A stretch of 64,000 nucleotides of DNA from Quatrionicoccus australiensis (lineage in GTDB: Bacteria; Pseudomonadota; Gammaproteobacteria; Burkholderiales; Rhodocyclaceae): assembly GCF_020510525.1 (NCBI RefSeq), contig NZ_CP075188.1, forward strand, positions 2,170,001 through 2,234,000. Reading direction: 5' to 3'. The position numbers and the translations under genes are program-made. The notes under the pieces were generated by a model. It did not search any database, was not told where the DNA came from, and saw nothing but the letters and a program-made list of their open reading frames with translations. Below are positions 1-64,000 of this stretch, piece after piece. Every line of letters begins with the position of its first letter. Position 1 is the first letter of the stretch.

Positions 1-186
1 TAAAGATGGCTCATTTATTACATCTCGTATCGCCTCTGGAACTCTAGCAAGTTGCAATTCAAGTGAACGCTTCTCAATTTCCAACTTTGAAATTATTGCT
101 TCTTTTTCAGCCAGCAAATCACAAAGCGCCAAGTTTTGGATTTTGCCGACTATAGATTTTTCTTCAGATGTACTGTCTACACTCAT
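1..186 (-). CDS. Capsule operon gene of unknown function (N-terminal fragment, runs off window)
   Basis: The first 62 codons of a gene that continues beyond the left edge. Its ATG overlaps the TGA of the preceding hydrolase gene in an ATGA junction, so it is translationally coupled and belongs to the same operon. The visible part is charged and heptad-like from about residue 20 (alternating Leu/Ile with Glu/Lys), which suggests a coiled coil. There is no signal peptide or transmembrane segment in the visible part. Some capsule-locus glycosyltransferases begin with a coiled coil, but nothing seen here proves that role. Confidence 0.6.
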   Translation of the reverse strand, partial: MSVDSTSEEKSIVGKIQNLALCDLLAEKEAIISKLEIEKRSLELQLARVPEAIRDVINEPSL

Positions 187-1610
187 TTGGCGCTTTCTTT
201 TGTACCCATTAAATTGACCAATGCTTGTTGAGGAAGACTATTGGTGGTCAGATTTTCAGCCCTTTCAAACATCGCTTTGGCCTCATCGTTCTCTCCCGTT
301 GCTAATAGAACATTACCTATAAGGAAATACACTTCCCACGCGGCCGCCACATCAACACTATCCAAATTAAAGCTAAGTAGATGTCGCGCAGCCGCATAGT
401 AACCCGCCTCAAATGCATGACGCGAAAGTAAATACTTGGCATTAAAATTGTTCTGCCTTGAAAGGACACTCATAAAAATAACTTGTAGATCAGACAAATG
501 GTTACACTTGAAAAATCTATTCAATATTTCACTTGGAACACAATCACGGTTAGCAGCTAGCAATGCCAATCCCATAACGTCAACCTGATCAGAAATAATT
601 CGAGAATAACGACTTGTTTCAATTATTCTATCAACCAATTCCATAGAGTATCTTAGGCCGAGCTGCAGTACTCCTGCAGCCATACGGTCGGGCAACACAT
701 CATCGTTGAATATATTAAAATAATCGTTTATCCAGAAATTATCCGCGCCAGCCAATTTAGCGCATCTAGAAGCGCTAATCCAAAATGAATCCCAATCTTT
801 TCTTTTAAAATATACAATACTTTTTTTAAAATGCCAGACACTGTCCATTACATCTTCATCGAAAAAAATCGGCAATGTTTGGGGTTCACCTTCGAACTCT
901 CTAAGCCATGGCAGAGTCATCAACGCGCGACGAATTTGCTCCGTATTTGCAATAATATCTGGCGGAAAGCTAACGGATCGAAGATGATATATGTCATCAA
1001 AAAAACTATCGAGCGCCCCCTGAGATTTTAAAAATGGCTCAATACCATGCCCGGTATTAATATAAAAAATTTTTATTTCTGGCCGGGTAAGAATAGACGA
1101 ATCTTCAAGATGGATAGAATCATTTATTGATTGCACTGGAAAAATCATAAAAACAGAAGGTAGTTTTTCCGAAGCCAAAAGATCATTCGCTAAATTAGGG
1201 GCATCCCCCCCCCAAATTGCCTGCGCTCTTGAATGCCTATCCGAAAGTTTTAAATGAGCAGATACTCCATAGCACGAAGTTAAATTCGGTATTTTGTCTA
1301 ATTCAAGAGCCAACCGTACGGCTGCATACCCACCCATGGAAAAACCATAAGAGATAACCTTATCATAACCTCGCGCAACATCGGATATTTTATATATTAT
1401 ATCCAACCAATCGGTACAGAAAAAATCAGAATCACCCTCAAATATTATTACAGATATATTCAAACGCACAGCACGCTTGTAATGATAAGGTAATTTTCTC
1501 TGGGTAAAATATGCTGGAGAAAATACAATGAGAAGCGTGTCTGAACCATTTTCAACTCTGCTCATTAACGTTTGGCTCCCAACCCTCTCTCTAAGCTGTG
1601 TATTACTCAT
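183..1610 (-). CDS. Alpha/beta-hydrolase fold protein with C-terminal TPR-like region, capsule operon
   Basis: A 475-residue protein. The N-terminal third resembles an alpha/beta hydrolase: a central strand leads into the nucleophile elbow GFSMGG at residues 89-94, with Ser91 as candidate nucleophile. A later GHG motif, at about 190, could carry the catalytic His. The C-terminal third has helical repeats resembling tetratricopeptides (AAAWEVYFLIGNVLLATG and following). It overlaps the kpsT stop by 8 bases and the next gene by 4. There is no signal peptide, so it is probably cytoplasmic. Its place in the exporter operon suggests action on the polymer or its lipid carrier, but the substrate is unknown. 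Codons 133-136 contain a run of nine G, a possible slippage site. Base composition is clearly more AT-rich than in the core genes of the window. Confidence 0.75.
   Translation of the reverse strand: MSNTQLRERVGSQTLMSRVENGSDTLLIVFSPAYFTQRKLPYHYKRAVRLNISVIIFEGDSDFFCTDWLDIIYKISDVARGYDKVISYGFSMGGYAAVRLALELDKIPNLTSCYGVSAHLKLSDRHSRAQAIWGGDAPNLANDLLASEKLPSVFMIFPVQSINDSIHLEDSSILTRPEIKIFYINTGHGIEPFLKSQGALDSFFDDIYHLRSVSFPPDIIANTEQIRRALMTLPWLREFEGEPQTLPIFFDEDVMDSVWHFKKSIVYFKRKDWDSFWISASRCAKLAGADNFWINDYFNIFNDDVLPDRMAAGVLQLGLRYSMELVDRIIETSRYSRIISDQVDVMGLALLAANRDCVPSEILNRFFKCNHLSDLQVIFMSVLSRQNNFNAKYLLSRHAFEAGYYAAARHLLSFNLDSVDVAAAWEVYFLIGNVLLATGENDEAKAMFERAENLTTNSLPQQALVNLMGTKESAK
1205..1213 (-). repeat. 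Homopolymer G9 tract inside the hydrolase gene
   Basis: Nine consecutive C on the plus strand (nine G on the coding strand) form the codons for Trp133-Gly-Gly-Asp. Gain or loss of one base would shift the frame early in the protein. The tract is intact and in frame in this copy. Confidence 0.85.
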
Positions 1611-2250
1611 TTGTGTATTCTGAATAAGCCTCGTCGATAGAATTAAACGAATCTAATTTACCGTTACGCAATATAGCGGCTGTGTTGCAATATTCTCGAA
1701 TATTCCCGGGATCATGGGAAACCAGGAGCAACGCCCGATCACTACGCTGCTCAAATAATTCATAATGACATTTCGCGTGAAATCGACTATCCCCTACTGC
1801 GATAACCTCATCTATTAGATAGCAGTCAAATTCAATTGCCATTGTCAAACCAAATGCTAACCTAGCGCGCATGCCGCTCGAGTATGTTTTAACCGGCTCC
1901 AAAAGGTAAGAACCTAGCTCTGTAAAATCTTCGATAAAAGGACGAATTTTATAAAAATTAACCCCATACACCCGAGATATAAATCTTATATTATCCAGTC
2001 CAGATAATGAACCTTGAAATCCGCCAGCAAATGCTAGCGGCCATGAAACTGACATTTTTCTAGTTACGGTTCCACTTGTCGGAGCTTCTACACCAGAAAT
2101 TATCTTAATCAAGGTAGACTTCCCAGCACCATTTCGTCCGAGAATCCCAACCCGCTGTCCCATTTCTATTTTAAGTGATGCATTTTTCAAAACCACATTT
2201 CTACCGTTACGAGTTTCATATGATTTTGTTACATTATCAAGATAGATCAT
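1603..2250 (-). CDS. kpsT: Capsular polysaccharide ABC exporter, ATP-binding subunit (KpsT-like)
   Basis: A 215-residue ABC ATPase that powers export of capsular polysaccharide across the inner membrane together with the KpsM-like permease. Walker A GRNGAGKST is at 38-46, the ABC signature SSGMR at about 124-128, Walker B CYLIDE at 143-148 and the H-loop SHD at 178-180. The size and the short helical domain match the KpsT/CtrD/Wzt-N group. I start it at the ATG (2250), which overlaps the kpsM stop as ATGA and has GGAG five bases upstream. A GTG two codons earlier is also open. It overlaps the hydrolase gene by 8 bases. Confidence 0.92.
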   Translation of the reverse strand: MIYLDNVTKSYETRNGRNVVLKNASLKIEMGQRVGILGRNGAGKSTLIKIISGVEAPTSGTVTRKMSVSWPLAFAGGFQGSLSGLDNIRFISRVYGVNFYKIRPFIEDFTELGSYLLEPVKTYSSGMRARLAFGLTMAIEFDCYLIDEVIAVGDSRFHAKCHYELFEQRSDRALLLVSHDPGNIREYCNTAAILRNGKLDSFNSIDEAYSEYTNE

Positions 2251-3047
2251 TCGCACTCCAGCCTATTTCTTACAACTTTTGTCAACAAAAGCGCGATTAA
2301 AACAAATGCCAAGCTAACAAATAAAAAATATTGGATGTCATAATGCGTTCTTATTGAAGAGCCAAATTGGCCGCTACGCATTAACTCAGTAGCTGTAACT
2401 GTTGGAACAAAAACTGCATAGGATTGAACGCTCGAAGGCAACCAGTCTACTAAAAAAAAAGCTCCCGACAAAGGCATCATAAAATAGCTTATTGGATGCC
2501 AAAATCGATCTACAATATCACTTAGTGAATTTAAACAACCTAATGTTGTAGAAAGTCCAAAACTAAATATCGCTAAAATAGCCCAACCTTGTAACATAGG
2601 AAATATAGAAGATGGCGGCTCCATAAATCCGAGCGTTATCATAAACAATTCAACAACTATAAAAGAAAACGTTGTTGTTAGAAACTCCAGAATAAACCGG
2701 GCTAAAAATATATCAAGGAGAGTCACGTTCCGATGATATAAAAGACTCCTATTTGACTCTATGGCCACAAGAGATCTACCTGTGGAATTTCTCCACAACA
2801 AAACTGTAGCATACCCGGTCACCACGAACGGTATTACCGGCAACTTAGAGCCGTGAATGCTGGATGTTGCCGCCCATAGCGCGGCTATCCCAAATGTAAA
2901 AAACAAAGGTTCTACAAAGGCCCATAAAAAACCAATATTATTACGCCCATATCTAGTTATAACCTCGCGCATTAATAAAGCCCAAATGACCCTTGTTTGC
3001 GTAAAAAACAAGCGGTTCAGAGAACGAATTGATTTATCAATTCTCAT
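2247..3047 (-). CDS. kpsM: Capsular polysaccharide ABC exporter, permease subunit (KpsM-like)
   Basis: A 266-residue ABC-2 type permease with about six hydrophobic segments. The N-terminal amphipathic stretch is typical of the family (ALLMREVITRYGRNNIGFLW). It forms the inner-membrane channel for the polymer with KpsT. The open frame extends 21 codons upstream. I chose the internal ATG at 3047 because the family starts just before this amphipathic helix and the longer form would overlap kpsE by 74 bases; the chosen form overlaps by 11. A run of nine T lies in the coding sequence (codons for Ala-Phe-Phe-Leu). The gene is strongly AT-rich relative to the chromosome core. Confidence 0.9.
   Translation of the reverse strand: MRIDKSIRSLNRLFFTQTRVIWALLMREVITRYGRNNIGFLWAFVEPLFFTFGIAALWAATSSIHGSKLPVIPFVVTGYATVLLWRNSTGRSLVAIESNRSLLYHRNVTLLDIFLARFILEFLTTTFSFIVVELFMITLGFMEPPSSIFPMLQGWAILAIFSFGLSTTLGCLNSLSDIVDRFWHPISYFMMPLSGAFFLVDWLPSSVQSYAVFVPTVTATELMRSGQFGSSIRTHYDIQYFLFVSLAFVLIALLLTKVVRNRLECE
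2452..2460 (-). repeat. Homopolymer T9 tract inside kpsM
   Basis: Nine A on the plus strand, nine T on the coding strand, in the last third of kpsM. It is in frame here. Poly-T of this length is less decisive than poly-G because the gene is AT-rich. Confidence 0.7.
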
Positions 3048-4146
3048 GATGCTCACGAACGCCGGAAACAAGAAGGCCGCCAATTCCCCATGCCAATAAT
3101 CCAAAAACAAAAGTAATGAATATTTTTTCTATTCGGCGAGGCTCCATTGATTCATCAGGCAAACTTGGTTGAACAATTCGTTCAAGATAAAGCTGCTTAC
3201 GTTGAGCTTCATTCTTGGCTTGTTCAAATGTGCTCATGGCGCTAGCCAGCATCTTTTCAGAAAATTCTCTTTCCAATACGAGTCGTTGATACTCCGCAAC
3301 CTTACTGGCAAGAGAGCGTTCACCGCCAGTGACTCTACGGGTTTCTACGTCTATTTCGCTGTTAAGCAAACCAACGCGTTGACGCAACACAGGCAATTGC
3401 GGATTTTCCTTGGCAAGTTTTTCCAGCTGCATCACCTGCGCTTTAGTCGAAATCAACTCGTCCTGCAGTTTTGCAATTTGCTGCAAAGGAATAGTTGATT
3501 GCTTTTCCGGATCGATCACCCCCTTGGCATTTCGATATTGGGATAAAGCCAGGGCGGCAGCTTTCGCTTTGCTCTGTGCTTCGGCAACTTCGGCGGTGGC
3601 AAAGCGGATCATGTCCTGGCGGCCCCGCTCGTTCAGCTTGTTAACCAGACTCTCGGCCAGCTCAACGAGGCGTTGATTGACGCTTTGCGCTCCTTCGGGG
3701 GTAAAGGCACGAACGGTCAGGGTTGTAATTGAAGAGGTTGAATCAAGCTGGACGTTTACCTTTTTCTGGTAGTACTGGTGAAAGGCTTCCAGGCTCTCAT
3801 CCCAATCCGTACCGGCAAAACGGCTGAACAAGTCGATTTTTGATGATGAATAGGCTTCCTTGATCTTTAGCTCATCGTTAAGAGCTTTCAGCGCATCACG
3901 AGACAGCACGTAATCCTGAACGGTATAGGAATCATCCTGCGCCTTGGAGAAGCCGGCTCCTTTAAGAATCAGGCCGAGAGGAGAGGCAGATTGCCGCTCG
4001 GGGCTGCGCACCACGAACCGTGACTCGGAAATATATACATCAGAAGCAATCAAGCCAAAATAGAGGATGGACAAGCTTGTGGGAATGATCGTGGTGATCA
4101 GCAGCAGCTTGTTACGGAACAACTCAGTAATGGATTTCAATTTCAT
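3037..4146 (-). CDS. kpsE: Capsule export inner-membrane/periplasmic protein (KpsE-like, PCP family)
   Basis: A 369-residue polysaccharide co-polymerase type protein. Transmembrane segment 1 is near residues 14-34 and a second at about 340-362. Between them lies a long periplasmic helical region (about 150-320) rich in Ala, Glu, Gln and Lys, as expected for a coiled coil. The stretch ESRFVVRSPE after the first membrane helix is typical of the KpsE/CtrB group. It should link the KpsMT exporter to an outer-membrane polysaccharide export protein, which is not in the window. The start ATG overlaps the stop of the manC-type remnant as ATGA, and an AGAGG Shine-Dalgarno sits just upstream. Confidence 0.9.
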   Translation of the reverse strand: MKLKSITELFRNKLLLITTIIPTSLSILYFGLIASDVYISESRFVVRSPERQSASPLGLILKGAGFSKAQDDSYTVQDYVLSRDALKALNDELKIKEAYSSSKIDLFSRFAGTDWDESLEAFHQYYQKKVNVQLDSTSSITTLTVRAFTPEGAQSVNQRLVELAESLVNKLNERGRQDMIRFATAEVAEAQSKAKAAALALSQYRNAKGVIDPEKQSTIPLQQIAKLQDELISTKAQVMQLEKLAKENPQLPVLRQRVGLLNSEIDVETRRVTGGERSLASKVAEYQRLVLEREFSEKMLASAMSTFEQAKNEAQRKQLYLERIVQPSLPDESMEPRRIEKIFITFVFGLLAWGIGGLLVSGVREHHEN

Positions 4147-4538
4147 CCTCTTCCGTAATAATCGTGGAAACTAACGATATCGTCTTCAGCAAGGTACTCG
4201 CCGCTTTGTACCTCGATCAAGACCATAGTAACAACACCTTGATTTTCAAGTCTGTGTGGATGCCCGGTAGCGATATATCTGGGCTCTAGGAGAAACGAGG
4301 CCGGAATCTGTCCGTCGGTAACTTCGTGGAATACATCTTCGGTCTTGAAGAGGAACTCGCGATTGGTCACGGTGAGCACTTGTGTCACATCGCCCAGATG
4401 AGCACCACGCAGAAAGGCTTTTTGTAGCAGACTTTGTCCGTCTGCAAGACGGATGAAGGGTTTCGGATGTGATTCTCGAGACACCGGCCAAAGACGAGAG
4501 CCTGCGCCTCCACAGAGAGTTACGGGAATCAAAGACAT
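4143..4538 (-). pseudogene. Remnant of mannose-1-phosphate guanylyltransferase (ManC/AlgA type) with large in-frame internal deletion
   Basis: Only 131 codons remain of a protein that is normally about 470 residues. Residues 1 to about 88 are the start of the nucleotidyltransferase domain, including the pyrophosphorylase signature LCGGAGSRLWPVSR and the HPKPF motif. From about residue 89 the sequence jumps to the last strands of the C-terminal cupin (phosphomannose isomerase) domain: PHRLEN, LIEVQSG, EDDIVSFHDYYGR. The middle, including most of the sugar-nucleotide site, is missing, so the normal reaction (GTP + mannose-1-phosphate to GDP-mannose) is not expected. The frame is intact and coupled by ATGA to kpsE, so translation through it may still matter for kpsE expression. 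It follows the oxoamine synthase after a 55-base gap. Confidence 0.85.
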
Positions 4539-4593
4539 TGCCTGTCACCTGAATGGCCAAGAAAATTTTGAAACAACATCGAGCAATGAATCA

Positions 4594-5922
4594 TCATATT
4601 TTATTGCGAAGCAACATAATCACCGCGTCAATTTGTTCTTTCGTATGTGTGTTGCTAACGAAAAAACGCAGGCGAGCGATACGCTCTTCGACAGCTGGAT
4701 GGATGATAGGCTGTACGTTAATGCCATGCTCGAACAGGTATTGCGAAAGCTTGGTGGATTTCAGCGAACCGCCAACGATCGCCGGAATAACTGCATAGCC
4801 CATCGATAGCCCGGTATCGATGCCGCTATCACGCGCCCTTTCAAGAAAATAGCTGCCCCGTTCACGCAGATCGCTTACCCGACCCGGCTCAGCAAGCATG
4901 ATACGGATCGCAGTAAGCGATGCTGCAGCCAAGGCGGGTGCGATACCTACGCTGTATACAAACCCCGGTGCGCCATATTTCAGATGCTCGATCAACGCCC
5001 TTTCTCCGGCGATGTAACCACCACAACCTGCGAAAGCCTTGCTCAGGGTTCCCATCCAGATATCGACATCCTTGCCCGGCAAACCGAAATACTCACGGAT
5101 GCCTCGTCCGGTGTCTCCGAGAACGCCCAATGAATGGGCTTCGTCGACCATCAGGAAAGCTTTGTAGCGCTGCTTGATATCGATAAAGCGCGGCAGGTCC
5201 GGGATGTCGCCATCCATACTGTAGAGACCTTCAATCACGATCAGGGTACGTTCGAAATTTCCGCGGATTTCAGTCAGAATTTGTTCTAACGAATCGGGAT
5301 CGTTGTGATTAAAAGCCCGGCGGGTAGCCCCGGAAAGTTTGATCCCCTCAAAAACACTGTTGTGGATCAGGCTGTCGTGAACAATCAGATCCTTGGGGCC
5401 GAACAGTGTGGCGATGGTCGTCACGTTGGTGGCGTGGCCGCTAACAAAGACGATGGCGTCGTCGACTTCATAAAGGCCGGCGATGGCTTCTTCCAGCTCG
5501 CGCTGGACGGGACGCTCGCCTGCGACCAGACGGCTGGCCGAGGCAGAAGTGCCGTAGCGGTCGATGGCATCCTTGGCGGCCAGGTTGACACGGGGATCAC
5601 CGGAAAGGCCAAGGTAGTTGTAGCTGGAAAAATTGATGTAGCTTTTGCCGCCAATACAGGTGGTGGCATCGGCCACGCCTTCATGGGTCTTGAAGTAGGG
5701 ATTCTCGATACCCAGTTTGCGGGCGGCAGCCTGCGGGATGGCTACTTTTTCGTAACCAGGAAACTTGTCGAAGCGACAGAACTTTTCCGGAATTTGGGCG
5801 AAATTCAGTGTCGACCGGGGGACTTCCGAAACAGTTTTCAACTGGTTGTCGCGTCGAGCCAAAAAGCGTTTGACCAACTGCTCCTTGGCATTTCCGACAA
5901 GTCCGAAATTTTGTTTGGTCAT
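4594..5922 (-). CDS. Alpha-oxoamine synthase family acyltransferase (RkpG/BioF-like)
   Basis: A 442-residue PLP enzyme of the alpha-oxoamine synthase family, which condenses an acyl thioester with an amino acid and releases CO2 (BioF, KBL, serine palmitoyltransferase). Visible motifs are the DEAHS PLP-ring site at 260-264, the Schiff-base lysine in TLSKAFAG (Lys295) and the HDSLIHNS region at 182-189. An N-terminal extension of about 90 residues precedes the fold. Its ATG overlaps the stop of the polyketide synthase (ATGA), so the acyl chain on the synthase ACP is the likely acyl donor. Rhizobial RkpG, next to RkpA in K-antigen loci, is the best family precedent. Biotin synthesis is unlikely because no bio genes are near. 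Confidence 0.88.
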   Translation of the reverse strand: MTKQNFGLVGNAKEQLVKRFLARRDNQLKTVSEVPRSTLNFAQIPEKFCRFDKFPGYEKVAIPQAAARKLGIENPYFKTHEGVADATTCIGGKSYINFSSYNYLGLSGDPRVNLAAKDAIDRYGTSASASRLVAGERPVQRELEEAIAGLYEVDDAIVFVSGHATNVTTIATLFGPKDLIVHDSLIHNSVFEGIKLSGATRRAFNHNDPDSLEQILTEIRGNFERTLIVIEGLYSMDGDIPDLPRFIDIKQRYKAFLMVDEAHSLGVLGDTGRGIREYFGLPGKDVDIWMGTLSKAFAGCGGYIAGERALIEHLKYGAPGFVYSVGIAPALAAASLTAIRIMLAEPGRVSDLRERGSYFLERARDSGIDTGLSMGYAVIPAIVGGSLKSTKLSQYLFEHGINVQPIIHPAVEERIARLRFFVSNTHTKEQIDAVIMLLRNKI

Positions 5923-8900
5923 TGAGTGCCCTGCTCTTTCTCGATGTCTAGCACAGCGGCCTCAAGGATTTCAGGAGGGATCGATTCACCATGTTGTGCC
6001 GCCATGCTGAAAGCTATCGCGGCAAGAGTACTGTTTTCTTCACCACAACCGACATCAGAGACCAACCGTTCCATAATACGGGCGGTGATCCGCTCTATGC
6101 TAGGACCTTCATTCAGCATCATGGCCGGCACTTGGATACCAAAGCGCTTTTCCAGACCAAGCGCCAGTTCGACGCCCATTAGCGAGTCGAGACCGAGATC
6201 GTGCAATGAACGGGCAGGATCGATTCGCTCCGTACTAACGGCGAGAATTTGCGCAACCTCTTGGGTAACCAGTTCGATAACCAAATTTTGTATTTCAGCC
6301 AGCGACTTGCTTTCGATCATAACCTTGAAATCATCGAGACTTTCAGCACTATTTACGGCTTCTTGACCATGTCTGCGCAAACTCGCAAAACGTGGTCCTT
6401 GGGCAGAGGGAAGCAAACGGGCTAATGCCGAAAACAGGAAATCGCCGATAGCCAGATTGCCTTGCGGCATAGTCAGCACACGACCAAGCATGTGCAGGGC
6501 CTCCTCTACACTCAACGAGTCGGCACCTAACCGGCTGGACAGTCCATCTTTCACGCGCTGATTACGCGTTAGATAACCTGCATCACCGATTGGCCCCCAG
6601 CCGATGCAGGTTACGGGCAAACCATGAGCTCGTCGCAATAAGGCAAGGCCTTCGAGCCAGGCATTGGCGGCGACGTAATTAGCCTGCCCAGGATTGCCAA
6701 TATAGGTGGTAATCGAAGAATAAAGTACGAAATGCTCGAGCGGCTGATTACGGGTCAACTTGTGGAGATTCCAGGCCCCCGTGATTTTCGGCAAAAGGAC
6801 TCTGGACATACGGTCGGGATTGAGATTGCTCATCATGGCATCGTCGATAACCATGGCCGCGTGGAAGATGCCCTTGAGTGGAAAGATGTCTTCATGTTGC
6901 AACACCTTGGCCAGCGCTTCGCAATCAGTGACATCACAAGCCAGAACGAGGGCTTCGGCTCCAAGATCCTGAATATTGGCAAGCATTTCCGCAGCTTCGG
7001 GGGTCGCCATGCCACGACGACTTAGCAAAACCACCTGCCCAGCTCCATTACGTGCCAACCAACGTGCTGTTTCCAGCCCAAAACCTGATAGGCCACCGGT
7101 CACCAGATAGCTGCTTTGACCGTCAAAGCGGGCTTGTTTAACTTGTGGCAAGAGCGACTGGGGCACGATGCGCGCCTCATCGAAACTGACAACCACCTTA
7201 CCGATCTGCCGTGCCTGCTGCATGTAGCGGAACGCATCAATAACCCGCTCAGCCGAAAAGGCTCGCACCGGCAACGGCGACAGCACCCCACTACGAAATA
7301 AGGCCATGACTTCGCGGAAAATACGCGCGGCCAGATCGGGCCGGGTGATCAGCAATTGGTCGGCATCGATCCCGAAATAACTGATGTTGTTCTTAAACAA
7401 CCGCAACCCAATGGGCGTATTCTCAAAAAAATCCCGTTTGCCAAGTTCAAGAAAACGACCAAACGGCCTCAGTATATGCAGGTTGCGGCGAATCATTTCG
7501 CCAGCCAATGAGTTGAGGATGACGTCAACACCCTCTCCATTGGTGGCTGCGAGAATCTGTTCGGCGTAGGCCAGACTACGCGAATCGAAGACATGGTCGG
7601 CGCCAAGCAAAGCAACAAATTCGCGTTTTTCGGCGCTGCCTGCCGTAGCGAAGACCTCGGCACCAAAATGTCGGGCCAGCTGCACCGCGGCAATACCAAC
7701 CCCGCCAGCGGCGCCATGGATCAGTACCCGCTCCCCCGACTGCAAATTGGCAAGTTGTTTGAGTGCGTAATAAACGGTAAAAAATACCGTCGGTACTGTA
7801 GCGGCCGCTTCGAAAGACCAAGCCTCTGGCTTTGGGGAAACGGCACTAGCCCGAGTCACGACATGACTGGCGAAACAAGCCGAACCAAAACCCATGACAG
7901 CATCACCGGGTACAAACTCGTCAACACGGAGACCGACGCGAGTAACCACACCGGAAAACTCCAATCCCAAGCTGGCACCAGCGAATCCATTTTCAACTGC
8001 CTCATCGGGCAACAGGCCCATAACGTACATAACGTCGCGGAAATTCAGGCCTGTGGCGAGCGGACGAACCTCGATCTCGTCCGCAGCCAGTTCTCGCTCT
8101 GGCTGCTCAAGCCATAACAAGTTGCGTAACTGGCCAGGAACGCGAAAATCGAGACAATAACGCTCCCCAGACTTCCCCTGTCCAGCGAATGCCAGTTGGG
8201 CTTTCTGCATACGCAAGACGTAGCGAGAGTTGGCTTGAAGGACGACTTCACTCTCACCATCAGAAGCCAGTAATTCATTGGTCAGCAATTCTGCCAAAAC
8301 GCTGGCTGAGCCTAATGCAGGCAGATCAATCAATTGACAGCCCAGACTTGGATATTCGTTCATGACCACGCGACCGAAACCCCATAAGGCGGTGTGAGCC
8401 GGATTGCACTGCTTGCCGTCGATAGGGTTAGCCCCTCTGGTAACCAAAGTAAGCTGGGGCAATTGAGCCCCGACTCCCAAAGCCTGAACCAGACTCAAAG
8501 CTTCGACCGGCAGCATATTGTCATCAACCGCTCGGTCGCCAGCAATAAGCAGCACGTGATCAATGCCCCCCTCTAACTCCAGTTGCAGACGGCGAAGCAA
8601 AGTCAGTGCAGAATCCTGGCTATTCAACTCTTCAGTATATTCGACGCTCACCGCTACTTGGCCGTGTGTCAGCATAATCTGCTGCAGAGATAGAGCAATC
8701 GCACTGGCGGATGAGTCGCCGGCTAACAATACCCAGCTGGAAGTTTCCGGCAAGATCTCGGGCAGGGAAGCTTCTCTGCACTTGGCCAGCAACAGGTAAG
8801 CACCTACAGGACTACTCTCACCCGCAGGCTCGCGACAAATTTCCACATCATCAAAACCCAATTCAATCAGTTCCGCTTGCCAAGTTTGGGGCACCTGCAT

Positions 8901-11900
8901 TTGCTGCCCCCCCCCCCAAACCAGATCGGTAGCCAAGTCTGCATAGCGCTCTGCCAGCACCAGCAGGCCACCGGTGGTCAGGCACGAACGGGCCCAGGCC
9001 AGCATCGCACGCGGATCGGCAAACCCATTCAGGGCATGGCGAAAAATCACCAGATCGTAATTGGCTGGTAAACCAACCTTGGCCTTGAGCCTGGGCGGCG
9101 AGGTCTCCAACTCAGCGACGCTAACCCATTCGTCGTCGTTGTACTCGTGGTACAGATGATCACAAGCTTCAGGATCACAATGAGCCAGCACATAATCAAC
9201 CGATGCGGTGGTGATACGGCTTCCGAGGTGCCGTGGCAGGTCACTGAGACCAACAGAAATTTCGAGAACGCGAAGTCGGCGGTTGGCTGGCTGGCACTTG
9301 ACTGACGCTTCGACAATTTGCTCGATTGCCAGCCGGTTACCACGATAAGTGATCGAGTGATCAAACAAGGTTTCTAGTTGACGACTACGTCGCATCTCGG
9401 CAGCCATTGCAACGGGATCAAGCTCCCCGCCCAACAGCGCAACTAGAGCCCGGCCCATACGCCCAATCAGAACAAGCTCTGGCACTCCTTCTGGATAGTC
9501 GGCCAACAAGGTACGCCATATTTCGGCAGCCAAGGGTATGTCGCTGTCGACAAGCTGCCAGCCACTATTACCATGGGTAAGCCATCCCTGCTCGATCAGC
9601 AGATCACGTACCCAAAACAGCACGCGGCGAAAGTCCTCGTTGACGGAAGCTCCTTCGTCAAGAAGAACTTGCGCGACTTCCGGCTGATCCGCAAGCATCG
9701 CCAGCATGGCCTCATACGCGAAGGCACTGACCAGCGCATCGAACAATGGCTGGGTTTCGCCAAAATAGGCAGTACGCTTCAGTTCGTTTTCCTGATTGAT
9801 GAACCATTCCTTGATCTGCTGCACCAGCGCATGTACAGCTGGCAAATCACTGCGACTGGCAGCCAATGGGCCTGGCTGGAGTATCGGAACAATTTCCCAG
9901 CAGGCTGGCTCGGTTTGCTTGTCCTGGCGCAACATGGCTGCGCGGAAACGACAGCCAGTCAAAATGGCCACTTTTTCTCCGTCAGCCGTCAGCAATTCGA
10001 ACTCAGCCAGGACTGAGCGTAAATTGCGTCGAAGGATACGCGTGCGAAAACGGGCAATCGGCGCCGTACGCAGCAGCCGTAGGCGACCAATCTTGACCGG
10101 CAGCAGAGGGAGCCCCACACCAGCTTCAATTTCATTATGGAAAAAGTCCAGCAACGACTGGAAGCAGACATCAACGATTGCCGGATGCAGCAACCACGGC
10201 TCATCGTCCAGACACAGATCAACTCGAGATTCAAAACGGCCATCAAGTGTTTCGCCACTTACCCAAGCCTCGGCCATCCCCTGAAAAACAGGACCGTAAT
10301 CAAGAGCAAGCACATGCGCCAAGTGATAATGAGTTGCATGGTCAAACGCGCGCCCTGTTTCTCCAAGCGAGATCGGAAGATCCTCGACGTACCCGCTGAC
10401 AGCACCAAGCAAGCGACCAGAGGCGTTCAAGACCCACTCGTCATCACTAAGACGCTGGCGGCTGCGAATCTGGAAACCGCCGTCACGAGGGTTAATATCA
10501 AAGCGAATGCTGCGCCCATGTTCGCCATCGAACACCACCGGGGCAACGATATCTAGCTCTTCAAGCTCCAACGTCTCGCCACCGAACCATATACGACCTG
10601 CAGCCAATGCCATTTCAATGTAGGCGGCACCAGGCAGGACAATTACACCACCGACGCAGTGATCAGCTAACCAAGGCTGAGTTCGCGGATCAAGAACATT
10701 TTCCCAACCAGCCACAGCATCCTTTAGCGACCAACCAAGCAATGGATGAATGCGCTTGCGCTCAACCAGACGGTAGCCTTCGCTAGTCGTTGGAAGCCAG
10801 TGACGCTCCCGTTGCCAAGGGTAGGACGGTAGATCAACAAAGCGCCCGACTGCCGGGAAATAAACTTGCAGGGTATCGTTGCCGGAGAGCAGATGTAGGC
10901 GCAGCACCAAATCCTGAAAGCGCTCGATGCCATCGTCGTTTTTGCGTAATGAGGAAAGTATCTGTCCCTTGACATCGGCCGCAGTCAGGCACTCCTTCAG
11001 GTAGCGCTGCAAAATAGCGTGTGGCGAGATTTCGACAAAACAGCGACAACCAAGCTCGATCATGCAATTTATCGCTGTTGAAAATAGTACCGGATGGCGA
11101 ATGTTGTCCCACCAGTAGGAGGCATCAAGTGAACCAGGAAAAACCGTACCGGTGACAGTAGACACAAAGGTCGACGTCCCTGCATGAAGCGGCGCAAAAT
11201 CAGCTAAGGACTTGGCCAGCAAGTCCTCAACCGAATCCATGCTGCGACTGTGAAATGCATAGTCGAGCTCAAGCAGACGACAGACAAATCCGAGCTCCCT
11301 GGCCGCCGTTATCAAGGCATCGAGTTGCTCAAGGGGACCTGACAGGGTCAGATTATCAGGACTATTAATGGCAGCAATTTCGAGATCCGGCCACAGCCCT
11401 CCTGCAAGCAGAATACGCATATTGGCTTCGGGCATGCTTACAGCAGCCATGCGACCAGCCCCCCGGGTCAAACCTTGGGCAGCACTGCGGGCGCAAATGA
11501 CGCGTACAGCTTCATCCAGAGTCAAACTACCGGAAGCCCAAGCAGCCGCAACTTCACCGACACTGTGACCAGCGACTGCATCGGGGGTAATACCCAACTC
11601 TTTCAATAATACGGTCAACGCTACCTGAAGCGCAAAAAGCAAAGGCTGGGCGACGGCGGTGTCGGCCATACGCGACACCTCGCCATCAGCCTGCAATTCT
11701 GCAATAACCGAGAAGCCAGCCTGCGCAGCGATACGCAGATCAAGATCTTCGATAATGCTACGAAAAACCGAAGATTCGATCAGTAACAACCGCCCCATCC
11801 CCACCCACTGGGCGCCATTGCCAGCGTAAATGAAGGCCAGTTTGCCAACTTCGGACGGAGCATCTTCTTCGATTAGGCCCGCCGGCTGGCCTCCGGCGGC

Positions 11901-13460
11901 AAAACACTTCAGTTTCTCACTTAAAGCAGACAGAGAGTCGGGAACGACGATCAGTCGCTTATCAAGACGCTCACGACGATAAGCGGCGGCATAGGCCAAG
12001 TCGTAGTAATCAGATGCAGTCGGCGTGCTCAGCAACTCGGCATAGCGGCCAGCAAGTTCACGCAATGCAGACTCACTACGTGCAGAGAGAAGCAATGGCG
12101 ACAAGGGGGCGTCGACTACGCGATGGCTGTCGACCGCCGAAACCGGATACTCCTGCAACAGCACATGTGCGTTGGCACCACCGAAACCGAAGGAATTGAC
12201 CCCGACAACGCGCGGACGAGACCCACCTTCTACCAACGGCAGGCGATTGGAGACGGGCAATAGATTCCAGTTGGTAAAATCGATCTTCGGGTTGGGCTTA
12301 TCAAAATGGATCGATGGCGGCACTTCATGATACTTGAGCACAAGCAGCGCTTTGACAAGGCCCGCCATACCGGAAGCCGGCTCAAGATGGCCGAGGTTGG
12401 TCTTGACCGAACCAATCGGCAAAGGGCAAGAGGCTGGACGAGCCATACCGTAAACCGTACCAATAGCCAAAGTTTCGATCGGATCACCGATGGCAGTACC
12501 GGTGCCGTGGGCTTCGACATAATCAACATCCTGGGCTGGAATGCCGGCACGCGCCAACACTGAACGCATCAGCTCGATCTGGCCCGTACAACTCGGAATG
12601 GTCAAACCGGTCTTGCGCCCCCCATCAGCATTGGCGCCGCTCGCAAGAATTACTGCATGGATACGGTCGCCATCGGCCTGTGCTTTATCCAGAGGTTTTA
12701 GCAATAGCAAAGCCCCCCCTTCGGCGCGAACATATCCGTCACCGGAAGCATCAAAGGTATGGCAGCGGCCACTAGCCGACAACATGGACGCTTTGGAAAA
12801 ACCGATAAAGGGATATGGGTGGGTAAGCATATTCACACCACCAACCATGGCCATTGAAGCATCGCCAGCACGTAAGGCGTTACAAGCTTGATGCAAGGCC
12901 ACCAGAGACGATGAACAGGCTGTATCAATAGCCATCGACGGACCATGCAAGTCGAACACGTAGGATAAGCGGTTGGCGGCAATACTCAGCGTATTGCCGG
13001 TCATCGTGTGCGCAGAGAAACTGGCTAAATCATCGAGCCCGCGGATACCATAATCAAGCCCCGAAATACCAACAAAAACTGCGCAATCGCTACCGGCCAG
13101 ACGCGATGGCAACATGCCTCCATTTTCCATCGCCTCCCAGGCCAGTTCGAGCAGCAAGCGTTGTTGCGGATCCAACCAAGCCGCTTCACGAGGTGAAATG
13201 CCAAAAAATCCTGCATCGAACTGATCAATACGAGAAAGCACCCCCGCCGAAAAATTCACACTACGACCGGCTTCACTACGTTTAGGGTGTTGTAGCTCGT
13301 CTACCGCCCAGCGAGTCGAATCAACCTGGGTAACAAGATCTTTACCGTCTTGCAACGCCTGCCAAAACACCGCCTCTTCACCCATATCCCCGGGGAAACG
13401 AAAGGCAACACCTACGATCGCAATAGGTTGAGACTCAAGCAAGTTGGATTTTATTGTCAA
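5919..13460 (-). CDS. Type I modular polyketide/fatty-acid synthase, KS-AT-DH-(psiMT)-ER-KR-ACP (RkpA-like)
   Basis: A 2513-residue single-module, fully reducing synthase. The ketosynthase has Cys182 (DTACSSS), His318 (HGTGT) and His358 (NLGHL). The acyltransferase has GHSVGE with Ser633 and a YAFHS motif at 734-738, which leans towards malonyl-CoA. The dehydratase has His934 in an HxxxGxxxxP motif and Asp1097/Gln1101. A region at about 1390-1560 resembles a methyltransferase with a broken SAM motif. The enoylreductase has HGAAGGVG near 1910. The ketoreductase has TGGLSGFG near 2117 and the NYVAANA tyrosine near 2258. The ACP has LGLDSLM near 2421. There is no thioesterase, so release by the coupled oxoamine synthase is likely. 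Rhizobial RkpA in K-antigen loci has similar size and order. The start is a TTG with no clear Shine-Dalgarno; no ATG or GTG is open upstream. A G11 run lies at codons 1515-1518. Confidence 0.93.
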   Translation of the reverse strand: MTIKSNLLESQPIAIVGVAFRFPGDMGEEAVFWQALQDGKDLVTQVDSTRWAVDELQHPKRSEAGRSVNFSAGVLSRIDQFDAGFFGISPREAAWLDPQQRLLLELAWEAMENGGMLPSRLAGSDCAVFVGISGLDYGIRGLDDLASFSAHTMTGNTLSIAANRLSYVFDLHGPSMAIDTACSSSLVALHQACNALRAGDASMAMVGGVNMLTHPYPFIGFSKASMLSASGRCHTFDASGDGYVRAEGGALLLLKPLDKAQADGDRIHAVILASGANADGGRKTGLTIPSCTGQIELMRSVLARAGIPAQDVDYVEAHGTGTAIGDPIETLAIGTVYGMARPASCPLPIGSVKTNLGHLEPASGMAGLVKALLVLKYHEVPPSIHFDKPNPKIDFTNWNLLPVSNRLPLVEGGSRPRVVGVNSFGFGGANAHVLLQEYPVSAVDSHRVVDAPLSPLLLSARSESALRELAGRYAELLSTPTASDYYDLAYAAAYRRERLDKRLIVVPDSLSALSEKLKCFAAGGQPAGLIEEDAPSEVGKLAFIYAGNGAQWVGMGRLLLIESSVFRSIIEDLDLRIAAQAGFSVIAELQADGEVSRMADTAVAQPLLFALQVALTVLLKELGITPDAVAGHSVGEVAAAWASGSLTLDEAVRVICARSAAQGLTRGAGRMAAVSMPEANMRILLAGGLWPDLEIAAINSPDNLTLSGPLEQLDALITAARELGFVCRLLELDYAFHSRSMDSVEDLLAKSLADFAPLHAGTSTFVSTVTGTVFPGSLDASYWWDNIRHPVLFSTAINCMIELGCRCFVEISPHAILQRYLKECLTAADVKGQILSSLRKNDDGIERFQDLVLRLHLLSGNDTLQVYFPAVGRFVDLPSYPWQRERHWLPTTSEGYRLVERKRIHPLLGWSLKDAVAGWENVLDPRTQPWLADHCVGGVIVLPGAAYIEMALAAGRIWFGGETLELEELDIVAPVVFDGEHGRSIRFDINPRDGGFQIRSRQRLSDDEWVLNASGRLLGAVSGYVEDLPISLGETGRAFDHATHYHLAHVLALDYGPVFQGMAEAWVSGETLDGRFESRVDLCLDDEPWLLHPAIVDVCFQSLLDFFHNEIEAGVGLPLLPVKIGRLRLLRTAPIARFRTRILRRNLRSVLAEFELLTADGEKVAILTGCRFRAAMLRQDKQTEPACWEIVPILQPGPLAASRSDLPAVHALVQQIKEWFINQENELKRTAYFGETQPLFDALVSAFAYEAMLAMLADQPEVAQVLLDEGASVNEDFRRVLFWVRDLLIEQGWLTHGNSGWQLVDSDIPLAAEIWRTLLADYPEGVPELVLIGRMGRALVALLGGELDPVAMAAEMRRSRQLETLFDHSITYRGNRLAIEQIVEASVKCQPANRRLRVLEISVGLSDLPRHLGSRITTASVDYVLAHCDPEACDHLYHEYNDDEWVSVAELETSPPRLKAKVGLPANYDLVIFRHALNGFADPRAMLAWARSCLTTGGLLVLAERYADLATDLVWGGGQQMQVPQTWQAELIELGFDDVEICREPAGESSPVGAYLLLAKCREASLPEILPETSSWVLLAGDSSASAIALSLQQIMLTHGQVAVSVEYTEELNSQDSALTLLRRLQLELEGGIDHVLLIAGDRAVDDNMLPVEALSLVQALGVGAQLPQLTLVTRGANPIDGKQCNPAHTALWGFGRVVMNEYPSLGCQLIDLPALGSASVLAELLTNELLASDGESEVVLQANSRYVLRMQKAQLAFAGQGKSGERYCLDFRVPGQLRNLLWLEQPERELAADEIEVRPLATGLNFRDVMYVMGLLPDEAVENGFAGASLGLEFSGVVTRVGLRVDEFVPGDAVMGFGSACFASHVVTRASAVSPKPEAWSFEAAATVPTVFFTVYYALKQLANLQSGERVLIHGAAGGVGIAAVQLARHFGAEVFATAGSAEKREFVALLGADHVFDSRSLAYAEQILAATNGEGVDVILNSLAGEMIRRNLHILRPFGRFLELGKRDFFENTPIGLRLFKNNISYFGIDADQLLITRPDLAARIFREVMALFRSGVLSPLPVRAFSAERVIDAFRYMQQARQIGKVVVSFDEARIVPQSLLPQVKQARFDGQSSYLVTGGLSGFGLETARWLARNGAGQVVLLSRRGMATPEAAEMLANIQDLGAEALVLACDVTDCEALAKVLQHEDIFPLKGIFHAAMVIDDAMMSNLNPDRMSRVLLPKITGAWNLHKLTRNQPLEHFVLYSSITTYIGNPGQANYVAANAWLEGLALLRRAHGLPVTCIGWGPIGDAGYLTRNQRVKDGLSSRLGADSLSVEEALHMLGRVLTMPQGNLAIGDFLFSALARLLPSAQGPRFASLRRHGQEAVNSAESLDDFKVMIESKSLAEIQNLVIELVTQEVAQILAVSTERIDPARSLHDLGLDSLMGVELALGLEKRFGIQVPAMMLNEGPSIERITARIMERLVSDVGCGEENSTLAAIAFSMAAQHGESIPPEILEAAVLDIEKEQGTQ
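8907..8917 (-). repeat. Homopolymer G11 tract inside the synthase gene
   Basis: Eleven C on the plus strand, eleven G on the coding strand, encoding the end of Trp1515 and Gly1516-1518. Slippage would truncate the protein before the enoylreductase, ketoreductase and ACP. The gene is the first of the operon, so polarity could also silence the exporter. Confidence 0.9.
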
Positions 13461-13883
13461 AAGTAATGGATATGGTGAAAAGCTACAAAATCACCAAATT
13501 AACAATGGTTTTGGAGGGCGAATTATACCCCTCCCCCTCCCCCCTTCAAATAGAACAAAAGGCATAAAATCAGCGGAAACGCTGATCTAGTGAAGATTTC
13601 CGAAGTTACACAGGTATTTTAATGCCGCGCCGCGGGAGCAAAAGCAAATTAAACAAAACCGACACAATTGTCAGTTTTGACAGAAACACCATAGCGATTT
13701 ACAAGATGTAAAAACCCAAGCAATCCAAATGCAAAGCCCCTTTGAGCAAGCATTTGCATAAATGTTGCAGCCTCAATAGAGACTTCAATCTAAAGCAGCC
13801 GACCGGTAATTTTACTCGGAGGAAACACCAAGCCCGATCCAACGAGTGAATACACCTAATGACGCTATCACGCAATGGGGCAG

Positions 13884-13898
13884 CCCCCCCCCCCCCCC
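13884..13898. repeat. Homopolymer C15/G15 tract upstream of the capsule operon
   Basis: Fifteen consecutive C on the plus strand, the longest homopolymer in the window. It lies about 420 bases upstream of the synthase start codon and just downstream of the tRNA-Pro terminator hairpin. Length variation could alter promoter spacing, or the tract may simply be unstable. Confidence 0.85.
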
Positions 13899-13935
13899 GA
13901 TCTCAAAGAGAAGCCACTCCACTTGAAACACATGC

Positions 13936-13963
13936 GAAAAAGCCCCACTAAAGGGGCTTTTTC
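13936..13963 (-). terminator. Terminator hairpin after tRNA-Pro
   Basis: GAAAAAGCCCC and GGGGCTTTTTC arms enclose a short ACTAAA loop. T-runs follow on both strands, so it can end tRNA-Pro transcripts (minus) and any plus-strand transcript from the left. Confidence 0.75.
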
Positions 13964-14020
13964 AATTTTTTTAGCCCTTTACCCAAATACAGTAAAAGCC
14001 ACCAAAAGCATGCTGTTTAT

Positions 14021-14097
14021 TGGTCGGGGCGGTGGGATTCGAACTCACGACCCTCTGCTCCCAAAGCAGATGCGCTACCAGACTGCGCTACGCCCCG
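14021..14097 (-). tRNA. tRNA-Pro (anticodon TGG)
   Basis: A 77-base cloverleaf on the minus strand with acceptor arm CGGGGCG pairing with CGCCCCG, D-arm AGCGCAG..TGGTAGCGC, anticodon stem TCTGC/GCAGA around TTTGGGA (anticodon TGG), TpsiC arm with GTTCGAATC, and an encoded CCA end. It sits at the border between the capsule locus and core genes. I see no duplicated tRNA end further left, so there is no direct sign that it served as an integration site. Confidence 0.95.
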
Positions 14098-14174
14098 ACA
14101 CGAGGAAGCGCATTCTAGCACCACCCGGAAACCCGCACCAGTACTGGAGCCTGACTTTTAAAAATAAACATTTC

Positions 14175-14203
14175 TTGCGGCAAGCTGGGCTTTCTGATAT
14201 TTA
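14175..14203 (+). promoter_or_regulatory. Candidate sigma-70 promoter of dksA
   Basis: TTGCGG and TATTTA are separated by 17 bases, with the expected start about 30 bases before dksA. Both boxes deviate from consensus. Confidence 0.45.
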
Positions 14204-14236
14204 ATCGCCTTTTTCGTCACCAGGACGCACAAGAAA

Positions 14237-14662
14237 ATGGCAGAAGACCTGCTCCACAAACATTTCGCGCCGTACGAACCCAAAGCGGGTGAAGACTACA
14301 TGAGCACCAAGCAACTCGCGCATTTCCGCAAGATTCTTGAAACGCTCAAGAAGGAACTCAGCGAGGATATCGACCGCACCGTGCACACCATGCAGGACGA
14401 GGCCACCGTCTTTGCCGATCCGAATGACCGGGCCAGCCAGGAAACCGATATCGCCATCGAACTGCGCAATCGCGACCGCGAGCGCAAGCTGATCAAGAAG
14501 ATCGACGAGACCCTGGGGCGCATCGAAAGCGGTGAATACGGCTTCTGCGACAAGTGTGGCGTCGAAGTCGGCATCAAGCGCCTGGAAGCCCGCCCGACGG
14601 CAACCCTGTGCATTGACTGCAAGACGCTGGAAGAAATGAAGGAACGCCAGATGGCGAAATAA
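14237..14662 (+). CDS. dksA: RNA polymerase-binding transcription factor DksA
   Basis: A 141-residue DksA. It binds in the RNA polymerase secondary channel and works with ppGpp to reset transcription of rRNA and amino-acid genes. The coiled-coil tip carries the two acidic residues (Asp61 and Asp64 in FADPNDRASQE) that match the essential tip of the family. The zinc-binding globular domain has Cys104, Cys107, Cys125 and Cys128. Length matches the E. coli protein (151) apart from the N-terminus. An AGGA Shine-Dalgarno precedes the ATG. It is monocistronic, between tRNA-Pro and a bidirectional terminator shared with pnp. Confidence 0.97.
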   Translation: MAEDLLHKHFAPYEPKAGEDYMSTKQLAHFRKILETLKKELSEDIDRTVHTMQDEATVFADPNDRASQETDIAIELRNRDRERKLIKKIDETLGRIESGEYGFCDKCGVEVGIKRLEARPTATLCIDCKTLEEMKERQMAK

Positions 14663-14708
14663 TCGCCAAATCGTTCCGTAGCGGTCGACATCAGGAAAAC
14701 CGCAAAAA

Positions 14709-14736
14709 ACAAAGGGCGCCGCAAGGCGCCCTTTGT
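14709..14736 (+). terminator. Bidirectional terminator between dksA and pnp
   Basis: A 12-base-pair perfect hairpin, ACAAAGGGCGCC with its complement around a GCAA tetraloop. An A-run on the left gives a T-run on the minus strand, so it serves dksA (plus) and pnp (minus). Confidence 0.8.
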
Positions 14737-14776
14737 CCATTCAGACTCCCGCCTGGACGGGAGCTTCAGCCGCTGA

Positions 14777-16906
14777 TTACTGAGCAGCTTCCGGTGCGGC
14801 AGCCGGGGCCGTACCTTCTTCTGCGGCAACCGCCTTCATCGACAGCTTGACGCGGCCGCGGTCATCGGTCTCGAGAACCTTGACGCGCACAACCTGGCCT
14901 TCCTTGACGTAGTCTTCGACCTTGTTGACGCGCTCCTGGGCGATCTGCGAGATGTGCAGCAGACCATCCTTGCCCGGCAGCACGGAAACGATCGCACCGA
15001 AATCAAGAATCTTCAGCACGGTACCTTCGTAGATCTTGCCGATTTCGACTTCTGCCGTGATCGCATCGATGCGCGAACGGGCAGCAGCGGCAGCTTCACC
15101 GCTGGTAGCGGCGATGGTGATCGTGCCGTCGTCCTGGATGTCGATCGTGGTGCCGGTTTCTTCGGTCAGCGCACGGATGACGGCACCGCCCTTGCCGATC
15201 ACATCACGGATCTTTTCCGGATTGATCTTGAAGGTGTAGAGACGCGGCGCATAGGCCGACATTTCTTCACGCGGGCCGGCAGCGGCTTCCTGCATCAGGT
15301 TCAGGATGTGCAGACGGGCTTCCTGGGCTTGCGCCAGGGCGACCTGCATGATTTCCTTGGTGATGCCCTGAATCTTGATATCCATCTGCAGCGCGGTGAT
15401 ACCAGCGGTCGTGCCAGCTACCTTGAAGTCCATGTCGCCGAGGTGATCTTCGTCGCCAAGGATGTCGGTCAGAACGGCAAAGCGGTTGCCTTCCTTGATC
15501 AACCCCATGGCAATACCGGCAACGTGCGCCTTGAGCGGCACGCCGGCGTCGAGCAGGGCCAGACAGCCACCGCAAACGGAAGCCATCGACGAGGAACCGT
15601 TCGACTCGGTAATTTCCGAAACCAGGCGCATCGAGTAGGAGAAGTCTTCCGGCTTCGGCAGCACGGCGAGCAGCGCGCGCTTGGCGAGACGACCGTGGCC
15701 GATTTCGCGACGCTTGGGCGTACCGACACGACCACATTCGCCGGTGGCGTACGGGGGCATGTTGTAGTGCAGCATGAAGCGATCGCGGTATTCACCAGCC
15801 AGCGCGTCGATGATCTGCTCGTCGCGGTTGGTACCTAGCGTGGCAACAGCCAGCGCCTGGGTTTCGCCACGGGTGAACAGGGCCGAGCCGTGGGTACGCG
15901 GCAGGACGCCGGAACGCATGGTGATCGGACGCACGGTACGCGTGTTGCGACCGTCGATACGCGGGGCACCGCTCAGGATGCGGCCGCGCACGATGGAGGC
16001 TTCGATTTCGTGGAACAGGTTGCCGACGGTGTTTTCATCTGGGGCGCCTTCGGCACCGGTGCACAGGGCTGCAACAGCTTCGGCACGGATGACCTTGACG
16101 GCCTGGCTGCGCGTTTGCTTGACGGTGATGTTGTAGGCCTCTTCGAGCTTGGCCGTAACCAGGGCCGACAGGCTGGCAACCAGCGCTTCGTCCTTGGGAG
16201 CGGCTTGCCAATCCCATTCCGGCTTGCCGGCTTCTTCGACCAGTTCGTTGATGGCGTTGATCGCCTTCTGCATTTCGGTGTGACCGAAAACAACAGCGCC
16301 GAGCATGATTTCTTCGGACAGCTGGTCGGCTTCGGATTCAACCATCAGCACGGCAGCTTCAGTACCGGCAACGACGAGGTCGAGCTGGCTGGACTTGAGC
16401 TGGCTCAGGGTCGGGCACAGGACGTACTGGCCGTCGATGTAGCCAACGCGGGCAGCGCCGATAGGGCCGTTGAACGGCACGCCGGAGATGGCCAGGGCAG
16501 CAGAGGCGCCAATCAGGGCCGGGATATCGGAATCAACTTCCGGGTTCAGCGACATCACCGTGGCGATGACCTGAACTTCGTTGTAGAAACCTTCCGGGAA
16601 CAGCGGGCGGATCGGGCGGTCGATCAGGCGGCAGGTCAGCGTTTCCTTTTCGGAAGGACGGCCTTCGCGCTTGAAGAAGCCACCGGGGATACGACCGGCA
16701 GCGTAAACTTTTTCCTGATAATCAACGGTCAGCGGGAAGAAATCCTGACCCGGCTTGGCACTCTTGGCAGCCACGACGGTAACCAGAACAACGGTTTCTT
16801 CCATGGAAACGAGGACGGCACCGCCAGCCTGGCGGGCAACTTCGCCGGTCTCGATGGTGACCTGATGGTCGCCATAGGCGAAGGTCTTTTTCACGACATT
16901 AAACAT
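14777..16906 (-). CDS. pnp: Polyribonucleotide nucleotidyltransferase (PNPase)
   Basis: A 709-residue PNPase, the 3' to 5' phosphorolytic exoribonuclease of RNA decay. It shows two RNase PH-like domains (about 1-220 and 310-540), with the catalytic-site region [15 protein letters not shown] in the second. A KH domain follows near 555-610 ([19 protein letters not shown]) and an S1 domain near 620-690 ([19 protein letters not shown]). Length and order are normal. It is the last gene of the rimP-nusA-infB-rbfA-truB-rpsO-pnp cluster, behind a hairpin after rpsO. In E. coli the rpsO-pnp leader is cut by RNase III and PNPase autoregulates; the same could apply here. Confidence 0.97.
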
Positions 16907-16983
16907 ATCTTCCTTTCACTCTCATCACAATTAACAACAATAACAACAACTTACAACAACGAAAAAACAAGTTCGGAAAATGC

Positions 16984-17014
16984 AAAAAAGCGGCCGGGAG
17001 AATTCCGGGCCGCT
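16984..17014 (-). terminator. Terminator-like hairpin between rpsO and pnp
   Basis: AGCGGCC and GGCCGCT arms, followed on the minus strand by six T. It should partly end rpsO transcripts, with read-through or processing giving pnp mRNA. Confidence 0.7.
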
Positions 17015-17035
17015 CTTTCTTGGCTTTGGTCCAGC

Positions 17036-17305
17036 TTACTTGCGCAGACCAAGGCGGGTAATCAGGGTGCGGTAGGCATCAACGTTCTTGCCCTTGAGGT
17101 AATCGAGCAGCTTGCGACGCTGATTGACCATGCGCAGCAGACCACGACGCGAGTGGTGATCCTTCTTGTGTTCCTTGAAATGCGGGGTCAGCTCGTTGAT
17201 GCGGGCGGTCAGCAGGGCGATCTGGACTTCGGGAGACCCGGTGTCGCCTTGGGCGCGCTGGAATTCGGCGACGACGCCGGCTTTGGTTTCGGTAGTGAAT
17301 GCCAT
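17036..17305 (-). CDS. rpsO: 30S ribosomal protein S15
   Basis: An 89-residue S15, which binds the central domain of 16S rRNA early in 30S assembly. The family pattern is clear: [19 protein letters not shown], the [11 protein letters not shown] core and the LLDYLKGK segment near the end. The start is the ATG at 17305, preceded by GAAAGAGAG. The longer open frame upstream would add 46 non-homologous residues. It lies between truB and pnp as in most proteobacteria. Confidence 0.97.
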
Positions 17306-17409
17306 TTCAAACTCTCTTTCATGGTTACGACGCCGCCCCGGTTTGATAGAGCAAGCGCCAGTTAAATAAAAATTTCCGTTGGCGACGGAAAGCGAAGCAG
17401 TATAGCAGC

Positions 17410-18309
17410 TTAAACGACCAATTGCACCAGGCGTTTCGGCCACAGGCGACCATCGCTACCTGGCTCGCCCACGCCTATCAGCTGATCACCGGCATAGACC
17501 CGGATCTTTCCGCTCAGGCCGGCCGGCAAATCGACCGGATTGCCATGCCGGAAACGCGACTCCGCCTCACCTTCGACCGTAACAATCGGCAAGGTATGCA
17601 CCAGTGCATCGACCGGCTGCAGATGCGCTAGGCGCCCGGCCTCATCAAGCGCCTCCAGCTCGGCCAGCGTCACGGCATTGGCCAGATCAAGATCGCCGAC
17701 CACGGTACGCCGCAAGGCCGTCAGATGCGCGCCGCAGCCGAGCTCGCGCCCGATGTCGGCGGCCAGCACACGGATATAGGTTCCCTTGCTGCACGCAACA
17801 CGCAGGCTCAGGCTATCACCGGCAAAGGCCAGGCACTCCAGGCGATGAATCGTCACCGCCCTCGCCTCGCGCTCAACCTCGATGCCCTGCCGCGCCAGCT
17901 CATAAAGCGGCCGGCCATCGCGCTTGAGCGCTGAATGCATGGGCGGAATCTGCTGCAGATCACCAGTAAACATCGGCAGGACACGGAAAATGTCGTTTTC
18001 CGTGACGTCGACCGCTGCGCTCGCCACCACCTTGCCCTCGGCGTCGCCGGAATCGGTCGTCACGCCCAGTTTGAGCACGGCTTCGTAGGTCTTGTCGGCA
18101 TCGAGCAAGTCGGCCGAGAATTTGGTCGCTTCACCGAAACATAGCGGCAAAAGGCCGGTCGCCAGCGGATCGAGAGTGCCGGTATGCCCACCCTTGGCCG
18201 CTGAAAACAAACGACGCGCCTTTTGCAGCGCGTCGTTAGAAGTCAGGCCGATCGGTTTGTCGAGCAATAGAACACCATCGACCCGTTTCCAGGTCTTCTT
18301 CACTTGCAT
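17410..18309 (-). CDS. truB: tRNA pseudouridine(55) synthase TruB
   Basis: A 299-residue TruB, which isomerises uridine 55 in the T-loop of tRNAs. The catalytic aspartate sits in [11 protein letters not shown] (about residues 41-51), and the N-terminus [15 protein letters not shown] is typical. The C-terminal part (about 245-299) resembles the small PUA-like end seen in proteobacterial TruB. It follows rbfA with a 5-base gap in the translation/transcription-factor operon. Confidence 0.96.
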
Positions 18310-18314
18310 GGCGT

Positions 18315-18685
18315 TCAGTCTTCCGGGGTCAGGTCGCTGAGCGCGTTGGCCTGCTCAATCAGCGCCGACATGCTGGCGCCGTGCTGGATCGAGTTGTCGT
18401 AGACAAAGTGCAGCTCGGGCAAGGTATGGATATGAATACGCCGGCCCAGTTCGCGACGCAGGAAACCGGAAGCGCGCTTCAGGCCCTGCATCACCTCGTC
18501 GAGATGCTCGTCGTTGAGCGTCGCGAAGAAAACCTTGGCATGCGCATAATCCGGCGTCAGCTCGACAGCCGTCAGGCTGACCATACCAACGCGCGGATCC
18601 TTCAACTCGGTGCGAATGAGATCGGCAAGGTCGCGGCGAACCTGCTCCGCGACCCGGTCACTACGCTGAAAACCTTTTTTCTTCA

Positions 18686-18686
<1 letters not shown>
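18315..18686 (-). CDS. rbfA: 30S ribosome-binding factor RbfA
   Basis: A 123-residue RbfA, a KH-type 16S maturation and cold-shock factor. Characteristic stretches are RVAEQVRRDLADLI near the N-terminus, DPRVGMVSLTAVELTPDYAHAKVF in the middle (given here only as a label) and the LPELHFVYDNS end. Its start overlaps the infB stop by one base, so it is coupled to infB. Confidence 0.95.
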
Positions 18687-21430
<2,744 letters not shown>

Positions 21431-21446
21431 ACTTGCTACCTCCCGC

Positions 21447-22919
21447 TCACTCAAACCAGTGAGCACGTGCCTTCAGAATAAGTTCCTTGGCACGCTCATC
21501 GTCAATGCCGGTCATTTCAGTCAATTCATCGACAGCCAGTTCGGCGAGATCGTCGCGCGTCTTGATGTCGTGACCAGCCAGTTTTGCGGCCAGCTCTTTG
21601 CTCATGCCTTCCAGACCGATCAGATCGTCTGAAACACTTTCAAGCTGCTCTTCAGTCGCGATGGCCTCGGTCAGCAGCACGTTACGAGCGCGATTACGCA
21701 ACTCGTTGACGATGTCTTCGTCGAGACCATCGATTTCCAGCATTTCTGCCAGCGGCACATAGGCCACTTCTTCCAGCGTCGAGAAACCTTCTTCAATCAG
21801 CAGGTCGGCGAGCTCTTCGTCGATATCCAGCTTTTCCATGAAGACAACACGCGTGACCGCATATTCGGCTTCGGAACGCTTGGCCGACTCGTCCTGGGTC
21901 ATCAGGTTGATGGTCCAGCCGGTCAACTCGGAAGCGAGGCGGACATTCTGGCCGCTACGCCCGATGGCGATCGCCAGGTTGTCTTCATCAACGACGACGT
22001 CCATGACGTGCTTTTCCTCATCGACAACGATGGAGGAAACCTCGGCCGGCGACAGCGCGCCGATCACGAACTGAGCCGGATCGGCCGACCACAGCACGAT
22101 GTCGATGTTTTCACCACCGATTTCGTTACGGACTGCGGTGACTCGCGAACCACGCAGACCGACGCAGGTACCGATCGGATCAACGCGCGGGTCGTTCGAC
22201 TTGACGGCAATCTTGGCACGCAGACCAGGGTCGCGGGCACAGGCCTTCAATTCCATCAGACCATCGGCGATTTCCGGCACTTCCATGTCGAACAGCTTGA
22301 TGACGAATTCCGGTGCGGTGCGCGACAGGATGATCTGCGGACCACGTGCATTGCGGTCGATGCGCAACAGGTAGGCACGAATGCGGTCGCCGACCCGGAG
22401 GTTTTCCTTCGGGATCATCTGGTCACGCGGCAGCAGGGCTTCGATCTTGCCGGCTTCGACAATCGCGTTGCCACGTTCCATGCGCTTGATGGTGCCGGAA
22501 ACAACATGTTCCTTGCGATCCAGGAAGTCGGTCAGGATCTGCTCGCGCTCGGCGTCGCGGATTTTCTGCAGAATGACCTGCTTGGCAGCCTGGGCGCCGA
22601 TCCGGCCGAAGTCGATAGGTTCCAGCCCCTCTTCGAGGGTATCGCCAACCTCGATCTCCGGATCATCCTTTTGCGCTTCTGAAAGCGGCACTTCGAGGTA
22701 TTCGTTGACGTATTCGTTGTCGGGCACGACCTGCCAGCGACGGAAGGAGTCGTAGTTACCGGTATTACGGTCGATCGAAACGCGAACATCGGCTTCGTCA
22801 TGGATACGCTTCTTGGTCGCGGATGCGAGCGCCAGTTCAAGGGCAGCGAAGACGATTTCCTTGCCGACGTTCTTCTCGCGGGCCAAAGCATCGACCAGTA
22901 GCAAAATTTCACGGCTCAT
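21447..22919 (-). CDS. nusA: Transcription termination/antitermination factor NusA
   Basis: A 490-residue NusA. The order is an N-terminal RNA polymerase-binding domain, S1 ([20 protein letters not shown] near 140), two KH domains ([11 protein letters not shown] and [12 protein letters not shown]), and two C-terminal acidic repeats with helix-hairpin-helix character, as in E. coli. It promotes pausing and hairpin-dependent termination, and antitermination in rRNA operons. It lies between rimP and infB. The operon leader holds two terminator-like hairpins on which NusA itself could act. Confidence 0.97.
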
Positions 22920-22940
22920 GGGCTAAAACCTCCTAGTCCT

Positions 22941-23381
22941 TCAGTCGAATCGCGGCACTAAACGTGCCTTTTCGATATTATTAAATTCGAGTTCCACTTC
23001 ATCTTTTTCCAGCTGCAGGCCGACCTTGCCATCCTTCAGGCCGAGCAACCTGCCCTGAAAGTTGCGACGACCGGCATGCGGGATGCGCAGCTTGATCTGG
23101 ATGTCCTGACCGGCAAAACGCTCGAAATCGGCAGCCTTCTTGACAACACGATCGAGACCCGGCGAGGAGATTTCAAGGCGGTCGAAATCGACATTTTCCA
23201 CCTCGAACACACGCGACAACTGATTGGAAACCTTGGCGCAATCCTCGACATCAATACCCGTCGCCTTTTCAGGAAGATCGATAAAGACGCGAATCGTACG
23301 GCCGCGCGGCGACATCTCGACATCGACGAGTTCATAACCCAGACCGGTAACGGTCGTTTCAAGCAGCGTGTTTAAATCCAT
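22941..23381 (-). CDS. rimP: Ribosome maturation factor RimP
   Basis: A 146-residue RimP, needed for 30S maturation. The N-terminal domain contains GLGYELVDVE and the SPGLDRV motif near residue 74, followed by the small Sm-like beta-barrel C-terminal domain. I use the ATG at 23381. A GTG two codons upstream is in frame, but it lies right against the T-run of the leader hairpin. No strong Shine-Dalgarno is visible for either start. It is the first gene of the nusA-infB operon. Confidence 0.93.
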   Translation of the reverse strand: MDLNTLLETTVTGLGYELVDVEMSPRGRTIRVFIDLPEKATGIDVEDCAKVSNQLSRVFEVENVDFDRLEISSPGLDRVVKKAADFERFAGQDIQIKLRIPHAGRRNFQGRLLGLKDGKVGLQLEKDEVELEFNNIEKARLVPRFD

Positions 23382-23390
23382 AGCCACAAA

Positions 23391-23412
23391 TAAAAAATGG
23401 GCGAAACGCCCA
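23391..23412 (-). terminator. Terminator-like hairpin directly before rimP
   Basis: TGGGCG and CGCCCA arms with a TTT loop, followed on the minus strand by a T-rich run that ends 10 bases before the rimP ATG. It lies downstream of the predicted operon promoter, so it can act as an attenuator. Confidence 0.65.
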
Positions 23413-23419
23413 CCTTGCC

Positions 23420-23449
23420 AAAAAAAGATGCCCCACCAAAAACGGCGGG
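23420..23449 (-). terminator. Second terminator-like hairpin in the rimP leader
   Basis: CCCGCC pairs with GGTGGG (one G-U) around a GTTTTT loop. Seven T follow a few bases later on the minus strand. It lies between the predicted promoter and the hairpin next to rimP. Confidence 0.5.
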
Positions 23450-23465
23450 AGGAACAAACCCGTGA

Positions 23466-23494
23466 ATTATAACGAGTTTATCGCCTCCCGTAAA
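23466..23494 (-). promoter_or_regulatory. Candidate sigma-70 promoter of the rimP-nusA-infB operon
   Basis: On the minus strand TTTACG and a perfect TATAAT are separated by 17 bases. The predicted start gives a leader of about 80 bases to rimP that contains both terminator-like hairpins. GGGAGG and CCTCCC repeats flank the -10 box. Confidence 0.65.
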
Positions 23495-23509
23495 TGAATC
23501 TGGCTGACT

Positions 23510-24556
23510 TTATGCACTCTCAGCGTGCGTTGGCGCCGGATTGATCGATTTTTCCAGCTCACGCAGCAAAGCCTTGACATCCCCCTCCGCCAGCTCGCGC
23601 ACCCAGCCGCGTTTCAATTGCGGCGGCAGGTTGAACGGACCATAACGAACACGGATCAGACGACTGACCGTACAGTTGACCGCCTCGAACATGCGGCGCA
23701 CCTCGCGATTGCGACCTTCAAAAATGGTCACGCGATACCAGTGATTGGCACCTTCGCCACCACCATCGGTCAAACTGGCGAAGTTGGCCGGACCATCTTC
23801 AAGCTCGATGCCGTCAAGCAACTGCTTTTGTGCCTCCAGCGTCAGTTCACCGAGGACGCGCACGGCGTACTCGCGAACCAGTTCGGAACTCGGGTGCATC
23901 AGCTTGTTGGCCAGTTCGCCCGAAGTCGTGAACAACAGCAGACCGGAGGTATTGAAGTCGAGACGTCCGACCGCGATCCAGCGCCCGCCGCGAATGCGCG
24001 GCAAGGCAGCGAACACCGAGGGACGGCCATCCGGGTCGTCGCGCGAAACGATTTCGCCTTCCGGCTTGTGATACATCACGATGCGCGGCGTCCGGGTGGT
24101 GGTGAAGCGAACATTCACCAGACGCCCACCGATCTTGATCTTGTCGGTCGGAATGACGCTCTGGCCGAGATGGGCCGGAACGCCATTGACGGTGATCCGA
24201 CCGGCGGCGATCCATTCTTCCATTTCGCGGCGCGAGCCGATGCCGGCCTGGGCCAGCACCTTTTGCAGGCGTTCCGGCTTGGATTCGAGCAGCGGCTTGC
24301 CGTTACGCCCGACCGTGCCACGATTGGCGCGCCCGGATTGCGGTCCGAGACGCTGCCGCTTGGGCTTGGCGACAACCTCGGCGGCCGGCGCTTCGGCAAA
24401 ATCCTCGCTCGGCGCCGGTTCGCGATTGACGGTGCGAGCCGCAGCGCGGCCGCCCCCCATCTTGAAGCGCGGCCGCTCGCTCGAGGCGTCCGGACGACTT
24501 GCCGCACCCTCGCCTTTTTTCATCGGCGCACGCAGCGGTGTCTTTTTAGTTTTCAT
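23510..24556 (-). CDS. rluB: 23S rRNA pseudouridine synthase RluB
   Basis: A 348-residue pseudouridine synthase of the RsuA/RluB family, expected to modify U2605 of 23S rRNA. A basic, low-complexity N-terminal extension covers about 1-90. The S4 RNA-binding domain then begins ([18 protein letters not shown]). The catalytic aspartate is in [12 protein letters not shown] near residue 200, and the C-terminal motif [11 protein letters not shown] is present. It overlaps scpB by 11 bases and ends the scpA-scpB-rluB operon, an arrangement common in proteobacteria. Confidence 0.94.
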
Positions 24557-25088
24557 GGTTCAGCTCCAGTGTCTGGCTGATTTGTTCGAGCGGCGGCAGT
24601 TCACTGACGCTGCGCAGGCCCAGATCATCGAGAAATTGTTTGGTCGTGGCAAACAGTGCCGGCCGACCGGGGGTGTCACGATGGCCGACGACGTCGATCC
24701 AGCCTCGCTCTTCCAGTGTTTTTACTACATTGCTGTTGACCGCCACGCCACGAATTTCTTCGATGTCGCCGCGCGTTACCGGCTGACGATAGGCAATGAT
24801 CGCCAGCGTTTCCAGCATCGCCCGCGAATAGCGGGGCGGCTTTTCCGGATTCAGCCGTTCCAGATAAGGCAGATATTCGACCCGCGTCCGGAAACGCCAG
24901 CCGGACGCCAGTTGAATCAGCTCGACCGGGCGCTCTTCCCACTCTTCGCGCAATTGGTCGAGCAATTTGCGCAGCGTATCGGTCGACAGTTCCTCATCGA
25001 ACATTTTGCGCAGTTCGAGTGGCGTCATCGGCTCGCGGGCAGCGAGCAAGGCCGCCTCAAGCACCTTCTTGACCAGACTCGGTTCCAC
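24546..25088 (-). CDS. scpB: Segregation and condensation protein B
   Basis: A 180-residue ScpB, a winged-helix partner of ScpA and SMC in chromosome condensation and segregation. Family stretches are [17 protein letters not shown] near the start and [27 protein letters not shown] in the middle (label only), with a second winged-helix domain after it. The start overlaps scpA by 32 bases, a longer overlap than the others in this operon; a later start would cut into the conserved first helix. Confidence 0.95.
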
Positions 25089-25902
25089 CTTGGTGCACTC
25101 TCACATAAATCGGCGCAAAGGCCTCGGTTTGGGTAAATTCGACCAGCTTTTCGCGGGCCAGCTCAAGCATGGCAAGAAAATGCACGACCAGACCGGGCGC
25201 GCCCATTTCCGGATCGAACATGGTTTCGAACTGCACGAAACCGCCGCGCTCCTGCAAAAGACGCAGGATGATGCCCATATGTTCGCGCACTGACAACTCT
25301 TCGCGCCCGATTTTATGGTGTTTGTGCAAACTCGCCTGGCGCACCACCGCCATCCAGGCCTCTTTCAGATCATCTACCGAAACTTCCGGCAGCCGCACGT
25401 AGAGCGACTTTTCGACCAGCGTCTCGACCCAGTAGAACTCGCGCTCCGCCTGCGGCAACTCGTTGAGCTTCTGGCCGGCGACCTTCATCTGCTCGTATTC
25501 CATCAGCCGGCGCACCAGCTCAGCGCGCGGATCTTCGCCCTCCTCGCCCTCGCCCAGCTTCGGGCGCGGCAGCAACATGCGCGACTTGATCTCGATCAGC
25601 ATGGCCGCCATCACCAGATACTCGGCAGCCAGCTCGAGATTGCTCGCCTGCATGCTGTCGATGTAAGCCAGATATTGCTTGGTCAGCGGCGCCATCGGAA
25701 TGTCGAGAATATCGACATTGGCCTTGCGGATCAGGTAAAGCAGCAGGTCGAGCGGCCCTTCGAAGGCATCGAGCATGATCTCGAGCGCATCCGGCGGGAT
25801 GTAGAGATCCTGCGGCAGATGCTCCATCGCCTCGCCATAAATGCGGGCAACCGGAACAAAAAGATCCGCAGCAGGCAAGTCGACCGTTGCGTTCATGCTC
25901 AC
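25057..25902 (-). CDS. scpA: Segregation and condensation protein A
   Basis: A 281-residue ScpA kleisin, which bridges the SMC heads with ScpB. It shows [19 protein letters not shown] near residue 48 and the C-terminal winged-helix segment. The GTG at 25902 overlaps the upstream stop as GTGA; an ATG two codons later (25896) is equally possible. The first 30 residues are not conserved. It lies in the trpS to rluB operon. Confidence 0.95.
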
Positions 25903-26189
25903 GAGGCGGCCGAACGGCCCTTGCTCTTGTAATGCAAATGCAGGTTACGCAGATAAATCACGACCGGCAGCGCCTGCCCGAAAATGAAGACCGGGTCCCT
26001 GCGATGAATGGCGTAAATGACCAGCACCAGGCTGCCAGCCAGGCTGAAATACCAGAAGGCGACCGGAATCACGACCCGCTTGGCCTTTTCGCTGCTCCAC
26101 CACTGAATCACGAAACGCATCATGAACAGCGCCTGGCCACCGAAACCGATGCCGATCCAGATCAGGGACTCCCAGTCGTAACCGAACAT
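25899..26189 (-). CDS. Small membrane protein, lipid A biosynthesis N-terminal domain family
   Basis: A 96-residue protein with three hydrophobic segments. FGGQALFMMRFVIQWWSSEK followed by FWYFSLAGSLVLVIYAIHRR is the hallmark of the LAB_N (lipid A biosynthesis N-terminal) domain, which also occurs as a stand-alone protein. Its role is unproven; the name comes from fusion with glycosyltransferases elsewhere. It overlaps trpS by one base and scpA by 3, so it is cotranscribed with them. Confidence 0.85.
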   Translation of the reverse strand: MFGYDWESLIWIGIGFGGQALFMMRFVIQWWSSEKAKRVVIPVAFWYFSLAGSLVLVIYAIHRRDPVFIFGQALPVVIYLRNLHLHYKSKGRSAAS

Positions 26190-27391
26190 CAGTTGTATTC
26201 CAGCCCCATCGATTCACGCACGTCGCGCATGGTTTCGCGGGCGTATTCACGTGCCTTCTCACAGCCATCGGCAATGATGTTCTTGACCAGCGTCGGATCG
26301 TCGAGATAGACCTGCGCCCGCTCGCGCATCGGCGCCTGTTCGCGCAGGATACCGTCGATCACCGGCTGCTTGCATTCGATGCAACCGATGCCGGCGGTAC
26401 GGCAGCCTTGCTGCACCCACTCCTTGCAGCCTTCGTTGGAGTAAACCAGGTGCAACTGCCAGACCGGGCACTTGGTCGGCTCGCCCGGATCGTGGCGACG
26501 GGCGCGCGCCGGGTCGGTCGGCATGCTCTTGACCTTCTTGGCCACCGACTCTTCCGATTCGCGCATGGTGATCGTGTTGTGATACGACTTGGACATCTTC
26601 TGACCGTCCAGGCCGGGCATCTTGGAAGCCTCGGTCAGCAGGTAACCCGGCTCGACCAGGATCATCTTGCCGGTGCCCTCGAGGAAACCAAACAGTCTTT
26701 CGCGGTCAACCGCCGAAAGATGCTGAATTTCATTGAGCATGGCCTTGGCTTGCTCGACCGCTTCCTTGTCACCATTCTGCTGGAAGCGGGTGCGCAGCTC
26801 TTCGTAGAGGCGCGCCTTCTTGCTGCCCAGCTTCTTGACGGCTTCGCGCGCCTTGTCCTCGAAACCCGGTTCGCGGCCGTACATGTGATTGAAACGACGC
26901 GCCAGTTCGCGCGTGAACTCGACGTGCGGAATCTGGTCTTCACCGACCGGCACCTTGTCGGCGCGATAGATCAGGATGTCGGCGCTCATCAGGAGCGGAT
27001 AGCCGAGGAAGCCGTAGGTCGACAGGTCCTTGTTGACCAGCTTTTCCTGCTGATCCTTGTAGGTCGGCACACGTTCCAGCCAGCCGAGCGGCGTCATCAT
27101 CGACATCAGCAGATGCAGCTCGGCGTGCTCCGGCACCTTGGACTGGATGAAGAGGGTGGCCTGGTTGGGATCGACGCCGGCCGCCAGCCAGTCGATGATC
27201 ATGTCCCAGGTGGCCTGCTCGATACCCTGCGGGTTCTCGTAGTGCGTCGTCAGCGCATGCCAGTCGGCCGCGAAGAAGAGGCAGGGATACTCATGCTGGA
27301 GCTTGACCCAGTTCTTGAGAACCCCGTGGTAGTGGCCGAGATGGAGGGCGCCGGTGGGGCGCATGCCGGAAAGAACACGTTCTGCGTACAT
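26189..27391 (-). CDS. trpS: Tryptophanyl-tRNA synthetase
   Basis: A 400-residue class I synthetase that charges tRNA-Trp. The HIGH-type motif is LHLGH at about 17-21, and the KMSKS loop appears as GQKMSKSYHN. It belongs to the longer TrpS form (about 400 residues against about 335 in E. coli), with an insert rich in Lys/Glu before KMSKS and a Cys-containing stretch (GCRTAGIGCIECKQ) near the C-terminus. It follows the M50 protease gene by 6 bases. Confidence 0.96.
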   Translation of the reverse strand: MYAERVLSGMRPTGALHLGHYHGVLKNWVKLQHEYPCLFFAADWHALTTHYENPQGIEQATWDMIIDWLAAGVDPNQATLFIQSKVPEHAELHLLMSMMTPLGWLERVPTYKDQQEKLVNKDLSTYGFLGYPLLMSADILIYRADKVPVGEDQIPHVEFTRELARRFNHMYGREPGFEDKAREAVKKLGSKKARLYEELRTRFQQNGDKEAVEQAKAMLNEIQHLSAVDRERLFGFLEGTGKMILVEPGYLLTEASKMPGLDGQKMSKSYHNTITMRESEESVAKKVKSMPTDPARARRHDPGEPTKCPVWQLHLVYSNEGCKEWVQQGCRTAGIGCIECKQPVIDGILREQAPMRERAQVYLDDPTLVKNIIADGCEKAREYARETMRDVRESMGLEYN

Positions 27392-27397
27392 AGTCGA

Positions 27398-28057
27398 TCA
27401 ATAAAGCCCAAAAATGGATTCGATAATCCGCGCCGAAAGAATGACGAGCGGACTCATGATGGTATTGAGGATACCGGTGAACATCAGCAGCAGCAAAATC
27501 GGGAAGCCCCAGCGCTCAAGCTGGGCAAACTTCCAGGCCAATCGGTGCGGCAAAAGACTGACCGCAATGCGCCCGCCATCGAGCGGCGGCAGCGGCAGGA
27601 GATTGAGCACCATCAGCACGCAATTGACGATGATGCCGGTCTTGCTCATTTCGGAAAGTGGCACGGTGTAGTCGTTGACCGGCAGGGCCCAGGCCAGTTT
27701 GAGCATGAAGGCCCAGCAAAACGCCATGAAAAGATTGGCCGCCGGCCCGGCAATCGCCACCCAGAGCATGTCGCGTTTGGGATGGCGCAGACGGTTGAAA
27801 TCGACCGGCACCGGCTTGGCATAACCAAACAGGAAGGAGCCACCGGAAAAAAGCAGGATGACGACCGGGATGATGATGGTGCCGACCAGATCGATATGGC
27901 GCAGCGGGTTGAGCGTGATGCGCCCGGCCAGCCATGCGGTCGGATCACCAAAATGGCGCGCCACGTAACCATGCGCCGCTTCGTGCAGCGTGATCGCAAA
28001 AATCACCGGCAAGGCGGCGATGGCGATGGTCTGAATGATCGCGTTAAGATCGGCCAT
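27398..28057 (-). CDS. Site-2 protease family (M50) membrane metalloprotease
   Basis: A 219-residue integral membrane protein. The zinc motif HEAAH is at 25-29 in the first half of a hydrophobic segment, and the third zinc ligand region is LLPLPPLDGGR. About five transmembrane segments are visible and there is no PDZ domain, so it is the short rhomboid-sized M50B type rather than RseP. Its substrate is not evident. It lies between yciO and trpS, an order seen in many betaproteobacteria. Confidence 0.92.
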   Translation of the reverse strand: MADLNAIIQTIAIAALPVIFAITLHEAAHGYVARHFGDPTAWLAGRITLNPLRHIDLVGTIIIPVVILLFSGGSFLFGYAKPVPVDFNRLRHPKRDMLWVAIAGPAANLFMAFCWAFMLKLAWALPVNDYTVPLSEMSKTGIIVNCVLMVLNLLPLPPLDGGRIAVSLLPHRLAWKFAQLERWGFPILLLLMFTGILNTIMSPLVILSARIIESIFGLY

Positions 28058-28065
28058 GAGTCAGG

Positions 28066-28692
28066 TCAGTCCAGGCCGAACGGCTCGAGCGAACCGCGCC
28101 CGGCCCGGATCAACTCGGGCGAATCGCCGGTCAGATCGATGATGGTCGTCGGCTCGGTGCCGCAATGACCGGCATCGAGGATCAATTCCAGTTGATCCTC
28201 CAGACGATCCTGGATTTCCCAGCCCTCGGTCAGCGGCTGTTCATCACCCGGCAACTGCAGCGTACAGGTCAGCAGCGGCTCACCCAGCTCTTCCAGCAAG
28301 GCCAGCGCCACCGGATGATCGGGAATGCGCAGGCCGATCGTCTTGCGCTTGGGATGCAGGACGCGCCGCTCCAGCTCCTTGCTGCCTTCGAGAATGAAGG
28401 TGTAGCTGCCCGGCGTCGTCGCCTTGAGCAAACGGTATTGCGCGTTATCGACACGGGCATAGGTGGCAATTTCAGACAGGTCGCGCACCATCAATGTCAG
28501 GTGATGCCGCTCATCCATCTGGCGAATCTGGCGGATACGATCCAGCGCGCTCTTGTCGCCGAGATGGCAACCCAGGGCGTAGCAGGAATCGGTCGGCAAG
28601 GCGACGATCGCGCCATCGCGGATGAATTCGGCCGCCTGCACCAGCAGGCGCTGTTGCGGCGTATCGGGATGAATATTGACTACACGGGCCAT
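28066..28692 (-). CDS. yciO: YciO/Sua5 family protein (threonylcarbamoyl-AMP synthase-like)
   Basis: A 208-residue YrdC-fold protein. VALPTDSCYALGC near residue 35 is the family nucleotide-binding signature, followed by KSALDRIRQIR and the RIPDHPVALALLEELGEPL stretch. The stand-alone length and the Thr-Asp-Ser motif fit YciO better than TsaC. It may bind RNA or ATP and make threonylcarbamoyl-AMP weakly. It lies 8 bases upstream of the M50 gene and just after the PHP phosphoesterase, an association found in many proteobacteria. Confidence 0.9.
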   Translation of the reverse strand: MARVVNIHPDTPQQRLLVQAAEFIRDGAIVALPTDSCYALGCHLGDKSALDRIRQIRQMDERHHLTLMVRDLSEIATYARVDNAQYRLLKATTPGSYTFILEGSKELERRVLHPKRKTIGLRIPDHPVALALLEELGEPLLTCTLQLPGDEQPLTEGWEIQDRLEDQLELILDAGHCGTEPTTIIDLTGDSPELIRAGRGSLEPFGLD

Positions 28693-28695
28693 AAA

Positions 28696-29538
28696 TTAAG
28701 CAATCAGACGCCAGACCGGTTTCAGGTCTTCCGGCAATTGGGGGAGTCGACCGAGATCGACGTAACTTTCTTCCGGCCCGTGAAAATCCGAGCCGCGCGA
28801 GGCATGCAGCGCAAAGTGGCGGGCCAGGCGGGCATAGTGCAACACATGATCCGGCGAATGGCTGCCACAGACGATTTCGATGCCGCGTCCGCCGAGGTCC
28901 TTGAAGTCTCCAAGAAAACGCCGCATGTCGCTGTTCGAAAGCGCCTTGTAGCGGGCCGGATGCGCGACCACGGCGACACCGCCTGCCGCTTCGATCCAGC
29001 CGATCGCATCCTGCAGGCTGACCCAGCGGTGATCGACATAACCCGGCTTGCCCGGCGTCAGATAGTACTGAAAGATACCCGGCACATCCTTGGCGATGCC
29101 GATCGACACCATGTAACGCGCGAAATGGGCCCGCGAGATCAGGCAGGAATTGGTCGCGTAAGTCAGCGCCCCTTCGTAGATGCCCGGCATGCCGATTGCC
29201 GCCAGCGCATCGCCCATGCGTTTCGCCCGCTCGACGCGGCCTTCGCGCAAAGCGGTCAGGCCACCAACCAGCGCCGGGTTCGCCGCATCAAAGCCCAGGC
29301 CGACGACGTGGATCGGTACACCGTTCCATTCGATCGAAATCTCGACCCCGTTGCAGAAGCGCATGCCGGCCTCCTCGGCCACCGCTCTCGCTTCGACCAG
29401 GCCGCCCAGATCATCATGATCGGTCAAGGCCCAGAAATCGACGCCATTGGCGGCCGCTCGCCGCGCCACCACGGCGGGCGGCAACAGACCGTCGGAAACC
29501 GAGGAATGGCAGTGAAAATCGAAATTGGCTGGAGTCAC
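28696..29538 (-). CDS. PHP-domain phosphoesterase (RNase AM / YciV-like)
   Basis: About 280 residues of the PHP family, metal-dependent phosphoesterases that include the 3',5'-nucleoside bisphosphate phosphatase/5' exonuclease YciV. Metal-binding motifs are FDFHCHSSVSDG at the N-terminus, ALTDHDDLGG, GVEISIEWNG, VAHPARY and GSDFHGP near the end. No ATG fits: the ATG at 29676 would extend into the riboswitch region with non-homologous sequence. I use the GTG at 29538; a GTG at 29574 with GAGGG upstream is an alternative. It is divergent from the glycine riboswitch promoter. Confidence 0.88.
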   Translation of the reverse strand: MTPANFDFHCHSSVSDGLLPPAVVARRAAANGVDFWALTDHDDLGGLVEARAVAEEAGMRFCNGVEISIEWNGVPIHVVGLGFDAANPALVGGLTALREGRVERAKRMGDALAAIGMPGIYEGALTYATNSCLISRAHFARYMVSIGIAKDVPGIFQYYLTPGKPGYVDHRWVSLQDAIGWIEAAGGVAVVAHPARYKALSNSDMRRFLGDFKDLGGRGIEIVCGSHSPDHVLHYARLARHFALHASRGSDFHGPEESYVDLGRLPQLPEDLKPVWRLIA

Positions 29539-29616
29539 AGGCAGGGAACGCAATGCAAAGCGGGAGTTTATCACGAAGGCCGCCCTCGCCCGGCACGCCT
29601 TGTGCACCGCAGCAGG

Positions 29617-29645
29617 TTGCCTCGCATCCGGCGACCCGTTATAGT
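29617..29645 (+). promoter_or_regulatory. Promoter of the glycine riboswitch transcript
   Basis: TTGCCT and TATAGT are separated by 17 bases. The predicted start falls 7-8 bases after the -10 box, exactly where aptamer 1 begins. Confidence 0.7.
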
Positions 29646-29652
29646 GCCACCC

Positions 29653-29823
29653 GTTCCATGGGAGAGCGCAGATCAAGTCTGCCGCCGAAGGCGCAATTTC
29701 ACCCGAAAACGCTCAGGCAAAAGGACCGTGGAACCAAAGCATGGCTTGCCATGCTTTGAAACTCTGGAGAGCGGCGTTAACAGCGCCCACCGATGGGGCA
29801 AATCTCTCAGGTATCGAGGACTA
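29653..29823 (+). promoter_or_regulatory. Tandem glycine riboswitch, aptamer 2 broken at P1 by the island
   Basis: Two glycine aptamers in tandem. Aptamer 1 (29653-29734) has GTTCC/GGAAC as P1, GGGAGAG, GCCGAAGG, GCAA and GCTCAGGCAAAAGGAC. Aptamer 2 (about 29759-29821) has CTCTGGAGAG, CACCGATGGGGCAA and CTCTCAGGTATCGAGGAC. In intact riboswitches the CTCTG at 29762-29766 pairs with a CAGAG right after GGA to close P1. Here the sequence after GGAC is TAAAGAAC, and the matching ACAGAG lies at 46638-46643 in front of gcvT. Glycine riboswitches normally turn on gcvTHP; this one now points at an integrase operon. An 11-base-pair hairpin forms the linker (29735-29758). Confidence 0.92.
29735..29758 (+). 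repeat. Perfect hairpin in the riboswitch inter-aptamer linker
   Basis: CAAAGCATGGC and its complement GCCATGCTTTG with a TT loop lie between the two aptamers. Confidence 0.7.
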
Positions 29824-29830
29824 AAGAACA
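29818..29830 (+). other. Left attachment site (attL) of the island
   Basis: GGACTAAAGAACA at the left junction resembles GTACTTAAAAGTACA at the right junction (46626-46640), as an imperfect direct repeat. Riboswitch homology stops at GGAC. Confidence 0.6.
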
Positions 29831-29910
29831 CCTGAGAGCACACATGTCCATAAAGACTCCTCTGCTGCCCTTGCTACGGGGCGTATACACCAATTTTCTG
29901 CTGACTCTCC

Positions 29911-29938
29911 TTGACAATATAACTACGACTGCTATGTT
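29911..29938 (+). promoter_or_regulatory. Promoter of the gin operon
   Basis: A consensus TTGACA and TATGTT with a 16-base spacer, 33 bases before the ginA ATG. Inverted repeats overlap it (29918-29968). Confidence 0.7.
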
Positions 29939-29968
29939 GTAAGTAACAGATTAATTTTCGTAGTTATA
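29918..29968 (+). promoter_or_regulatory. 11-bp inverted repeat over the gin promoter (candidate operator)
   Basis: TATAACTACGA (29918-29928) and its exact complement TCGTAGTTATA (29958-29968) flank the -10 box; repeat centres are 40 bases (about four helical turns) apart. This suggests cooperative protein binding for autoregulation, or arm-type recombinase binding near the island end. Confidence 0.6.
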
Positions 29969-29971
29969 CAA

Positions 29972-31234
29972 ATGAGCACCTACAGACTGATTGTCGACGT
30001 TGACCCGCATGGTGAGCGATGGGCCATGCTACTGAATGAAGATGGAATGCCTGCGTTCTATCCAAATTTGTTCAACACATGCAAATTGAGAAACCGGAGG
30101 CTTTCCACCTCTACGCAGGAACAGTTCCTGACTGCCATCAAGATTCTTAATGAAACCTGTGATGCGCAGAAAATTAATCTGATCGATCGTATTAAACGGC
30201 AGCGCTTTTTAACGACAGGTGAAGTCGATGCTATTAGTGATGCATGCCGAACAAAACGACGAGGCGTCAAAAAAAATAACATTTTGTCGCTCAAAAATGG
30301 TTACACGAAACCCAAGTTAAAGGTTGCAGACAGCACCCATTACTTATATCTGAGCCGTATTGCGGATTATATTAAATGGTTGAGCGAAAAGCTTCTGGAC
30401 ACTCATGGACTGACCTTGGAAGCAAACAACCAGATCAACTCCCTTGTCAAGGCCATTCGCTCAAGAGCAATGCGATCCGCTACGAGAAATTTGGATGATG
30501 AAGCGCTAAAGGGTATTAGTAACGCACAAGAAGAAAAATTATTCGAGGTACTACGTCCAGGTTCACCAATGAATCCATTTCGAGATCCAGGTATTCAATT
30601 ACGTAACTACCTTTTGGTCAAACTACTTCGAGTCACGGGAACACGCCGTGGTGAGGTGCTAAACCTGAGGGTCTCCGATATTGACTGGGAGAAATCTCAA
30701 ATCAGCATCATCCGCCGTGCCGATACGCCACAAGATCCAAGATCACGGCAGCCTGTAGTAAAAACAAATCAGCGTATTTTGCCCGTAACACAAGAATTTC
30801 TTGACGAAATTCGGGCTTATATCGTTCAGGTCCGCAAGAGTATTCCCAACTCCCACGCTCACCCATATCTTCTGATTTCACACAAAAGCGGCCCAAATGA
30901 AGGTCTTCCCCTTTCATTGTCGAGCATACAGGAAATATTTTCGACGCTGCGACGAGCACATCCGGAACTCAACTTGACAGCCCATGACTTGCGACATCGC
31001 TGGAATGAAAAGTACAGCGATGCCATGCATGCGCAAAACAAAATCAGCCACATCGAAGCAGAGGAACTTAGAAACTATCTGGAAGGCTGGAGCCCAGAAT
31101 CCCAGATGGGAAAACGCTATAACCGGAAATGGATACGCGAAAAAGCTCATGAAGCGATGATTAAAACTCAAGAGGAAAAAGAATTAAGTTTACAAGCAAT
31201 CCGTACAATCAACCCGAGCCCCGATCATGGATGA
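29972..31234 (+). CDS. ginA: Tyrosine recombinase GinA-like, first gene of gin operon
   Basis: A 420-residue tyrosine recombinase. Catalytic residues can be placed: Arg225 in TGTRRGEVL, His338-x-x-Arg341 in AHDLRHRW and Tyr383 in KRYNRKW. The N-terminal half is the variable core-binding part. In GInt islands GinA acts with GinB, GinC and GinD for site-specific integration and excision, and all four are reported as required. It is the first gene inside the left end, behind a consensus promoter with an inverted repeat, and overlaps ginB by 8 bases. It is also directly downstream of the riboswitch promoter, with no strong terminator between. Base composition is AT-rich compared with gcvP. Confidence 0.82.
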   Translation: MSTYRLIVDVDPHGERWAMLLNEDGMPAFYPNLFNTCKLRNRRLSTSTQEQFLTAIKILNETCDAQKINLIDRIKRQRFLTTGEVDAISDACRTKRRGVKKNNILSLKNGYTKPKLKVADSTHYLYLSRIADYIKWLSEKLLDTHGLTLEANNQINSLVKAIRSRAMRSATRNLDDEALKGISNAQEEKLFEVLRPGSPMNPFRDPGIQLRNYLLVKLLRVTGTRRGEVLNLRVSDIDWEKSQISIIRRADTPQDPRSRQPVVKTNQRILPVTQEFLDEIRAYIVQVRKSIPNSHAHPYLLISHKSGPNEGLPLSLSSIQEIFSTLRRAHPELNLTAHDLRHRWNEKYSDAMHAQNKISHIEAEELRNYLEGWSPESQMGKRYNRKWIREKAHEAMIKTQEEKELSLQAIRTINPSPDHG

Positions 31235-32966
31235 TTCAATATTGCTTAGATCGGATGCACCTCCCTCCTCCGCAGGAAGTAGGACTCCTTCCCAAAGCGC
31301 TGAATGGCGAGAGGCAAAATCTGGAAAAACCTTCGACCTTCATTCAAACAAATGGCCACTGACCAGCAAATCCAATCTGAACGTTGAACCGATACGTACG
31401 CTAATCGGCTCAAGTGTACTAGTAGATGGAGCTATCAGGACACTTGCTCACCGAGTTGAAACGCAAGCTGCTGCGTATTGCGAAAGCCTTACAAAAGTCC
31501 TGATCAGATTTCTCGAACACTCCCAACAGCATCTCAATGGCGACGTGATTCCTGAAATCGCTGTAATAAATTTCAAAGAACATTGCTTTAAACGCGACGG
31601 TCACGATGGCAATGGGATGGAAAAACTCCGTCCATTTATCAAGCTATGGCACTCCCTCGGCTATTCTGGCTTATCGGACAATCTGATATATCGCCTAAAT
31701 AGCTGGCGACTAAAGGGATATGAGCAACATGTCCGCGTAAATAAACGCGATATCGATGCGGGGCCATTGATGCCGGACGAGCAAGCAACTCTTGCTATCG
31801 GAGCATTAAATGCATTTGAATCTGGCTCAATATCCTTGACCGACTATTCTATTTATCGACTATTTGATCTATCAGGACGTCGCCCGGAACAATTTATTCA
31901 ACTAAAACTCAAGGATCTGGACGACAGTCGGATTGAGGACTCTTTCGAAAAGCACCCCACAAGGCAATTAAATTTGCTTCATATACCACGAATTAAAGGT
32001 GGCCGCCGCTGGCGGGAACATTTTCGAGCGATTCCTCTTCCAAATGACACTTGGAATCTATTAGTTATACTTCGCACCGAGATACTGAGACGATTTGACC
32101 AACATCTACAAGAAGCAGGAATTATCCTTCAAAGCGTCGACCTAGAATCAATTTACTCACAACTACCATTATTTCCGGGATGGAATCGTATTACCAGATC
32201 ATTGGAAACTGCCCGTGAGCACATTGAAAATGGGCAGCATGGCAAAGCATTAGAAAAGCTTAGGGAAGACTCCGAGTCAGACGCTTGGGAAACGGACTAC
32301 CAGAACATATGGATATATCTGAAAAATACCATTGAGGCAGCAAAGGTCAGTAATCGATCTGGCAACAAACTCTCTGCTTTTCCAACGCGATTCCGATACA
32401 CACTCTGCTTTAACTTGGAACGTCAAGGCTGCCCACCCGAGGTCATCGCACACAACCTCGACCACGACTCGCTCTCCGCCCTTCCCAGTTATTCAAAAAA
32501 CGGTGCCGACAAGGCTGCTAGACTAAGCAAAGCCGTGGCTTTGAGTATGAAGCCCATTGCAGCCCTATTTCAAGGCACCATCGTCGATGGAGAATGGTGC
32601 GCCGTGGGTGGTGACGATCCAGCCAATTCCCGCCTGCTAATCCATGATGCACAGCCGGGCGCCACTTGTGCGACCAAGCGCTGCGGAATTAGCTCAATTC
32701 CACGTGCGTGCTACAACGGTTGCAAACATTTTCAACCTTGGGTTGATGGGCCCCATGAAGCATTCCTTGAAGAACTACTGGAGGAACGAGAATTCAATTT
32801 AACGAACCTCGACCCCATTGCTGCCCGATCCATAATCGAAGCTACCGATACATTGATCCTGGCTGTCGTCACTGTGATACACATGTGCGAGAAAATGCGT
32901 AAGGGATCTGCCTCGGAAACAACAAATTTGTTCGCGACTCCTCGTTCTAGAGGTAAAACAAAATGA
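31227..32966 (+). CDS. ginB: Tyrosine recombinase GinB-like
   Basis: A 579-residue recombinase-like protein. Candidate catalytic parts are the Arg in LSGRRPEQFIQ (about residue 217), FRYTLCFNLERQG with IAHNLDHDS, and a Tyr in ALPSYSKNG (about 432). A Cys-containing block near 485-510 (CATKRCG, CYNGCKHF) could bind zinc and is unusual for classical integrases. It is coupled to ginC by an ATGA overlap. Assignment as the second gin recombinase rests on order, size and neighbours. Confidence 0.8.
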   Translation: MDDSILLRSDAPPSSAGSRTPSQSAEWREAKSGKTFDLHSNKWPLTSKSNLNVEPIRTLIGSSVLVDGAIRTLAHRVETQAAAYCESLTKVLIRFLEHSQQHLNGDVIPEIAVINFKEHCFKRDGHDGNGMEKLRPFIKLWHSLGYSGLSDNLIYRLNSWRLKGYEQHVRVNKRDIDAGPLMPDEQATLAIGALNAFESGSISLTDYSIYRLFDLSGRRPEQFIQLKLKDLDDSRIEDSFEKHPTRQLNLLHIPRIKGGRRWREHFRAIPLPNDTWNLLVILRTEILRRFDQHLQEAGIILQSVDLESIYSQLPLFPGWNRITRSLETAREHIENGQHGKALEKLREDSESDAWETDYQNIWIYLKNTIEAAKVSNRSGNKLSAFPTRFRYTLCFNLERQGCPPEVIAHNLDHDSLSALPSYSKNGADKAARLSKAVALSMKPIAALFQGTIVDGEWCAVGGDDPANSRLLIHDAQPGATCATKRCGISSIPRACYNGCKHFQPWVDGPHEAFLEELLEEREFNLTNLDPIAARSIIEATDTLILAVVTVIHMCEKMRKGSASETTNLFATPRSRGKTK

Positions 32967-35185
32967 ATGGTCAACACGGACAAAATATCAAAAGCCACGT
33001 AAAGCTCATCGAGCAAAAACGCGCAGATCTAAACGTAAGCCAGTTCATCCGCGATGCAAAATCATTGGCTGCAATGACTCCGGACCAAGATTGGGAATCC
33101 AATCATTGGCAGAGAATCGGCACATTTACAACCCAAGGGGCAATAAAAAACGGAAAGCTGGGCACACTCTCCAACTCCCCTCTGCACCCAAATTTCATCG
33201 ATTTTGCAAAGGCTTATATTCGGCATCGAGAAAGTGATAGCCCAAGCCGTCATAATCGAAAAATTGATCTGCGGGCGCTCAGGCTTGTGGAGAAATCGCT
33301 CACCCAAGCGGGCATTGATCCACACCCTCGTAATATTTCACTGCATATCCTGAATCAGGCAGCAGAGATGTGTTCGCAGATTTCACAATCAAAAGGTTCG
33401 CAATACAACACGGGGCGTGCGCTCCAACAACTTGCCTCGCTGTTGTACCAGAAATGTCTGACCGACTACTCTGTCGCATCATTCTCAAACCCAATTGCCG
33501 TTCCCCGACAACTGCACCTGAAGCTGGGCGACGAGGCCAACGAACACCGCAAGCGCTCATTGCCGGATGAAGATGCCATATCGGCGATCGCATCCATTTT
33601 TGCCAAAGGTTTTGATCTCACAACCCCAAAAACGCACACAGATGTCTATGTAACGAGCTGTATCGTCCTCCTTCTAGCAGGATCGAAGCGCGGAGGAGAA
33701 ATCCATGAACTGGAAATTGATGCCGAGATTGAAGAACCGGACACAGAAGGAAATTTACAGTATGGATGGCGCTTTAGGTCATTCAAATCCAAGCAGAACG
33801 CCAGTCGGATTGCTTGGTGCATTAAAGCCATGGAACCTCATGCTCGCAAAGCATTCCATCGCCTACAAGAGATAACCAGGGAAGGAAGAGAATTTGCAAA
33901 ATACGCAGAGGATCAACTAGCTCTTCGAGCAGCAAACCCGAATGCCCCTTTGCGATTTTATCGCCATGCCAATTGCCCAAATGTTCCCGACGACAAGCCC
34001 TTGTCCCCGCTGGAAGTCGCTAACGCACTGGGTTCACAATGCACCACAGAAAAAAATGCGAAGGCAATTTTAAAACAAAAGGGACTTAGTACCGGCCATG
34101 GCGATCACACGCTGAATAGCCTCTGGCTCTGGGCATTGAGTCGCTTACCGACGGGTTTTCCCTATGTAAAGGGCGCTAATAACAAGCGCCTGAAATACAG
34201 CCGAATGTTGTTTTGCATGCATCCATTTCAGATGAAACGAGATGCGACAATCAACCCTCTCTCCGTCTGGTCGCCCAGCCTTGGCTCCTTGCGCGACAGG
34301 CTAACGGGAAGCGAAACCCTTCCATCGATTTTTGAATACCATGGCGCCAACGCAGAGGATGGCACACCACTTCGTCTGAAATCACACCAGATACGCCACT
34401 TACTCGACAAACTAGCTCACGAAGGCACGGGGGATACCTTTCTTGAATCCTCATTTATCAATCAAATGGCCGGCCGTGCCAAATCCTGGCAAGGCAGAAC
34501 CTATGATCACTCAAAGCCAGAAGACAAAGCAGAATTAGTCCGCAACGCTCTTGAACAAGCAGGAATCGAAACGGCAGTAATATCCCTGCCAAGGGGCAAT
34601 GCGGAACCTGTAGCTGCCCAACACTGGTCAGTCCGCTTAAAACCCCGTAGCGTCGCCGATCTAGACATAAGCTACCGTAGCGCAGTTATCAGCACGCTTT
34701 ACGGTAGCTGTGAGCATGACTGGCTATTGCAGCCCTGCCAGAACCAACGAGACTGCCTGAATTGCCAGGAGCATTTCTGCATCAAAGGCGCCGGCAAGGA
34801 TGACCAAGAACGCTTCCAGCGACTGGAGCAATTACTTCTCAAAGTCATTCACCAGCAAAGTCTGGCTCAAACTTCAGTGACCAAAGGCGAATACGGTGCA
34901 AAACACTGGTTCGATTTTCAAACTGAGTACAGGCAACGCATTGAAGAACTCATTCGCTTATTGAAAGACCCGCAGGTCGCAAACGGTGCGGAAATTCGAC
35001 TTGAGCGACCGAAGGCAAACACCCATTTGCATCGTGTTCTACAGCAAAAAGCTGTTCATGCCATCGACTACACGCTGGAAGAGCAGCCAGCGATCGATAG
35101 TCTATTGGCAGCCTTTAGAGAAAATCGGGCACTTGAACTCAAAAATACTACGCTGCCACTACAAGGAGAGATTCATGGCACGTAA
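32963..35185 (+). CDS. ginC: Tyrosine recombinase GinC-like
   Basis: A 740-residue protein, the largest of the trio. Catalytic-type motifs are the Arg in AGSKRGGEI (about residue 237), SHQIRHLLDKLAHEG (about 474-488) and the Tyr in WQGRTYDHS (about 515). Near 590-605 is a Cys cluster (CEHDWLLQPC, CLNCQEHFC) that looks like a zinc site. The last 150 residues are helical. It starts at the ATGA junction with ginB, and its end overlaps ginD by 11 bases. Confidence 0.8.
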   Translation: MNGQHGQNIKSHVKLIEQKRADLNVSQFIRDAKSLAAMTPDQDWESNHWQRIGTFTTQGAIKNGKLGTLSNSPLHPNFIDFAKAYIRHRESDSPSRHNRKIDLRALRLVEKSLTQAGIDPHPRNISLHILNQAAEMCSQISQSKGSQYNTGRALQQLASLLYQKCLTDYSVASFSNPIAVPRQLHLKLGDEANEHRKRSLPDEDAISAIASIFAKGFDLTTPKTHTDVYVTSCIVLLLAGSKRGGEIHELEIDAEIEEPDTEGNLQYGWRFRSFKSKQNASRIAWCIKAMEPHARKAFHRLQEITREGREFAKYAEDQLALRAANPNAPLRFYRHANCPNVPDDKPLSPLEVANALGSQCTTEKNAKAILKQKGLSTGHGDHTLNSLWLWALSRLPTGFPYVKGANNKRLKYSRMLFCMHPFQMKRDATINPLSVWSPSLGSLRDRLTGSETLPSIFEYHGANAEDGTPLRLKSHQIRHLLDKLAHEGTGDTFLESSFINQMAGRAKSWQGRTYDHSKPEDKAELVRNALEQAGIETAVISLPRGNAEPVAAQHWSVRLKPRSVADLDISYRSAVISTLYGSCEHDWLLQPCQNQRDCLNCQEHFCIKGAGKDDQERFQRLEQLLLKVIHQQSLAQTSVTKGEYGAKHWFDFQTEYRQRIEELIRLLKDPQVANGAEIRLERPKANTHLHRVLQQKAVHAIDYTLEEQPAIDSLLAAFRENRALELKNTTLPLQGEIHGT

Positions 35186-35621
35186 CCGCGTATTCACTGA
35201 TTACGATATCGAAGCGATTATTACCCTCATTCGAGACTGGCCGAAGGAAACAATCGCCTGGCGAGAAGTATGCGACAAGGCCAACTCCATACTTGGCTAT
35301 ACCCCCTCGCGCCAAGGACTCAGCCAACACGAAAAAATCCTGATCGCATTTCAGGCCAGAAAACGTAATCTTCATGTACAACCGCAAAAATCGGCTCCGA
35401 CCCCGTCCAGCCTCGCCATTGCGGCTCAACGAATCTCAAGACTTCAATCCGAAAATAGCGAGCTGGAACTACAAATTAAAAAACTCCGGCACCGTTTCAG
35501 GATTTGGCAATACAACGCTCATGCTCGAAACATGACAGAAGCTGATCTCGATAGACTATTACCGATTATCGACAAAGAAGTAGCAGCATCAGAAAAAGAC
35601 GAATATGGGAGAGTGAAATAG
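35175..35621 (+). CDS. ginD: Small gin-operon accessory protein (GinD-like)
   Basis: A 148-residue protein. Residues 1-50 look like a helical DNA-binding segment (FTDYDIEAIITLIRDWPKET). Residues 80-110 form a clear coiled coil (RISRLQSENSELELQIKKL). In GInts the fourth gin gene encodes a small helix-loop-helix protein needed for recombination. The start is the ATG at 35175, preceded by AAGGAGAG. The longer open frame upstream runs inside ginC in another frame. It ends the gin operon; the cargo genes beyond lie on the opposite strand. Confidence 0.78.
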   Translation: MARNRVFTDYDIEAIITLIRDWPKETIAWREVCDKANSILGYTPSRQGLSQHEKILIAFQARKRNLHVQPQKSAPTPSSLAIAAQRISRLQSENSELELQIKKLRHRFRIWQYNAHARNMTEADLDRLLPIIDKEVAASEKDEYGRVK

Positions 35622-36072
35622 GGGGTGCCCACACTACAGGTAGTACCCCTTACTTTACCCTCCTAGCCAGCGGCTCAATACAGGATGGAGGACGTCACCT
35701 GTTCAAACTCCGTTCTATCGCAAACGATCACAGTCCCGGTAGCAATTGCCTTTTCCGCTCGTCCGGCTGAAGCAACTGTCTACTTCAATCTTGCATGCGT
35801 TGTAGGCGCGTTGTTTCGCATTGAAATCAGAGTACTCGGCGGCGGACTGGGCTGAAGATTGCTCGCGGGAAGACCAGCGCAGATTCGAAGCCGAGGCGGC
35901 ACAGCGGGTAGCGGGCGGCGAGCAGCAGGGTGTAGTGCATCAGAACCCCAAAGGCGGCGGGATGCCTGCCAGGCATCCCGCCGCAGTCCGGGGCTGCGCC
36001 AGAAGGCCGTCGGCGGGGTTTTGCTCAAGTGGCCGGCGGCCAGGGTGCGGAGCAAGGTGGATTCCATGTTTT
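35622..36072. other. Gap between gin operon and cargo
   Basis: About 450 bases between convergent transcription units. The first 200 bases are unremarkable. From about 35840 the sequence turns GC-rich and holds a 14-base-pair inverted repeat (35955-35983). Open frames here look like composition artefacts. No convincing gene is seen. Confidence 0.5.
35955..35983. repeat. GC-rich 14-bp perfect inverted repeat
   Basis: CGGCGGGATGCCTG and CAGGCATCCCGCCG with one base between them. The adjoining stretch GCAGTCCGGGGCTGCGCCAG has a close copy near 37200 (GCAGCTCGGGGCTGCACCAA), so it may be a dispersed REP-like element. It could also end convergent transcripts. Confidence 0.5.
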
Positions 36073-36492
36073 TCAATAGCTCGATGGAAAGCCCTTGGCC
36101 TCCAGCATGGCGCGGATACGTTGGTACTCTTCTCGATCCTCGCGCCGCAAGCGTTCGTTTTCTATCGGGTCGTCAGAAACACGAGGGCCAAAGGGGGAGA
36201 TAACTTCGAGGCGCTCCGACGAACCGTCTTCGTAGATCCGGATGTGCTGATCACCGGCAATGCGGTGGCGCATGTAGAAGTCGAGGTATTCGCCCCGCTC
36301 ATCCTGGCCGAACAGATAGGTAACAACATCCCCATAGCCGTAATCGCCATCGTCGTCATCGCCAATTCGACCACGGCGGCGGTGCAGCACGTCGTCATCG
36401 GGCAACTGGTGGCCGAAGCGGCTAAGCATGTTGGCGAAGGTGGTTTGCAGAAGGGCGAGTGGCTTCTCTGATTCCGGCGTGTCGTTTTGCAT
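36073..36492 (-). CDS. Hypothetical protein, acidic/polar, island cargo
   Basis: A 139-residue soluble protein with no recognised domain. An acidic stretch (GDDDDGDYGYGD) is in the middle and a charged helical C-terminus follows (ENERLRREDREEYQRIRAML). I use the ATG at 36492, which has AGGAA ten bases upstream; 35 further codons are open upstream without an obvious ribosome site. It is the first cargo gene on the minus strand, facing the gin operon. Confidence 0.55.
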   Translation of the reverse strand: MQNDTPESEKPLALLQTTFANMLSRFGHQLPDDDVLHRRRGRIGDDDDGDYGYGDVVTYLFGQDERGEYLDFYMRHRIAGDQHIRIYEDGSSERLEVISPFGPRVSDDPIENERLRREDREEYQRIRAMLEAKGFPSSY

Positions 36493-36619
36493 CGCTCTAT
36501 CGGTTCCTTGTGGCACTAACCTTCTTGTCAGCATTGTCGGCACGAAACTTCTGAACGCCTGTAGCCACGGGTCTCTTCGGCGTGTGTTCTGTGACATTGC
36601 TTATGCAAATGTTAGTAAA

Positions 36620-37054
36620 TCAGGCGACTGAAAACCAACTTGCAATGTGCTGCCAAAACATACTGCCGAGAACCGACGTCATGAGCCCGACAAGAAATCC
36701 TAAAAATAGATCGAACATCCACTTTCTTCTATTATTTTCCGCTAGACCAACAAGCCTTAGCCTGTCAGTCAGTGCAAATATTTCCGCTCTTGTCCTGTTT
36801 TTTTCTAGGCTAAGTCTCTCAATTTCTAGCTCGATGGAATCTATCTCTAGACGCCGCGCCGCAAGCTCTATTTTTGTCTCTTCAATTAATGAAGACGTAT
36901 CTCTCACTGGATGAGAATCGAATTTTTCTTGGTAACGCCTCCGCACCCATTTTAAGTAGCGGTTTGGATTTCTGTACACATCAACTGAGTGCAAAACTCC
37001 CGCAATTGGTATGGCAATTATTCCCATCCAAAACATTATATCTATTATTTTCAT
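36620..37054 (-). CDS. Hypothetical membrane protein with central coiled coil, island cargo
   Basis: A 144-residue protein: transmembrane segment at about 4-24, basic/charged linker, coiled coil at about 55-100 (IELAARRLEIDSIELEIERL) and a second transmembrane segment near 113-135 (FLGFLVGLMTSVLGSMFW). The layout suggests both ends in the membrane and the coiled coil on one side. I do not recognise the family. It is separated by short gaps from its neighbours on the same strand. Confidence 0.6.
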   Translation of the reverse strand: MKIIDIMFWMGIIAIPIAGVLHSVDVYRNPNRYLKWVRRRYQEKFDSHPVRDTSSLIEETKIELAARRLEIDSIELEIERLSLEKNRTRAEIFALTDRLRLVGLAENNRRKWMFDLFLGFLVGLMTSVLGSMFWQHIASWFSVA

Positions 37055-37281
37055 CGAACCACCTTAAATTCGACAGATTCAAGTTTTAAGAACAGAAGAG
37101 CGGAGCCGACTTACTGGTGCGGTATCGCTCTTAACCAATGTTAGTCCGCATAGCAATAGGGGCTCGATCCCGTTCTTTCCACCGATGAGCTCCTGTAGCG
37201 CAGCTCGGGGCTGCACCAAAAAGCGGAGGGCTATCAAATACCTCAACAATATGAACAGAGGCATGTGTAGCCGCGCGATGC

Positions 37282-37800
37282 TCAATTTGATCGTATTATG
37301 TAGCCTCTCAAATGATAAATAGCAAACCTCTTTCTGCTCTCAAAGCTACCCGCATGCTTTTCAGCTGACGCCCGTGCATTACCAGTAAAGGAGTAGTAAT
37401 TTCCATTATTAATGTAGCTAACCAGTGCATACTGGTTAACTAGCCCACTAGGGTCATTATCAGTACATAAGCGGCGCAGACCGTAGCTATCATAAAATCC
37501 ATCACAACTGCCAGTATCACAGTATTTGTATAAACCGTAATCCTTGCCAACATAACCACAATTAATGGCACCATAATTACTTCCAGCCGATTCACGCCTC
37601 CTTGCTTCCCTTTCGGCTTTATAAGCTTCATCAATGCGATGAACCTCTGCATGGCCTTTTTGCACCGAGCGACCTATCTCATCCATACCTTCGACTTCAA
37701 CCTGAAGCCCCCCTGCCATTGCGCCTCCCGCGAAAACACCGGCCAGCAATAGTAAGGTTAAAAAAAACAAGCGTACGTACGAACACATTAAATTATTCAT
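37282..37800 (-). CDS. Hypothetical secreted protein, Tyr/Gly/Cys-rich, island cargo
   Basis: A 172-residue protein with a signal peptide (hydrophobic core LFFLTLLLLAGVFAGGAMA). The mature part has four cysteines in a Tyr/Gly-rich stretch (NCGYVGKDYGLYKYC, GSCDGFYDSY), possibly two disulfides. An internal ATG at 37788 is also possible. It overlaps the 3' end of the preceding DUF1566 gene by 8 bases, so the two are coupled and probably act together at the cell surface or in the periplasm. Confidence 0.6.
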   Translation of the reverse strand: MNNLMCSYVRLFFLTLLLLAGVFAGGAMAGGLQVEVEGMDEIGRSVQKGHAEVHRIDEAYKAEREARRRESAGSNYGAINCGYVGKDYGLYKYCDTGSCDGFYDSYGLRRLCTDNDPSGLVNQYALVSYINNGNYYSFTGNARASAEKHAGSFESRKRFAIYHLRGYIIRSN

Positions 37801-39217
37801 AATATATCGCCGTCAAACTCACCTTGGGCTTAACATTTCGAACTTGTTGTGTCCCACCAAGCATTTTCAAAAATGTCTTAATATCGAATAAAACATGATA
37901 TCCATTTGCAGCATAAGCACTAGCTTTTTTGAGCTGGACTTTAATCGTCTTAAACTCTGGCTGCGCTTGCGTAACGCCAATGCCCATAAAAACCAGATCC
38001 ACGTCCTTCTCAACAACAACATTCATCACCAGCACAATGTCGCGATCTTTGAACTTTGACATTTTTGCCTTGGGGGAAATTGCATAACTCATATGTATCT
38101 GATTGCTGGTTTCCGTTGAATCGAATTGCATGATTCCCAAGTCGTGACGCAAACTGGAAGGATCGGCTTTTTTTGCGCTCACTTTAACGCGGATATCAAA
38201 ATCGCTTTCTGGCACCTGTGCTTTATCCGAGTAATCATCGCGGATCATGCGCAAAAATACACCACCGCGCGTAAATGCCCGGTTATTTTGGCCACCAGAT
38301 GACTCTCCGTCAATAAAACTCACATAATTAAACCAAGTGCCGTCGGTTTCATAAGTCCAATAGTCACCCAAAGGCGTTTGTGGAAATTGTTGATGCTCAA
38401 TGAGCGCCCTAACTCCACCCTCATAGCTTAAATCCCCGTATGCGTGACGCCAGATTTTATTTCCAATCTTGCCTCTATCGCCAAGACATTTGCCTTGACT
38501 ATCGGATTCCAGTGCGCTTCGTCCATCGGGGCATCGCACAAGTGAATTTAATTCAGCCACAGAAGGCAGGCGCCAATCCGAATAACCAGCGTAGTCCATC
38601 TTATGGCGAACAGCCTCCGAGCGCTCAAATCCTTTTGATTTGTTTGCGCAATACTTGCCGGTCCAGGTTTGCCCCACTGAACACCGCATCCACATTAAAC
38701 TCCCGATCTTTACCACCCCCCCTTGTGCCCTAGCATCGTCCTTGCTGGAATCACCGGGGCGTGAAATAAATGACTGTTGTACCGGATTATTTCCATCAAA
38801 CTCAAACCCGCCCTTCCCTTCGGGTTGTTGTGCACTTGCCCCTTTGATCTGCTTGGAGGCCAGATGAGTGGGTTTGGCAACAAGACTGAAATCACCGCAA
38901 CCGCTGGACATCACTTTGCCAGAAATAGTCTGATTATTCGACGAGTATTTGCCTGAGAGTATTATATTTTCTTTGTTTGGGACAGCCCCACTCGTACCAA
39001 ATGAAATTTTGAATAACGAATTGCCAGCATCAACAACCCCCGTAGACTTAACAGCCACCCCGTTAGTAGCGGTTAAATTAACAACGGACTTAGCATCGTC
39101 GACAATTACATTTATCTCATAGCGAAGATCATCGCAATCAAACCACCCCTCTAGCTGGTCGGCAAAACCCGCCCCGGGGAGTAAAGCGCCAATCAATATC
39201 AAAGCATTTATTTTCAT
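37793..39217 (-). CDS. Secreted DUF1566 (Lcl C-terminal domain) protein, island cargo
   Basis: A 474-residue exported protein with a signal peptide ending near ALLPGAGFA. An N-terminal beta-rich region covers about 20-120. A DUF1566/Lcl_C domain lies at about 165-320, recognised by GSLMWMRCSVGQTWTG, the MDYAGYSDWRLPSVAELNSL pattern and the late FLRMIRDD. A further domain follows at about 330-474. DUF1566 occurs in surface or periplasmic proteins of proteobacteria and is related to C-type-lectin-like folds; ligands are mostly unknown. Confidence 0.75.
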   Translation of the reverse strand: MKINALILIGALLPGAGFADQLEGWFDCDDLRYEINVIVDDAKSVVNLTATNGVAVKSTGVVDAGNSLFKISFGTSGAVPNKENIILSGKYSSNNQTISGKVMSSGCGDFSLVAKPTHLASKQIKGASAQQPEGKGGFEFDGNNPVQQSFISRPGDSSKDDARAQGGVVKIGSLMWMRCSVGQTWTGKYCANKSKGFERSEAVRHKMDYAGYSDWRLPSVAELNSLVRCPDGRSALESDSQGKCLGDRGKIGNKIWRHAYGDLSYEGGVRALIEHQQFPQTPLGDYWTYETDGTWFNYVSFIDGESSGGQNNRAFTRGGVFLRMIRDDYSDKAQVPESDFDIRVKVSAKKADPSSLRHDLGIMQFDSTETSNQIHMSYAISPKAKMSKFKDRDIVLVMNVVVEKDVDLVFMGIGVTQAQPEFKTIKVQLKKASAYAANGYHVLFDIKTFLKMLGGTQQVRNVKPKVSLTAIYYE

Positions 39218-39345
39218 AACACATTACTCTATTGGTGCGCAACAACGAATTTCATGAAAAAATATCTGATAATTACCAACCAAAACATGGGGCCACACAA
39301 AACGCGGCACCAGATAAATGGAGATCGAAAACCACAGGTATATGT

Positions 39346-40395
39346 TCAAATTCTACTAAAAATACTCTCGCGAATATTAATTGTAATATCTTCTTTTAAC
39401 TTTGAATTTAATTTCAAGCCGGATGAATTACGAACCCCCTCAGCAACGGGCAACGAGTACAAATAGAAATTTGTGTCCCGGAAGTTATGTACAGTTTCAA
39501 TAGAAACGTTGTATCCATCATAATCACCTGAGAACTTTGCTCGATAAACCACGTATTCCTCGGCGCGAACATCATTGACTTGATGCCTTACCCCCTCTCT
39601 TTTTGCCTTGGCAAGACCTTCTTTTCCGACTTTCTCGATGTCGGATAGACGAGTTATAACAGAGGTGGAGTCATCAAGTTCCATAAGGTATACTTTTCCA
39701 GAGACGCCAACAATACTTCGAATCACACCATCATCACCAACTTTAAAATCCATTACTCTTATATTTTTATCAAACACCAGTCTTTTCAAAAGCGCACCTT
39801 CAATTGAAACCAGTTGCAACTCATTGGATACTTCAACGTCACTCATTACAACAATGGACTTCCCTTCTTTGGCAACGGCCAGTTGTTTCGACCAAGCACC
39901 TTCCGATTCAAAACTTGATACCTCCTTAAGTAGGCCATTGTCAGCACGGTAAATTCGTATAAGTGTTGTTTTTCGTTGTGGCGTTATATAGGTATGGTTT
40001 GGCGGGGAAACCACGGCAAAATCAGTGTCGCTGAGCTGCTTCATGAACCCCCAGGTTTTTGGAGTTCCAAACGGCATCGTAGTTTTTATGAGGGTTGCCC
40101 TGTTGATATCGTACAACCTTAACGTCCCTTCCCCCCCGGTCGTCATTGTTGCCAGATATTCCCCATTTTTAATGGCCAACGTCGATATAATCAACGCTTT
40201 TTCTTGCCGTTTTAAGGTTGAAATTGTATTACCGCGAGAATCCTTAACTGCAATTGCAGGCGGAGGGCAGTCAGAACATGTTTTATTTATGATTGATATT
40301 TTACTGCCATCTGGCCTTGTGTATTCAGCACCATTCCAAAACGCGTGCGCCACCGAGCTAATTGAAATAAATACCACAGCTATAATATTTTTCAT
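39346..40395 (-). CDS. Hypothetical exported protein, beta-propeller-like, island cargo
   Basis: A 349-residue protein with a signal peptide (IIAVVFISISSVAHA). Regularly spaced beta-type stretches (EYLATMTTGGEGTLRLYDIN, TDFAVVSPPNHTYI, GKSIVVMSDVEVSN) suggest a propeller, but I do not recognise the family. A CSDCPPP motif early in the mature part could form a disulfide. It lies between the DUF1566 and Sel1 genes, in the same direction. Confidence 0.6.
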   Translation of the reverse strand: MKNIIAVVFISISSVAHAFWNGAEYTRPDGSKISIINKTCSDCPPPAIAVKDSRGNTISTLKRQEKALIISTLAIKNGEYLATMTTGGEGTLRLYDINRATLIKTTMPFGTPKTWGFMKQLSDTDFAVVSPPNHTYITPQRKTTLIRIYRADNGLLKEVSSFESEGAWSKQLAVAKEGKSIVVMSDVEVSNELQLVSIEGALLKRLVFDKNIRVMDFKVGDDGVIRSIVGVSGKVYLMELDDSTSVITRLSDIEKVGKEGLAKAKREGVRHQVNDVRAEEYVVYRAKFSGDYDGYNVSIETVHNFRDTNFYLYSLPVAEGVRNSSGLKLNSKLKEDITINIRESIFSRI

Positions 40396-40438
40396 ACAAT
40401 ATCACCTTATAATCAGCAAAACCCTATCGTTTTTACAT

Positions 40439-41164
40439 TCAATAACCGAGGTTGGCGAGACTTTTCTTCGCAGATTCATTATCTTGTTCTGCCGACTTGC
40501 GTAACCACTCCACGGCTTTTTGCTTGTCTTGAGCAACGCCGTTGCCCCTGTAGTACATGGTGCCAAGGTTGTTTTGGGCGACGGCATCACCTTGTTCCGC
40601 AGCCTTCATGTACCACTCGAATGCTTTTTTGTAATCTTGGGCAATGCCTTCGCCTTTCTCGTACATTGAGGCAAGGTTCAATTGGGCGACTACATCCCCT
40701 TGTTCCGCAGCCTTCACGTACCATTCCAATGCTTTTTTGTAATCTTGGACAACGCCTTCGCCTTTCTCGTACATAGAGGCAATGAAAAACTGAGCGTCTG
40801 AGTTGCCTTGTTCTGCAGCTTTCATGTACCACTCGAACGCTTTTTTGTAGTCTTGGACAACGCCTTCGCCTTTCTCGTGCATGATGGCAAAGAACAATTG
40901 AGCTGAAGAGTCACCTTTATCTGCTGCGGCTTTGCAATGAATAAGCGCTTCATCATACTTGCCATTATTGAATGTACTATGGCATTTCATGCTGCTCTCA
41001 GCGGCCTGCAACATTGCAAGCTTTTCAGCTTGGCTGCCAATGGTAGTTTGCGAATGGGGCTCGCTTTGTTTTGCCGCGCCCTCTACTCCCCCCATCACAA
41101 GGAATGCCGAAAATGTACCGCCTAGGATTATAAAACCAAGAACAATTCGTAATGTTTTATGCAT
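40439..41164 (-). CDS. Sel1-repeat protein, exported, island cargo
   Basis: A 241-residue protein with an N-terminal hydrophobic signal/anchor (LRIVLGFIILGGTFSAFLVM), then about four and a half Sel1-like repeats of 36 residues (AEQGNSDAQFFIASMYEKGEG, shortened here as AEQG..YEKGEG). Sel1 repeats are protein-interaction scaffolds, often in envelope signalling. I use the ATG at 41164 with AGGGAAA upstream; an earlier frame extension lacks the signal start. The repeats are near-identical at the DNA level, suggesting recent duplication. Confidence 0.8.
   Translation of the reverse strand: MHKTLRIVLGFIILGGTFSAFLVMGGVEGAAKQSEPHSQTTIGSQAEKLAMLQAAESSMKCHSTFNNGKYDEALIHCKAAADKGDSSAQLFFAIMHEKGEGVVQDYKKAFEWYMKAAEQGNSDAQFFIASMYEKGEGVVQDYKKALEWYVKAAEQGDVVAQLNLASMYEKGEGIAQDYKKAFEWYMKAAEQGDAVAQNNLGTMYYRGNGVAQDKQKAVEWLRKSAEQDNESAKKSLANLGY
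40560..40905 (-). repeat. Tandem 108-bp repeats in the Sel1 gene
   Basis: Three in-frame copies of about 108 bases, each with AATGCTTTTTTGTAATCTTGG-type blocks differing by a few bases. They encode the Sel1 repeats. Unequal recombination could change the repeat number. Confidence 0.7.
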
Positions 41165-41419
41165 TTCATTTTCCCTATAATATAAAAACCACTGCAAATC
41201 TATTTTATGACTAGAGTCTTATACTTCCCACGATTTTATAGGTTGAAAGTGGTAAAAATAGAAATGGTGCCAGCCCCCTAATTTTTAACCGCATGTTTTT
41301 TATTTAGTTGCTCAGATTTTTTCGTGAATTTGCTTAAAAACTGAGTTCAGCTCGAATACCAAAATTTTGCATCCAAGCGGTTCTGAATTATCCAAAACGA
41401 CACGCTAACCGTCTGTCCT

Positions 41420-43393
41420 TCAATCGTATGACATCGACGGATGTACGAGTGTTTGCTGCGCATCATCGGCAACCGGCATGCTGATCCAAAACCGGCTGCC
41501 GCCGCCCTCTCCCCGCTCGATTCCGAATCCGCAGCCGATGAGCTCGGCCCGATGCCGGGCACCGGCCAGGCCGCGCCCGGCTTTGCTGTTATCCGGGTCG
41601 AAGCTGCAACCGTTATCGGCGATTTCGATTCTCAAGTCGTTTTGGACGCATTCGGCAAAAACGCAGATGCGGCTTGCGCCGGCATGCTTGAGCACATTGG
41701 CAATCGCTTCGCTCAACATGGCCCGGAGGTGTTGCCCTGCGTCGGCGGGCAGTCGGTCGAGGCGGGGCAGGTCCGTGGCAACTTCCCACTCGAGCGAAAT
41801 CCCGCCCTGCGTCAGCCGTTTTTGAATTCGCTGGCGCAGTTCGGCCAGAATGTCGTTCACCCCCAGCATGGCCGGTGCCGCCACACTGAGCTGGCGCAGC
41901 TCTTCAGCCAGTTCCTGCAAGAGCAGCACGGTATCGGCTTGCGACAGATTGCCCTTGCGCGCCTGGAACAAGGCGCTGGTCAGGTTGCTGCCCAGGCCAT
42001 CGTGCAGATCCTGCAGCATGGCTTCGCGCTGGGTGGTGAGCCGCTGCTGGATTTCCAGTTCGGCAATCTGCCGGTGCTGGGCGTTGAGCAGGGCCTTCTG
42101 CGCGGAAAGCTGGCGCTGCAGTTCCGATTGATATTTTTCCGAGGCTTCGATCGCCAGCGCCGAGCGGTGGCTGATGGCGTAGAGAAACGCAAAGAAGCTG
42201 GCTAGCACAGCAAAAGGGAAAGTGTGCACATGGTCTGGATACGCCATGCTCGAAACGTACAGCAGGGAATGCACGCCAGCCCCCAGTGGCCCCAGCATGG
42301 CCAGCAGGAGTACGAAGCCTTCGCGGCTAGGTTCCTTGATCCAACGATGCAGATAGACCGAGAGCCCAATCGAAAAGGCGATGATGTTGCCATAGTGGTT
42401 GGCGAACAGGCTGTACTGCCCCAGCAGCAGCATTGAGACTGCGGCAATCGAGCTCAGTGCGGCGTAGGCCAGCAGCCCTCCTGTAATGCGGGGCGCCGGG
42501 CGTGATTGAAACTCGAAGGCGAAGAGTAGCGAAAGAATCACGTTCCAGTTGATGGACAAATCCATCGCCAGCCCGAACCATGTGGACAAGCCTGGGTTTC
42601 CGGTGAAATCATGGAAATACTGCAGATTGGTCAGGCACCACACCAGCGCATTGGCGGAAAACAGTGCATAAACCCTCTCACGCCGGTGCCGCAAGGCCAT
42701 CGGCAAGGTCATCAGCGCCAGCATTAGCGCCACGATGGAGGCTGCTCGCGGCAGGTCTGTCATCCATAGATCGCGTGCCTGCCAGGCCAGATTGATGTCG
42801 TCGGCCATGCCCATGAAAATGGAGCCCAGGGCGTAGCCTTCGGATGCGATCACTGGCAGGCTCAAATAGATTTCCTGTGCGCCGACGGGCAACATCACCC
42901 GCATGGGGGTGTTCCATTGCATGCCCCAATCCTTGCGATCCGTCTGCAAGAGACCGCCGTCCGACCAGGCGCTCCACGGGCCGCTGCCGATAATGCGATT
43001 GACCAGGATGCCGAGGCGCCCCTCATGCAACGACTGTTCCGCCAACTGCTCGGGAACGGAAATGCGCAGCCAGAGGCGGGTTTTCGCCTTGCCTGCGGCG
43101 GGCTGCGCCGGCATCACCAGGGGCGACTGGGCCTCGCTCCACGTCGCACCTGAGAAGTCAGGCGCCTTCACGGCCAACTGTTGCAGGTATTCCGGCGTGA
43201 AATCCGCGTCTCCGAGCGGCTCCAGCCAGATCGCGAGATGGCCTACCCGTTGGACATCCGGCGTTAGCCGATACTGCCACACGGCGATACCGACAAAAAT
43301 TCCCAGCGGCAAAAGGAAGAGCGCCAGCACTCGGCGAACCGCCCGATCCCTCAGTTCCGGATTAGCGGAAAAGATGTTCACGCCGTGCGGCAT
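41420..43393 (-). CDS. Sensor histidine kinase, 7TM/DISM type with HisKA_3 kinase
   Basis: A 657-residue kinase. Transmembrane segment near 20-40; extracytoplasmic beta-rich sensor at about 45-210; seven-helix membrane part at about 215-400; coiled-coil linker; HisKA_3 dimerisation domain with the phospho-accepting His464 in LQDLHDGLGSN; ATPase domain ending with GRGLAGARHRAELIGCGF and GGGSRFWISMPV. The layout matches 7TMR-DISM kinases of the NarX/DesK class. I use the ATG at 43393 with AGGAAG upstream; it overlaps the response regulator by 32 bases, so the two are coupled. It is more GC-rich than the cargo genes to its left in the window. Confidence 0.88.
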   Translation of the reverse strand: MPHGVNIFSANPELRDRAVRRVLALFLLPLGIFVGIAVWQYRLTPDVQRVGHLAIWLEPLGDADFTPEYLQQLAVKAPDFSGATWSEAQSPLVMPAQPAAGKAKTRLWLRISVPEQLAEQSLHEGRLGILVNRIIGSGPWSAWSDGGLLQTDRKDWGMQWNTPMRVMLPVGAQEIYLSLPVIASEGYALGSIFMGMADDINLAWQARDLWMTDLPRAASIVALMLALMTLPMALRHRRERVYALFSANALVWCLTNLQYFHDFTGNPGLSTWFGLAMDLSINWNVILSLLFAFEFQSRPAPRITGGLLAYAALSSIAAVSMLLLGQYSLFANHYGNIIAFSIGLSVYLHRWIKEPSREGFVLLLAMLGPLGAGVHSLLYVSSMAYPDHVHTFPFAVLASFFAFLYAISHRSALAIEASEKYQSELQRQLSAQKALLNAQHRQIAELEIQQRLTTQREAMLQDLHDGLGSNLTSALFQARKGNLSQADTVLLLQELAEELRQLSVAAPAMLGVNDILAELRQRIQKRLTQGGISLEWEVATDLPRLDRLPADAGQHLRAMLSEAIANVLKHAGASRICVFAECVQNDLRIEIADNGCSFDPDNSKAGRGLAGARHRAELIGCGFGIERGEGGGSRFWISMPVADDAQQTLVHPSMSYD

Positions 43394-44132
43394 AGAGGGC
43401 TTCCTGCAGGTTGCTGGCGCCGAGCTTTTGATAGGCACGTGCAGCGAGTGTCTTCGCCGTGCTTTCCTGGATGTTCATCCGCTCCGCACTTTGCCGGAAC
43501 GAGCAGCCTTGATTGAGCAAGCCGAGCAATTCGGTCTCGCGGCTGGAGAGCCCCGGTGCCAGATCCTGGATGCGCGCATAGCAGCGGCCGATCTGGATGG
43601 CCGCCTCCTGCTCGGTCAATGCCAGCCGGCAAGCGGCCTCGTCTAGGCAGTATCCGGCCGCCAGCAGCTCGAACAATGGGCGCACCGACGCGTCCTGTTT
43701 CGAATCCGATACGGCCAGCATATGCTTGGCCAGGCTGCCGTGCATGAGCCCGCCGCCATTGGCGAGCGTGCGCAGCCCCGCCACCCACGCCAGTTCGTCG
43801 TCCGACTTGAACAAATAGCCCCTGGCCCCGGCCCGGATCGCTTTGAGGAGATGGGTTTCGTTCCCCGTCATGGTCAGCACGGCGCAGACGCAGGCATCGC
43901 CCCAGCGACGCCTGGCTTCATGGATCAGCGCCAGCCCGGAACCGGAGGGCAGGCCGAGATCGACGAGCAGCACATCGGGACGGGCCGCTGCGAGCAGCTC
44001 CAATCCTTCGTCCACGTCCTCCGCCATGCCGGCAACCGCCATGTCCGGCGCCCCCGCGATGGCTGCGGCCAGCGCCTGGCGGAAGACGGTGTGGTCTTCG
44101 ACGATCGCAACGTTAATGACGGAAGAATTCAT
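43362..44132 (-). CDS. LuxR/NarL-family response regulator
   Basis: A 256-residue regulator. The receiver domain has the acidic pair in IVEDHT, phospho-acceptor Asp58 in LLVDLGLPSGSG and a conserved Lys in GYLFKSDDE. The LuxR-type helix-turn-helix is at about 195-250 (LSSRETELLGLLNQGCS, NIQESTAKTLAARAYQKL). An unusually long linker (about 120-190) separates them. The start is the ATG at 44132, with GGAAAAG upstream. It is the partner of the overlapping kinase; the autotransporter gene next door is a likely target. Confidence 0.9.
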   Translation of the reverse strand: MNSSVINVAIVEDHTVFRQALAAAIAGAPDMAVAGMAEDVDEGLELLAAARPDVLLVDLGLPSGSGLALIHEARRRWGDACVCAVLTMTGNETHLLKAIRAGARGYLFKSDDELAWVAGLRTLANGGGLMHGSLAKHMLAVSDSKQDASVRPLFELLAAGYCLDEAACRLALTEQEAAIQIGRCYARIQDLAPGLSSRETELLGLLNQGCSFRQSAERMNIQESTAKTLAARAYQKLGASNLQEALYAARREHLFR

Positions 44133-44228
44133 GCTTTTCCAAAGGCCCCGAAAACAGGGGGAACCCGGAACCGTATCAGGCAACGCTCATGCAATGCAAG
44201 ACAAATACGACATCCGGGTCCGCTGCCC

Positions 44229-46283
44229 TTAAAACGCTTTTTGCCAGCCGGCCGCCAGCCATACATTCGGCACAGCCCCCTGGGTCGTGGCATTCAGCAT
44301 CACGTGGGCAGCACCGCCGGCCAACTTGCCTTGCACGCCGAAGCCGGCACGCAACCAGTCCTGCTTGACATCGCTGCCCGGCAGATTGAAACCGAACAAG
44401 CCGACCACCTGCCCCGAAGTGCCTGCCCCATGGCGCTCGAAACGATGCACGCCTTCCAGTTGCCCGACCAGAGAAACGTTCTCCGCAACGGCCTTCGTCG
44501 CACTCAGGCCAAGGCGAAACTCGGTTGAGCGCTCCTTGCGGGTATTGAATCGTGCGGGGAAGCCGCCACTGGTTTCGGTATAGCCGTCCAGACGGGATTC
44601 GGCATAGCTCAGATCGGCATAGGGCGAAAACTGCGCGCCAGCAACCTGCAGGACGTTGTCCCAATCCAGCCGGGCGCGCAACCCGGTGGTGCTGACATCC
44701 GGCCGGCCGGTAGAGTAATCCTGCGTACCGGCATTTAGATAGCCCCGCTTCAACTCGGTGGAACCCTGATGATGGTAAGCCCCCAGCGTGGCCCAGATAC
44801 TCCCGGCCACCGGCATGATGGCCTCGGCCTGCAGATAGGTGCCGTCCACTTCCGCGAGACCGTTTTGCACCAGTTTCTGGCTGGCCCAGGTTTGCCCAAG
44901 AGAAGCGTTGAACTGAATACGGCCGAAGTTGTAACCGCCTCCCACCTCGGCCAAGCCCAGGCTGCCGGCGCGGGTGCCATGGTCGTCACGGCCCCAGTCA
45001 CCGGCCACCCAGAAGGTTTTCTGGCCGGCAGCGACACGGCGCATGAGTGGGCGACTGTGGGCGCCGTTGATCGACAGACCAGCCGAAGTCAGCGCCATGC
45101 TGCCGCCGGCAGCCGTGCCGGACAGACTGTTTTGCACATCGGCCAGGGTAACCAAGCCACTGCCGACAGATGAGACGCGGGCGATAAAGGCGTGCCCTCC
45201 GATCAGGGAGCCAACCACCACGCTACCATCATTATTGGTTGCCTTCGCTTCGCTGGTAATGTCACTCGCAACGGTTACTCCATTAGCACGTAACCAATTT
45301 TCAACAGACTGCATTCCGTTTGCCTGAGTCCAACGAAATGCACGATATGGACCGTTGTTACTTGCTTCGGCGGAACCGACAACCACTGAACCATCAGAAG
45401 ACGTGCCGTTCGCCCATGATTCCCCACCACCCAGCGTTCCAAGATCAACCATGCCATCATTTGTCCAGCGAAATGCATGCACATAACCACCAGAAGTCCC
45501 ACTACTACCAACAACAACTGACCCGTTGGAAGAAACGCCGCTCGCCGAGGAACCAGCCCCCCCCAGTGTTCCCAAACCAATCATGGCGCCGCCACTATTT
45601 CCTTCGGTATCAAAGGTCGTCAAGCCATCCGCAGATGTTCCTTGAACCCAACGAAATGCGAGAGACTCTCCGAGTGCATTTTGGGCACTGCCGACAATCA
45701 CCGAACCATCGGCAGAAACGTCAGAGGCGCCGGACTCCCTCCCTCCCAAGGTACCCAGATCAACCATCCCGCTAGCTGTCCAACGAAAGGCGTGGAAATC
45801 AAGGTAATAAATCGTCATCCCGGCAACGACTTCGTTCGCCCGGACTTTTGAATTTCCAACAACAATTCCTCCATCATTGGAAACACCAAAAGCTGACGAA
45901 TATTCCCCTCCCAAAGTACCCAGGTCGACCATGCCATCGGCACGAGTCCAGCGATACGCATGGTGATAGCCAGTATTCAGGTCAGCATGGCCAACAACCA
46001 CTGCACCATCGGACGAAATAGCAGCCGCATTTGAATTAGTCCCCCCCAAGGTCCCCAGATCCTCCATTCCGCTACTGTATGTCCAACGGAAAGAGCGAGC
46101 GCCACTGGCGTTTGAAGCATAGCCAACAACAACCGAGCCGTCTGCGGAAATATCTAACGCCGAAGAGTATGTGCCACCCAGCGTCCCGAGATCAGCAATC
46201 TGCGCCTGTGATGAGCTTGCCAATAGCGCCAGGCAACTGGCAACAGCCAGTGCAACAGGTGTCTTCCGGGCTTTGATGAACAT
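44229..46283 (-). CDS. HAF-repeat autotransporter
   Basis: A 684-residue autotransporter. A signal peptide (ALAVASCLALLASSSQAQ) is followed by seven or more HAF-type repeats (about 30-370) of the form DLGTLGG..SSDGSVVVG..HAFRW, and a C-terminal beta-barrel of about 270 residues ending in WLAAGWQKAF, with the terminal Phe needed for outer-membrane insertion. HAF repeats occur on surface proteins of proteobacteria; their ligand is unknown. The repeat region carries G8 and G7 runs on the coding strand. It is adjacent to, and in the same direction as, the two-component genes. Confidence 0.85.
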   Translation of the reverse strand: MFIKARKTPVALAVASCLALLASSSQAQIADLGTLGGTYSSALDISADGSVVVGYASNASGARSFRWTYSSGMEDLGTLGGTNSNAAAISSDGAVVVGHADLNTGYHHAYRWTRADGMVDLGTLGGEYSSAFGVSNDGGIVVGNSKVRANEVVAGMTIYYLDFHAFRWTASGMVDLGTLGGRESGASDVSADGSVIVGSAQNALGESLAFRWVQGTSADGLTTFDTEGNSGGAMIGLGTLGGAGSSASGVSSNGSVVVGSSGTSGGYVHAFRWTNDGMVDLGTLGGGESWANGTSSDGSVVVGSAEASNNGPYRAFRWTQANGMQSVENWLRANGVTVASDITSEAKATNNDGSVVVGSLIGGHAFIARVSSVGSGLVTLADVQNSLSGTAAGGSMALTSAGLSINGAHSRPLMRRVAAGQKTFWVAGDWGRDDHGTRAGSLGLAEVGGGYNFGRIQFNASLGQTWASQKLVQNGLAEVDGTYLQAEAIMPVAGSIWATLGAYHHQGSTELKRGYLNAGTQDYSTGRPDVSTTGLRARLDWDNVLQVAGAQFSPYADLSYAESRLDGYTETSGGFPARFNTRKERSTEFRLGLSATKAVAENVSLVGQLEGVHRFERHGAGTSGQVVGLFGFNLPGSDVKQDWLRAGFGVQGKLAGGAAHVMLNATTQGAVPNVWLAAGWQKAF
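45557..45564 (-). repeat. Homopolymer G8 tract inside the autotransporter gene
   Basis: Eight C on the plus strand, eight G coding, in the HAF-repeat part. A further run of seven is at 46041-46047. Slippage would truncate before the barrel. Confidence 0.7.
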
Positions 46284-46625
46284 ATCCGATTCCTCTGAAA
46301 TTGACGGCGCGCCCCACAGGGAAGCAGTGAAGAGCCGTTCCGGTGCGAAATGGCACGGATTATTTCAAAACGGAATTGATGCGTCTGTCCTGCCAAAGAA
46401 GGACACGATGGAGAGAAACGACAGCTCCGAGCAAGGGCGTCTTCGGGCAAACGAAGATGCCTGTTAAAATCTCGGGCTATTAACCTATGAAACTGCTTGT
46501 AAATAAGAAGCACAAGACGCAAAGTCTTATTGACTAGATTATTTACACAACCAAGCGCATCTCAATCCTAGCAAGACAACGCTTAGATAATGAAGGCATT
46601 TCCATTAGGTGAGCACCCCTCACCC
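46284..46625. other. Non-coding right end of the island
   Basis: The stretch between the autotransporter start and the right junction. It becomes AT-richer from about 46460. A weak -10-like GATAAT is at 46586, without a good -35 box. The hairpin GGTGAG..CTCACC lies at about 46608-46625. The short AT-rich end is a stated feature of GInt islands. No gene is seen. Confidence 0.55.
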
Positions 46626-46640
46626 GTACTTAAAAGTACA
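46626..46640 (+). other. Right attachment site (attR) of the island
   Basis: GTACTTAAAAGTACA is an inverted repeat in itself (GTACTT-AA-AAGTAC) and an imperfect direct repeat of the left junction. The riboswitch sequence ACAGAG resumes at 46638. Confidence 0.6.
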
Positions 46641-46684
46641 GAGGGGTGAAACGCAAGATTCGTTCTTTCGTTTCACCCCTTTTC
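46638..46684 (+). terminator. Orphaned riboswitch expression platform: P1 3' strand plus terminator hairpin
   Basis: ACAGAG (46638-46643) is the missing 3' strand of aptamer 2 P1. It runs into AGGGGTGAAACG (46642-46653), which pairs perfectly with CGTTTCACCCCT (46669-46680), followed by TTT. In riboswitches that activate gcvTHP, glycine-stabilised P1 prevents such a terminator. Here the hairpin lies 44 bases before the gcvT ATG without its aptamers. Confidence 0.8.
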
Positions 46685-46727
46685 CGTTTCTAGAAGCAAC
46701 GTTAACAAACGTTTGTAAAGGATTGAT

Positions 46728-47819
46728 ATGCTGAAGAAAACAGTGCTCAACAACGCACATCGTGCAATGAACGCCCGGATGGTTGATTTCGGTGGCTGGG
46801 ACATGCCGGTCAACTACGGCTCGCAGATTGAAGAGCACCACGCCGTCCGCAACAACTGCGGCATGTTCGATGTGTCGCACATGTGCCCGGTCGATGTGGT
46901 CGGCGCCGATTGCCGCAGCTTCCTGTCCCGCCTCGTCGCCAACGATGTCGCCAAGCTGACCGTATCCGGCAAGGCCCTGTATGCGGCCATGCTCAATGAC
47001 GCCGGCGGCGTCATTGACGACCTGATCATCTATTTCCTCAGCGAGACCCGCTTCCGCATCGTCGTCAATGCCGGCACCGCCGAGAAGGATCTGGCCTGGA
47101 TGCAGGCCAAGGCTGCCGAATGGAAGCTGGATGTCAGCATCACCCAGCGCCGCGACGGCACCAACAATCTCGGCATCATCGCCGTGCAGGGACCGAATGC
47201 CCGTAGCAAGGTCTGGGAAGTCCTGCCCCAGGTCAAGGCCGCGACCGAAGGCCTGAAAGCCTTCTTCGCCGCCGAAGTCGACCAGTATTTCATCGCCAGC
47301 ACCGGCTACACCGGCGAAGACGGTTTCGAGATCATGCTGCCGGCCGGCGAAGCCGAAACCCTGTGGAACCAGCTCAATGCCGCCGGCGTCGCACCTTGTG
47401 GCCTTGGCGCCCGCGACACGCTGCGCCTGGAAGCCGGCATGAATCTCTATGGCCAGGACATGGACGAAACGGTTTCGCCGCTCGATGCCGGCCTGGCCTG
47501 GACCGTTGCCAACAAGGATGGACGCGATTTCGTCGGCAAAACGGAGTTGACCGCCAACGGTCAGCAAAAGCAGTTCCTCGGCCTCATCCTGCTCGACAAG
47601 GGCGTACTCCGCGGCCATCAAACTGTCGTTACAAAACAAGGCAATGGTGAAATTACTTCAGGTAGTTTCTCACCAACGCTGCAACAATCCATCGCCCTCG
47701 CCCGCCTGCCGCTCGGCGTTGCCATAGGCGATGAAGTCGAAGTCGATATCCGCGGCAAACTGCTCAAGGCCAAGGTCGTCAAACCCGTATTCGCCCGCAA
47801 CGGCAAGTCAGTCATCTAA
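46728..47819 (+). CDS. gcvT: Glycine cleavage system T protein (aminomethyltransferase)
   Basis: A 363-residue T protein. It transfers the methylene group from aminomethyl-lipoyl H protein to tetrahydrofolate, releasing ammonia. Family stretches are [13 protein letters not shown] near the start, [16 protein letters not shown] and [20 protein letters not shown] (label only). Length is normal. An AAAGGA Shine-Dalgarno precedes the ATG. It is the first gene of gcvT-gcvH-gcvP. Its glycine riboswitch has been displaced 16.8 kb upstream by the island, leaving only a terminator hairpin in the leader, so regulation must be altered. Confidence 0.97.
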
Positions 47820-47842
47820 TTCCACCCATTCAGGAGAAAACC

Positions 47843-48223
47843 ATGTCGAACGTTCCCGCCACCCTCAAGTACGCCGCTTCCCACGAATGGGTCCTGCTCA
47901 ACGCTGACGGTACCGTCACCATCGGTATCACCGACCACGCGCAGGAAGCCCTCGGCGACCTCGTGTTCGTCGAACTGCCGGAAGTCGGCGCCACCTTCGA
48001 AGCCGAGAAGGAAATCGCCGTCGTCGAATCGGTCAAGGCCGCTGCCGATGTGTACGCACCGATCGCCGGCGAAGTCGTCGAAGTCAATCAGGCCGTGGTC
48101 GATGCACCGGAATCGGTCAACCAGGATGCCTACGCCGCCTGGCTGTTCAAGATGAAGCCGGCCAATGTCGCCGATCTCGACAAGCTGCTCGACGCTGCCG
48201 GCTACCAGGCCATCGCCGGCTAA
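47843..48223 (+). CDS. gcvH: Glycine cleavage system H protein
   Basis: A 126-residue lipoyl carrier that shuttles the aminomethyl group between P, T and L proteins. The lipoylated lysine is Lys65 in [15 protein letters not shown]-terminal HEWV and [12 protein letters not shown] are typical. AGGAG is 8 bases before the ATG. It lies 23 bases after gcvT and about 100 before gcvP. Confidence 0.97.
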
Positions 48224-48325
48224 ATCGGTATTTTTGCCAGCCGGAGCGGCCGCGTGGCTGCTCCGGCCGTCTGCCTTGCCCGGCCGCCGTTCTGCCAGGC
48301 CGCACCTTCATTACCAAGGATTCCC

Positions 48326-51202
48326 ATGCCGCTGAATCTCCCCCTTTCTGCGCTTGAGCAGAGCGACGAGTTCATCTCCCGCCACATCGGCCCCTGCACC
48401 GCCGAAACGACCGCCATGCTCGCCGCGATCGGTGCCGCCAGCGTCGAACAGCTTATCGACCAGACCGTCCCGGCCGCCATCCGCCTGCCGGCCGATCTGC
48501 CGCTGCCCGCACCACGCCGCGAACACGAAGCGCTGGCCGACCTCAAGGCGATTGCCGGCAAGAACAAGATCAACAAGTCCTGCATCGGCATGGGCTATTA
48601 CGACACACTGACGCCCAAGGTCATCCTGCGCAACGTGCTGGAAAATCCGGGCTGGTACACCGCTTACACGCCCTACCAGGCCGAAATCGCCCAGGGCCGC
48701 CTGGAAGCGCTGCTCAATTTCCAGCAGGTCATCATTGACCTGACCGGCATGGAAATCGCGAATGCGTCGCTGCTTGACGAAGCCACCGCCGCCGCCGAAG
48801 CCATGACCATGGCGCGCCGCGTTTCCAAGTCGAAATCGAACCGTTTCCTGGTCGATAGCGCCTGCTTCCCGCAGACCATCGACGTGATCCGTACCCGTGC
48901 CGGCTATTTCGGCTTCGAACTGGTGATCGCAGCGGTCGACAGTGTAAAAGACGAAGAATTCTTCGGCGCCTTGCTCCAGTACCCGAATGATCGCGGCGAT
49001 GTCAGCGACCTGAGCGCCCCCATCGCCAGCCTCAAGGCCAAGGGCGCCACCGTCGCCGTCGCCACCGACCTGATGGCATTGGTCCTGCTCAAGTCGCCGG
49101 GCGCCATGGGCGCCGACATCGCACTCGGCTCCAGCCAGCGCTTCGGCATCCCGATGGGCTTCGGCGGCCCGCACGCCGCCTTCTTCGCTACCAAGGAAGC
49201 CTTCGTGCGCTCGATGCCGGGGCGCATCATCGGCGTCTCCAAGGATGCGCGCGGCAACACCGCTCTGCGCATGGCGCTGCAGACGCGCGAACAGCACATC
49301 CGCCGCGAAAAGGCCAATTCCAATATCTGCACCTCGCAGGTGCTGCTCGCCAACATGGCCGGCATGTACGCCGTCTATCACGGCCCGCAAGGCCTGCGCA
49401 CGATCGCCGGCCGCATCCACCGCCTGACCGGGATCCTCGCCGAAGGCCTCAAGCGTGCCGGCGTCGCCGTGCTGACCCACACCTTCTTCGACACCCTGCA
49501 CATTGATCTCGGCGCGCGTGCCGAAATCGTCTATCTCGAAGCCCTCGCCGCCGGCTACAACCTGCGCCGCGCCTCGGCCGGCGTACTCGGCATTTCCTTC
49601 GACGAGACGACCACCCGCCACGATGTGGCCGCGCTGTTCAAGGTGATCGCCCAGGTCACGCTCGACATGGCAGCGATCGATGCACAAGTTGCCGCCGCCA
49701 ACCCGTCGCTGCTGCGCAGCGACGCCGTGCTGACGCACCCGGTGTTCAACACGCATCACACCGAGCACGAGATGCTGCGCTACCTGAAGTCGCTGCAGAA
49801 CAAGGATCTGGCGCTTGATCACTCGATGATTTCGCTCGGCTCCTGCACCATGAAGCTGAACGCGACCAGCGAGATGATCCCGGTCACCTGGCCCGAATTC
49901 GCCAACCTGCACCCGTTCGCGCCGCGCGACCAGGCCGCCGGCTACCTCGAAATGATCGGCAGCCTGACCGAATGGCTGAAGACGGTGACCGGTTTCGACG
50001 CCATCTGCATGCAGCCGAACTCCGGCGCGCAGGGTGAATATGCCGGCCTGGTCGCGATTCGCCGCTACCACGCCAGCCGCGGCGATGCCCACCGCACGAT
50101 CTGCCTGATCCCGAAATCGGCGCACGGCACCAACCCGGCCACTGCCCAGATGGCCGGCATGCAGGTCGTCGTCGTCGACTGTGACGAGAATGGCAACGTC
50201 GATACGGTCGACCTGAAAAACAAGGCCGAATTGCACGCCGCCAACCTTGGCTGCCTGATGCTGACCTATCCGTCCACGCACGGCGTCTTCGAAGAGGCGG
50301 TCATGGACATCTGCGCCATCGTGCATGCCAACGGCGGCCAGGTGTACATGGACGGCGCCAACCTCAACGCCCAGGTCGGCCTGACCTCGCCCGGCTACAT
50401 CGGCGCCGACGTCAGCCACATGAACCTGCACAAGACCTTCGCCATCCCGCATGGCGGCGGCGGACCGGGCATGGGCCCGATCGGTCTGAAGGCGCATCTG
50501 GCGCCGTTCATGGCCGATCACGCGGTTGCAGCAACGGGCAGCGCCGAGCGCGTCAATGCCGGTCAGGGGGCGGTTTCCGCCGCCCCCTTCGGCTCCGCCT
50601 CTATCCTGCCGATTTCCTGGATGTACCTCGCCATGCTGGGCGGCGCCGGCGTCAAGAAGGCAACGCAATTCGCCATCCTCAACGCCAACTACGTCGCGCA
50701 GAAGCTCAACGCCCATTACCCGGTGCTCTACACCGGCAAGAACGGCCGCGTTGCGCACGAGTGCATCCTCGACATCCGTCCGCTCAAGGCCGCCACCGGC
50801 ATCGCCGAGATCGACATCGCCAAGCGCCTGATGGACTACGGCTTCCACGCACCGACGGTGTCCTTCCCGGTCGCCGGCACGATCATGGTCGAACCGACCG
50901 AATCGGAGTCGCAGGCCGAGCTGGATCGTTTCATTGCCGCGATGATCAGCATTCGTGAGGAAATCCGCCAGATCGAGAACGGCAGCTGGCCGGCCGACAA
51001 CAACCCACTCAAGCATGCGCCGCACACCCAGGCCGACATCATCGCCGACTGGGATCGCCCGTACAGCCGCCAGCAGGCCGTCTTCCCGCTGCCCTGGGTC
51101 GCCGCCAACAAGTTCTGGCCGAGCGTCAATCGCATCGACGACGTGTTTGGCGACCGCAATCTCAATTGCGGCTGCCCGAGCATGGACGCCTACGCCGACT
51201 GA
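48326..51202 (+). CDS. gcvP: Glycine dehydrogenase (decarboxylating), P protein
   Basis: A 958-residue homodimer-type P protein, with both halves fused. It decarboxylates glycine with PLP and loads the aminomethyl group on GcvH. The N-terminal half has SRHIGPC and the [14 protein letters not shown] region; the PLP lysine is Lys703 in [20 protein letters not shown] start at the ATG at 48326, preceded by AAGGA; the 24 codons before it are GC-rich and not conserved. Its TGA overlaps the ATG of the next gene by one base. The gene for L protein (lpd) is not in the window. Confidence 0.97.
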
Positions 51203-51759
51203 TGGTTGATCTCTCTGCCATCGCCAAATGGCCTGACGTCCCCGCCTGTTACGACTGGTTGTCGCTCGACCGGCGGGGCGACTGGCGATTGCAGGGCGAG
51301 CGCGTCACGCACCGCGGCCTGATCGAGTTCATCAACCGGCAGTACGGTTGTGACGAGACGGGCCGCTGGTTCCTGCAGAACGGGCCGCAACGCGTTTTTG
51401 TCACCCTGGCCTACACACCATGGGTTTTCCGCCGCGAAGGCGATGCCTTCGTCAGCCACACCGGCCAGCCGGCCGGTGCGGTGCTGGCGGTTTTTCTCGA
51501 TGCCGACGGCAATATCCTGCTGGAAACCGAACTTGGCATCGGCCTGCTCGACGACCGCGAACTGGCCGGCTTTCTTGCCGAATGCTGCGAGGCCGAAGGC
51601 GGGCCGGCCGGCGAAGAGGCATTTCTGGCTTTGATGAGCGGTCGACCGGCAAGCATCCATTGGCATGAACTGCCACTGCAAGCCAGCGCAGCGGTCGACC
51701 TGGCAAAACGCTACAAATTCGTGGCGCAGCCCGCCGCCGCAACCCCGGAAAATCGCTGA
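51202..51759 (+). CDS. Conserved hypothetical protein coupled to gcvP
   Basis: A 185-residue soluble protein with no recognised domain. The ATG overlaps the gcvP stop (TGATG), so it is cotranslated and belongs to the gcv operon. The middle (RVFVTLAYTPWVFRREGDAF, AVFLDADGNILLETELGIGL) looks like a beta-rich fold. Several DUF2946-like names exist for small gcv neighbours, but I cannot place this one in a family. A role in glycine cleavage is only suggested by coupling. Confidence 0.8.
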   Translation: MVDLSAIAKWPDVPACYDWLSLDRRGDWRLQGERVTHRGLIEFINRQYGCDETGRWFLQNGPQRVFVTLAYTPWVFRREGDAFVSHTGQPAGAVLAVFLDADGNILLETELGIGLLDDRELAGFLAECCEAEGGPAGEEAFLALMSGRPASIHWHELPLQASAAVDLAKRYKFVAQPAAATPENR

Positions 51760-51789
51760 ATCCAGGCGTCGACCGGCACGACCGAACAG

Positions 51790-52347
51790 TCAGCTAACCG
51801 CCAGCTTTTCCCGCAGCAACGGCCCGACCTGCGCCAGCCAGCGCTCGATGCGTTCATCGGTCAGCATGCCCTGCGTACGCTGGTCGATGATCAGGCCGAC
51901 AAAACGGCCGTCAACCAGCGCCGCGGAGTGCTCGAAGACATAACCGTCAGCCGGCCACTCGCCGACGATCTCGGCTCCCCAGCCACGGAATTTTTCGACC
52001 AGTGCCAGCAAGGAACTGGCGAAACGGTCGGCATAGCGCTCCTGCGCGCCGAGACCGAAAAATGCGATGCGCTTGCCGCGAAAGTCCGGCGTTTCCGTCA
52101 GCTGCGCCAAGAACTCCTCCCAGTTCGGCTCGAAACAGCCGGCGCTCTTGCCCGGAATCTCGCCCACGCCATAACTGGGCGTACCGAGGATGAGCGCGTC
52201 GTACGCAAGCATCTCGGCGAGGCCGATACGATTGACGTTGAGCGGTTTGTCGCAGAGTTCGTCGCCGAGTTTCTTCTGCATTTTCTTGGCAATCAGGCGG
52301 GTGGTTCCGGTTTCCGTGCCGAAAAACATTCCGATCTTGTTGTGCAT
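51790..52347 (-). CDS. Long-chain flavodoxin
   Basis: A 185-residue FMN protein, a low-potential electron carrier. The phosphate loop is GTETGTT at 10-16. FMN-contact loops are TPSYGVGEIPG and FGLGAQERYADRF, and the insertion that marks long-chain flavodoxins follows. Length matches FldA/NifF. It is monocistronic and convergent with the gcv operon. No nif or reductase genes are nearby, so the partner is unknown. Confidence 0.92.
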   Translation of the reverse strand: MHNKIGMFFGTETGTTRLIAKKMQKKLGDELCDKPLNVNRIGLAEMLAYDALILGTPSYGVGEIPGKSAGCFEPNWEEFLAQLTETPDFRGKRIAFFGLGAQERYADRFASSLLALVEKFRGWGAEIVGEWPADGYVFEHSAALVDGRFVGLIIDQRTQGMLTDERIERWLAQVGPLLREKLAVS

Positions 52348-52495
52348 GTGTCACTCCCTTGTCGATGGACAGGAAGCTTGATGCAGGGATGATGCCAAGC
52401 GGCGTCAGCCGGCCGGAAGGCGGCGTAGCGGCGATTACCGCTGGCAGGACAGGTGACAAGCCCGCCGCCGATGTCGGATAAGCGACACAACTTTC

Positions 52496-53500
52496 CTATT
52501 CGGCAAGAAAGCTCCGCCGCCATGCCGCCAGCGTCGGCAGCGCCTCATCTGCATCCGCCAGCAGAGCCGCATCCGCCTGCAGCAGCAACTTGCGCTGACG
52601 GGCGTTCAGATGGCGGGGAAACTCTACTTCAAGACTGATCACGAGATCGCCTGCCGGATTGCGACCGCGCCCCGGATAACCCTTGCCGGACAGCCGTACT
52701 TCGCGGTTTTCCGCCGCGCCCGGAGCTAGTTCGCAGGCGATGCTGCCGGCCAGCGAGGGGACCCGGATTTCAGCGCCGGCCAGCAGGCTGATCGCACTGA
52801 CCGGCATGCTGAAATGCAGGTCGCGCCCGCGCATTTCATAAAGCGGATGCGCCGCGATGATCAGGGTCAGATAAAGATCGCCAGCCCGCTGCTTGTCGCC
52901 GCCCGGTTCGCCCTGCCCACTCAGACGCAGGTCATCGCCGGACAGCATGCCGGGCGGCACGCTGATTTCCAGGCTGACATCGGCGACTTCACGGCCACTG
53001 CCATGGCAGTCCGGACAGATGCGCTCGGAAAACACGCCGCGCCCGCCACAATCGGGACAAGGCACCAGGGAGCGCTTGGCATCGTGCACCCGACCACTGC
53101 CGTGGCAGGCGGCACAAAAGCGCGTCCGCGAAATTCCCGCTTCGCCAGTGCCGTCACAGGTCGGACAGGCCTTGCCGCGGGCGTAGTGAATGCTCTTGCG
53201 GCAACCGGCGGCCGCTTCTTCCAGCGTGACTTCGAGATTCAGCCGGATATCGGCCGCCTTGGCCGGCGCCGCTTCGGGCGCAGGCTCTGCCGCCGCATCT
53301 TCGGTTTCTGCCTCTTCTGGCAGGTCGACCGCTGTCAATTTGTCGTAGGCGGCGCGGATCAGCTTGAAGCGCTCGGTCGCCTCCGGATGCTCGTTGCGAT
53401 CCGGGTGCCAGCGCATGGCGAGACGGCGATAGGCGCGCTTGATCTCGGCCGGGCTGGCATCACGGGCAACTTCGAGAACGGCATGGGGATCGCGGCGCAT
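52496..53500 (-). CDS. DnaJ-class molecular chaperone with zinc region, lacking Gly/Phe linker
   Basis: A 334-residue J-domain protein. The J domain is at 1-60, with HPD at 32-34. A short acidic Ala/Pro/Glu linker (65-85) replaces the Gly/Phe region. Four CxxCxGxG-type motifs lie at 112-170 ([32 protein letters not shown]), embedded in the first beta-domain, followed by the second substrate-binding domain. It is shorter than DnaJ (about 375) and not next to dnaK, so it is probably a second, specialised J protein. It lies 3 bases downstream of the arginase-family gene. Confidence 0.88.
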
Positions 53501-53503
53501 GCC

Positions 53504-54415
53504 TTATTTTCCGCCACGTCCGGCAATCGCCGGCAGGATTTCGCCAATCAGGCCGGAGATCAGCCTCGCCGTCAGCCCGTCCCGGTCGCGATCCGGGTTG
53601 TATTCGACGATTTCCAGCGCCCGCAAACCGCTGGTCGCGGCCAGTTGGCGCAGGGCCAGACGGATTTCGCGCGCGCCCAGACCATCCGGCTCCGGACTAC
53701 CGACACCGGGCGCCAGTTGCGGATCGAGCACATCGAGATCGAGCGTCACGCCAAAACCGGCTGGCGCACCGGCCACAATCTTGCCGGCCTCTTCCAGGCA
53801 GGCGGCAAAGCCGCGCTGCAGGATTTCCTCGCTGTCGATGATGCGTACGCCCTGCTGCTGCAGGAACTCGAGTTCCTCGGGTTCGTAGCTGCGCGCCCCG
53901 AGAACGACGCAGTGAGCGGCACTAACCTGCGCGCCGGACAAACCGATGTTGAGCAGCCGCTTGTCGCCACGGCCGAGCAGGCAGGCCAGCGGCATGCCAT
54001 GCACCGCCCCGGAATAACTGGTTTCCGGCGTGTGACTGTCGAGATGCGCATCGATCCAGAGCAGGCCGAGCGGCGCGCCGGCAAAGCGGGCAACGCCGCT
54101 CCAGGTACCGATTGCCACCGAATGATCGCCACCGATGACAAGCGGAAACACCTTGTCGCGCAGGGCCAGTTCCAGTTCGTCGGCGAGCTGCTGGCAAAGC
54201 TCGGCAATGCGCGCCGTCGCAGACAGATGGTCTGCCGCCGGCGCAAACAGGGTGCGCCCCCAATCAACCAGAGGATGCCGCTCGATCTGGTGCCAGGCCT
54301 GCGAATGATGGAAAGCCAGCGGCCCGTCCGCGCATGCCTGGTCCTGCGCGCCCAGCCCACTGGCCGCGCCGATAACCCGCAGATGCGAGAGTTTTTTCTG
54401 GGTGCTGGATGTCAT
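53504..54415 (-). CDS. Arginase/agmatinase family ureohydrolase
   Basis: A 303-residue ureohydrolase with the dimanganese motifs of the family: GGDHS near 113, WIDAHLDSHTPE near 140 and LDLDVLDPQLAPG near 225. The layout and NGSxG-free N-terminus fit arginase (arginine to ornithine and urea) better than agmatinase, but the substrate is not proven. DAHLDSHT replaces the more common DAHxDxNT, which may affect the substrate loop. It is followed by the DnaJ-like gene 3 bases on. Confidence 0.87.
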   Translation of the reverse strand: MTSSTQKKLSHLRVIGAASGLGAQDQACADGPLAFHHSQAWHQIERHPLVDWGRTLFAPAADHLSATARIAELCQQLADELELALRDKVFPLVIGGDHSVAIGTWSGVARFAGAPLGLLWIDAHLDSHTPETSYSGAVHGMPLACLLGRGDKRLLNIGLSGAQVSAAHCVVLGARSYEPEELEFLQQQGVRIIDSEEILQRGFAACLEEAGKIVAGAPAGFGVTLDLDVLDPQLAPGVGSPEPDGLGAREIRLALRQLAATSGLRALEIVEYNPDRDRDGLTARLISGLIGEILPAIAGRGGK

Positions 54416-54537
54416 GAGGCGGGATTGAAACAGGAAAGGCCTGCAAGCTCAACGCCTGCACCACAGCCGGATATTCCATGGAGATATTCCGGCAACTGCG
54501 TTAGCATGCACGCCTGACTGTTTTTCACGGCAAGCGG

Positions 54538-54885
54538 ATGACACTCCCCGTACTGATCAGGCACCTCGCCCAAACCAAGATCGAGGCTTATTGCAACCAA
54601 CGGCTGCCGGCACATCTGCCCGAGCAGGTCCGCATCGACATTGAAATCGACGGCGATGCAGTCACACTGGTCGAATCGCGACCGCACTTCCAGCACCCGG
54701 AGCGCTGGAGCCGACTGCCGGTGGCGCGTTTTTGCTTCAACCCGGCGTCGAACACCTGGACATTGTTCCGCCCGCATTTCGGCCCGCACGAAACGTGGCT
54801 GCCCTATCCGGCCAAACCGGAGCGCGACCTGGAAAAGCTGATCAGCCTGCTCGACACGGATCAAACCGGCGCCTTCTGGGGCTGA
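54538..54885 (+). CDS. DUF3024 family protein
   Basis: A 115-residue protein that matches the DUF3024 pattern: GDAVTLVESRPHFQHPERWS, PVARFCFNPASNTWTLF and the DTDQTGAFWG end. The function of the family is unknown. It is soluble and beta-rich. It stands alone on the plus strand between two minus-strand genes. Confidence 0.82.
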   Translation: MTLPVLIRHLAQTKIEAYCNQRLPAHLPEQVRIDIEIDGDAVTLVESRPHFQHPERWSRLPVARFCFNPASNTWTLFRPHFGPHETWLPYPAKPERDLEKLISLLDTDQTGAFWG

Positions 54886-54892
54886 ACAGCCA

Positions 54893-55267
54893 TCAAAGCG
54901 GAGCCGCATCGCCGAGCAGGCGATCGCACTCGTCGAGCAGCGACTGCGCGATCTCGGAGTGATAGTTCGGATCAAGCGACTCCATCATTTCATGCGCCGT
55001 GTACAGCCCGGCCTCACGCGACAGCGTCGCGGCAACCTGGCGCGCCAGCTGATCGCTCCGGTCGGACAAATGCCGCCGTTCGGCCAGCGGCAGATTGAGT
55101 TTTGAGCGACTCAGCCAGTCGGCCGCCAGCGAGGCGCCCTGCCCCTCGGTCAGCCATTGCCCGTGCTCGTAATAAGCTGCCAGGCGTTCTGCCGCCAGCG
55201 CGAAGATCAGCGCGACACGCACGCCCCGGTCGGTTACAGCGGCAGGGGGAGATTTTTGCCGGTTCAT
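54893..55267 (-). CDS. Conserved hypothetical protein
   Basis: A 124-residue, mainly helical soluble protein without a recognised domain. I use the ATG at 55267, with GAGGAAG upstream; a start 15 codons earlier overlaps the next gene slightly. It ends 8 bases from the convergent DUF3024 gene. It is read in the same direction as the DUF2914 gene upstream, with a gap of about 40 bases. Confidence 0.7.
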   Translation of the reverse strand: MNRQKSPPAAVTDRGVRVALIFALAAERLAAYYEHGQWLTEGQGASLAADWLSRSKLNLPLAERRHLSDRSDQLARQVAATLSREAGLYTAHEMMESLDPNYHSEIAQSLLDECDRLLGDAAPL

Positions 55268-55308
55268 TGATTGTCTTGCTTCCTCAGGCTTGGCGTACGG
55301 CCAAACAC

Positions 55309-56379
55309 TCAAAATTCGCGAAGTGAAAGTTGCTCGGCCGGCACCTCACCGCGCACCACGGTGATCGGCAGGATACTGACGGTACGCCCATCCTGCGTCG
55401 CCACGACAAAACGCCACTCGCCGGGCGGCGGATTGCGCACCCAGGAATAGCCGCGAAAGCCGCGCTCGCGTCCGCCAGTGGTCTGAAAGCGGTTGCGGTA
55501 GGCGAGGCGCCAGCCATTGGCTTCGCGTACCTCCCAGCGGTGCTCCAGGGCTGCCGTCACCCCCTTGGGCGCGAACACCGCCGAGACGCCATACAATTTG
55601 CCACCATCCGGCACGTGGACCGTCTGTGACTGATGCCGCCAGAACTGCCAGACCGGCGCCCGCTCCAGGCGCAAGGCATAGCGCCCCGGCGCCTGGACAA
55701 AGTCGTGGCCAACGGCAATATCCTGTTCAACCAGTGGCACCGGCGCGATCATGTCGAGGCGCCAGGCAAGCAGGAGCAGCGCGGCCAGCCCCCAGGCCGG
55801 CAGGACCCGCCCCGGTCGCCCGGGAGAAAACCACCACAGCGCATGCACAAGAACAATGCCGCCAGCGGTCGACAGGTAAAACCAGGCCGAATTCAAGCTG
55901 CCCACCGTGTGCGGCAAGGCAAAATTGAAAAGCAGGATGGCATTCAGCGCGAGCAATGCCCAGGTCAGCGTAAAACGCTCGCCATGACGCTTGCCGGCGA
56001 CTTCGTTATGAACCAGCAGCGCACCAAGCAGCACCGCCGTCAGCCAGGTACCGAGATGGCCGGAACTCTTGAAATAGAGAATGAACAGCGCCGAAAAAAT
56101 GCCGCCGTAAAAGAACTGCAGCAGCAGGTAAGGTGCCTGCCAGCGCAGATCAGTCAGGCGCCCGCGCCAGCCGCTTGCCGCAGCGGGGGCAACTTTTTGC
56201 AAAGCCTCGCGCCGCGCCAGGGCGACGACCAGCAGCCCGGCGCCAAGCAGGAAAAAGCCGAGGCGCCAGAGATCCACCACGCGAACCCGCTGGCCGATGG
56301 TCAGCGCATCCCAGGCAAAGCCGCCGAGAAAGGCGGCCAGCGGATAAAGACGCCGCAGCAGGAAAAGGGGCAGACGCAC
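55309..56379 (-). CDS. Membrane protein with C-terminal DUF2914 domain
   Basis: A 356-residue protein with about seven hydrophobic segments (20-230) and a C-terminal soluble beta domain (about 250-350) that matches DUF2914: VSAVFAPKG, HRWEVREANGW and the GEWRFVVATQDGR end. DUF2914 proteins are probable envelope proteins of unknown role. It starts 7 bases after yceH, so the two genes are probably one operon. Confidence 0.85.
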   Translation of the reverse strand: MRLPLFLLRRLYPLAAFLGGFAWDALTIGQRVRVVDLWRLGFFLLGAGLLVVALARREALQKVAPAAASGWRGRLTDLRWQAPYLLLQFFYGGIFSALFILYFKSSGHLGTWLTAVLLGALLVHNEVAGKRHGERFTLTWALLALNAILLFNFALPHTVGSLNSAWFYLSTAGGIVLVHALWWFSPGRPGRVLPAWGLAALLLLAWRLDMIAPVPLVEQDIAVGHDFVQAPGRYALRLERAPVWQFWRHQSQTVHVPDGGKLYGVSAVFAPKGVTAALEHRWEVREANGWRLAYRNRFQTTGGRERGFRGYSWVRNPPPGEWRFVVATQDGRTVSILPITVVRGEVPAEQLSLREF

Positions 56380-56386
56380 CGGCGAG

Positions 56387-57025
56387 TTATGCGCCGTTTG
56401 CCAGGAGCAGCGCCTTCAGTTCGGCAACTTCAGCTTCTAGCGCGCCGACCCGCGCCTTGAGGTCGGCCAGTTCTTCACTGGCCGCAGCCTTGCCCACCCC
56501 AGCCACAAGGCTCTCCGCGGCCGGCTGGCCGCTCAGCAGGTGTGTCCAGCGCTCTTCCCTGGTGCCAGGCAGACGAGGCAGGCGCAGCACCAGGCCGCCG
56601 TCAGCGCGCTCGGCCAGTTCTTCGAGAAATGCCTCGACCGAAGAAATATCGGCAAATTTGTGCAGGCGCTCGCAGTTCAGGCGCAACTCGCCGGCCGTCT
56701 GCGGGCCGCGCAGCATCAGCACGGTGAGCAAAGCCGATGCCTGGCTCGGCACACCAAGCTGCTTTTCCAGGTTGTGCGCGAAACGCGCCACCCGACTGCC
56801 GCTGACTTCGCTGACCAGACCGAGATCCTTGAGGCTATCGATGGCCTGCAGGATCTCCGGCTCCCCCAGCTCAAGCACCGGGTTGCGGCTGGTCTTCTGG
56901 TTGCAACCGGCGGCCAGCGCATTGATCGAGAGCGGATAGGTATCGGGTACGGTGCGTTGCTTCTCGACCAGGGTAGCGAGAACGCGGGTTTCGACGAGGG
57001 ACAGTTCGGGAAGGGAAAGCGACAT
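56387..57025 (-). CDS. yceH: YceH family protein (UPF0502, DUF480)
   Basis: A 212-residue tandem winged-helix protein. Family motifs are ETRVLATLVEKQRTVPDTYP, NALAAGCNQKTSRNPV and LMLRGPQTAGELR. A C-terminal coiled coil (LADLKARVGALEAEVAELKA) is typical. The function is unknown. It starts 50 bases after the exonuclease stop. Confidence 0.92.
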   Translation of the reverse strand: MSLSLPELSLVETRVLATLVEKQRTVPDTYPLSINALAAGCNQKTSRNPVLELGEPEILQAIDSLKDLGLVSEVSGSRVARFAHNLEKQLGVPSQASALLTVLMLRGPQTAGELRLNCERLHKFADISSVEAFLEELAERADGGLVLRLPRLPGTREERWTHLLSGQPAAESLVAGVGKAAASEELADLKARVGALEAEVAELKALLLANGA

Positions 57026-57075
57026 ACGTTTGCAGGTTCCGGGTTGAGCAGTGAATCGGGATGGCAGGATCGGCC

Positions 57076-57687
57076 TCAGGCCGGCAGGTCGTTATTTTGC
57101 CGCCAGGTCCGGTAAATGCGCAGCGCGACGTGCGCATCGTTGGCGGCGTAGAGAATCTGCCGCTCGTTGAGGCGTGCATTGGCCCAGTTGCTGGTCCCGA
57201 TCTTTTTCGACTTTTGCAGCTTCTGACCGAAATAATGCGCCACCGCCACCTTGGCGCCGACCGTGCCGCGATGCCCCGGCCCGCGCAGCTCTTCGCCGAG
57301 ATCGAGGACATTCTGCAAGGCGATGTTCAGGCGCGTATGCAGTGCGCTGCGGTCGTTGCCCAGGCCAAAACCAACCTTGAGCACGCCGGGAGCTTCGAGC
57401 ACCGCTTTCAGCACGTCGAGTGCGGGCGTTCCCACCACGGGGAAAAGATAGGCGTGCTCGTCGGTCGCCAGCTGGATCAGATGCGGCCCGGTCGACACCT
57501 CGCCCTTCAGGAAAGTCGGCTTGGACTCGGTATCGAAACCGATGGCGTCGGCCGCCATCAGTGCCGTCCGGGCCTCTTCAGCCTGCGCGGCAGAACTGAC
57601 CAGCGTGATGCTGGCAAGCCCGATACCGGGATAGAGCGGCAATTCGGCGGCGGCCAGATCGCTGCGACTCAATACAACTTCACTCAA
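57076..57687 (-). CDS. 3'-5' exonuclease, DEDDy/RNase D type
   Basis: A 203-residue exonuclease domain protein. The metal site is Asp52 and Glu54 in GFDTESKPTF. A second Asp is in VGFGLGNDRSAL, and the last motif YAANDAHVALRIY carries the Tyr/Asp pair of the DEDDy subgroup. It lacks the HRDC domains of RNase D, so it is the short stand-alone type. Its substrate (RNA or DNA) is unknown. Confidence 0.9.
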   Translation of the reverse strand: MSEVVLSRSDLAAAELPLYPGIGLASITLVSSAAQAEEARTALMAADAIGFDTESKPTFLKGEVSTGPHLIQLATDEHAYLFPVVGTPALDVLKAVLEAPGVLKVGFGLGNDRSALHTRLNIALQNVLDLGEELRGPGHRGTVGAKVAVAHYFGQKLQKSKKIGTSNWANARLNERQILYAANDAHVALRIYRTWRQNNDLPA

Positions 57688-57786
57688 ATTGGCCTCCTGC
57701 AGGCAGTCGACCGTAAATTGCCTTGCCCCGGGAACGTTCTGACTGCCATCAATGTATCCTTGCCTTTTTTCTCAAGAAGCAAGTGT

Positions 57787-58041
57787 ATGGGATCACGCCG
57801 GCCGAAAGGCATCATTGCCTGGCTGAAAGACAAATTTTCAGTCCGCCCCGCCCCGACTTCCGAAATTGCCCGCGCCCAAAGCCTGATCGCGGCAATTGAT
57901 CGCGGCGGCATTCCGCTCAATACCGCCAGGGTCAATGCCATTGCGCGCGACCTCGGCCTGGAGGTTTCGCGTCACGCCGCGGTCGAGCAGACCGTCCTGC
58001 GCATCCGCCAGGCCCTGACCCGAGTCGGCCGCGATGGCTAA
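57787..58041 (+). CDS. Small conserved hypothetical protein
   Basis: An 84-residue basic, helical protein. The second half (AIARDLGLEVSRHAAVEQTV) looks like a small helical DNA- or RNA-binding segment, but I recognise no family. The ATG at 57787 has a weak AAGAAG upstream. It overlaps the GIY-YIG gene by 8 bases, so the two are coupled. Confidence 0.7.
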   Translation: MGSRRPKGIIAWLKDKFSVRPAPTSEIARAQSLIAAIDRGGIPLNTARVNAIARDLGLEVSRHAAVEQTVLRIRQALTRVGRDG

Positions 58042-58321
58042 GAAGCCCTGGTTTCTCTATCTGATCGAATGTTGCGACGGCAGCATCTACACCGGCATCA
58101 CCGTCGATGTTGCCGCCCGCTACGCGGCCCATTGCCAGGGCACCGGCGCCCGCTATACACGCTCGCACCCGCCGCTACGCCTGCTCGGGCATGAGCAGCA
58201 CCCGGACCGCTCCAGCGCCTCGAAAGCCGAATACAGGATCAAGCAATTGAGCCCTCAGGAAAAACGGCACCATGCCACCACGCTGGCCAAGCAGACTGAA
58301 TTGCAGGTGCCGGAAAAATAG
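58034..58321 (+). CDS. GIY-YIG nuclease family protein (YhbQ-like)
   Basis: A 95-residue stand-alone GIY-YIG domain. FLYLIECCDGSIYTGIT holds the two strands of the motif, the catalytic-type Arg is in VAARYAAH, and a Glu in SKAEYRIKQL completes the fold. Such proteins may act on DNA in repair, but their role is mostly unproven. It is coupled to the small gene upstream. Confidence 0.88.
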   Translation: MAKKPWFLYLIECCDGSIYTGITVDVAARYAAHCQGTGARYTRSHPPLRLLGHEQHPDRSSASKAEYRIKQLSPQEKRHHATTLAKQTELQVPEK

Positions 58322-58422
58322 CCGCTGGCCCTTTGCCCGCCATGGCCTAGACTGAGTACAAGGGGCTTTGCCCCGGCAACGGACGCAATTTCCGCTTGAT
58401 GCTCAAAACCACGGAGGTCAGC

Positions 58423-58995
58423 ATGACCGATACATCAGCCACCACTCAGGTCGCGCAACGCTCCACGACGCAAAATGCCGAGTTGGCACAAAGCAGAACC
58501 CGCTCCGCATCGGAAACCCAGATCAGCCTGCGCGATGAAATGAACGTGCAGATTCTCGAAGCATCCGCCGCGGTATCGCTCAAGACCGGCGAACAGTCGC
58601 AAGCCCTGCTCTTTCGCAGCGCGATCGACCGGATCAACGAATATCTCGCCCCCACACTTGGCACCGATGCCATCCAGGGCAAGATGAGTGAAGACAATTC
58701 AGCCGAAGCGACCGCCGCACGTATCGTCTCGCTGTCTACCGCCTTTTACGACAGTTACGCCGCCCAACACCCCGGTGACGACCCGGAGCAGCTGGCCACC
58801 AATTTCGTCAACCTGATCCGCGGCGGTTTCGAAAAAGGCTTCAACGAGGCAAAAGACATCCTGCAAGGCTTGCAGGTCTTCAGTGGCGATATCGAAAGCG
58901 GCATCATGCGGACCTTCGATCTGGTCAACCAGGGTTACGACGACTTTCTCGCCAGCAAACTGGGTACGGCAAGCGAAACCACGAAGACGGCCTGA
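58423..58995 (+). CDS. DUF5610 domain protein
   Basis: A 190-residue, mainly helical protein. INEYLAPTLGTDAIQG, TAARIVSLSTAFYDSYAAQH and GGFEKGFNEAKDILQGL match the DUF5610 pattern, in proteins of unknown role. The first 40 residues are low-complexity (Ser/Thr/Gln). I use the ATG at 58423, behind a strong GGAGG, over an ATG nine codons earlier. No signal peptide is seen. Confidence 0.75.
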   Translation: MTDTSATTQVAQRSTTQNAELAQSRTRSASETQISLRDEMNVQILEASAAVSLKTGEQSQALLFRSAIDRINEYLAPTLGTDAIQGKMSEDNSAEATAARIVSLSTAFYDSYAAQHPGDDPEQLATNFVNLIRGGFEKGFNEAKDILQGLQVFSGDIESGIMRTFDLVNQGYDDFLASKLGTASETTKTA

Positions 58996-59020
58996 AACCA
59001 GCCGCCAACCCGGACCCATG

Positions 59021-59056
59021 AAAACAAAAAGCACCCGCGCGGGTGCTTTTTGTTTT
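59021..59056 (+). terminator. Bidirectional terminator between DUF5610 gene and membrane-protein gene
   Basis: An 18-base-pair palindrome: AAAACAAAAAGCACCCGC with its complement. T-runs on both strands let it end both convergent genes. Confidence 0.85.
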
Positions 59057-59073
59057 GCGGCAACCCGACCTGA

Positions 59074-59448
59074 TCAGGTCGTCTCTGCCGGAGGATTATT
59101 TGCTCCCCCCTCCTCTTCTTCGAGCCTGGCATCATCATCAAGCGACATCAAGCCGCGCTTGCCTTCCAGCTTCTGTTGCTCATAGCGCAGCCTGGCTTCT
59201 TCCGCCCGTCGCTCGCGGAACTCCTTTTCCTTCTGTTGTCGCAGCTTTTCCTGCTCGTAGTGAATCTTGCTCCTGTAGGCGGCTTCACCAAGCATTAATA
59301 GCACGCCAAGCATCCCGAGCGACATGAACGCAGTCAGGAACGTTTTTTCCAGCACCGTGTAGAGCGCAATCAGCGCCAGCAGGGCACGCCATCCGACAAG
59401 CCACAACAGGTAGGGACGGTCGTCAAAATTGAATTTGAGGTGATCCAT
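59074..59448 (-). CDS. Small membrane protein with charged C-terminal coiled coil
   Basis: A 124-residue protein with two transmembrane segments at about 14-58 (LLWLVGWRALLALIALYTVL, FMSLGMLGVLLMLG), then a highly charged helix (about 65-105, QEKLRQQKEKEFRERRAEEA) in the cytoplasm. I do not recognise the family. I use the ATG at 59448. It is convergent with the DUF5610 gene. Confidence 0.65.
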   Translation of the reverse strand: MDHLKFNFDDRPYLLWLVGWRALLALIALYTVLEKTFLTAFMSLGMLGVLLMLGEAAYRSKIHYEQEKLRQQKEKEFRERRAEEARLRYEQQKLEGKRGLMSLDDDARLEEEEGGANNPPAETT

Positions 59449-59568
59449 GAGCAATCTTGCTGACAGCTAACACGTGAGTTAATCCAGACTGACCAGAGCA
59501 TCATATCGACCGGCAGCTCTATCGCTTGTCGCCAGGTCATTCCATGCCGATGAACTTTTTGCCACTGG

Positions 59569-59593
59569 AAAAACAAAACGCCCCGGAGGGCGC
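59569..59593 (-). terminator. Terminator of tRNA-Ser
   Basis: CGCCC and GGGCG arms around a short loop, then TTTTGTTTTT on the minus strand, about 20 bases after the tRNA. Confidence 0.7.
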
Positions 59594-59609
59594 ATGTTTT
59601 CGATGTTGC

Positions 59610-59702
59610 TGGCGGAGACGGAGGGATTCGAACCCTCGATGCAGGTTTTGCCCGCATGCTCCCTTAGCAGGGGAGTGCCTTCGACCTCTCGGCCACGTCT
59701 CC
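59610..59702 (-). tRNA. tRNA-Ser (anticodon GCT)
   Basis: A 93-base class II tRNA with acceptor GGAGACG/CGTCTCC, anticodon stem CTCCC/GGGAG around CTGCTAA (anticodon GCT, codons AGC/AGT), a long variable arm (ATGCGGGCAAAACCTGCAT), GGTTCGAATCC in the T arm and an encoded CCA end. Confidence 0.95.
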
Positions 59703-59727
59703 GGATCCAGACTTCAACGAGGCGCGG

Positions 59728-59756
59728 ATGATATAGCCTCCGCGCCCTTTGGTCAA
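59728..59756 (-). promoter_or_regulatory. Promoter of tRNA-Ser
   Basis: TTGACC and TATCAT with a 17-base spacer on the minus strand, each one base from consensus. The predicted start is about 20 bases before the tRNA. Confidence 0.65.
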
Positions 59757-59760
59757 ACTT

Positions 59761-60981
59761 TTACTGGTCCAGACCGAAGGTGCGGTGCAGGACGCGAACG
59801 GCCAGCTCCAGGTACTTCTCGTCGAGCACGACGGAAATCTTGATCTCGGAGGTCGAGATCATCTGGATGTTGATGCCTTCGTCGGCCAGCGCCTTGAACA
59901 TCTTCGAGGCGACACCCGGGTGCGAGCGCATGCCGACGCCGACCGCCGAGACCTTGCAGATCTTGTTGTCGCCGGTGACTTCGCGAGCGCCCAGACGGGT
60001 CTTGACGCCTTCGAGGATTTCCTTGGTCTTGGCGAAATCGCCGCGGTTGACCGTGAAGGAAAAGTCGGTGGTGCCGTCGCGACCAACGTTCTGGATGATC
60101 ATGTCAACGTCGATGTTGGCGTCGGCGATGGAGCCCAGGATCTGGTAGGCAATACCCGGGGTATCCGGCACGCCGAGCACGGTCAGCTTGGCTTCGTCGC
60201 GATTGAAGGCGATCCCGGAGATGATCGGTTGTTCCATTTTCTTGTCTTCCTCAACAGTGATCAGCGTGCCTTCCCCTTCGTCCTGGAAGCTGGAAAGAAC
60301 GCGCAGTTTGACCTTGTACTTGCCGGCGAATTCGACCGAGCGGATCTGCAGCACCTTGGAGCCGAGGCTGGCCATTTCCAGCATCTCTTCGAAGGTGATG
60401 GTGTCGAGCTTCTTGGCTTCCGGCACGACGCGCGGGTCGGTGGTGTAGACGCCATCGACGTCGGTGTAGATCTGGCATTCGTCTGCCTTCAGCGCAGCAG
60501 CAAGCGCGACGCCGGAGGTATCGGAACCGCCACGACCGAGCGTGGTGATGTTGCCGAACTCATCGACACCCTGGAAGCCGGCCACGACAACCACCTTGCC
60601 GGCATCGAGATCGCGCCGCATGTTGGTCTCGTCAATCGACAGGATGCGCGCCTTGGTGAAGGTGCTGTCGGTCAGGACCTTGACCTGGCCGCCAGTGTAG
60701 CTGCGCGCCGGGATGCCGATATTCATCAGCGCCATCGAGAGCAGACCGATGGTGACCTGCTCGCCGGTGGAGCAGATCTGGTCGAGCTCGCGCGGATCCG
60801 GGCTGGCCTGAACTTCCTTGGCCAGCGCAATCAGCTTGTTGGTTTCGCCGCTCATTGCGGAAACGACCACCACAACCTGGTGACCTTGCGCGTGGAACTT
60901 CGCCACCCGCTTGGCGACATTCTTGATGCGCTCGGGATTACCGACCGACGTGCCGCCGTATTTTTGAACAATCAACGCCAT
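59761..60981 (-). CDS. lysC: Aspartate kinase (LysC)
   Basis: A 406-residue aspartokinase, the first enzyme of the lysine/threonine/methionine pathway. The ATP/aspartate site begins with VQKYGGTSVG at 5-14, followed by VVVSAMSGET, TLGRGGSDTSG and the VYTTDPR stretch. Two C-terminal ACT domains (about 265-406) provide feedback control by lysine and threonine, as in other monofunctional class enzymes of about 400 residues. It is monocistronic, upstream of tRNA-Ser on the same strand. Confidence 0.96.
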   Translation of the reverse strand: MALIVQKYGGTSVGNPERIKNVAKRVAKFHAQGHQVVVVVSAMSGETNKLIALAKEVQASPDPRELDQICSTGEQVTIGLLSMALMNIGIPARSYTGGQVKVLTDSTFTKARILSIDETNMRRDLDAGKVVVVAGFQGVDEFGNITTLGRGGSDTSGVALAAALKADECQIYTDVDGVYTTDPRVVPEAKKLDTITFEEMLEMASLGSKVLQIRSVEFAGKYKVKLRVLSSFQDEGEGTLITVEEDKKMEQPIISGIAFNRDEAKLTVLGVPDTPGIAYQILGSIADANIDVDMIIQNVGRDGTTDFSFTVNRGDFAKTKEILEGVKTRLGAREVTGDNKICKVSAVGVGMRSHPGVASKMFKALADEGINIQMISTSEIKISVVLDEKYLELAVRVLHRTFGLDQ

Positions 60982-61093
60982 GGATTCATCCGGTTAAACG
61001 TTGGAAACATGAAAAAGAGGGCGGGATTTTACCCCACCCTGTTCTTTTTCCGAAGGAAATCAGCGACGGTGATTGCCGTCGCCCGACTGATAT

Positions 61094-62020
61094 CTAGAGA
61101 TCGGCCAAGGTTCGCAGATGCGCCCCGACGCTGCGCGCCAGCGAGGTCATCACGTAACCGCCTTCGAGCATCGAGACAATGCGCTTGTCGCAAATTTCGG
61201 CCGCCAGCTTCATCAGCTGATCGGTACACCAGGCAAAATCCTTTTCAACCAGCTTCAGGCCACCCATATCGTCTTCGTAATGCCCGTCGAAGCCAGCCGA
61301 GATCAGGATCATCTGCGGATTGAACTCGCGCAGACGCGGCATCCAGACCTGGGTGACGGCATCGCGGAACTCTTCGCCACCGCAACCGGCGGCAAGCGGC
61401 ACATTGCACATGTTGGCGGCCGGCTTGTCAGTACCGCTATACGGATAGAAAGGATGCTGGAAGATACTGCACATCAGCACCTGCTCGTCACCGGCGAAAC
61501 AGTCTTCGGTGCCGTTGCCATGGTGCACGTCGAAGTCGATGATCGCCACACGCTCCAGGCCATGGGCCTTGATGGCGTGACGGGCGGCAACACCGATGTT
61601 GTTGAAGAAGCAGAAGCCCATCGGGGTCGATTTTTCGCAATGGTGGCCGGGCGGACGCACGGCACAGAAGGCGTTCTGGATTTCTTTCCGCATGACGAGG
61701 TCGACCGCCAGGCAACCGGCGCCGGCGGCCCGCAAGGCAGCCTGCCAGGTATGCGGATTCATGGCGGTATCCGGATCAAGATGGACGACGCCATGCTCGG
61801 GTGAAGCACGCTTGATGCGCTCGAGGTGCGATGCCGGATGGACGCGCAGCAGTTGTTCGAAGGTCGCCAGCGGGGCATCGTAATAAACAAAATAGGCATC
61901 GATCCCTTGCGCAATCAGGTGATCATTGATGGCCGTCAGACGTTGCGGGCATTCCGGGTGATGCGACCCCATGTCGTGCAACTGGCAGTCGCGATGGGTA
62001 ATGAAAGCAGTGGTTGTCAC
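61094..62020 (-). CDS. Histone deacetylase/acetoin-utilisation family hydrolase
   Basis: A 308-residue class II HDAC-like amidohydrolase. Catalytic motifs are RPPGHHCE (His126/His127), IDFDVHHGNG with zinc ligands Asp164 and His166, and SAGFDGHYED with the third ligand Asp. Bacterial members act on acetylated polyamines or lysines; the substrate is not known here. I start at the GTG at 62020 with AAAGAGAA upstream, because the 19 residues before it are basic and not family-like. Confidence 0.9.
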   Translation of the reverse strand: MTTTAFITHRDCQLHDMGSHHPECPQRLTAINDHLIAQGIDAYFVYYDAPLATFEQLLRVHPASHLERIKRASPEHGVVHLDPDTAMNPHTWQAALRAAGAGCLAVDLVMRKEIQNAFCAVRPPGHHCEKSTPMGFCFFNNIGVAARHAIKAHGLERVAIIDFDVHHGNGTEDCFAGDEQVLMCSIFQHPFYPYSGTDKPAANMCNVPLAAGCGGEEFRDAVTQVWMPRLREFNPQMILISAGFDGHYEDDMGGLKLVEKDFAWCTDQLMKLAAEICDKRIVSMLEGGYVMTSLARSVGAHLRTLADL

Positions 62021-62157
62021 TTTTTTGTTCTCTTTCGTCTCTTCGTCTCTTCGAACCGCCCGCCACCGAAGGCGCACGTCGAGATTCCATTATGGTCCCA
62101 ATCATTGCGCCGCTTCAAGCATTAGAATTGGCTGGAATAATTTTCGGATAAATCAGC

Positions 62158-63102
62158 ATGCAGGCAGCAAACCAGGCTTCATCAGGCGACCGGCGACGGG
62201 CGCTGGAGAACGTTCTTGCCGAAACGGGAAAAATCATTCTCGGCAAGGAGAAGGAAATCCGCACGGCGGTGGCCTGCCTGCTCGCCGGCGGCCACTTGCT
62301 GATCGAGGATATGCCCGGCATGGGCAAGACAACGCTGGCGCACGCCCTGGCCCACCTGCTCGGCCTCGATTTCGCCCGCATCCAGTTCACCAGCGACCTG
62401 CTACCTGCCGACATTACCGGCGTCTCCATTTATGAGCGGGAGAAAGGCGAATTCCGCTTCCTGCCCGGGCCGATCTTTGCCCAATTGCTGCTCGCCGACG
62501 AGATCAACCGCGCCACACCGAAAACCCAGAGCGCCTTGCTCGAGGCGATGGAAGAGGGCCAGGTGACGGCCGAAGGCCAGACCCGTCCGCTGCCAACCCC
62601 GTTCTTCGTCATCGCCACCCAAAACCCGGCACACCAGATCGGCACCTTTCCACTGCCCGAATCGCAGCTCGACCGTTTCCTGATGCGCATCGAACTCGGT
62701 TACCCGGACCGGATGGCCGAGCGCGCCTTGCTCGCGGCCGGCGGTCAACGGCAAAAAGCCGAGCAATTGCCGGCCTTGCTCAATGCCGCAGACCTGCCGG
62801 CCCTGCAGCAGGAAGTTGCCGCCATCCATGCCGCCGGACCGCTCATCGAATACGTGCAGGCACTGCTTGAAGCCAGCCGGCTGAGTCCCGATTTTCGCCA
62901 TGGCCTGTCACCGCGCGCCGGCCTCGCCCTGCTCGCCGCCGCCCGCGCCTGGGCCTGGCTGGCCGGACGGGCAATGGTCCTGCCCGACGATGTGCAGGCC
63001 GTATTCCCTGCCATCGCACGACATCGCCTGCTCCTGGCGCAAGGCGGCCAGGCTGGCGCCGAAGACATTGCAGCCCTGCTTCGCTCGGTTGCCATCCCTT
63101 AA
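62158..63102 (+). CDS. MoxR-family AAA ATPase
   Basis: A 314-residue AAA_3 ATPase, a chaperone-like factor often encoded with DUF58 and von Willebrand-type proteins. Walker A is GMGKTT (54-59, Lys57), Walker B is LLLADE (110-115), with NRATPKTQSALLEAMEE after it. A C-terminal helical lid completes the fold. The next gene, DUF58, starts 3 bases on, the usual MoxR partner. A transglutaminase-type gene commonly follows but would lie outside the window. Confidence 0.93.
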   Translation: MQAANQASSGDRRRALENVLAETGKIILGKEKEIRTAVACLLAGGHLLIEDMPGMGKTTLAHALAHLLGLDFARIQFTSDLLPADITGVSIYEREKGEFRFLPGPIFAQLLLADEINRATPKTQSALLEAMEEGQVTAEGQTRPLPTPFFVIATQNPAHQIGTFPLPESQLDRFLMRIELGYPDRMAERALLAAGGQRQKAEQLPALLNAADLPALQQEVAAIHAAGPLIEYVQALLEASRLSPDFRHGLSPRAGLALLAAARAWAWLAGRAMVLPDDVQAVFPAIARHRLLLAQGGQAGAEDIAALLRSVAIP

Positions 63103-63105
63103 TTC

Positions 63106-64000
63106 GTGGGCCTCGTTTCCTCCCTGAAACAGCGCCTGTTCCGCTGGCAGAGCGACGGCACGACGCGCTTCCGGCTGGGTCAGCGGCGAATTTTCATCGT
63201 CCCGACCGGCGCCGGCCTGCTCTTTGCCACGGCCCTGCTCGTCATGCTGATCGGCGCCATCAACTACAACCTGGCGCTCGGCCATGCGCTCGTCTTCCTG
63301 CTCGCCGGCCTGGGCATGGCCGGCATGGTGCACACCTTTCGCAACCTGCATGGACTGCTCGTCACGCCAGGGCGCAGCGAGGCTGTTTTTGCCGGCGAGA
63401 CAGCGCATTTCACGCTGACCCTGGACAACGACAGAAAGCAGCCACGCCAGGCACTGGAACTCGGCATCGCCGGCGAAAAAAACGGTTCCTGCAGCGGTCG
63501 ACCGCCTGGCGAGCACGAAAATCAGCATCCCGCTGCTCGCCCGCCAGCGTGGCTGGCTGGAATTGCCCCGGATTCGCCTGTCGACCGTCTATCCGCTCGG
63601 CCTGTTCGTCGCCTGGAGTTACCTGCAGCCGGCCATGCGCTGCCTGGTTTATCCGCAACCGTTGTTCTCCGCCCTGCCCCCGCCCCGACCGACCGCACAG
63701 GGCGGCGCCCGCAGTGGCGAAGGAGGCGAGGAGGATTTCGCCGGGTTCAGGGAGCGCCAGCCAGCCGACTCGCCGCGCCATGTCGCCTGGAAGGCCAGCG
63801 CCCGGCAAAACGGCGACCAGGGTTTGCTGGTCAAGCAATTCGCCGGCGGTGCCGAAACCGAATTGCAGCTTGACTGGGCGTCGACCGCGGGCATGGCATC
63901 CAGCGAAGAACGTTTGTCTTTGCTCACCGGCTGGGTAATCAGCGCCGCCGATGCAGGCTGCCGTTACAGCCTGGCGATGCCCGGCCAGAATATTCCGCCG
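63106..64000 (+). pseudogene. DUF58 domain protein, frameshifted at a poly-A run, runs off window
   Basis: The N-terminal 125 codons carry two membrane segments (FIVPTGAGLLFATALLVMLI, ALVFLLAGLGMAGMV) and the start of the extracytoplasmic region of DUF58 proteins. At 63476-63482 a run of seven A shifts the frame. The continuation is in another frame (from about 63482 to the end) and contains the DUF58 hallmarks YPLGLFVAW, GEGGEEDFAGFRERQPAD and PRHVAWKASAR. With six A the two parts join as ..GEKTVPAAVD... The shift may be a true mutation or a sequencing error. The GTG start is 3 bases after the MoxR stop. Confidence 0.82.

What the first reader, a model, noticed from the sequence alone, without database searches (positions are those of the whole stretch)
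29653..46684. A genomic island has cut a glycine riboswitch in two and separated it from gcvTHP
A complete-looking tandem glycine riboswitch (29653-29823) ends at GGAC, where an intact one continues with AGAG to close the P1 stem of aptamer 2. The missing ACAGAG is at 46638-46643, directly before the terminator hairpin and gcvT. The 16.8 kb between are an integrase-led island. The break is inside the switch, not beside it. I know of no description of an element that targets a riboswitch P1 stem.
Basis: partly seen in the sequence, partly recalled or inferred. Interest (0 to 1): 0.95.

Follow-up and report, generated by a model that had tools for sequence, protein, structure and literature searches.

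The report
Mobile island that splits glycine riboswitches
A 16.8-kb DNA island, predicted to be mobile, sits inside the last stem of a glycine-sensing RNA switch and separates the sensor from the glycine-cleavage genes it likely controlled; related islands in two other bacteria sit at the same base of the same switch, so this group of islands likely uses the riboswitch as its landing site.

Summary
The tandem glycine riboswitch breaks between C29821 and A46640, inside the P1 3' strand of aptamer 2. A sister genome (G435) has the empty site: 3 mismatches and no indel in 323 nt against the joined flanks. The genome has no second glycine riboswitch.

The 16.8-kb insert has the gene layout of a GInt island: three recombinase-type genes, a small fourth gene, cargo and an AT-rich right end. 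It is not a one-off. A divergent relative (Gin proteins 47-66% identical) sits at the same base in a same-genus MAG (G017), and a third (GinA 49%) in another genus (G709, Sulfuritalea MAG), in the same orientation. A fourth clade member lies in an rlmI-like gene of a genome (84% complete) with no detectable glycine riboswitch. So the riboswitch is likely this clade's attB; four more distant GInts sit behind ssb.

P1 pairing is lost: 0.92-1.00 in 31 intact loci, 0.02-0.06 in the window and G017. Predicted result: promoter and sensor lead into ginABCD; gcvTHP keeps only the terminator. The island end can pair with the terminator's 5' arm, but full-length folds favour termination. A new target class for a known element type.

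The parts
29617..29645 (+). predicted sigma-70-type promoter of the gcv leader (TTGCCT, 17 nt, TATAGT), now upstream of the gin operon
   Evidence: consensus scan, 9 of 12 matches; not tested
29649..29738 (+). glycine riboswitch aptamer 1, intact
   Evidence: RF00504, 69.9 bits
29756..29821 (+). glycine riboswitch aptamer 2, cut in its P1 stem; P1 5' strand CUCUG at 29762-29766
   Evidence: RF00504 38.6 bits with its end inside the island; P1 pairing 0.03-0.06 against 0.92-1.00 in 31 intact loci
29822..46639 (+). GInt-type island, 16,818 bp (boundary ambiguous by 2 bp, AC at both ends)
   Evidence: empty site in G435; lower GC over much of it; gene layout
29804..29838 (+). attL region: riboswitch CTCTCAGGT (29804-29812) and island ACCTGAGAG (29830-29838) form a 9-bp inverted repeat across the junction
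   Evidence: 6 of 5000 shuffles reach it; absent in G017 and G709
29911..29938 (+). predicted island promoter of ginA (TTGACA, 16 nt, TATGTT)
   Evidence: consensus scan, 10 of 12 matches
29972..31234 (+). ginA-like tyrosine recombinase, 420 aa
   Evidence: PF00589 54 bits; 55% identical to the G017 copy
31227..32966 (+). ginB-like integrase, 579 aa
   Evidence: PF00589 20.8 bits, below the cut-off of 27.1; NF041502 328 bits, below 350; 47% identical to the G017 copy
32963..35185 (+). ginC-like protein, 740 aa
   Evidence: no Pfam or NCBIfam match at E 0.001; 51% identical to the G017 copy
35175..35621 (+). ginD-like small protein, 148 aa
   Evidence: no Pfam or NCBIfam match; 66% identical to the G017 copy; ATG at 35175
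36073..46283 (-). cargo: small ORFs, Lcl_C-domain protein, repeat protein, sensor kinase, LuxR-type regulator, HAF-repeat autotransporter
46498..46639 (+). AT-rich right end of the island with blocks shared by three elements (TGTAAATAAG, ATTnACTA, TTATTnACAC, CTCACCyGTAyTTA)
   Evidence: alignment of window, G017 and G709 right ends
46614..46648 (+). possible antiterminator: island CACCCCTC (46614-46621) against GAGGGGTG (46641-46648) of the terminator's 5' arm
   Evidence: 59 of 5000 shuffles, 83 of 5000 dinucleotide shuffles; loses to the terminator at full length
46640..46683 (+). P1 3' strand (AGAG, 46640-46643) and predicted gcvT terminator hairpin, -26.3 kcal/mol, tail UUUUCCGUUU
   Evidence: fold; same in empty sites; the consensus terminator scan did not call it
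46728..51202 (+). gcvT, gcvH, gcvP, open reading frames intact
   Evidence: gcvT is the only copy in the genome

Best explanation
The 16.8-kb insert is a GInt-type island, predicted to move by the products of its ginABCD-like operon, that sits inside the P1 stem of aptamer 2 of the gcvT glycine riboswitch, the place its integrase clade likely uses as attB, and it puts promoter and sensor on one side and terminator and gcvTHP on the other, which would uncouple gcvTHP from glycine. Shown: exact empty site, exact junctions, loss of most of P1, and the same base occupied by three divergent elements in the same orientation. Inferred: recombination between the chromosomal site GGAC^AGA and the joint of a circular form; transcription from the host promoter through two aptamers, now without a platform, into ginABCD; gcvTHP left with a terminator that the sensor can no longer open, so weak or dependent on island transcription; precise excision, if it occurs, would restore the switch.
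For: Empty site in G435, 3 mismatches and no indel in 323 nt, and G435 has no GinA match. P1 pairing 0.92-1.00 in 31 intact loci, 0.03-0.06 in the window, 0.02 in G017. Second element at the same base in G017, both ends on one contig, own operon and other cargo. Third at the same base in G709, another genus, with a conserved island right end directly before gcvT on another contig; there the outer P1 pair is A-U instead of C-G, changed on both sides of the island. G559, same GinA clade, has no RF00504 match and carries its element elsewhere. GInt layout as published.
Against: No movement, transcript or glycine response was measured. Only three insertions in the riboswitch are known here, and G017 and G709 are MAGs; in G709 the two ends lie on different contigs. 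G559 shows that the clade can sit elsewhere, and its missing riboswitch could reflect 84% completeness. For the joined G709 flanks the fold gives P1 only 0.25-0.28 (0.00-0.10 interrupted). The consensus scan does not call the gcvT hairpin a terminator, so the platform mechanism is inferred from the fold and from known glycine switches. No reference GInt protein was compared.
Confidence: 0.82

Rival explanations
1. The island end replaces P1 functionally: CACCCCUC (46614-46621) pairs with GAGGGGUG of the terminator's 5' arm and acts as a built-in antiterminator, so that island transcripts read into gcvTHP without glycine.
For: 8 perfect pairs, reached by 59 of 5000 shuffles and 83 of 5000 dinucleotide shuffles. 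In the exposure series the arm is held by the island up to about 36 nt of host RNA (0.89), before the terminator's 3' arm is complete. Partly similar in G017 (0.76 at 36 nt) and G709 (0.87 at 40 nt).
Against: At full length the terminator wins (0.97 from 42 nt). Pairing of the arm is common by chance: shuffle mean 0.706, 39 of 1000 at least as high (window), 67 of 1000 (G017). G017 has 5 perfect pairs (1246 of 5000) and G709 6 (791 of 5000). The empty leader also holds the arm at 0.65-0.77 around 30-34 nt. In G709 the core of the terminator hairpin lies outside the held arm. No + strand promoter-like site was found in 46250-46760.
Confidence: 0.15
2. The inverted repeats at the window's two junctions are recombinase half-sites, and their RNA pairing has no function.
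For: Both repeats span the crossover; tyrosine recombinases bind inverted half-sites (established knowledge). The right-end block is shared between elements with different hosts.
Against: The attL repeat is absent in G017 and G709, so perfect symmetry is not required.
Confidence: 0.45
3. gcvTHP is served by an unrecognised promoter in the island or downstream of the terminator, and loss of glycine control is neutral.
For: gcvT, gcvH and gcvP are open. GInts can direct transcription of neighbouring genes (PMC5385486).
Against: No + strand promoter-like site in 46250-46760; such scans miss many promoters.
Confidence: 0.4
4. Chance insertion, or an assembly artefact, without target specificity.
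For: One clade member (G559) sits at another site.
Against: Three elements at the same base and in the same orientation in two genera, clean empty site, single-contig genome.
Confidence: 0.02

Closest known systems
[quoted passage not shown] 2017, PMC5385486; parts 1-3 of 6 read)
   Same: operon of three recombinase-type genes and a small fourth gene at one end, cargo behind it, short AT-rich other end, one insertion site per group
   Different: [quoted passage not shown] the words riboswitch, glycine and gcv do not occur in the main text. Here the site is inside a riboswitch.
[quoted passage not shown] passages read)
   Same: four genes, two tyrosine recombinases plus a recombinase-fold protein, fixed sites, 6-bp core logic
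   Different: Gene order is intA, tfp, intB, srap, and the paper separates SE and GInt proteins into different clusters; not compared by sequence here.
RIT elements (recombinase in trio), as described in PMC10214605
   Same: three recombinase genes in a row
   Different: RIT recombinases are given as 315-410 aa with 34-bp terminal inverted repeats; here 420, 579 and 740 aa plus a fourth gene.
Islands and phages in tRNA or tmRNA genes (recalled)
   Same: a conserved non-coding RNA gene serves as attB
   Different: those usually restore the RNA gene; here P1 is not restored
Tandem glycine riboswitch of gcvT (RF00504; B. subtilis, PMC5666159, passages)
   Same: two aptamers followed by a terminator platform, as in the intact relatives
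   Different: sensor and platform are 16.8 kb apart

Membership tests
GInt | operon ginABCD: three recombinase-type genes and a small fourth gene | tested here: met
   four overlapping ORFs of 420, 579, 740 and 148 aa; PF00589 above cut-off for the first, below for the second, none for the third
GInt | sequence relationship to named GInt Gin proteins | not tested
   no named reference GInt protein was fetched; only relatives found here were compared
GInt | catalytic RHRHY in GinA and GinB, first arginine missing in GinC | tested here: inconclusive
   in 21 GinA sequences R225, H338, R341, W373 and Y383 are invariant (assignment by eye); GinB and GinC not aligned for it
GInt | cargo behind ginD and AT-rich, poorly conserved 3' end | tested here: met
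GInt | site-specific insertion with short imperfect direct repeats | tested here: inconclusive
   site-specific: same base in three genomes; only AC is an exact repeat at the window's junctions, imperfect repeats were not scored
GInt | excision as a circle, all four genes needed | not testable with these tools
   needs PCR and mutants
RIT element | three recombinases of 315-410 aa | tested here: not met
   420, 579 and 740 aa; criterion from PMC10214605
Gamma-mobile-trio | GmtY recombinase model above its cut-off | tested here: not met
   NF040693 30 bits, cut-off 340
Glycine riboswitch RF00504 | aptamers above the gathering score | tested here: met
   69.9 and 38.6 bits, cut-off 32
Glycine riboswitch RF00504 | closed P1 of aptamer 2 linked to an expression platform | tested here: not met
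   pairing 0.03-0.06; platform 16.8 kb away

The most novel reading that the evidence does not exclude
A clade of integrative elements specialises on riboswitches: it recognises the DNA of the glycine riboswitch P1 stem, takes over the gcv promoter and sensor for its own recombinase operon, and its right end brings an antiterminator that keeps gcvTHP alive without glycine, so that insertion and excision act as a reversible switch between glycine-regulated and glycine-independent glycine cleavage.
Probability: 0.15. Interest if true: 0.85.

Novelty: new variant of a known kind. Interest (0 to 1): 0.66.

Why it matters
No paper describing an integrative element with a riboswitch as its landing site turned up in six searches of the open-access library (listings seen, the listed papers mostly not opened). 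If confirmed, it adds a target class to integrase biology, gives natural splits of aptamer and expression platform in three hosts, and makes testable whether an element trades control of a central pathway (glycine cleavage) for a conserved attB. It also warns that riboswitch annotation by aptamer alone can mis-assign regulated genes: here Rfam reports a glycine riboswitch in front of an integrase operon.

Tried and rejected
Antiterminator as a main claim: demoted, because full-length folds favour the terminator, G017 has only 5 perfect pairs and the G709 match is common in shuffles. The attL inverted repeat as a constant feature: rejected, absent in G017 and G709. The Roseburia MAG hit of the pattern scan (L059): rejected, it has no P1 5' strand and looks by eye like a protein-coding stretch. 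Viral contigs: two scans without a relative. First genome-contig scan with GinA: no relative. Plasmids: 234 records with GinA matches, all below 60% identity; the riboswitch leader matches 7 plasmid records, none over 80% of the query. Order-wide search: besides the window 3 of 399 genomes, 33-37% identity. Of 27 GinA relatives in the protein database at E 1e-60, 26 are 48-95% identical (only the 7996 candidates sharing most words were scored); genomic context was seen for two of them, which correspond to G017 and G709.

Corrections: one search folded a joined sequence with one base too many and one search used a G709 flank one base short; repeated correctly.
Full report
OBSERVATION. The tandem glycine riboswitch at 29649-29821 is real (RF00504, 69.9 and 38.6 bits). 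It stops after GGAC at 29821; the expected AGAG and the hairpin GGGGTGAAACG...CGTTTCACCCCTTTT lie at 46640-46683, and gcvT starts at 46728. P1 of aptamer 2 is CUCUG (29762-29766) with CAGAG (C29821 plus 46640-46643), so the break leaves one of five pairs. The joined flanks match the leader of same-genus genome G435 with 3 mismatches and no indel over 323 nt; G435 has no GinA match. In one search, 33 of 36 locus records align across the joined junction in one piece; the others are G017, itself interrupted, and two genomes of other families. The motif CTCTCAGGTATCGAGGAC occurs at 57 places in 56 of 76 genus genomes, and 2 of 76 genomes hold an interrupted one. In the partition function of aptamer 2 cut 6 nt after GGAC, the first three P1 positions pair with 0.92-1.00 in 31 intact loci, 0.03-0.06 in the window and 0.02 in G017. 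The genome has no other glycine riboswitch.

THE ISLAND. Four overlapping ORFs (420, 579, 740, 148 aa) start 150 bp inside the left junction. ORF 1 is a tyrosine recombinase (PF00589, 54 bits); ORF 2 matches below the cut-offs (PF00589 20.8 of 27.1 bits; NF041502 328 of 350 bits); ORFs 3 and 4 have no Pfam or NCBIfam match. Layout, cargo behind the fourth gene and AT-rich right end are those of GInts (PMC5385486, parts 1-3 of 6 read). Cargo includes a sensor kinase, a LuxR-type regulator and a HAF-repeat autotransporter.

RECURRENCE. G017 (same genus; the pattern scan of named contigs finds a record of the same length, 37,189 bp, from a Rhodocyclaceae MAG) reads GGAC^ATAACC at the same base and has its own operon (417, 581, 737, 148 aa; 55, 47, 51 and 66% identical), other cargo, and the right end before gcvT on the same contig about 18.7 kb away. 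G709 (another genus; its GinA is database protein P0021, named Sulfuritalea by its source) has a tandem glycine riboswitch (69 and 36.6 bits) ending GGAC^ATAAG about 150 nt before ginA. Its contig C60 carries ...CTCACCCGTACTTATGATGAC^AGATGGGG directly before gcvT. Its outer P1 pair is A-U instead of C-G, changed on both sides of the island. The fold of its joined flanks gives P1 only 0.25-0.28, though, against 0.00-0.10 interrupted. In all three the operon points toward gcvT. The right ends share blocks up to the junction.

OTHER SITES. G559 carries a fourth clade member (GinA residues 2-307 in a fused 802-aa frame) in an rlmI-like gene (the name is recalled from the YTGGFS motif). That genome, 84% complete, has no RF00504 match, and its gcvT has no riboswitch in the upstream stretch seen. 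Its right end was not found in the 55 kb searched. Four more distant GInts (G008, G375, G535, G602) follow a gene that ends in the ssb tail (tail recalled), a published GInt target. G258 follows a gene whose end looks like ribonucleotide reductase alpha (recalled), also a published target. Sites of G401 and G453 were not determined; G467 and G020 are partial at contig ends. In a FastTree of GinA, a branch with support 1.000 separates the window, G017, G709 and G559 from the ssb-site ones.

SAMPLE. GinA was sought in 399 order genomes (4 with a match), 76 genus genomes (6), 297 family genomes (5) and 395 family genomes at a stricter cut-off (3); the window's genome is counted in each and the sets overlap. 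Close clade members with context: four genomes. Riboswitch specificity thus rests on three insertions and one informative exception.

MECHANISM. Most likely the element integrates by site-specific recombination at the DNA of GGAC^AGA, conserved because the RNA needs it. The predicted promoter (29617-29645) and both aptamers then lead into ginABCD with no terminator-like site called in between (29550-30000). This has limited weight: the same scan also fails to call the gcvT hairpin, which folds at -26.3 kcal/mol. No + strand promoter-like site was found in 46250-46760, so gcvTHP is predicted to be weak or to depend on island transcription. In B. subtilis glycine turns on the gcvT operon by destabilising a terminator (PMC5666159, passages). 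All transcription steps here are inference.

ANTITERMINATOR QUESTION. The window's island end contains CACCCCUC, complementary to GAGGGGUG of the terminator's 5' arm (59 of 5000 shuffles; 83 of 5000 dinucleotide shuffles). In an exposure series the arm is held by the island at 0.89 with 36 nt of host RNA out, 0.59 at 38 and 0.02 at 40. Holding of the arm is frequent by chance: shuffle mean 0.706 against 0.925 observed, 39 of 1000 as high; G017 0.983, 67 of 1000; the fold energy is unusual in the window (2 of 1000) but not in G017 (731 of 1000). The empty leader L003 holds the arm at 0.65-0.77 around 30-34 nt. G709 holds it at 0.87 at 40 nt and 0.48 at 44, but its 6 bp are reached by 791 of 5000 shuffles. 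I keep it as a testable side hypothesis.

KNOWN OR NEW. The element type is known. A riboswitch as recurrent landing site was not found in six literature searches (listings only); the word riboswitch does not occur in the main text of PMC5385486, PMC10214605 or PMC10293859. Absence from these open-access texts is not proof of novelty.

Noticed in passing
29804-29838: 9-bp inverted repeat across the left junction pairs the conserved core of aptamer 2 with the island end; found in the window element only.
   Followed up: partly
L062 and L066 (G559): A clade member sits in an rlmI-like gene in a genome where no glycine riboswitch was found; its ginA is part of a fused 802-aa frame, so it may be a stranded copy at a secondary site.
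   Followed up: partly
46498-46548; L043 (G453) upstream of ginA: The block TTATTTACACAACC in the window's right end also occurs near the left end of a distant GInt in G453, perhaps a shared recombinase arm site (by eye).
   Followed up: no
41420-46283: Cargo block of higher GC than the rest of the island: sensor kinase, LuxR-type regulator and HAF-repeat autotransporter.
   Followed up: no
G007:C306, G018:C8, G008:C15 and others: Several same-genus genomes have a further glycine aptamer of about 53-57 bits at another place, which the window's genome lacks; its gene was not looked at.
   Followed up: no
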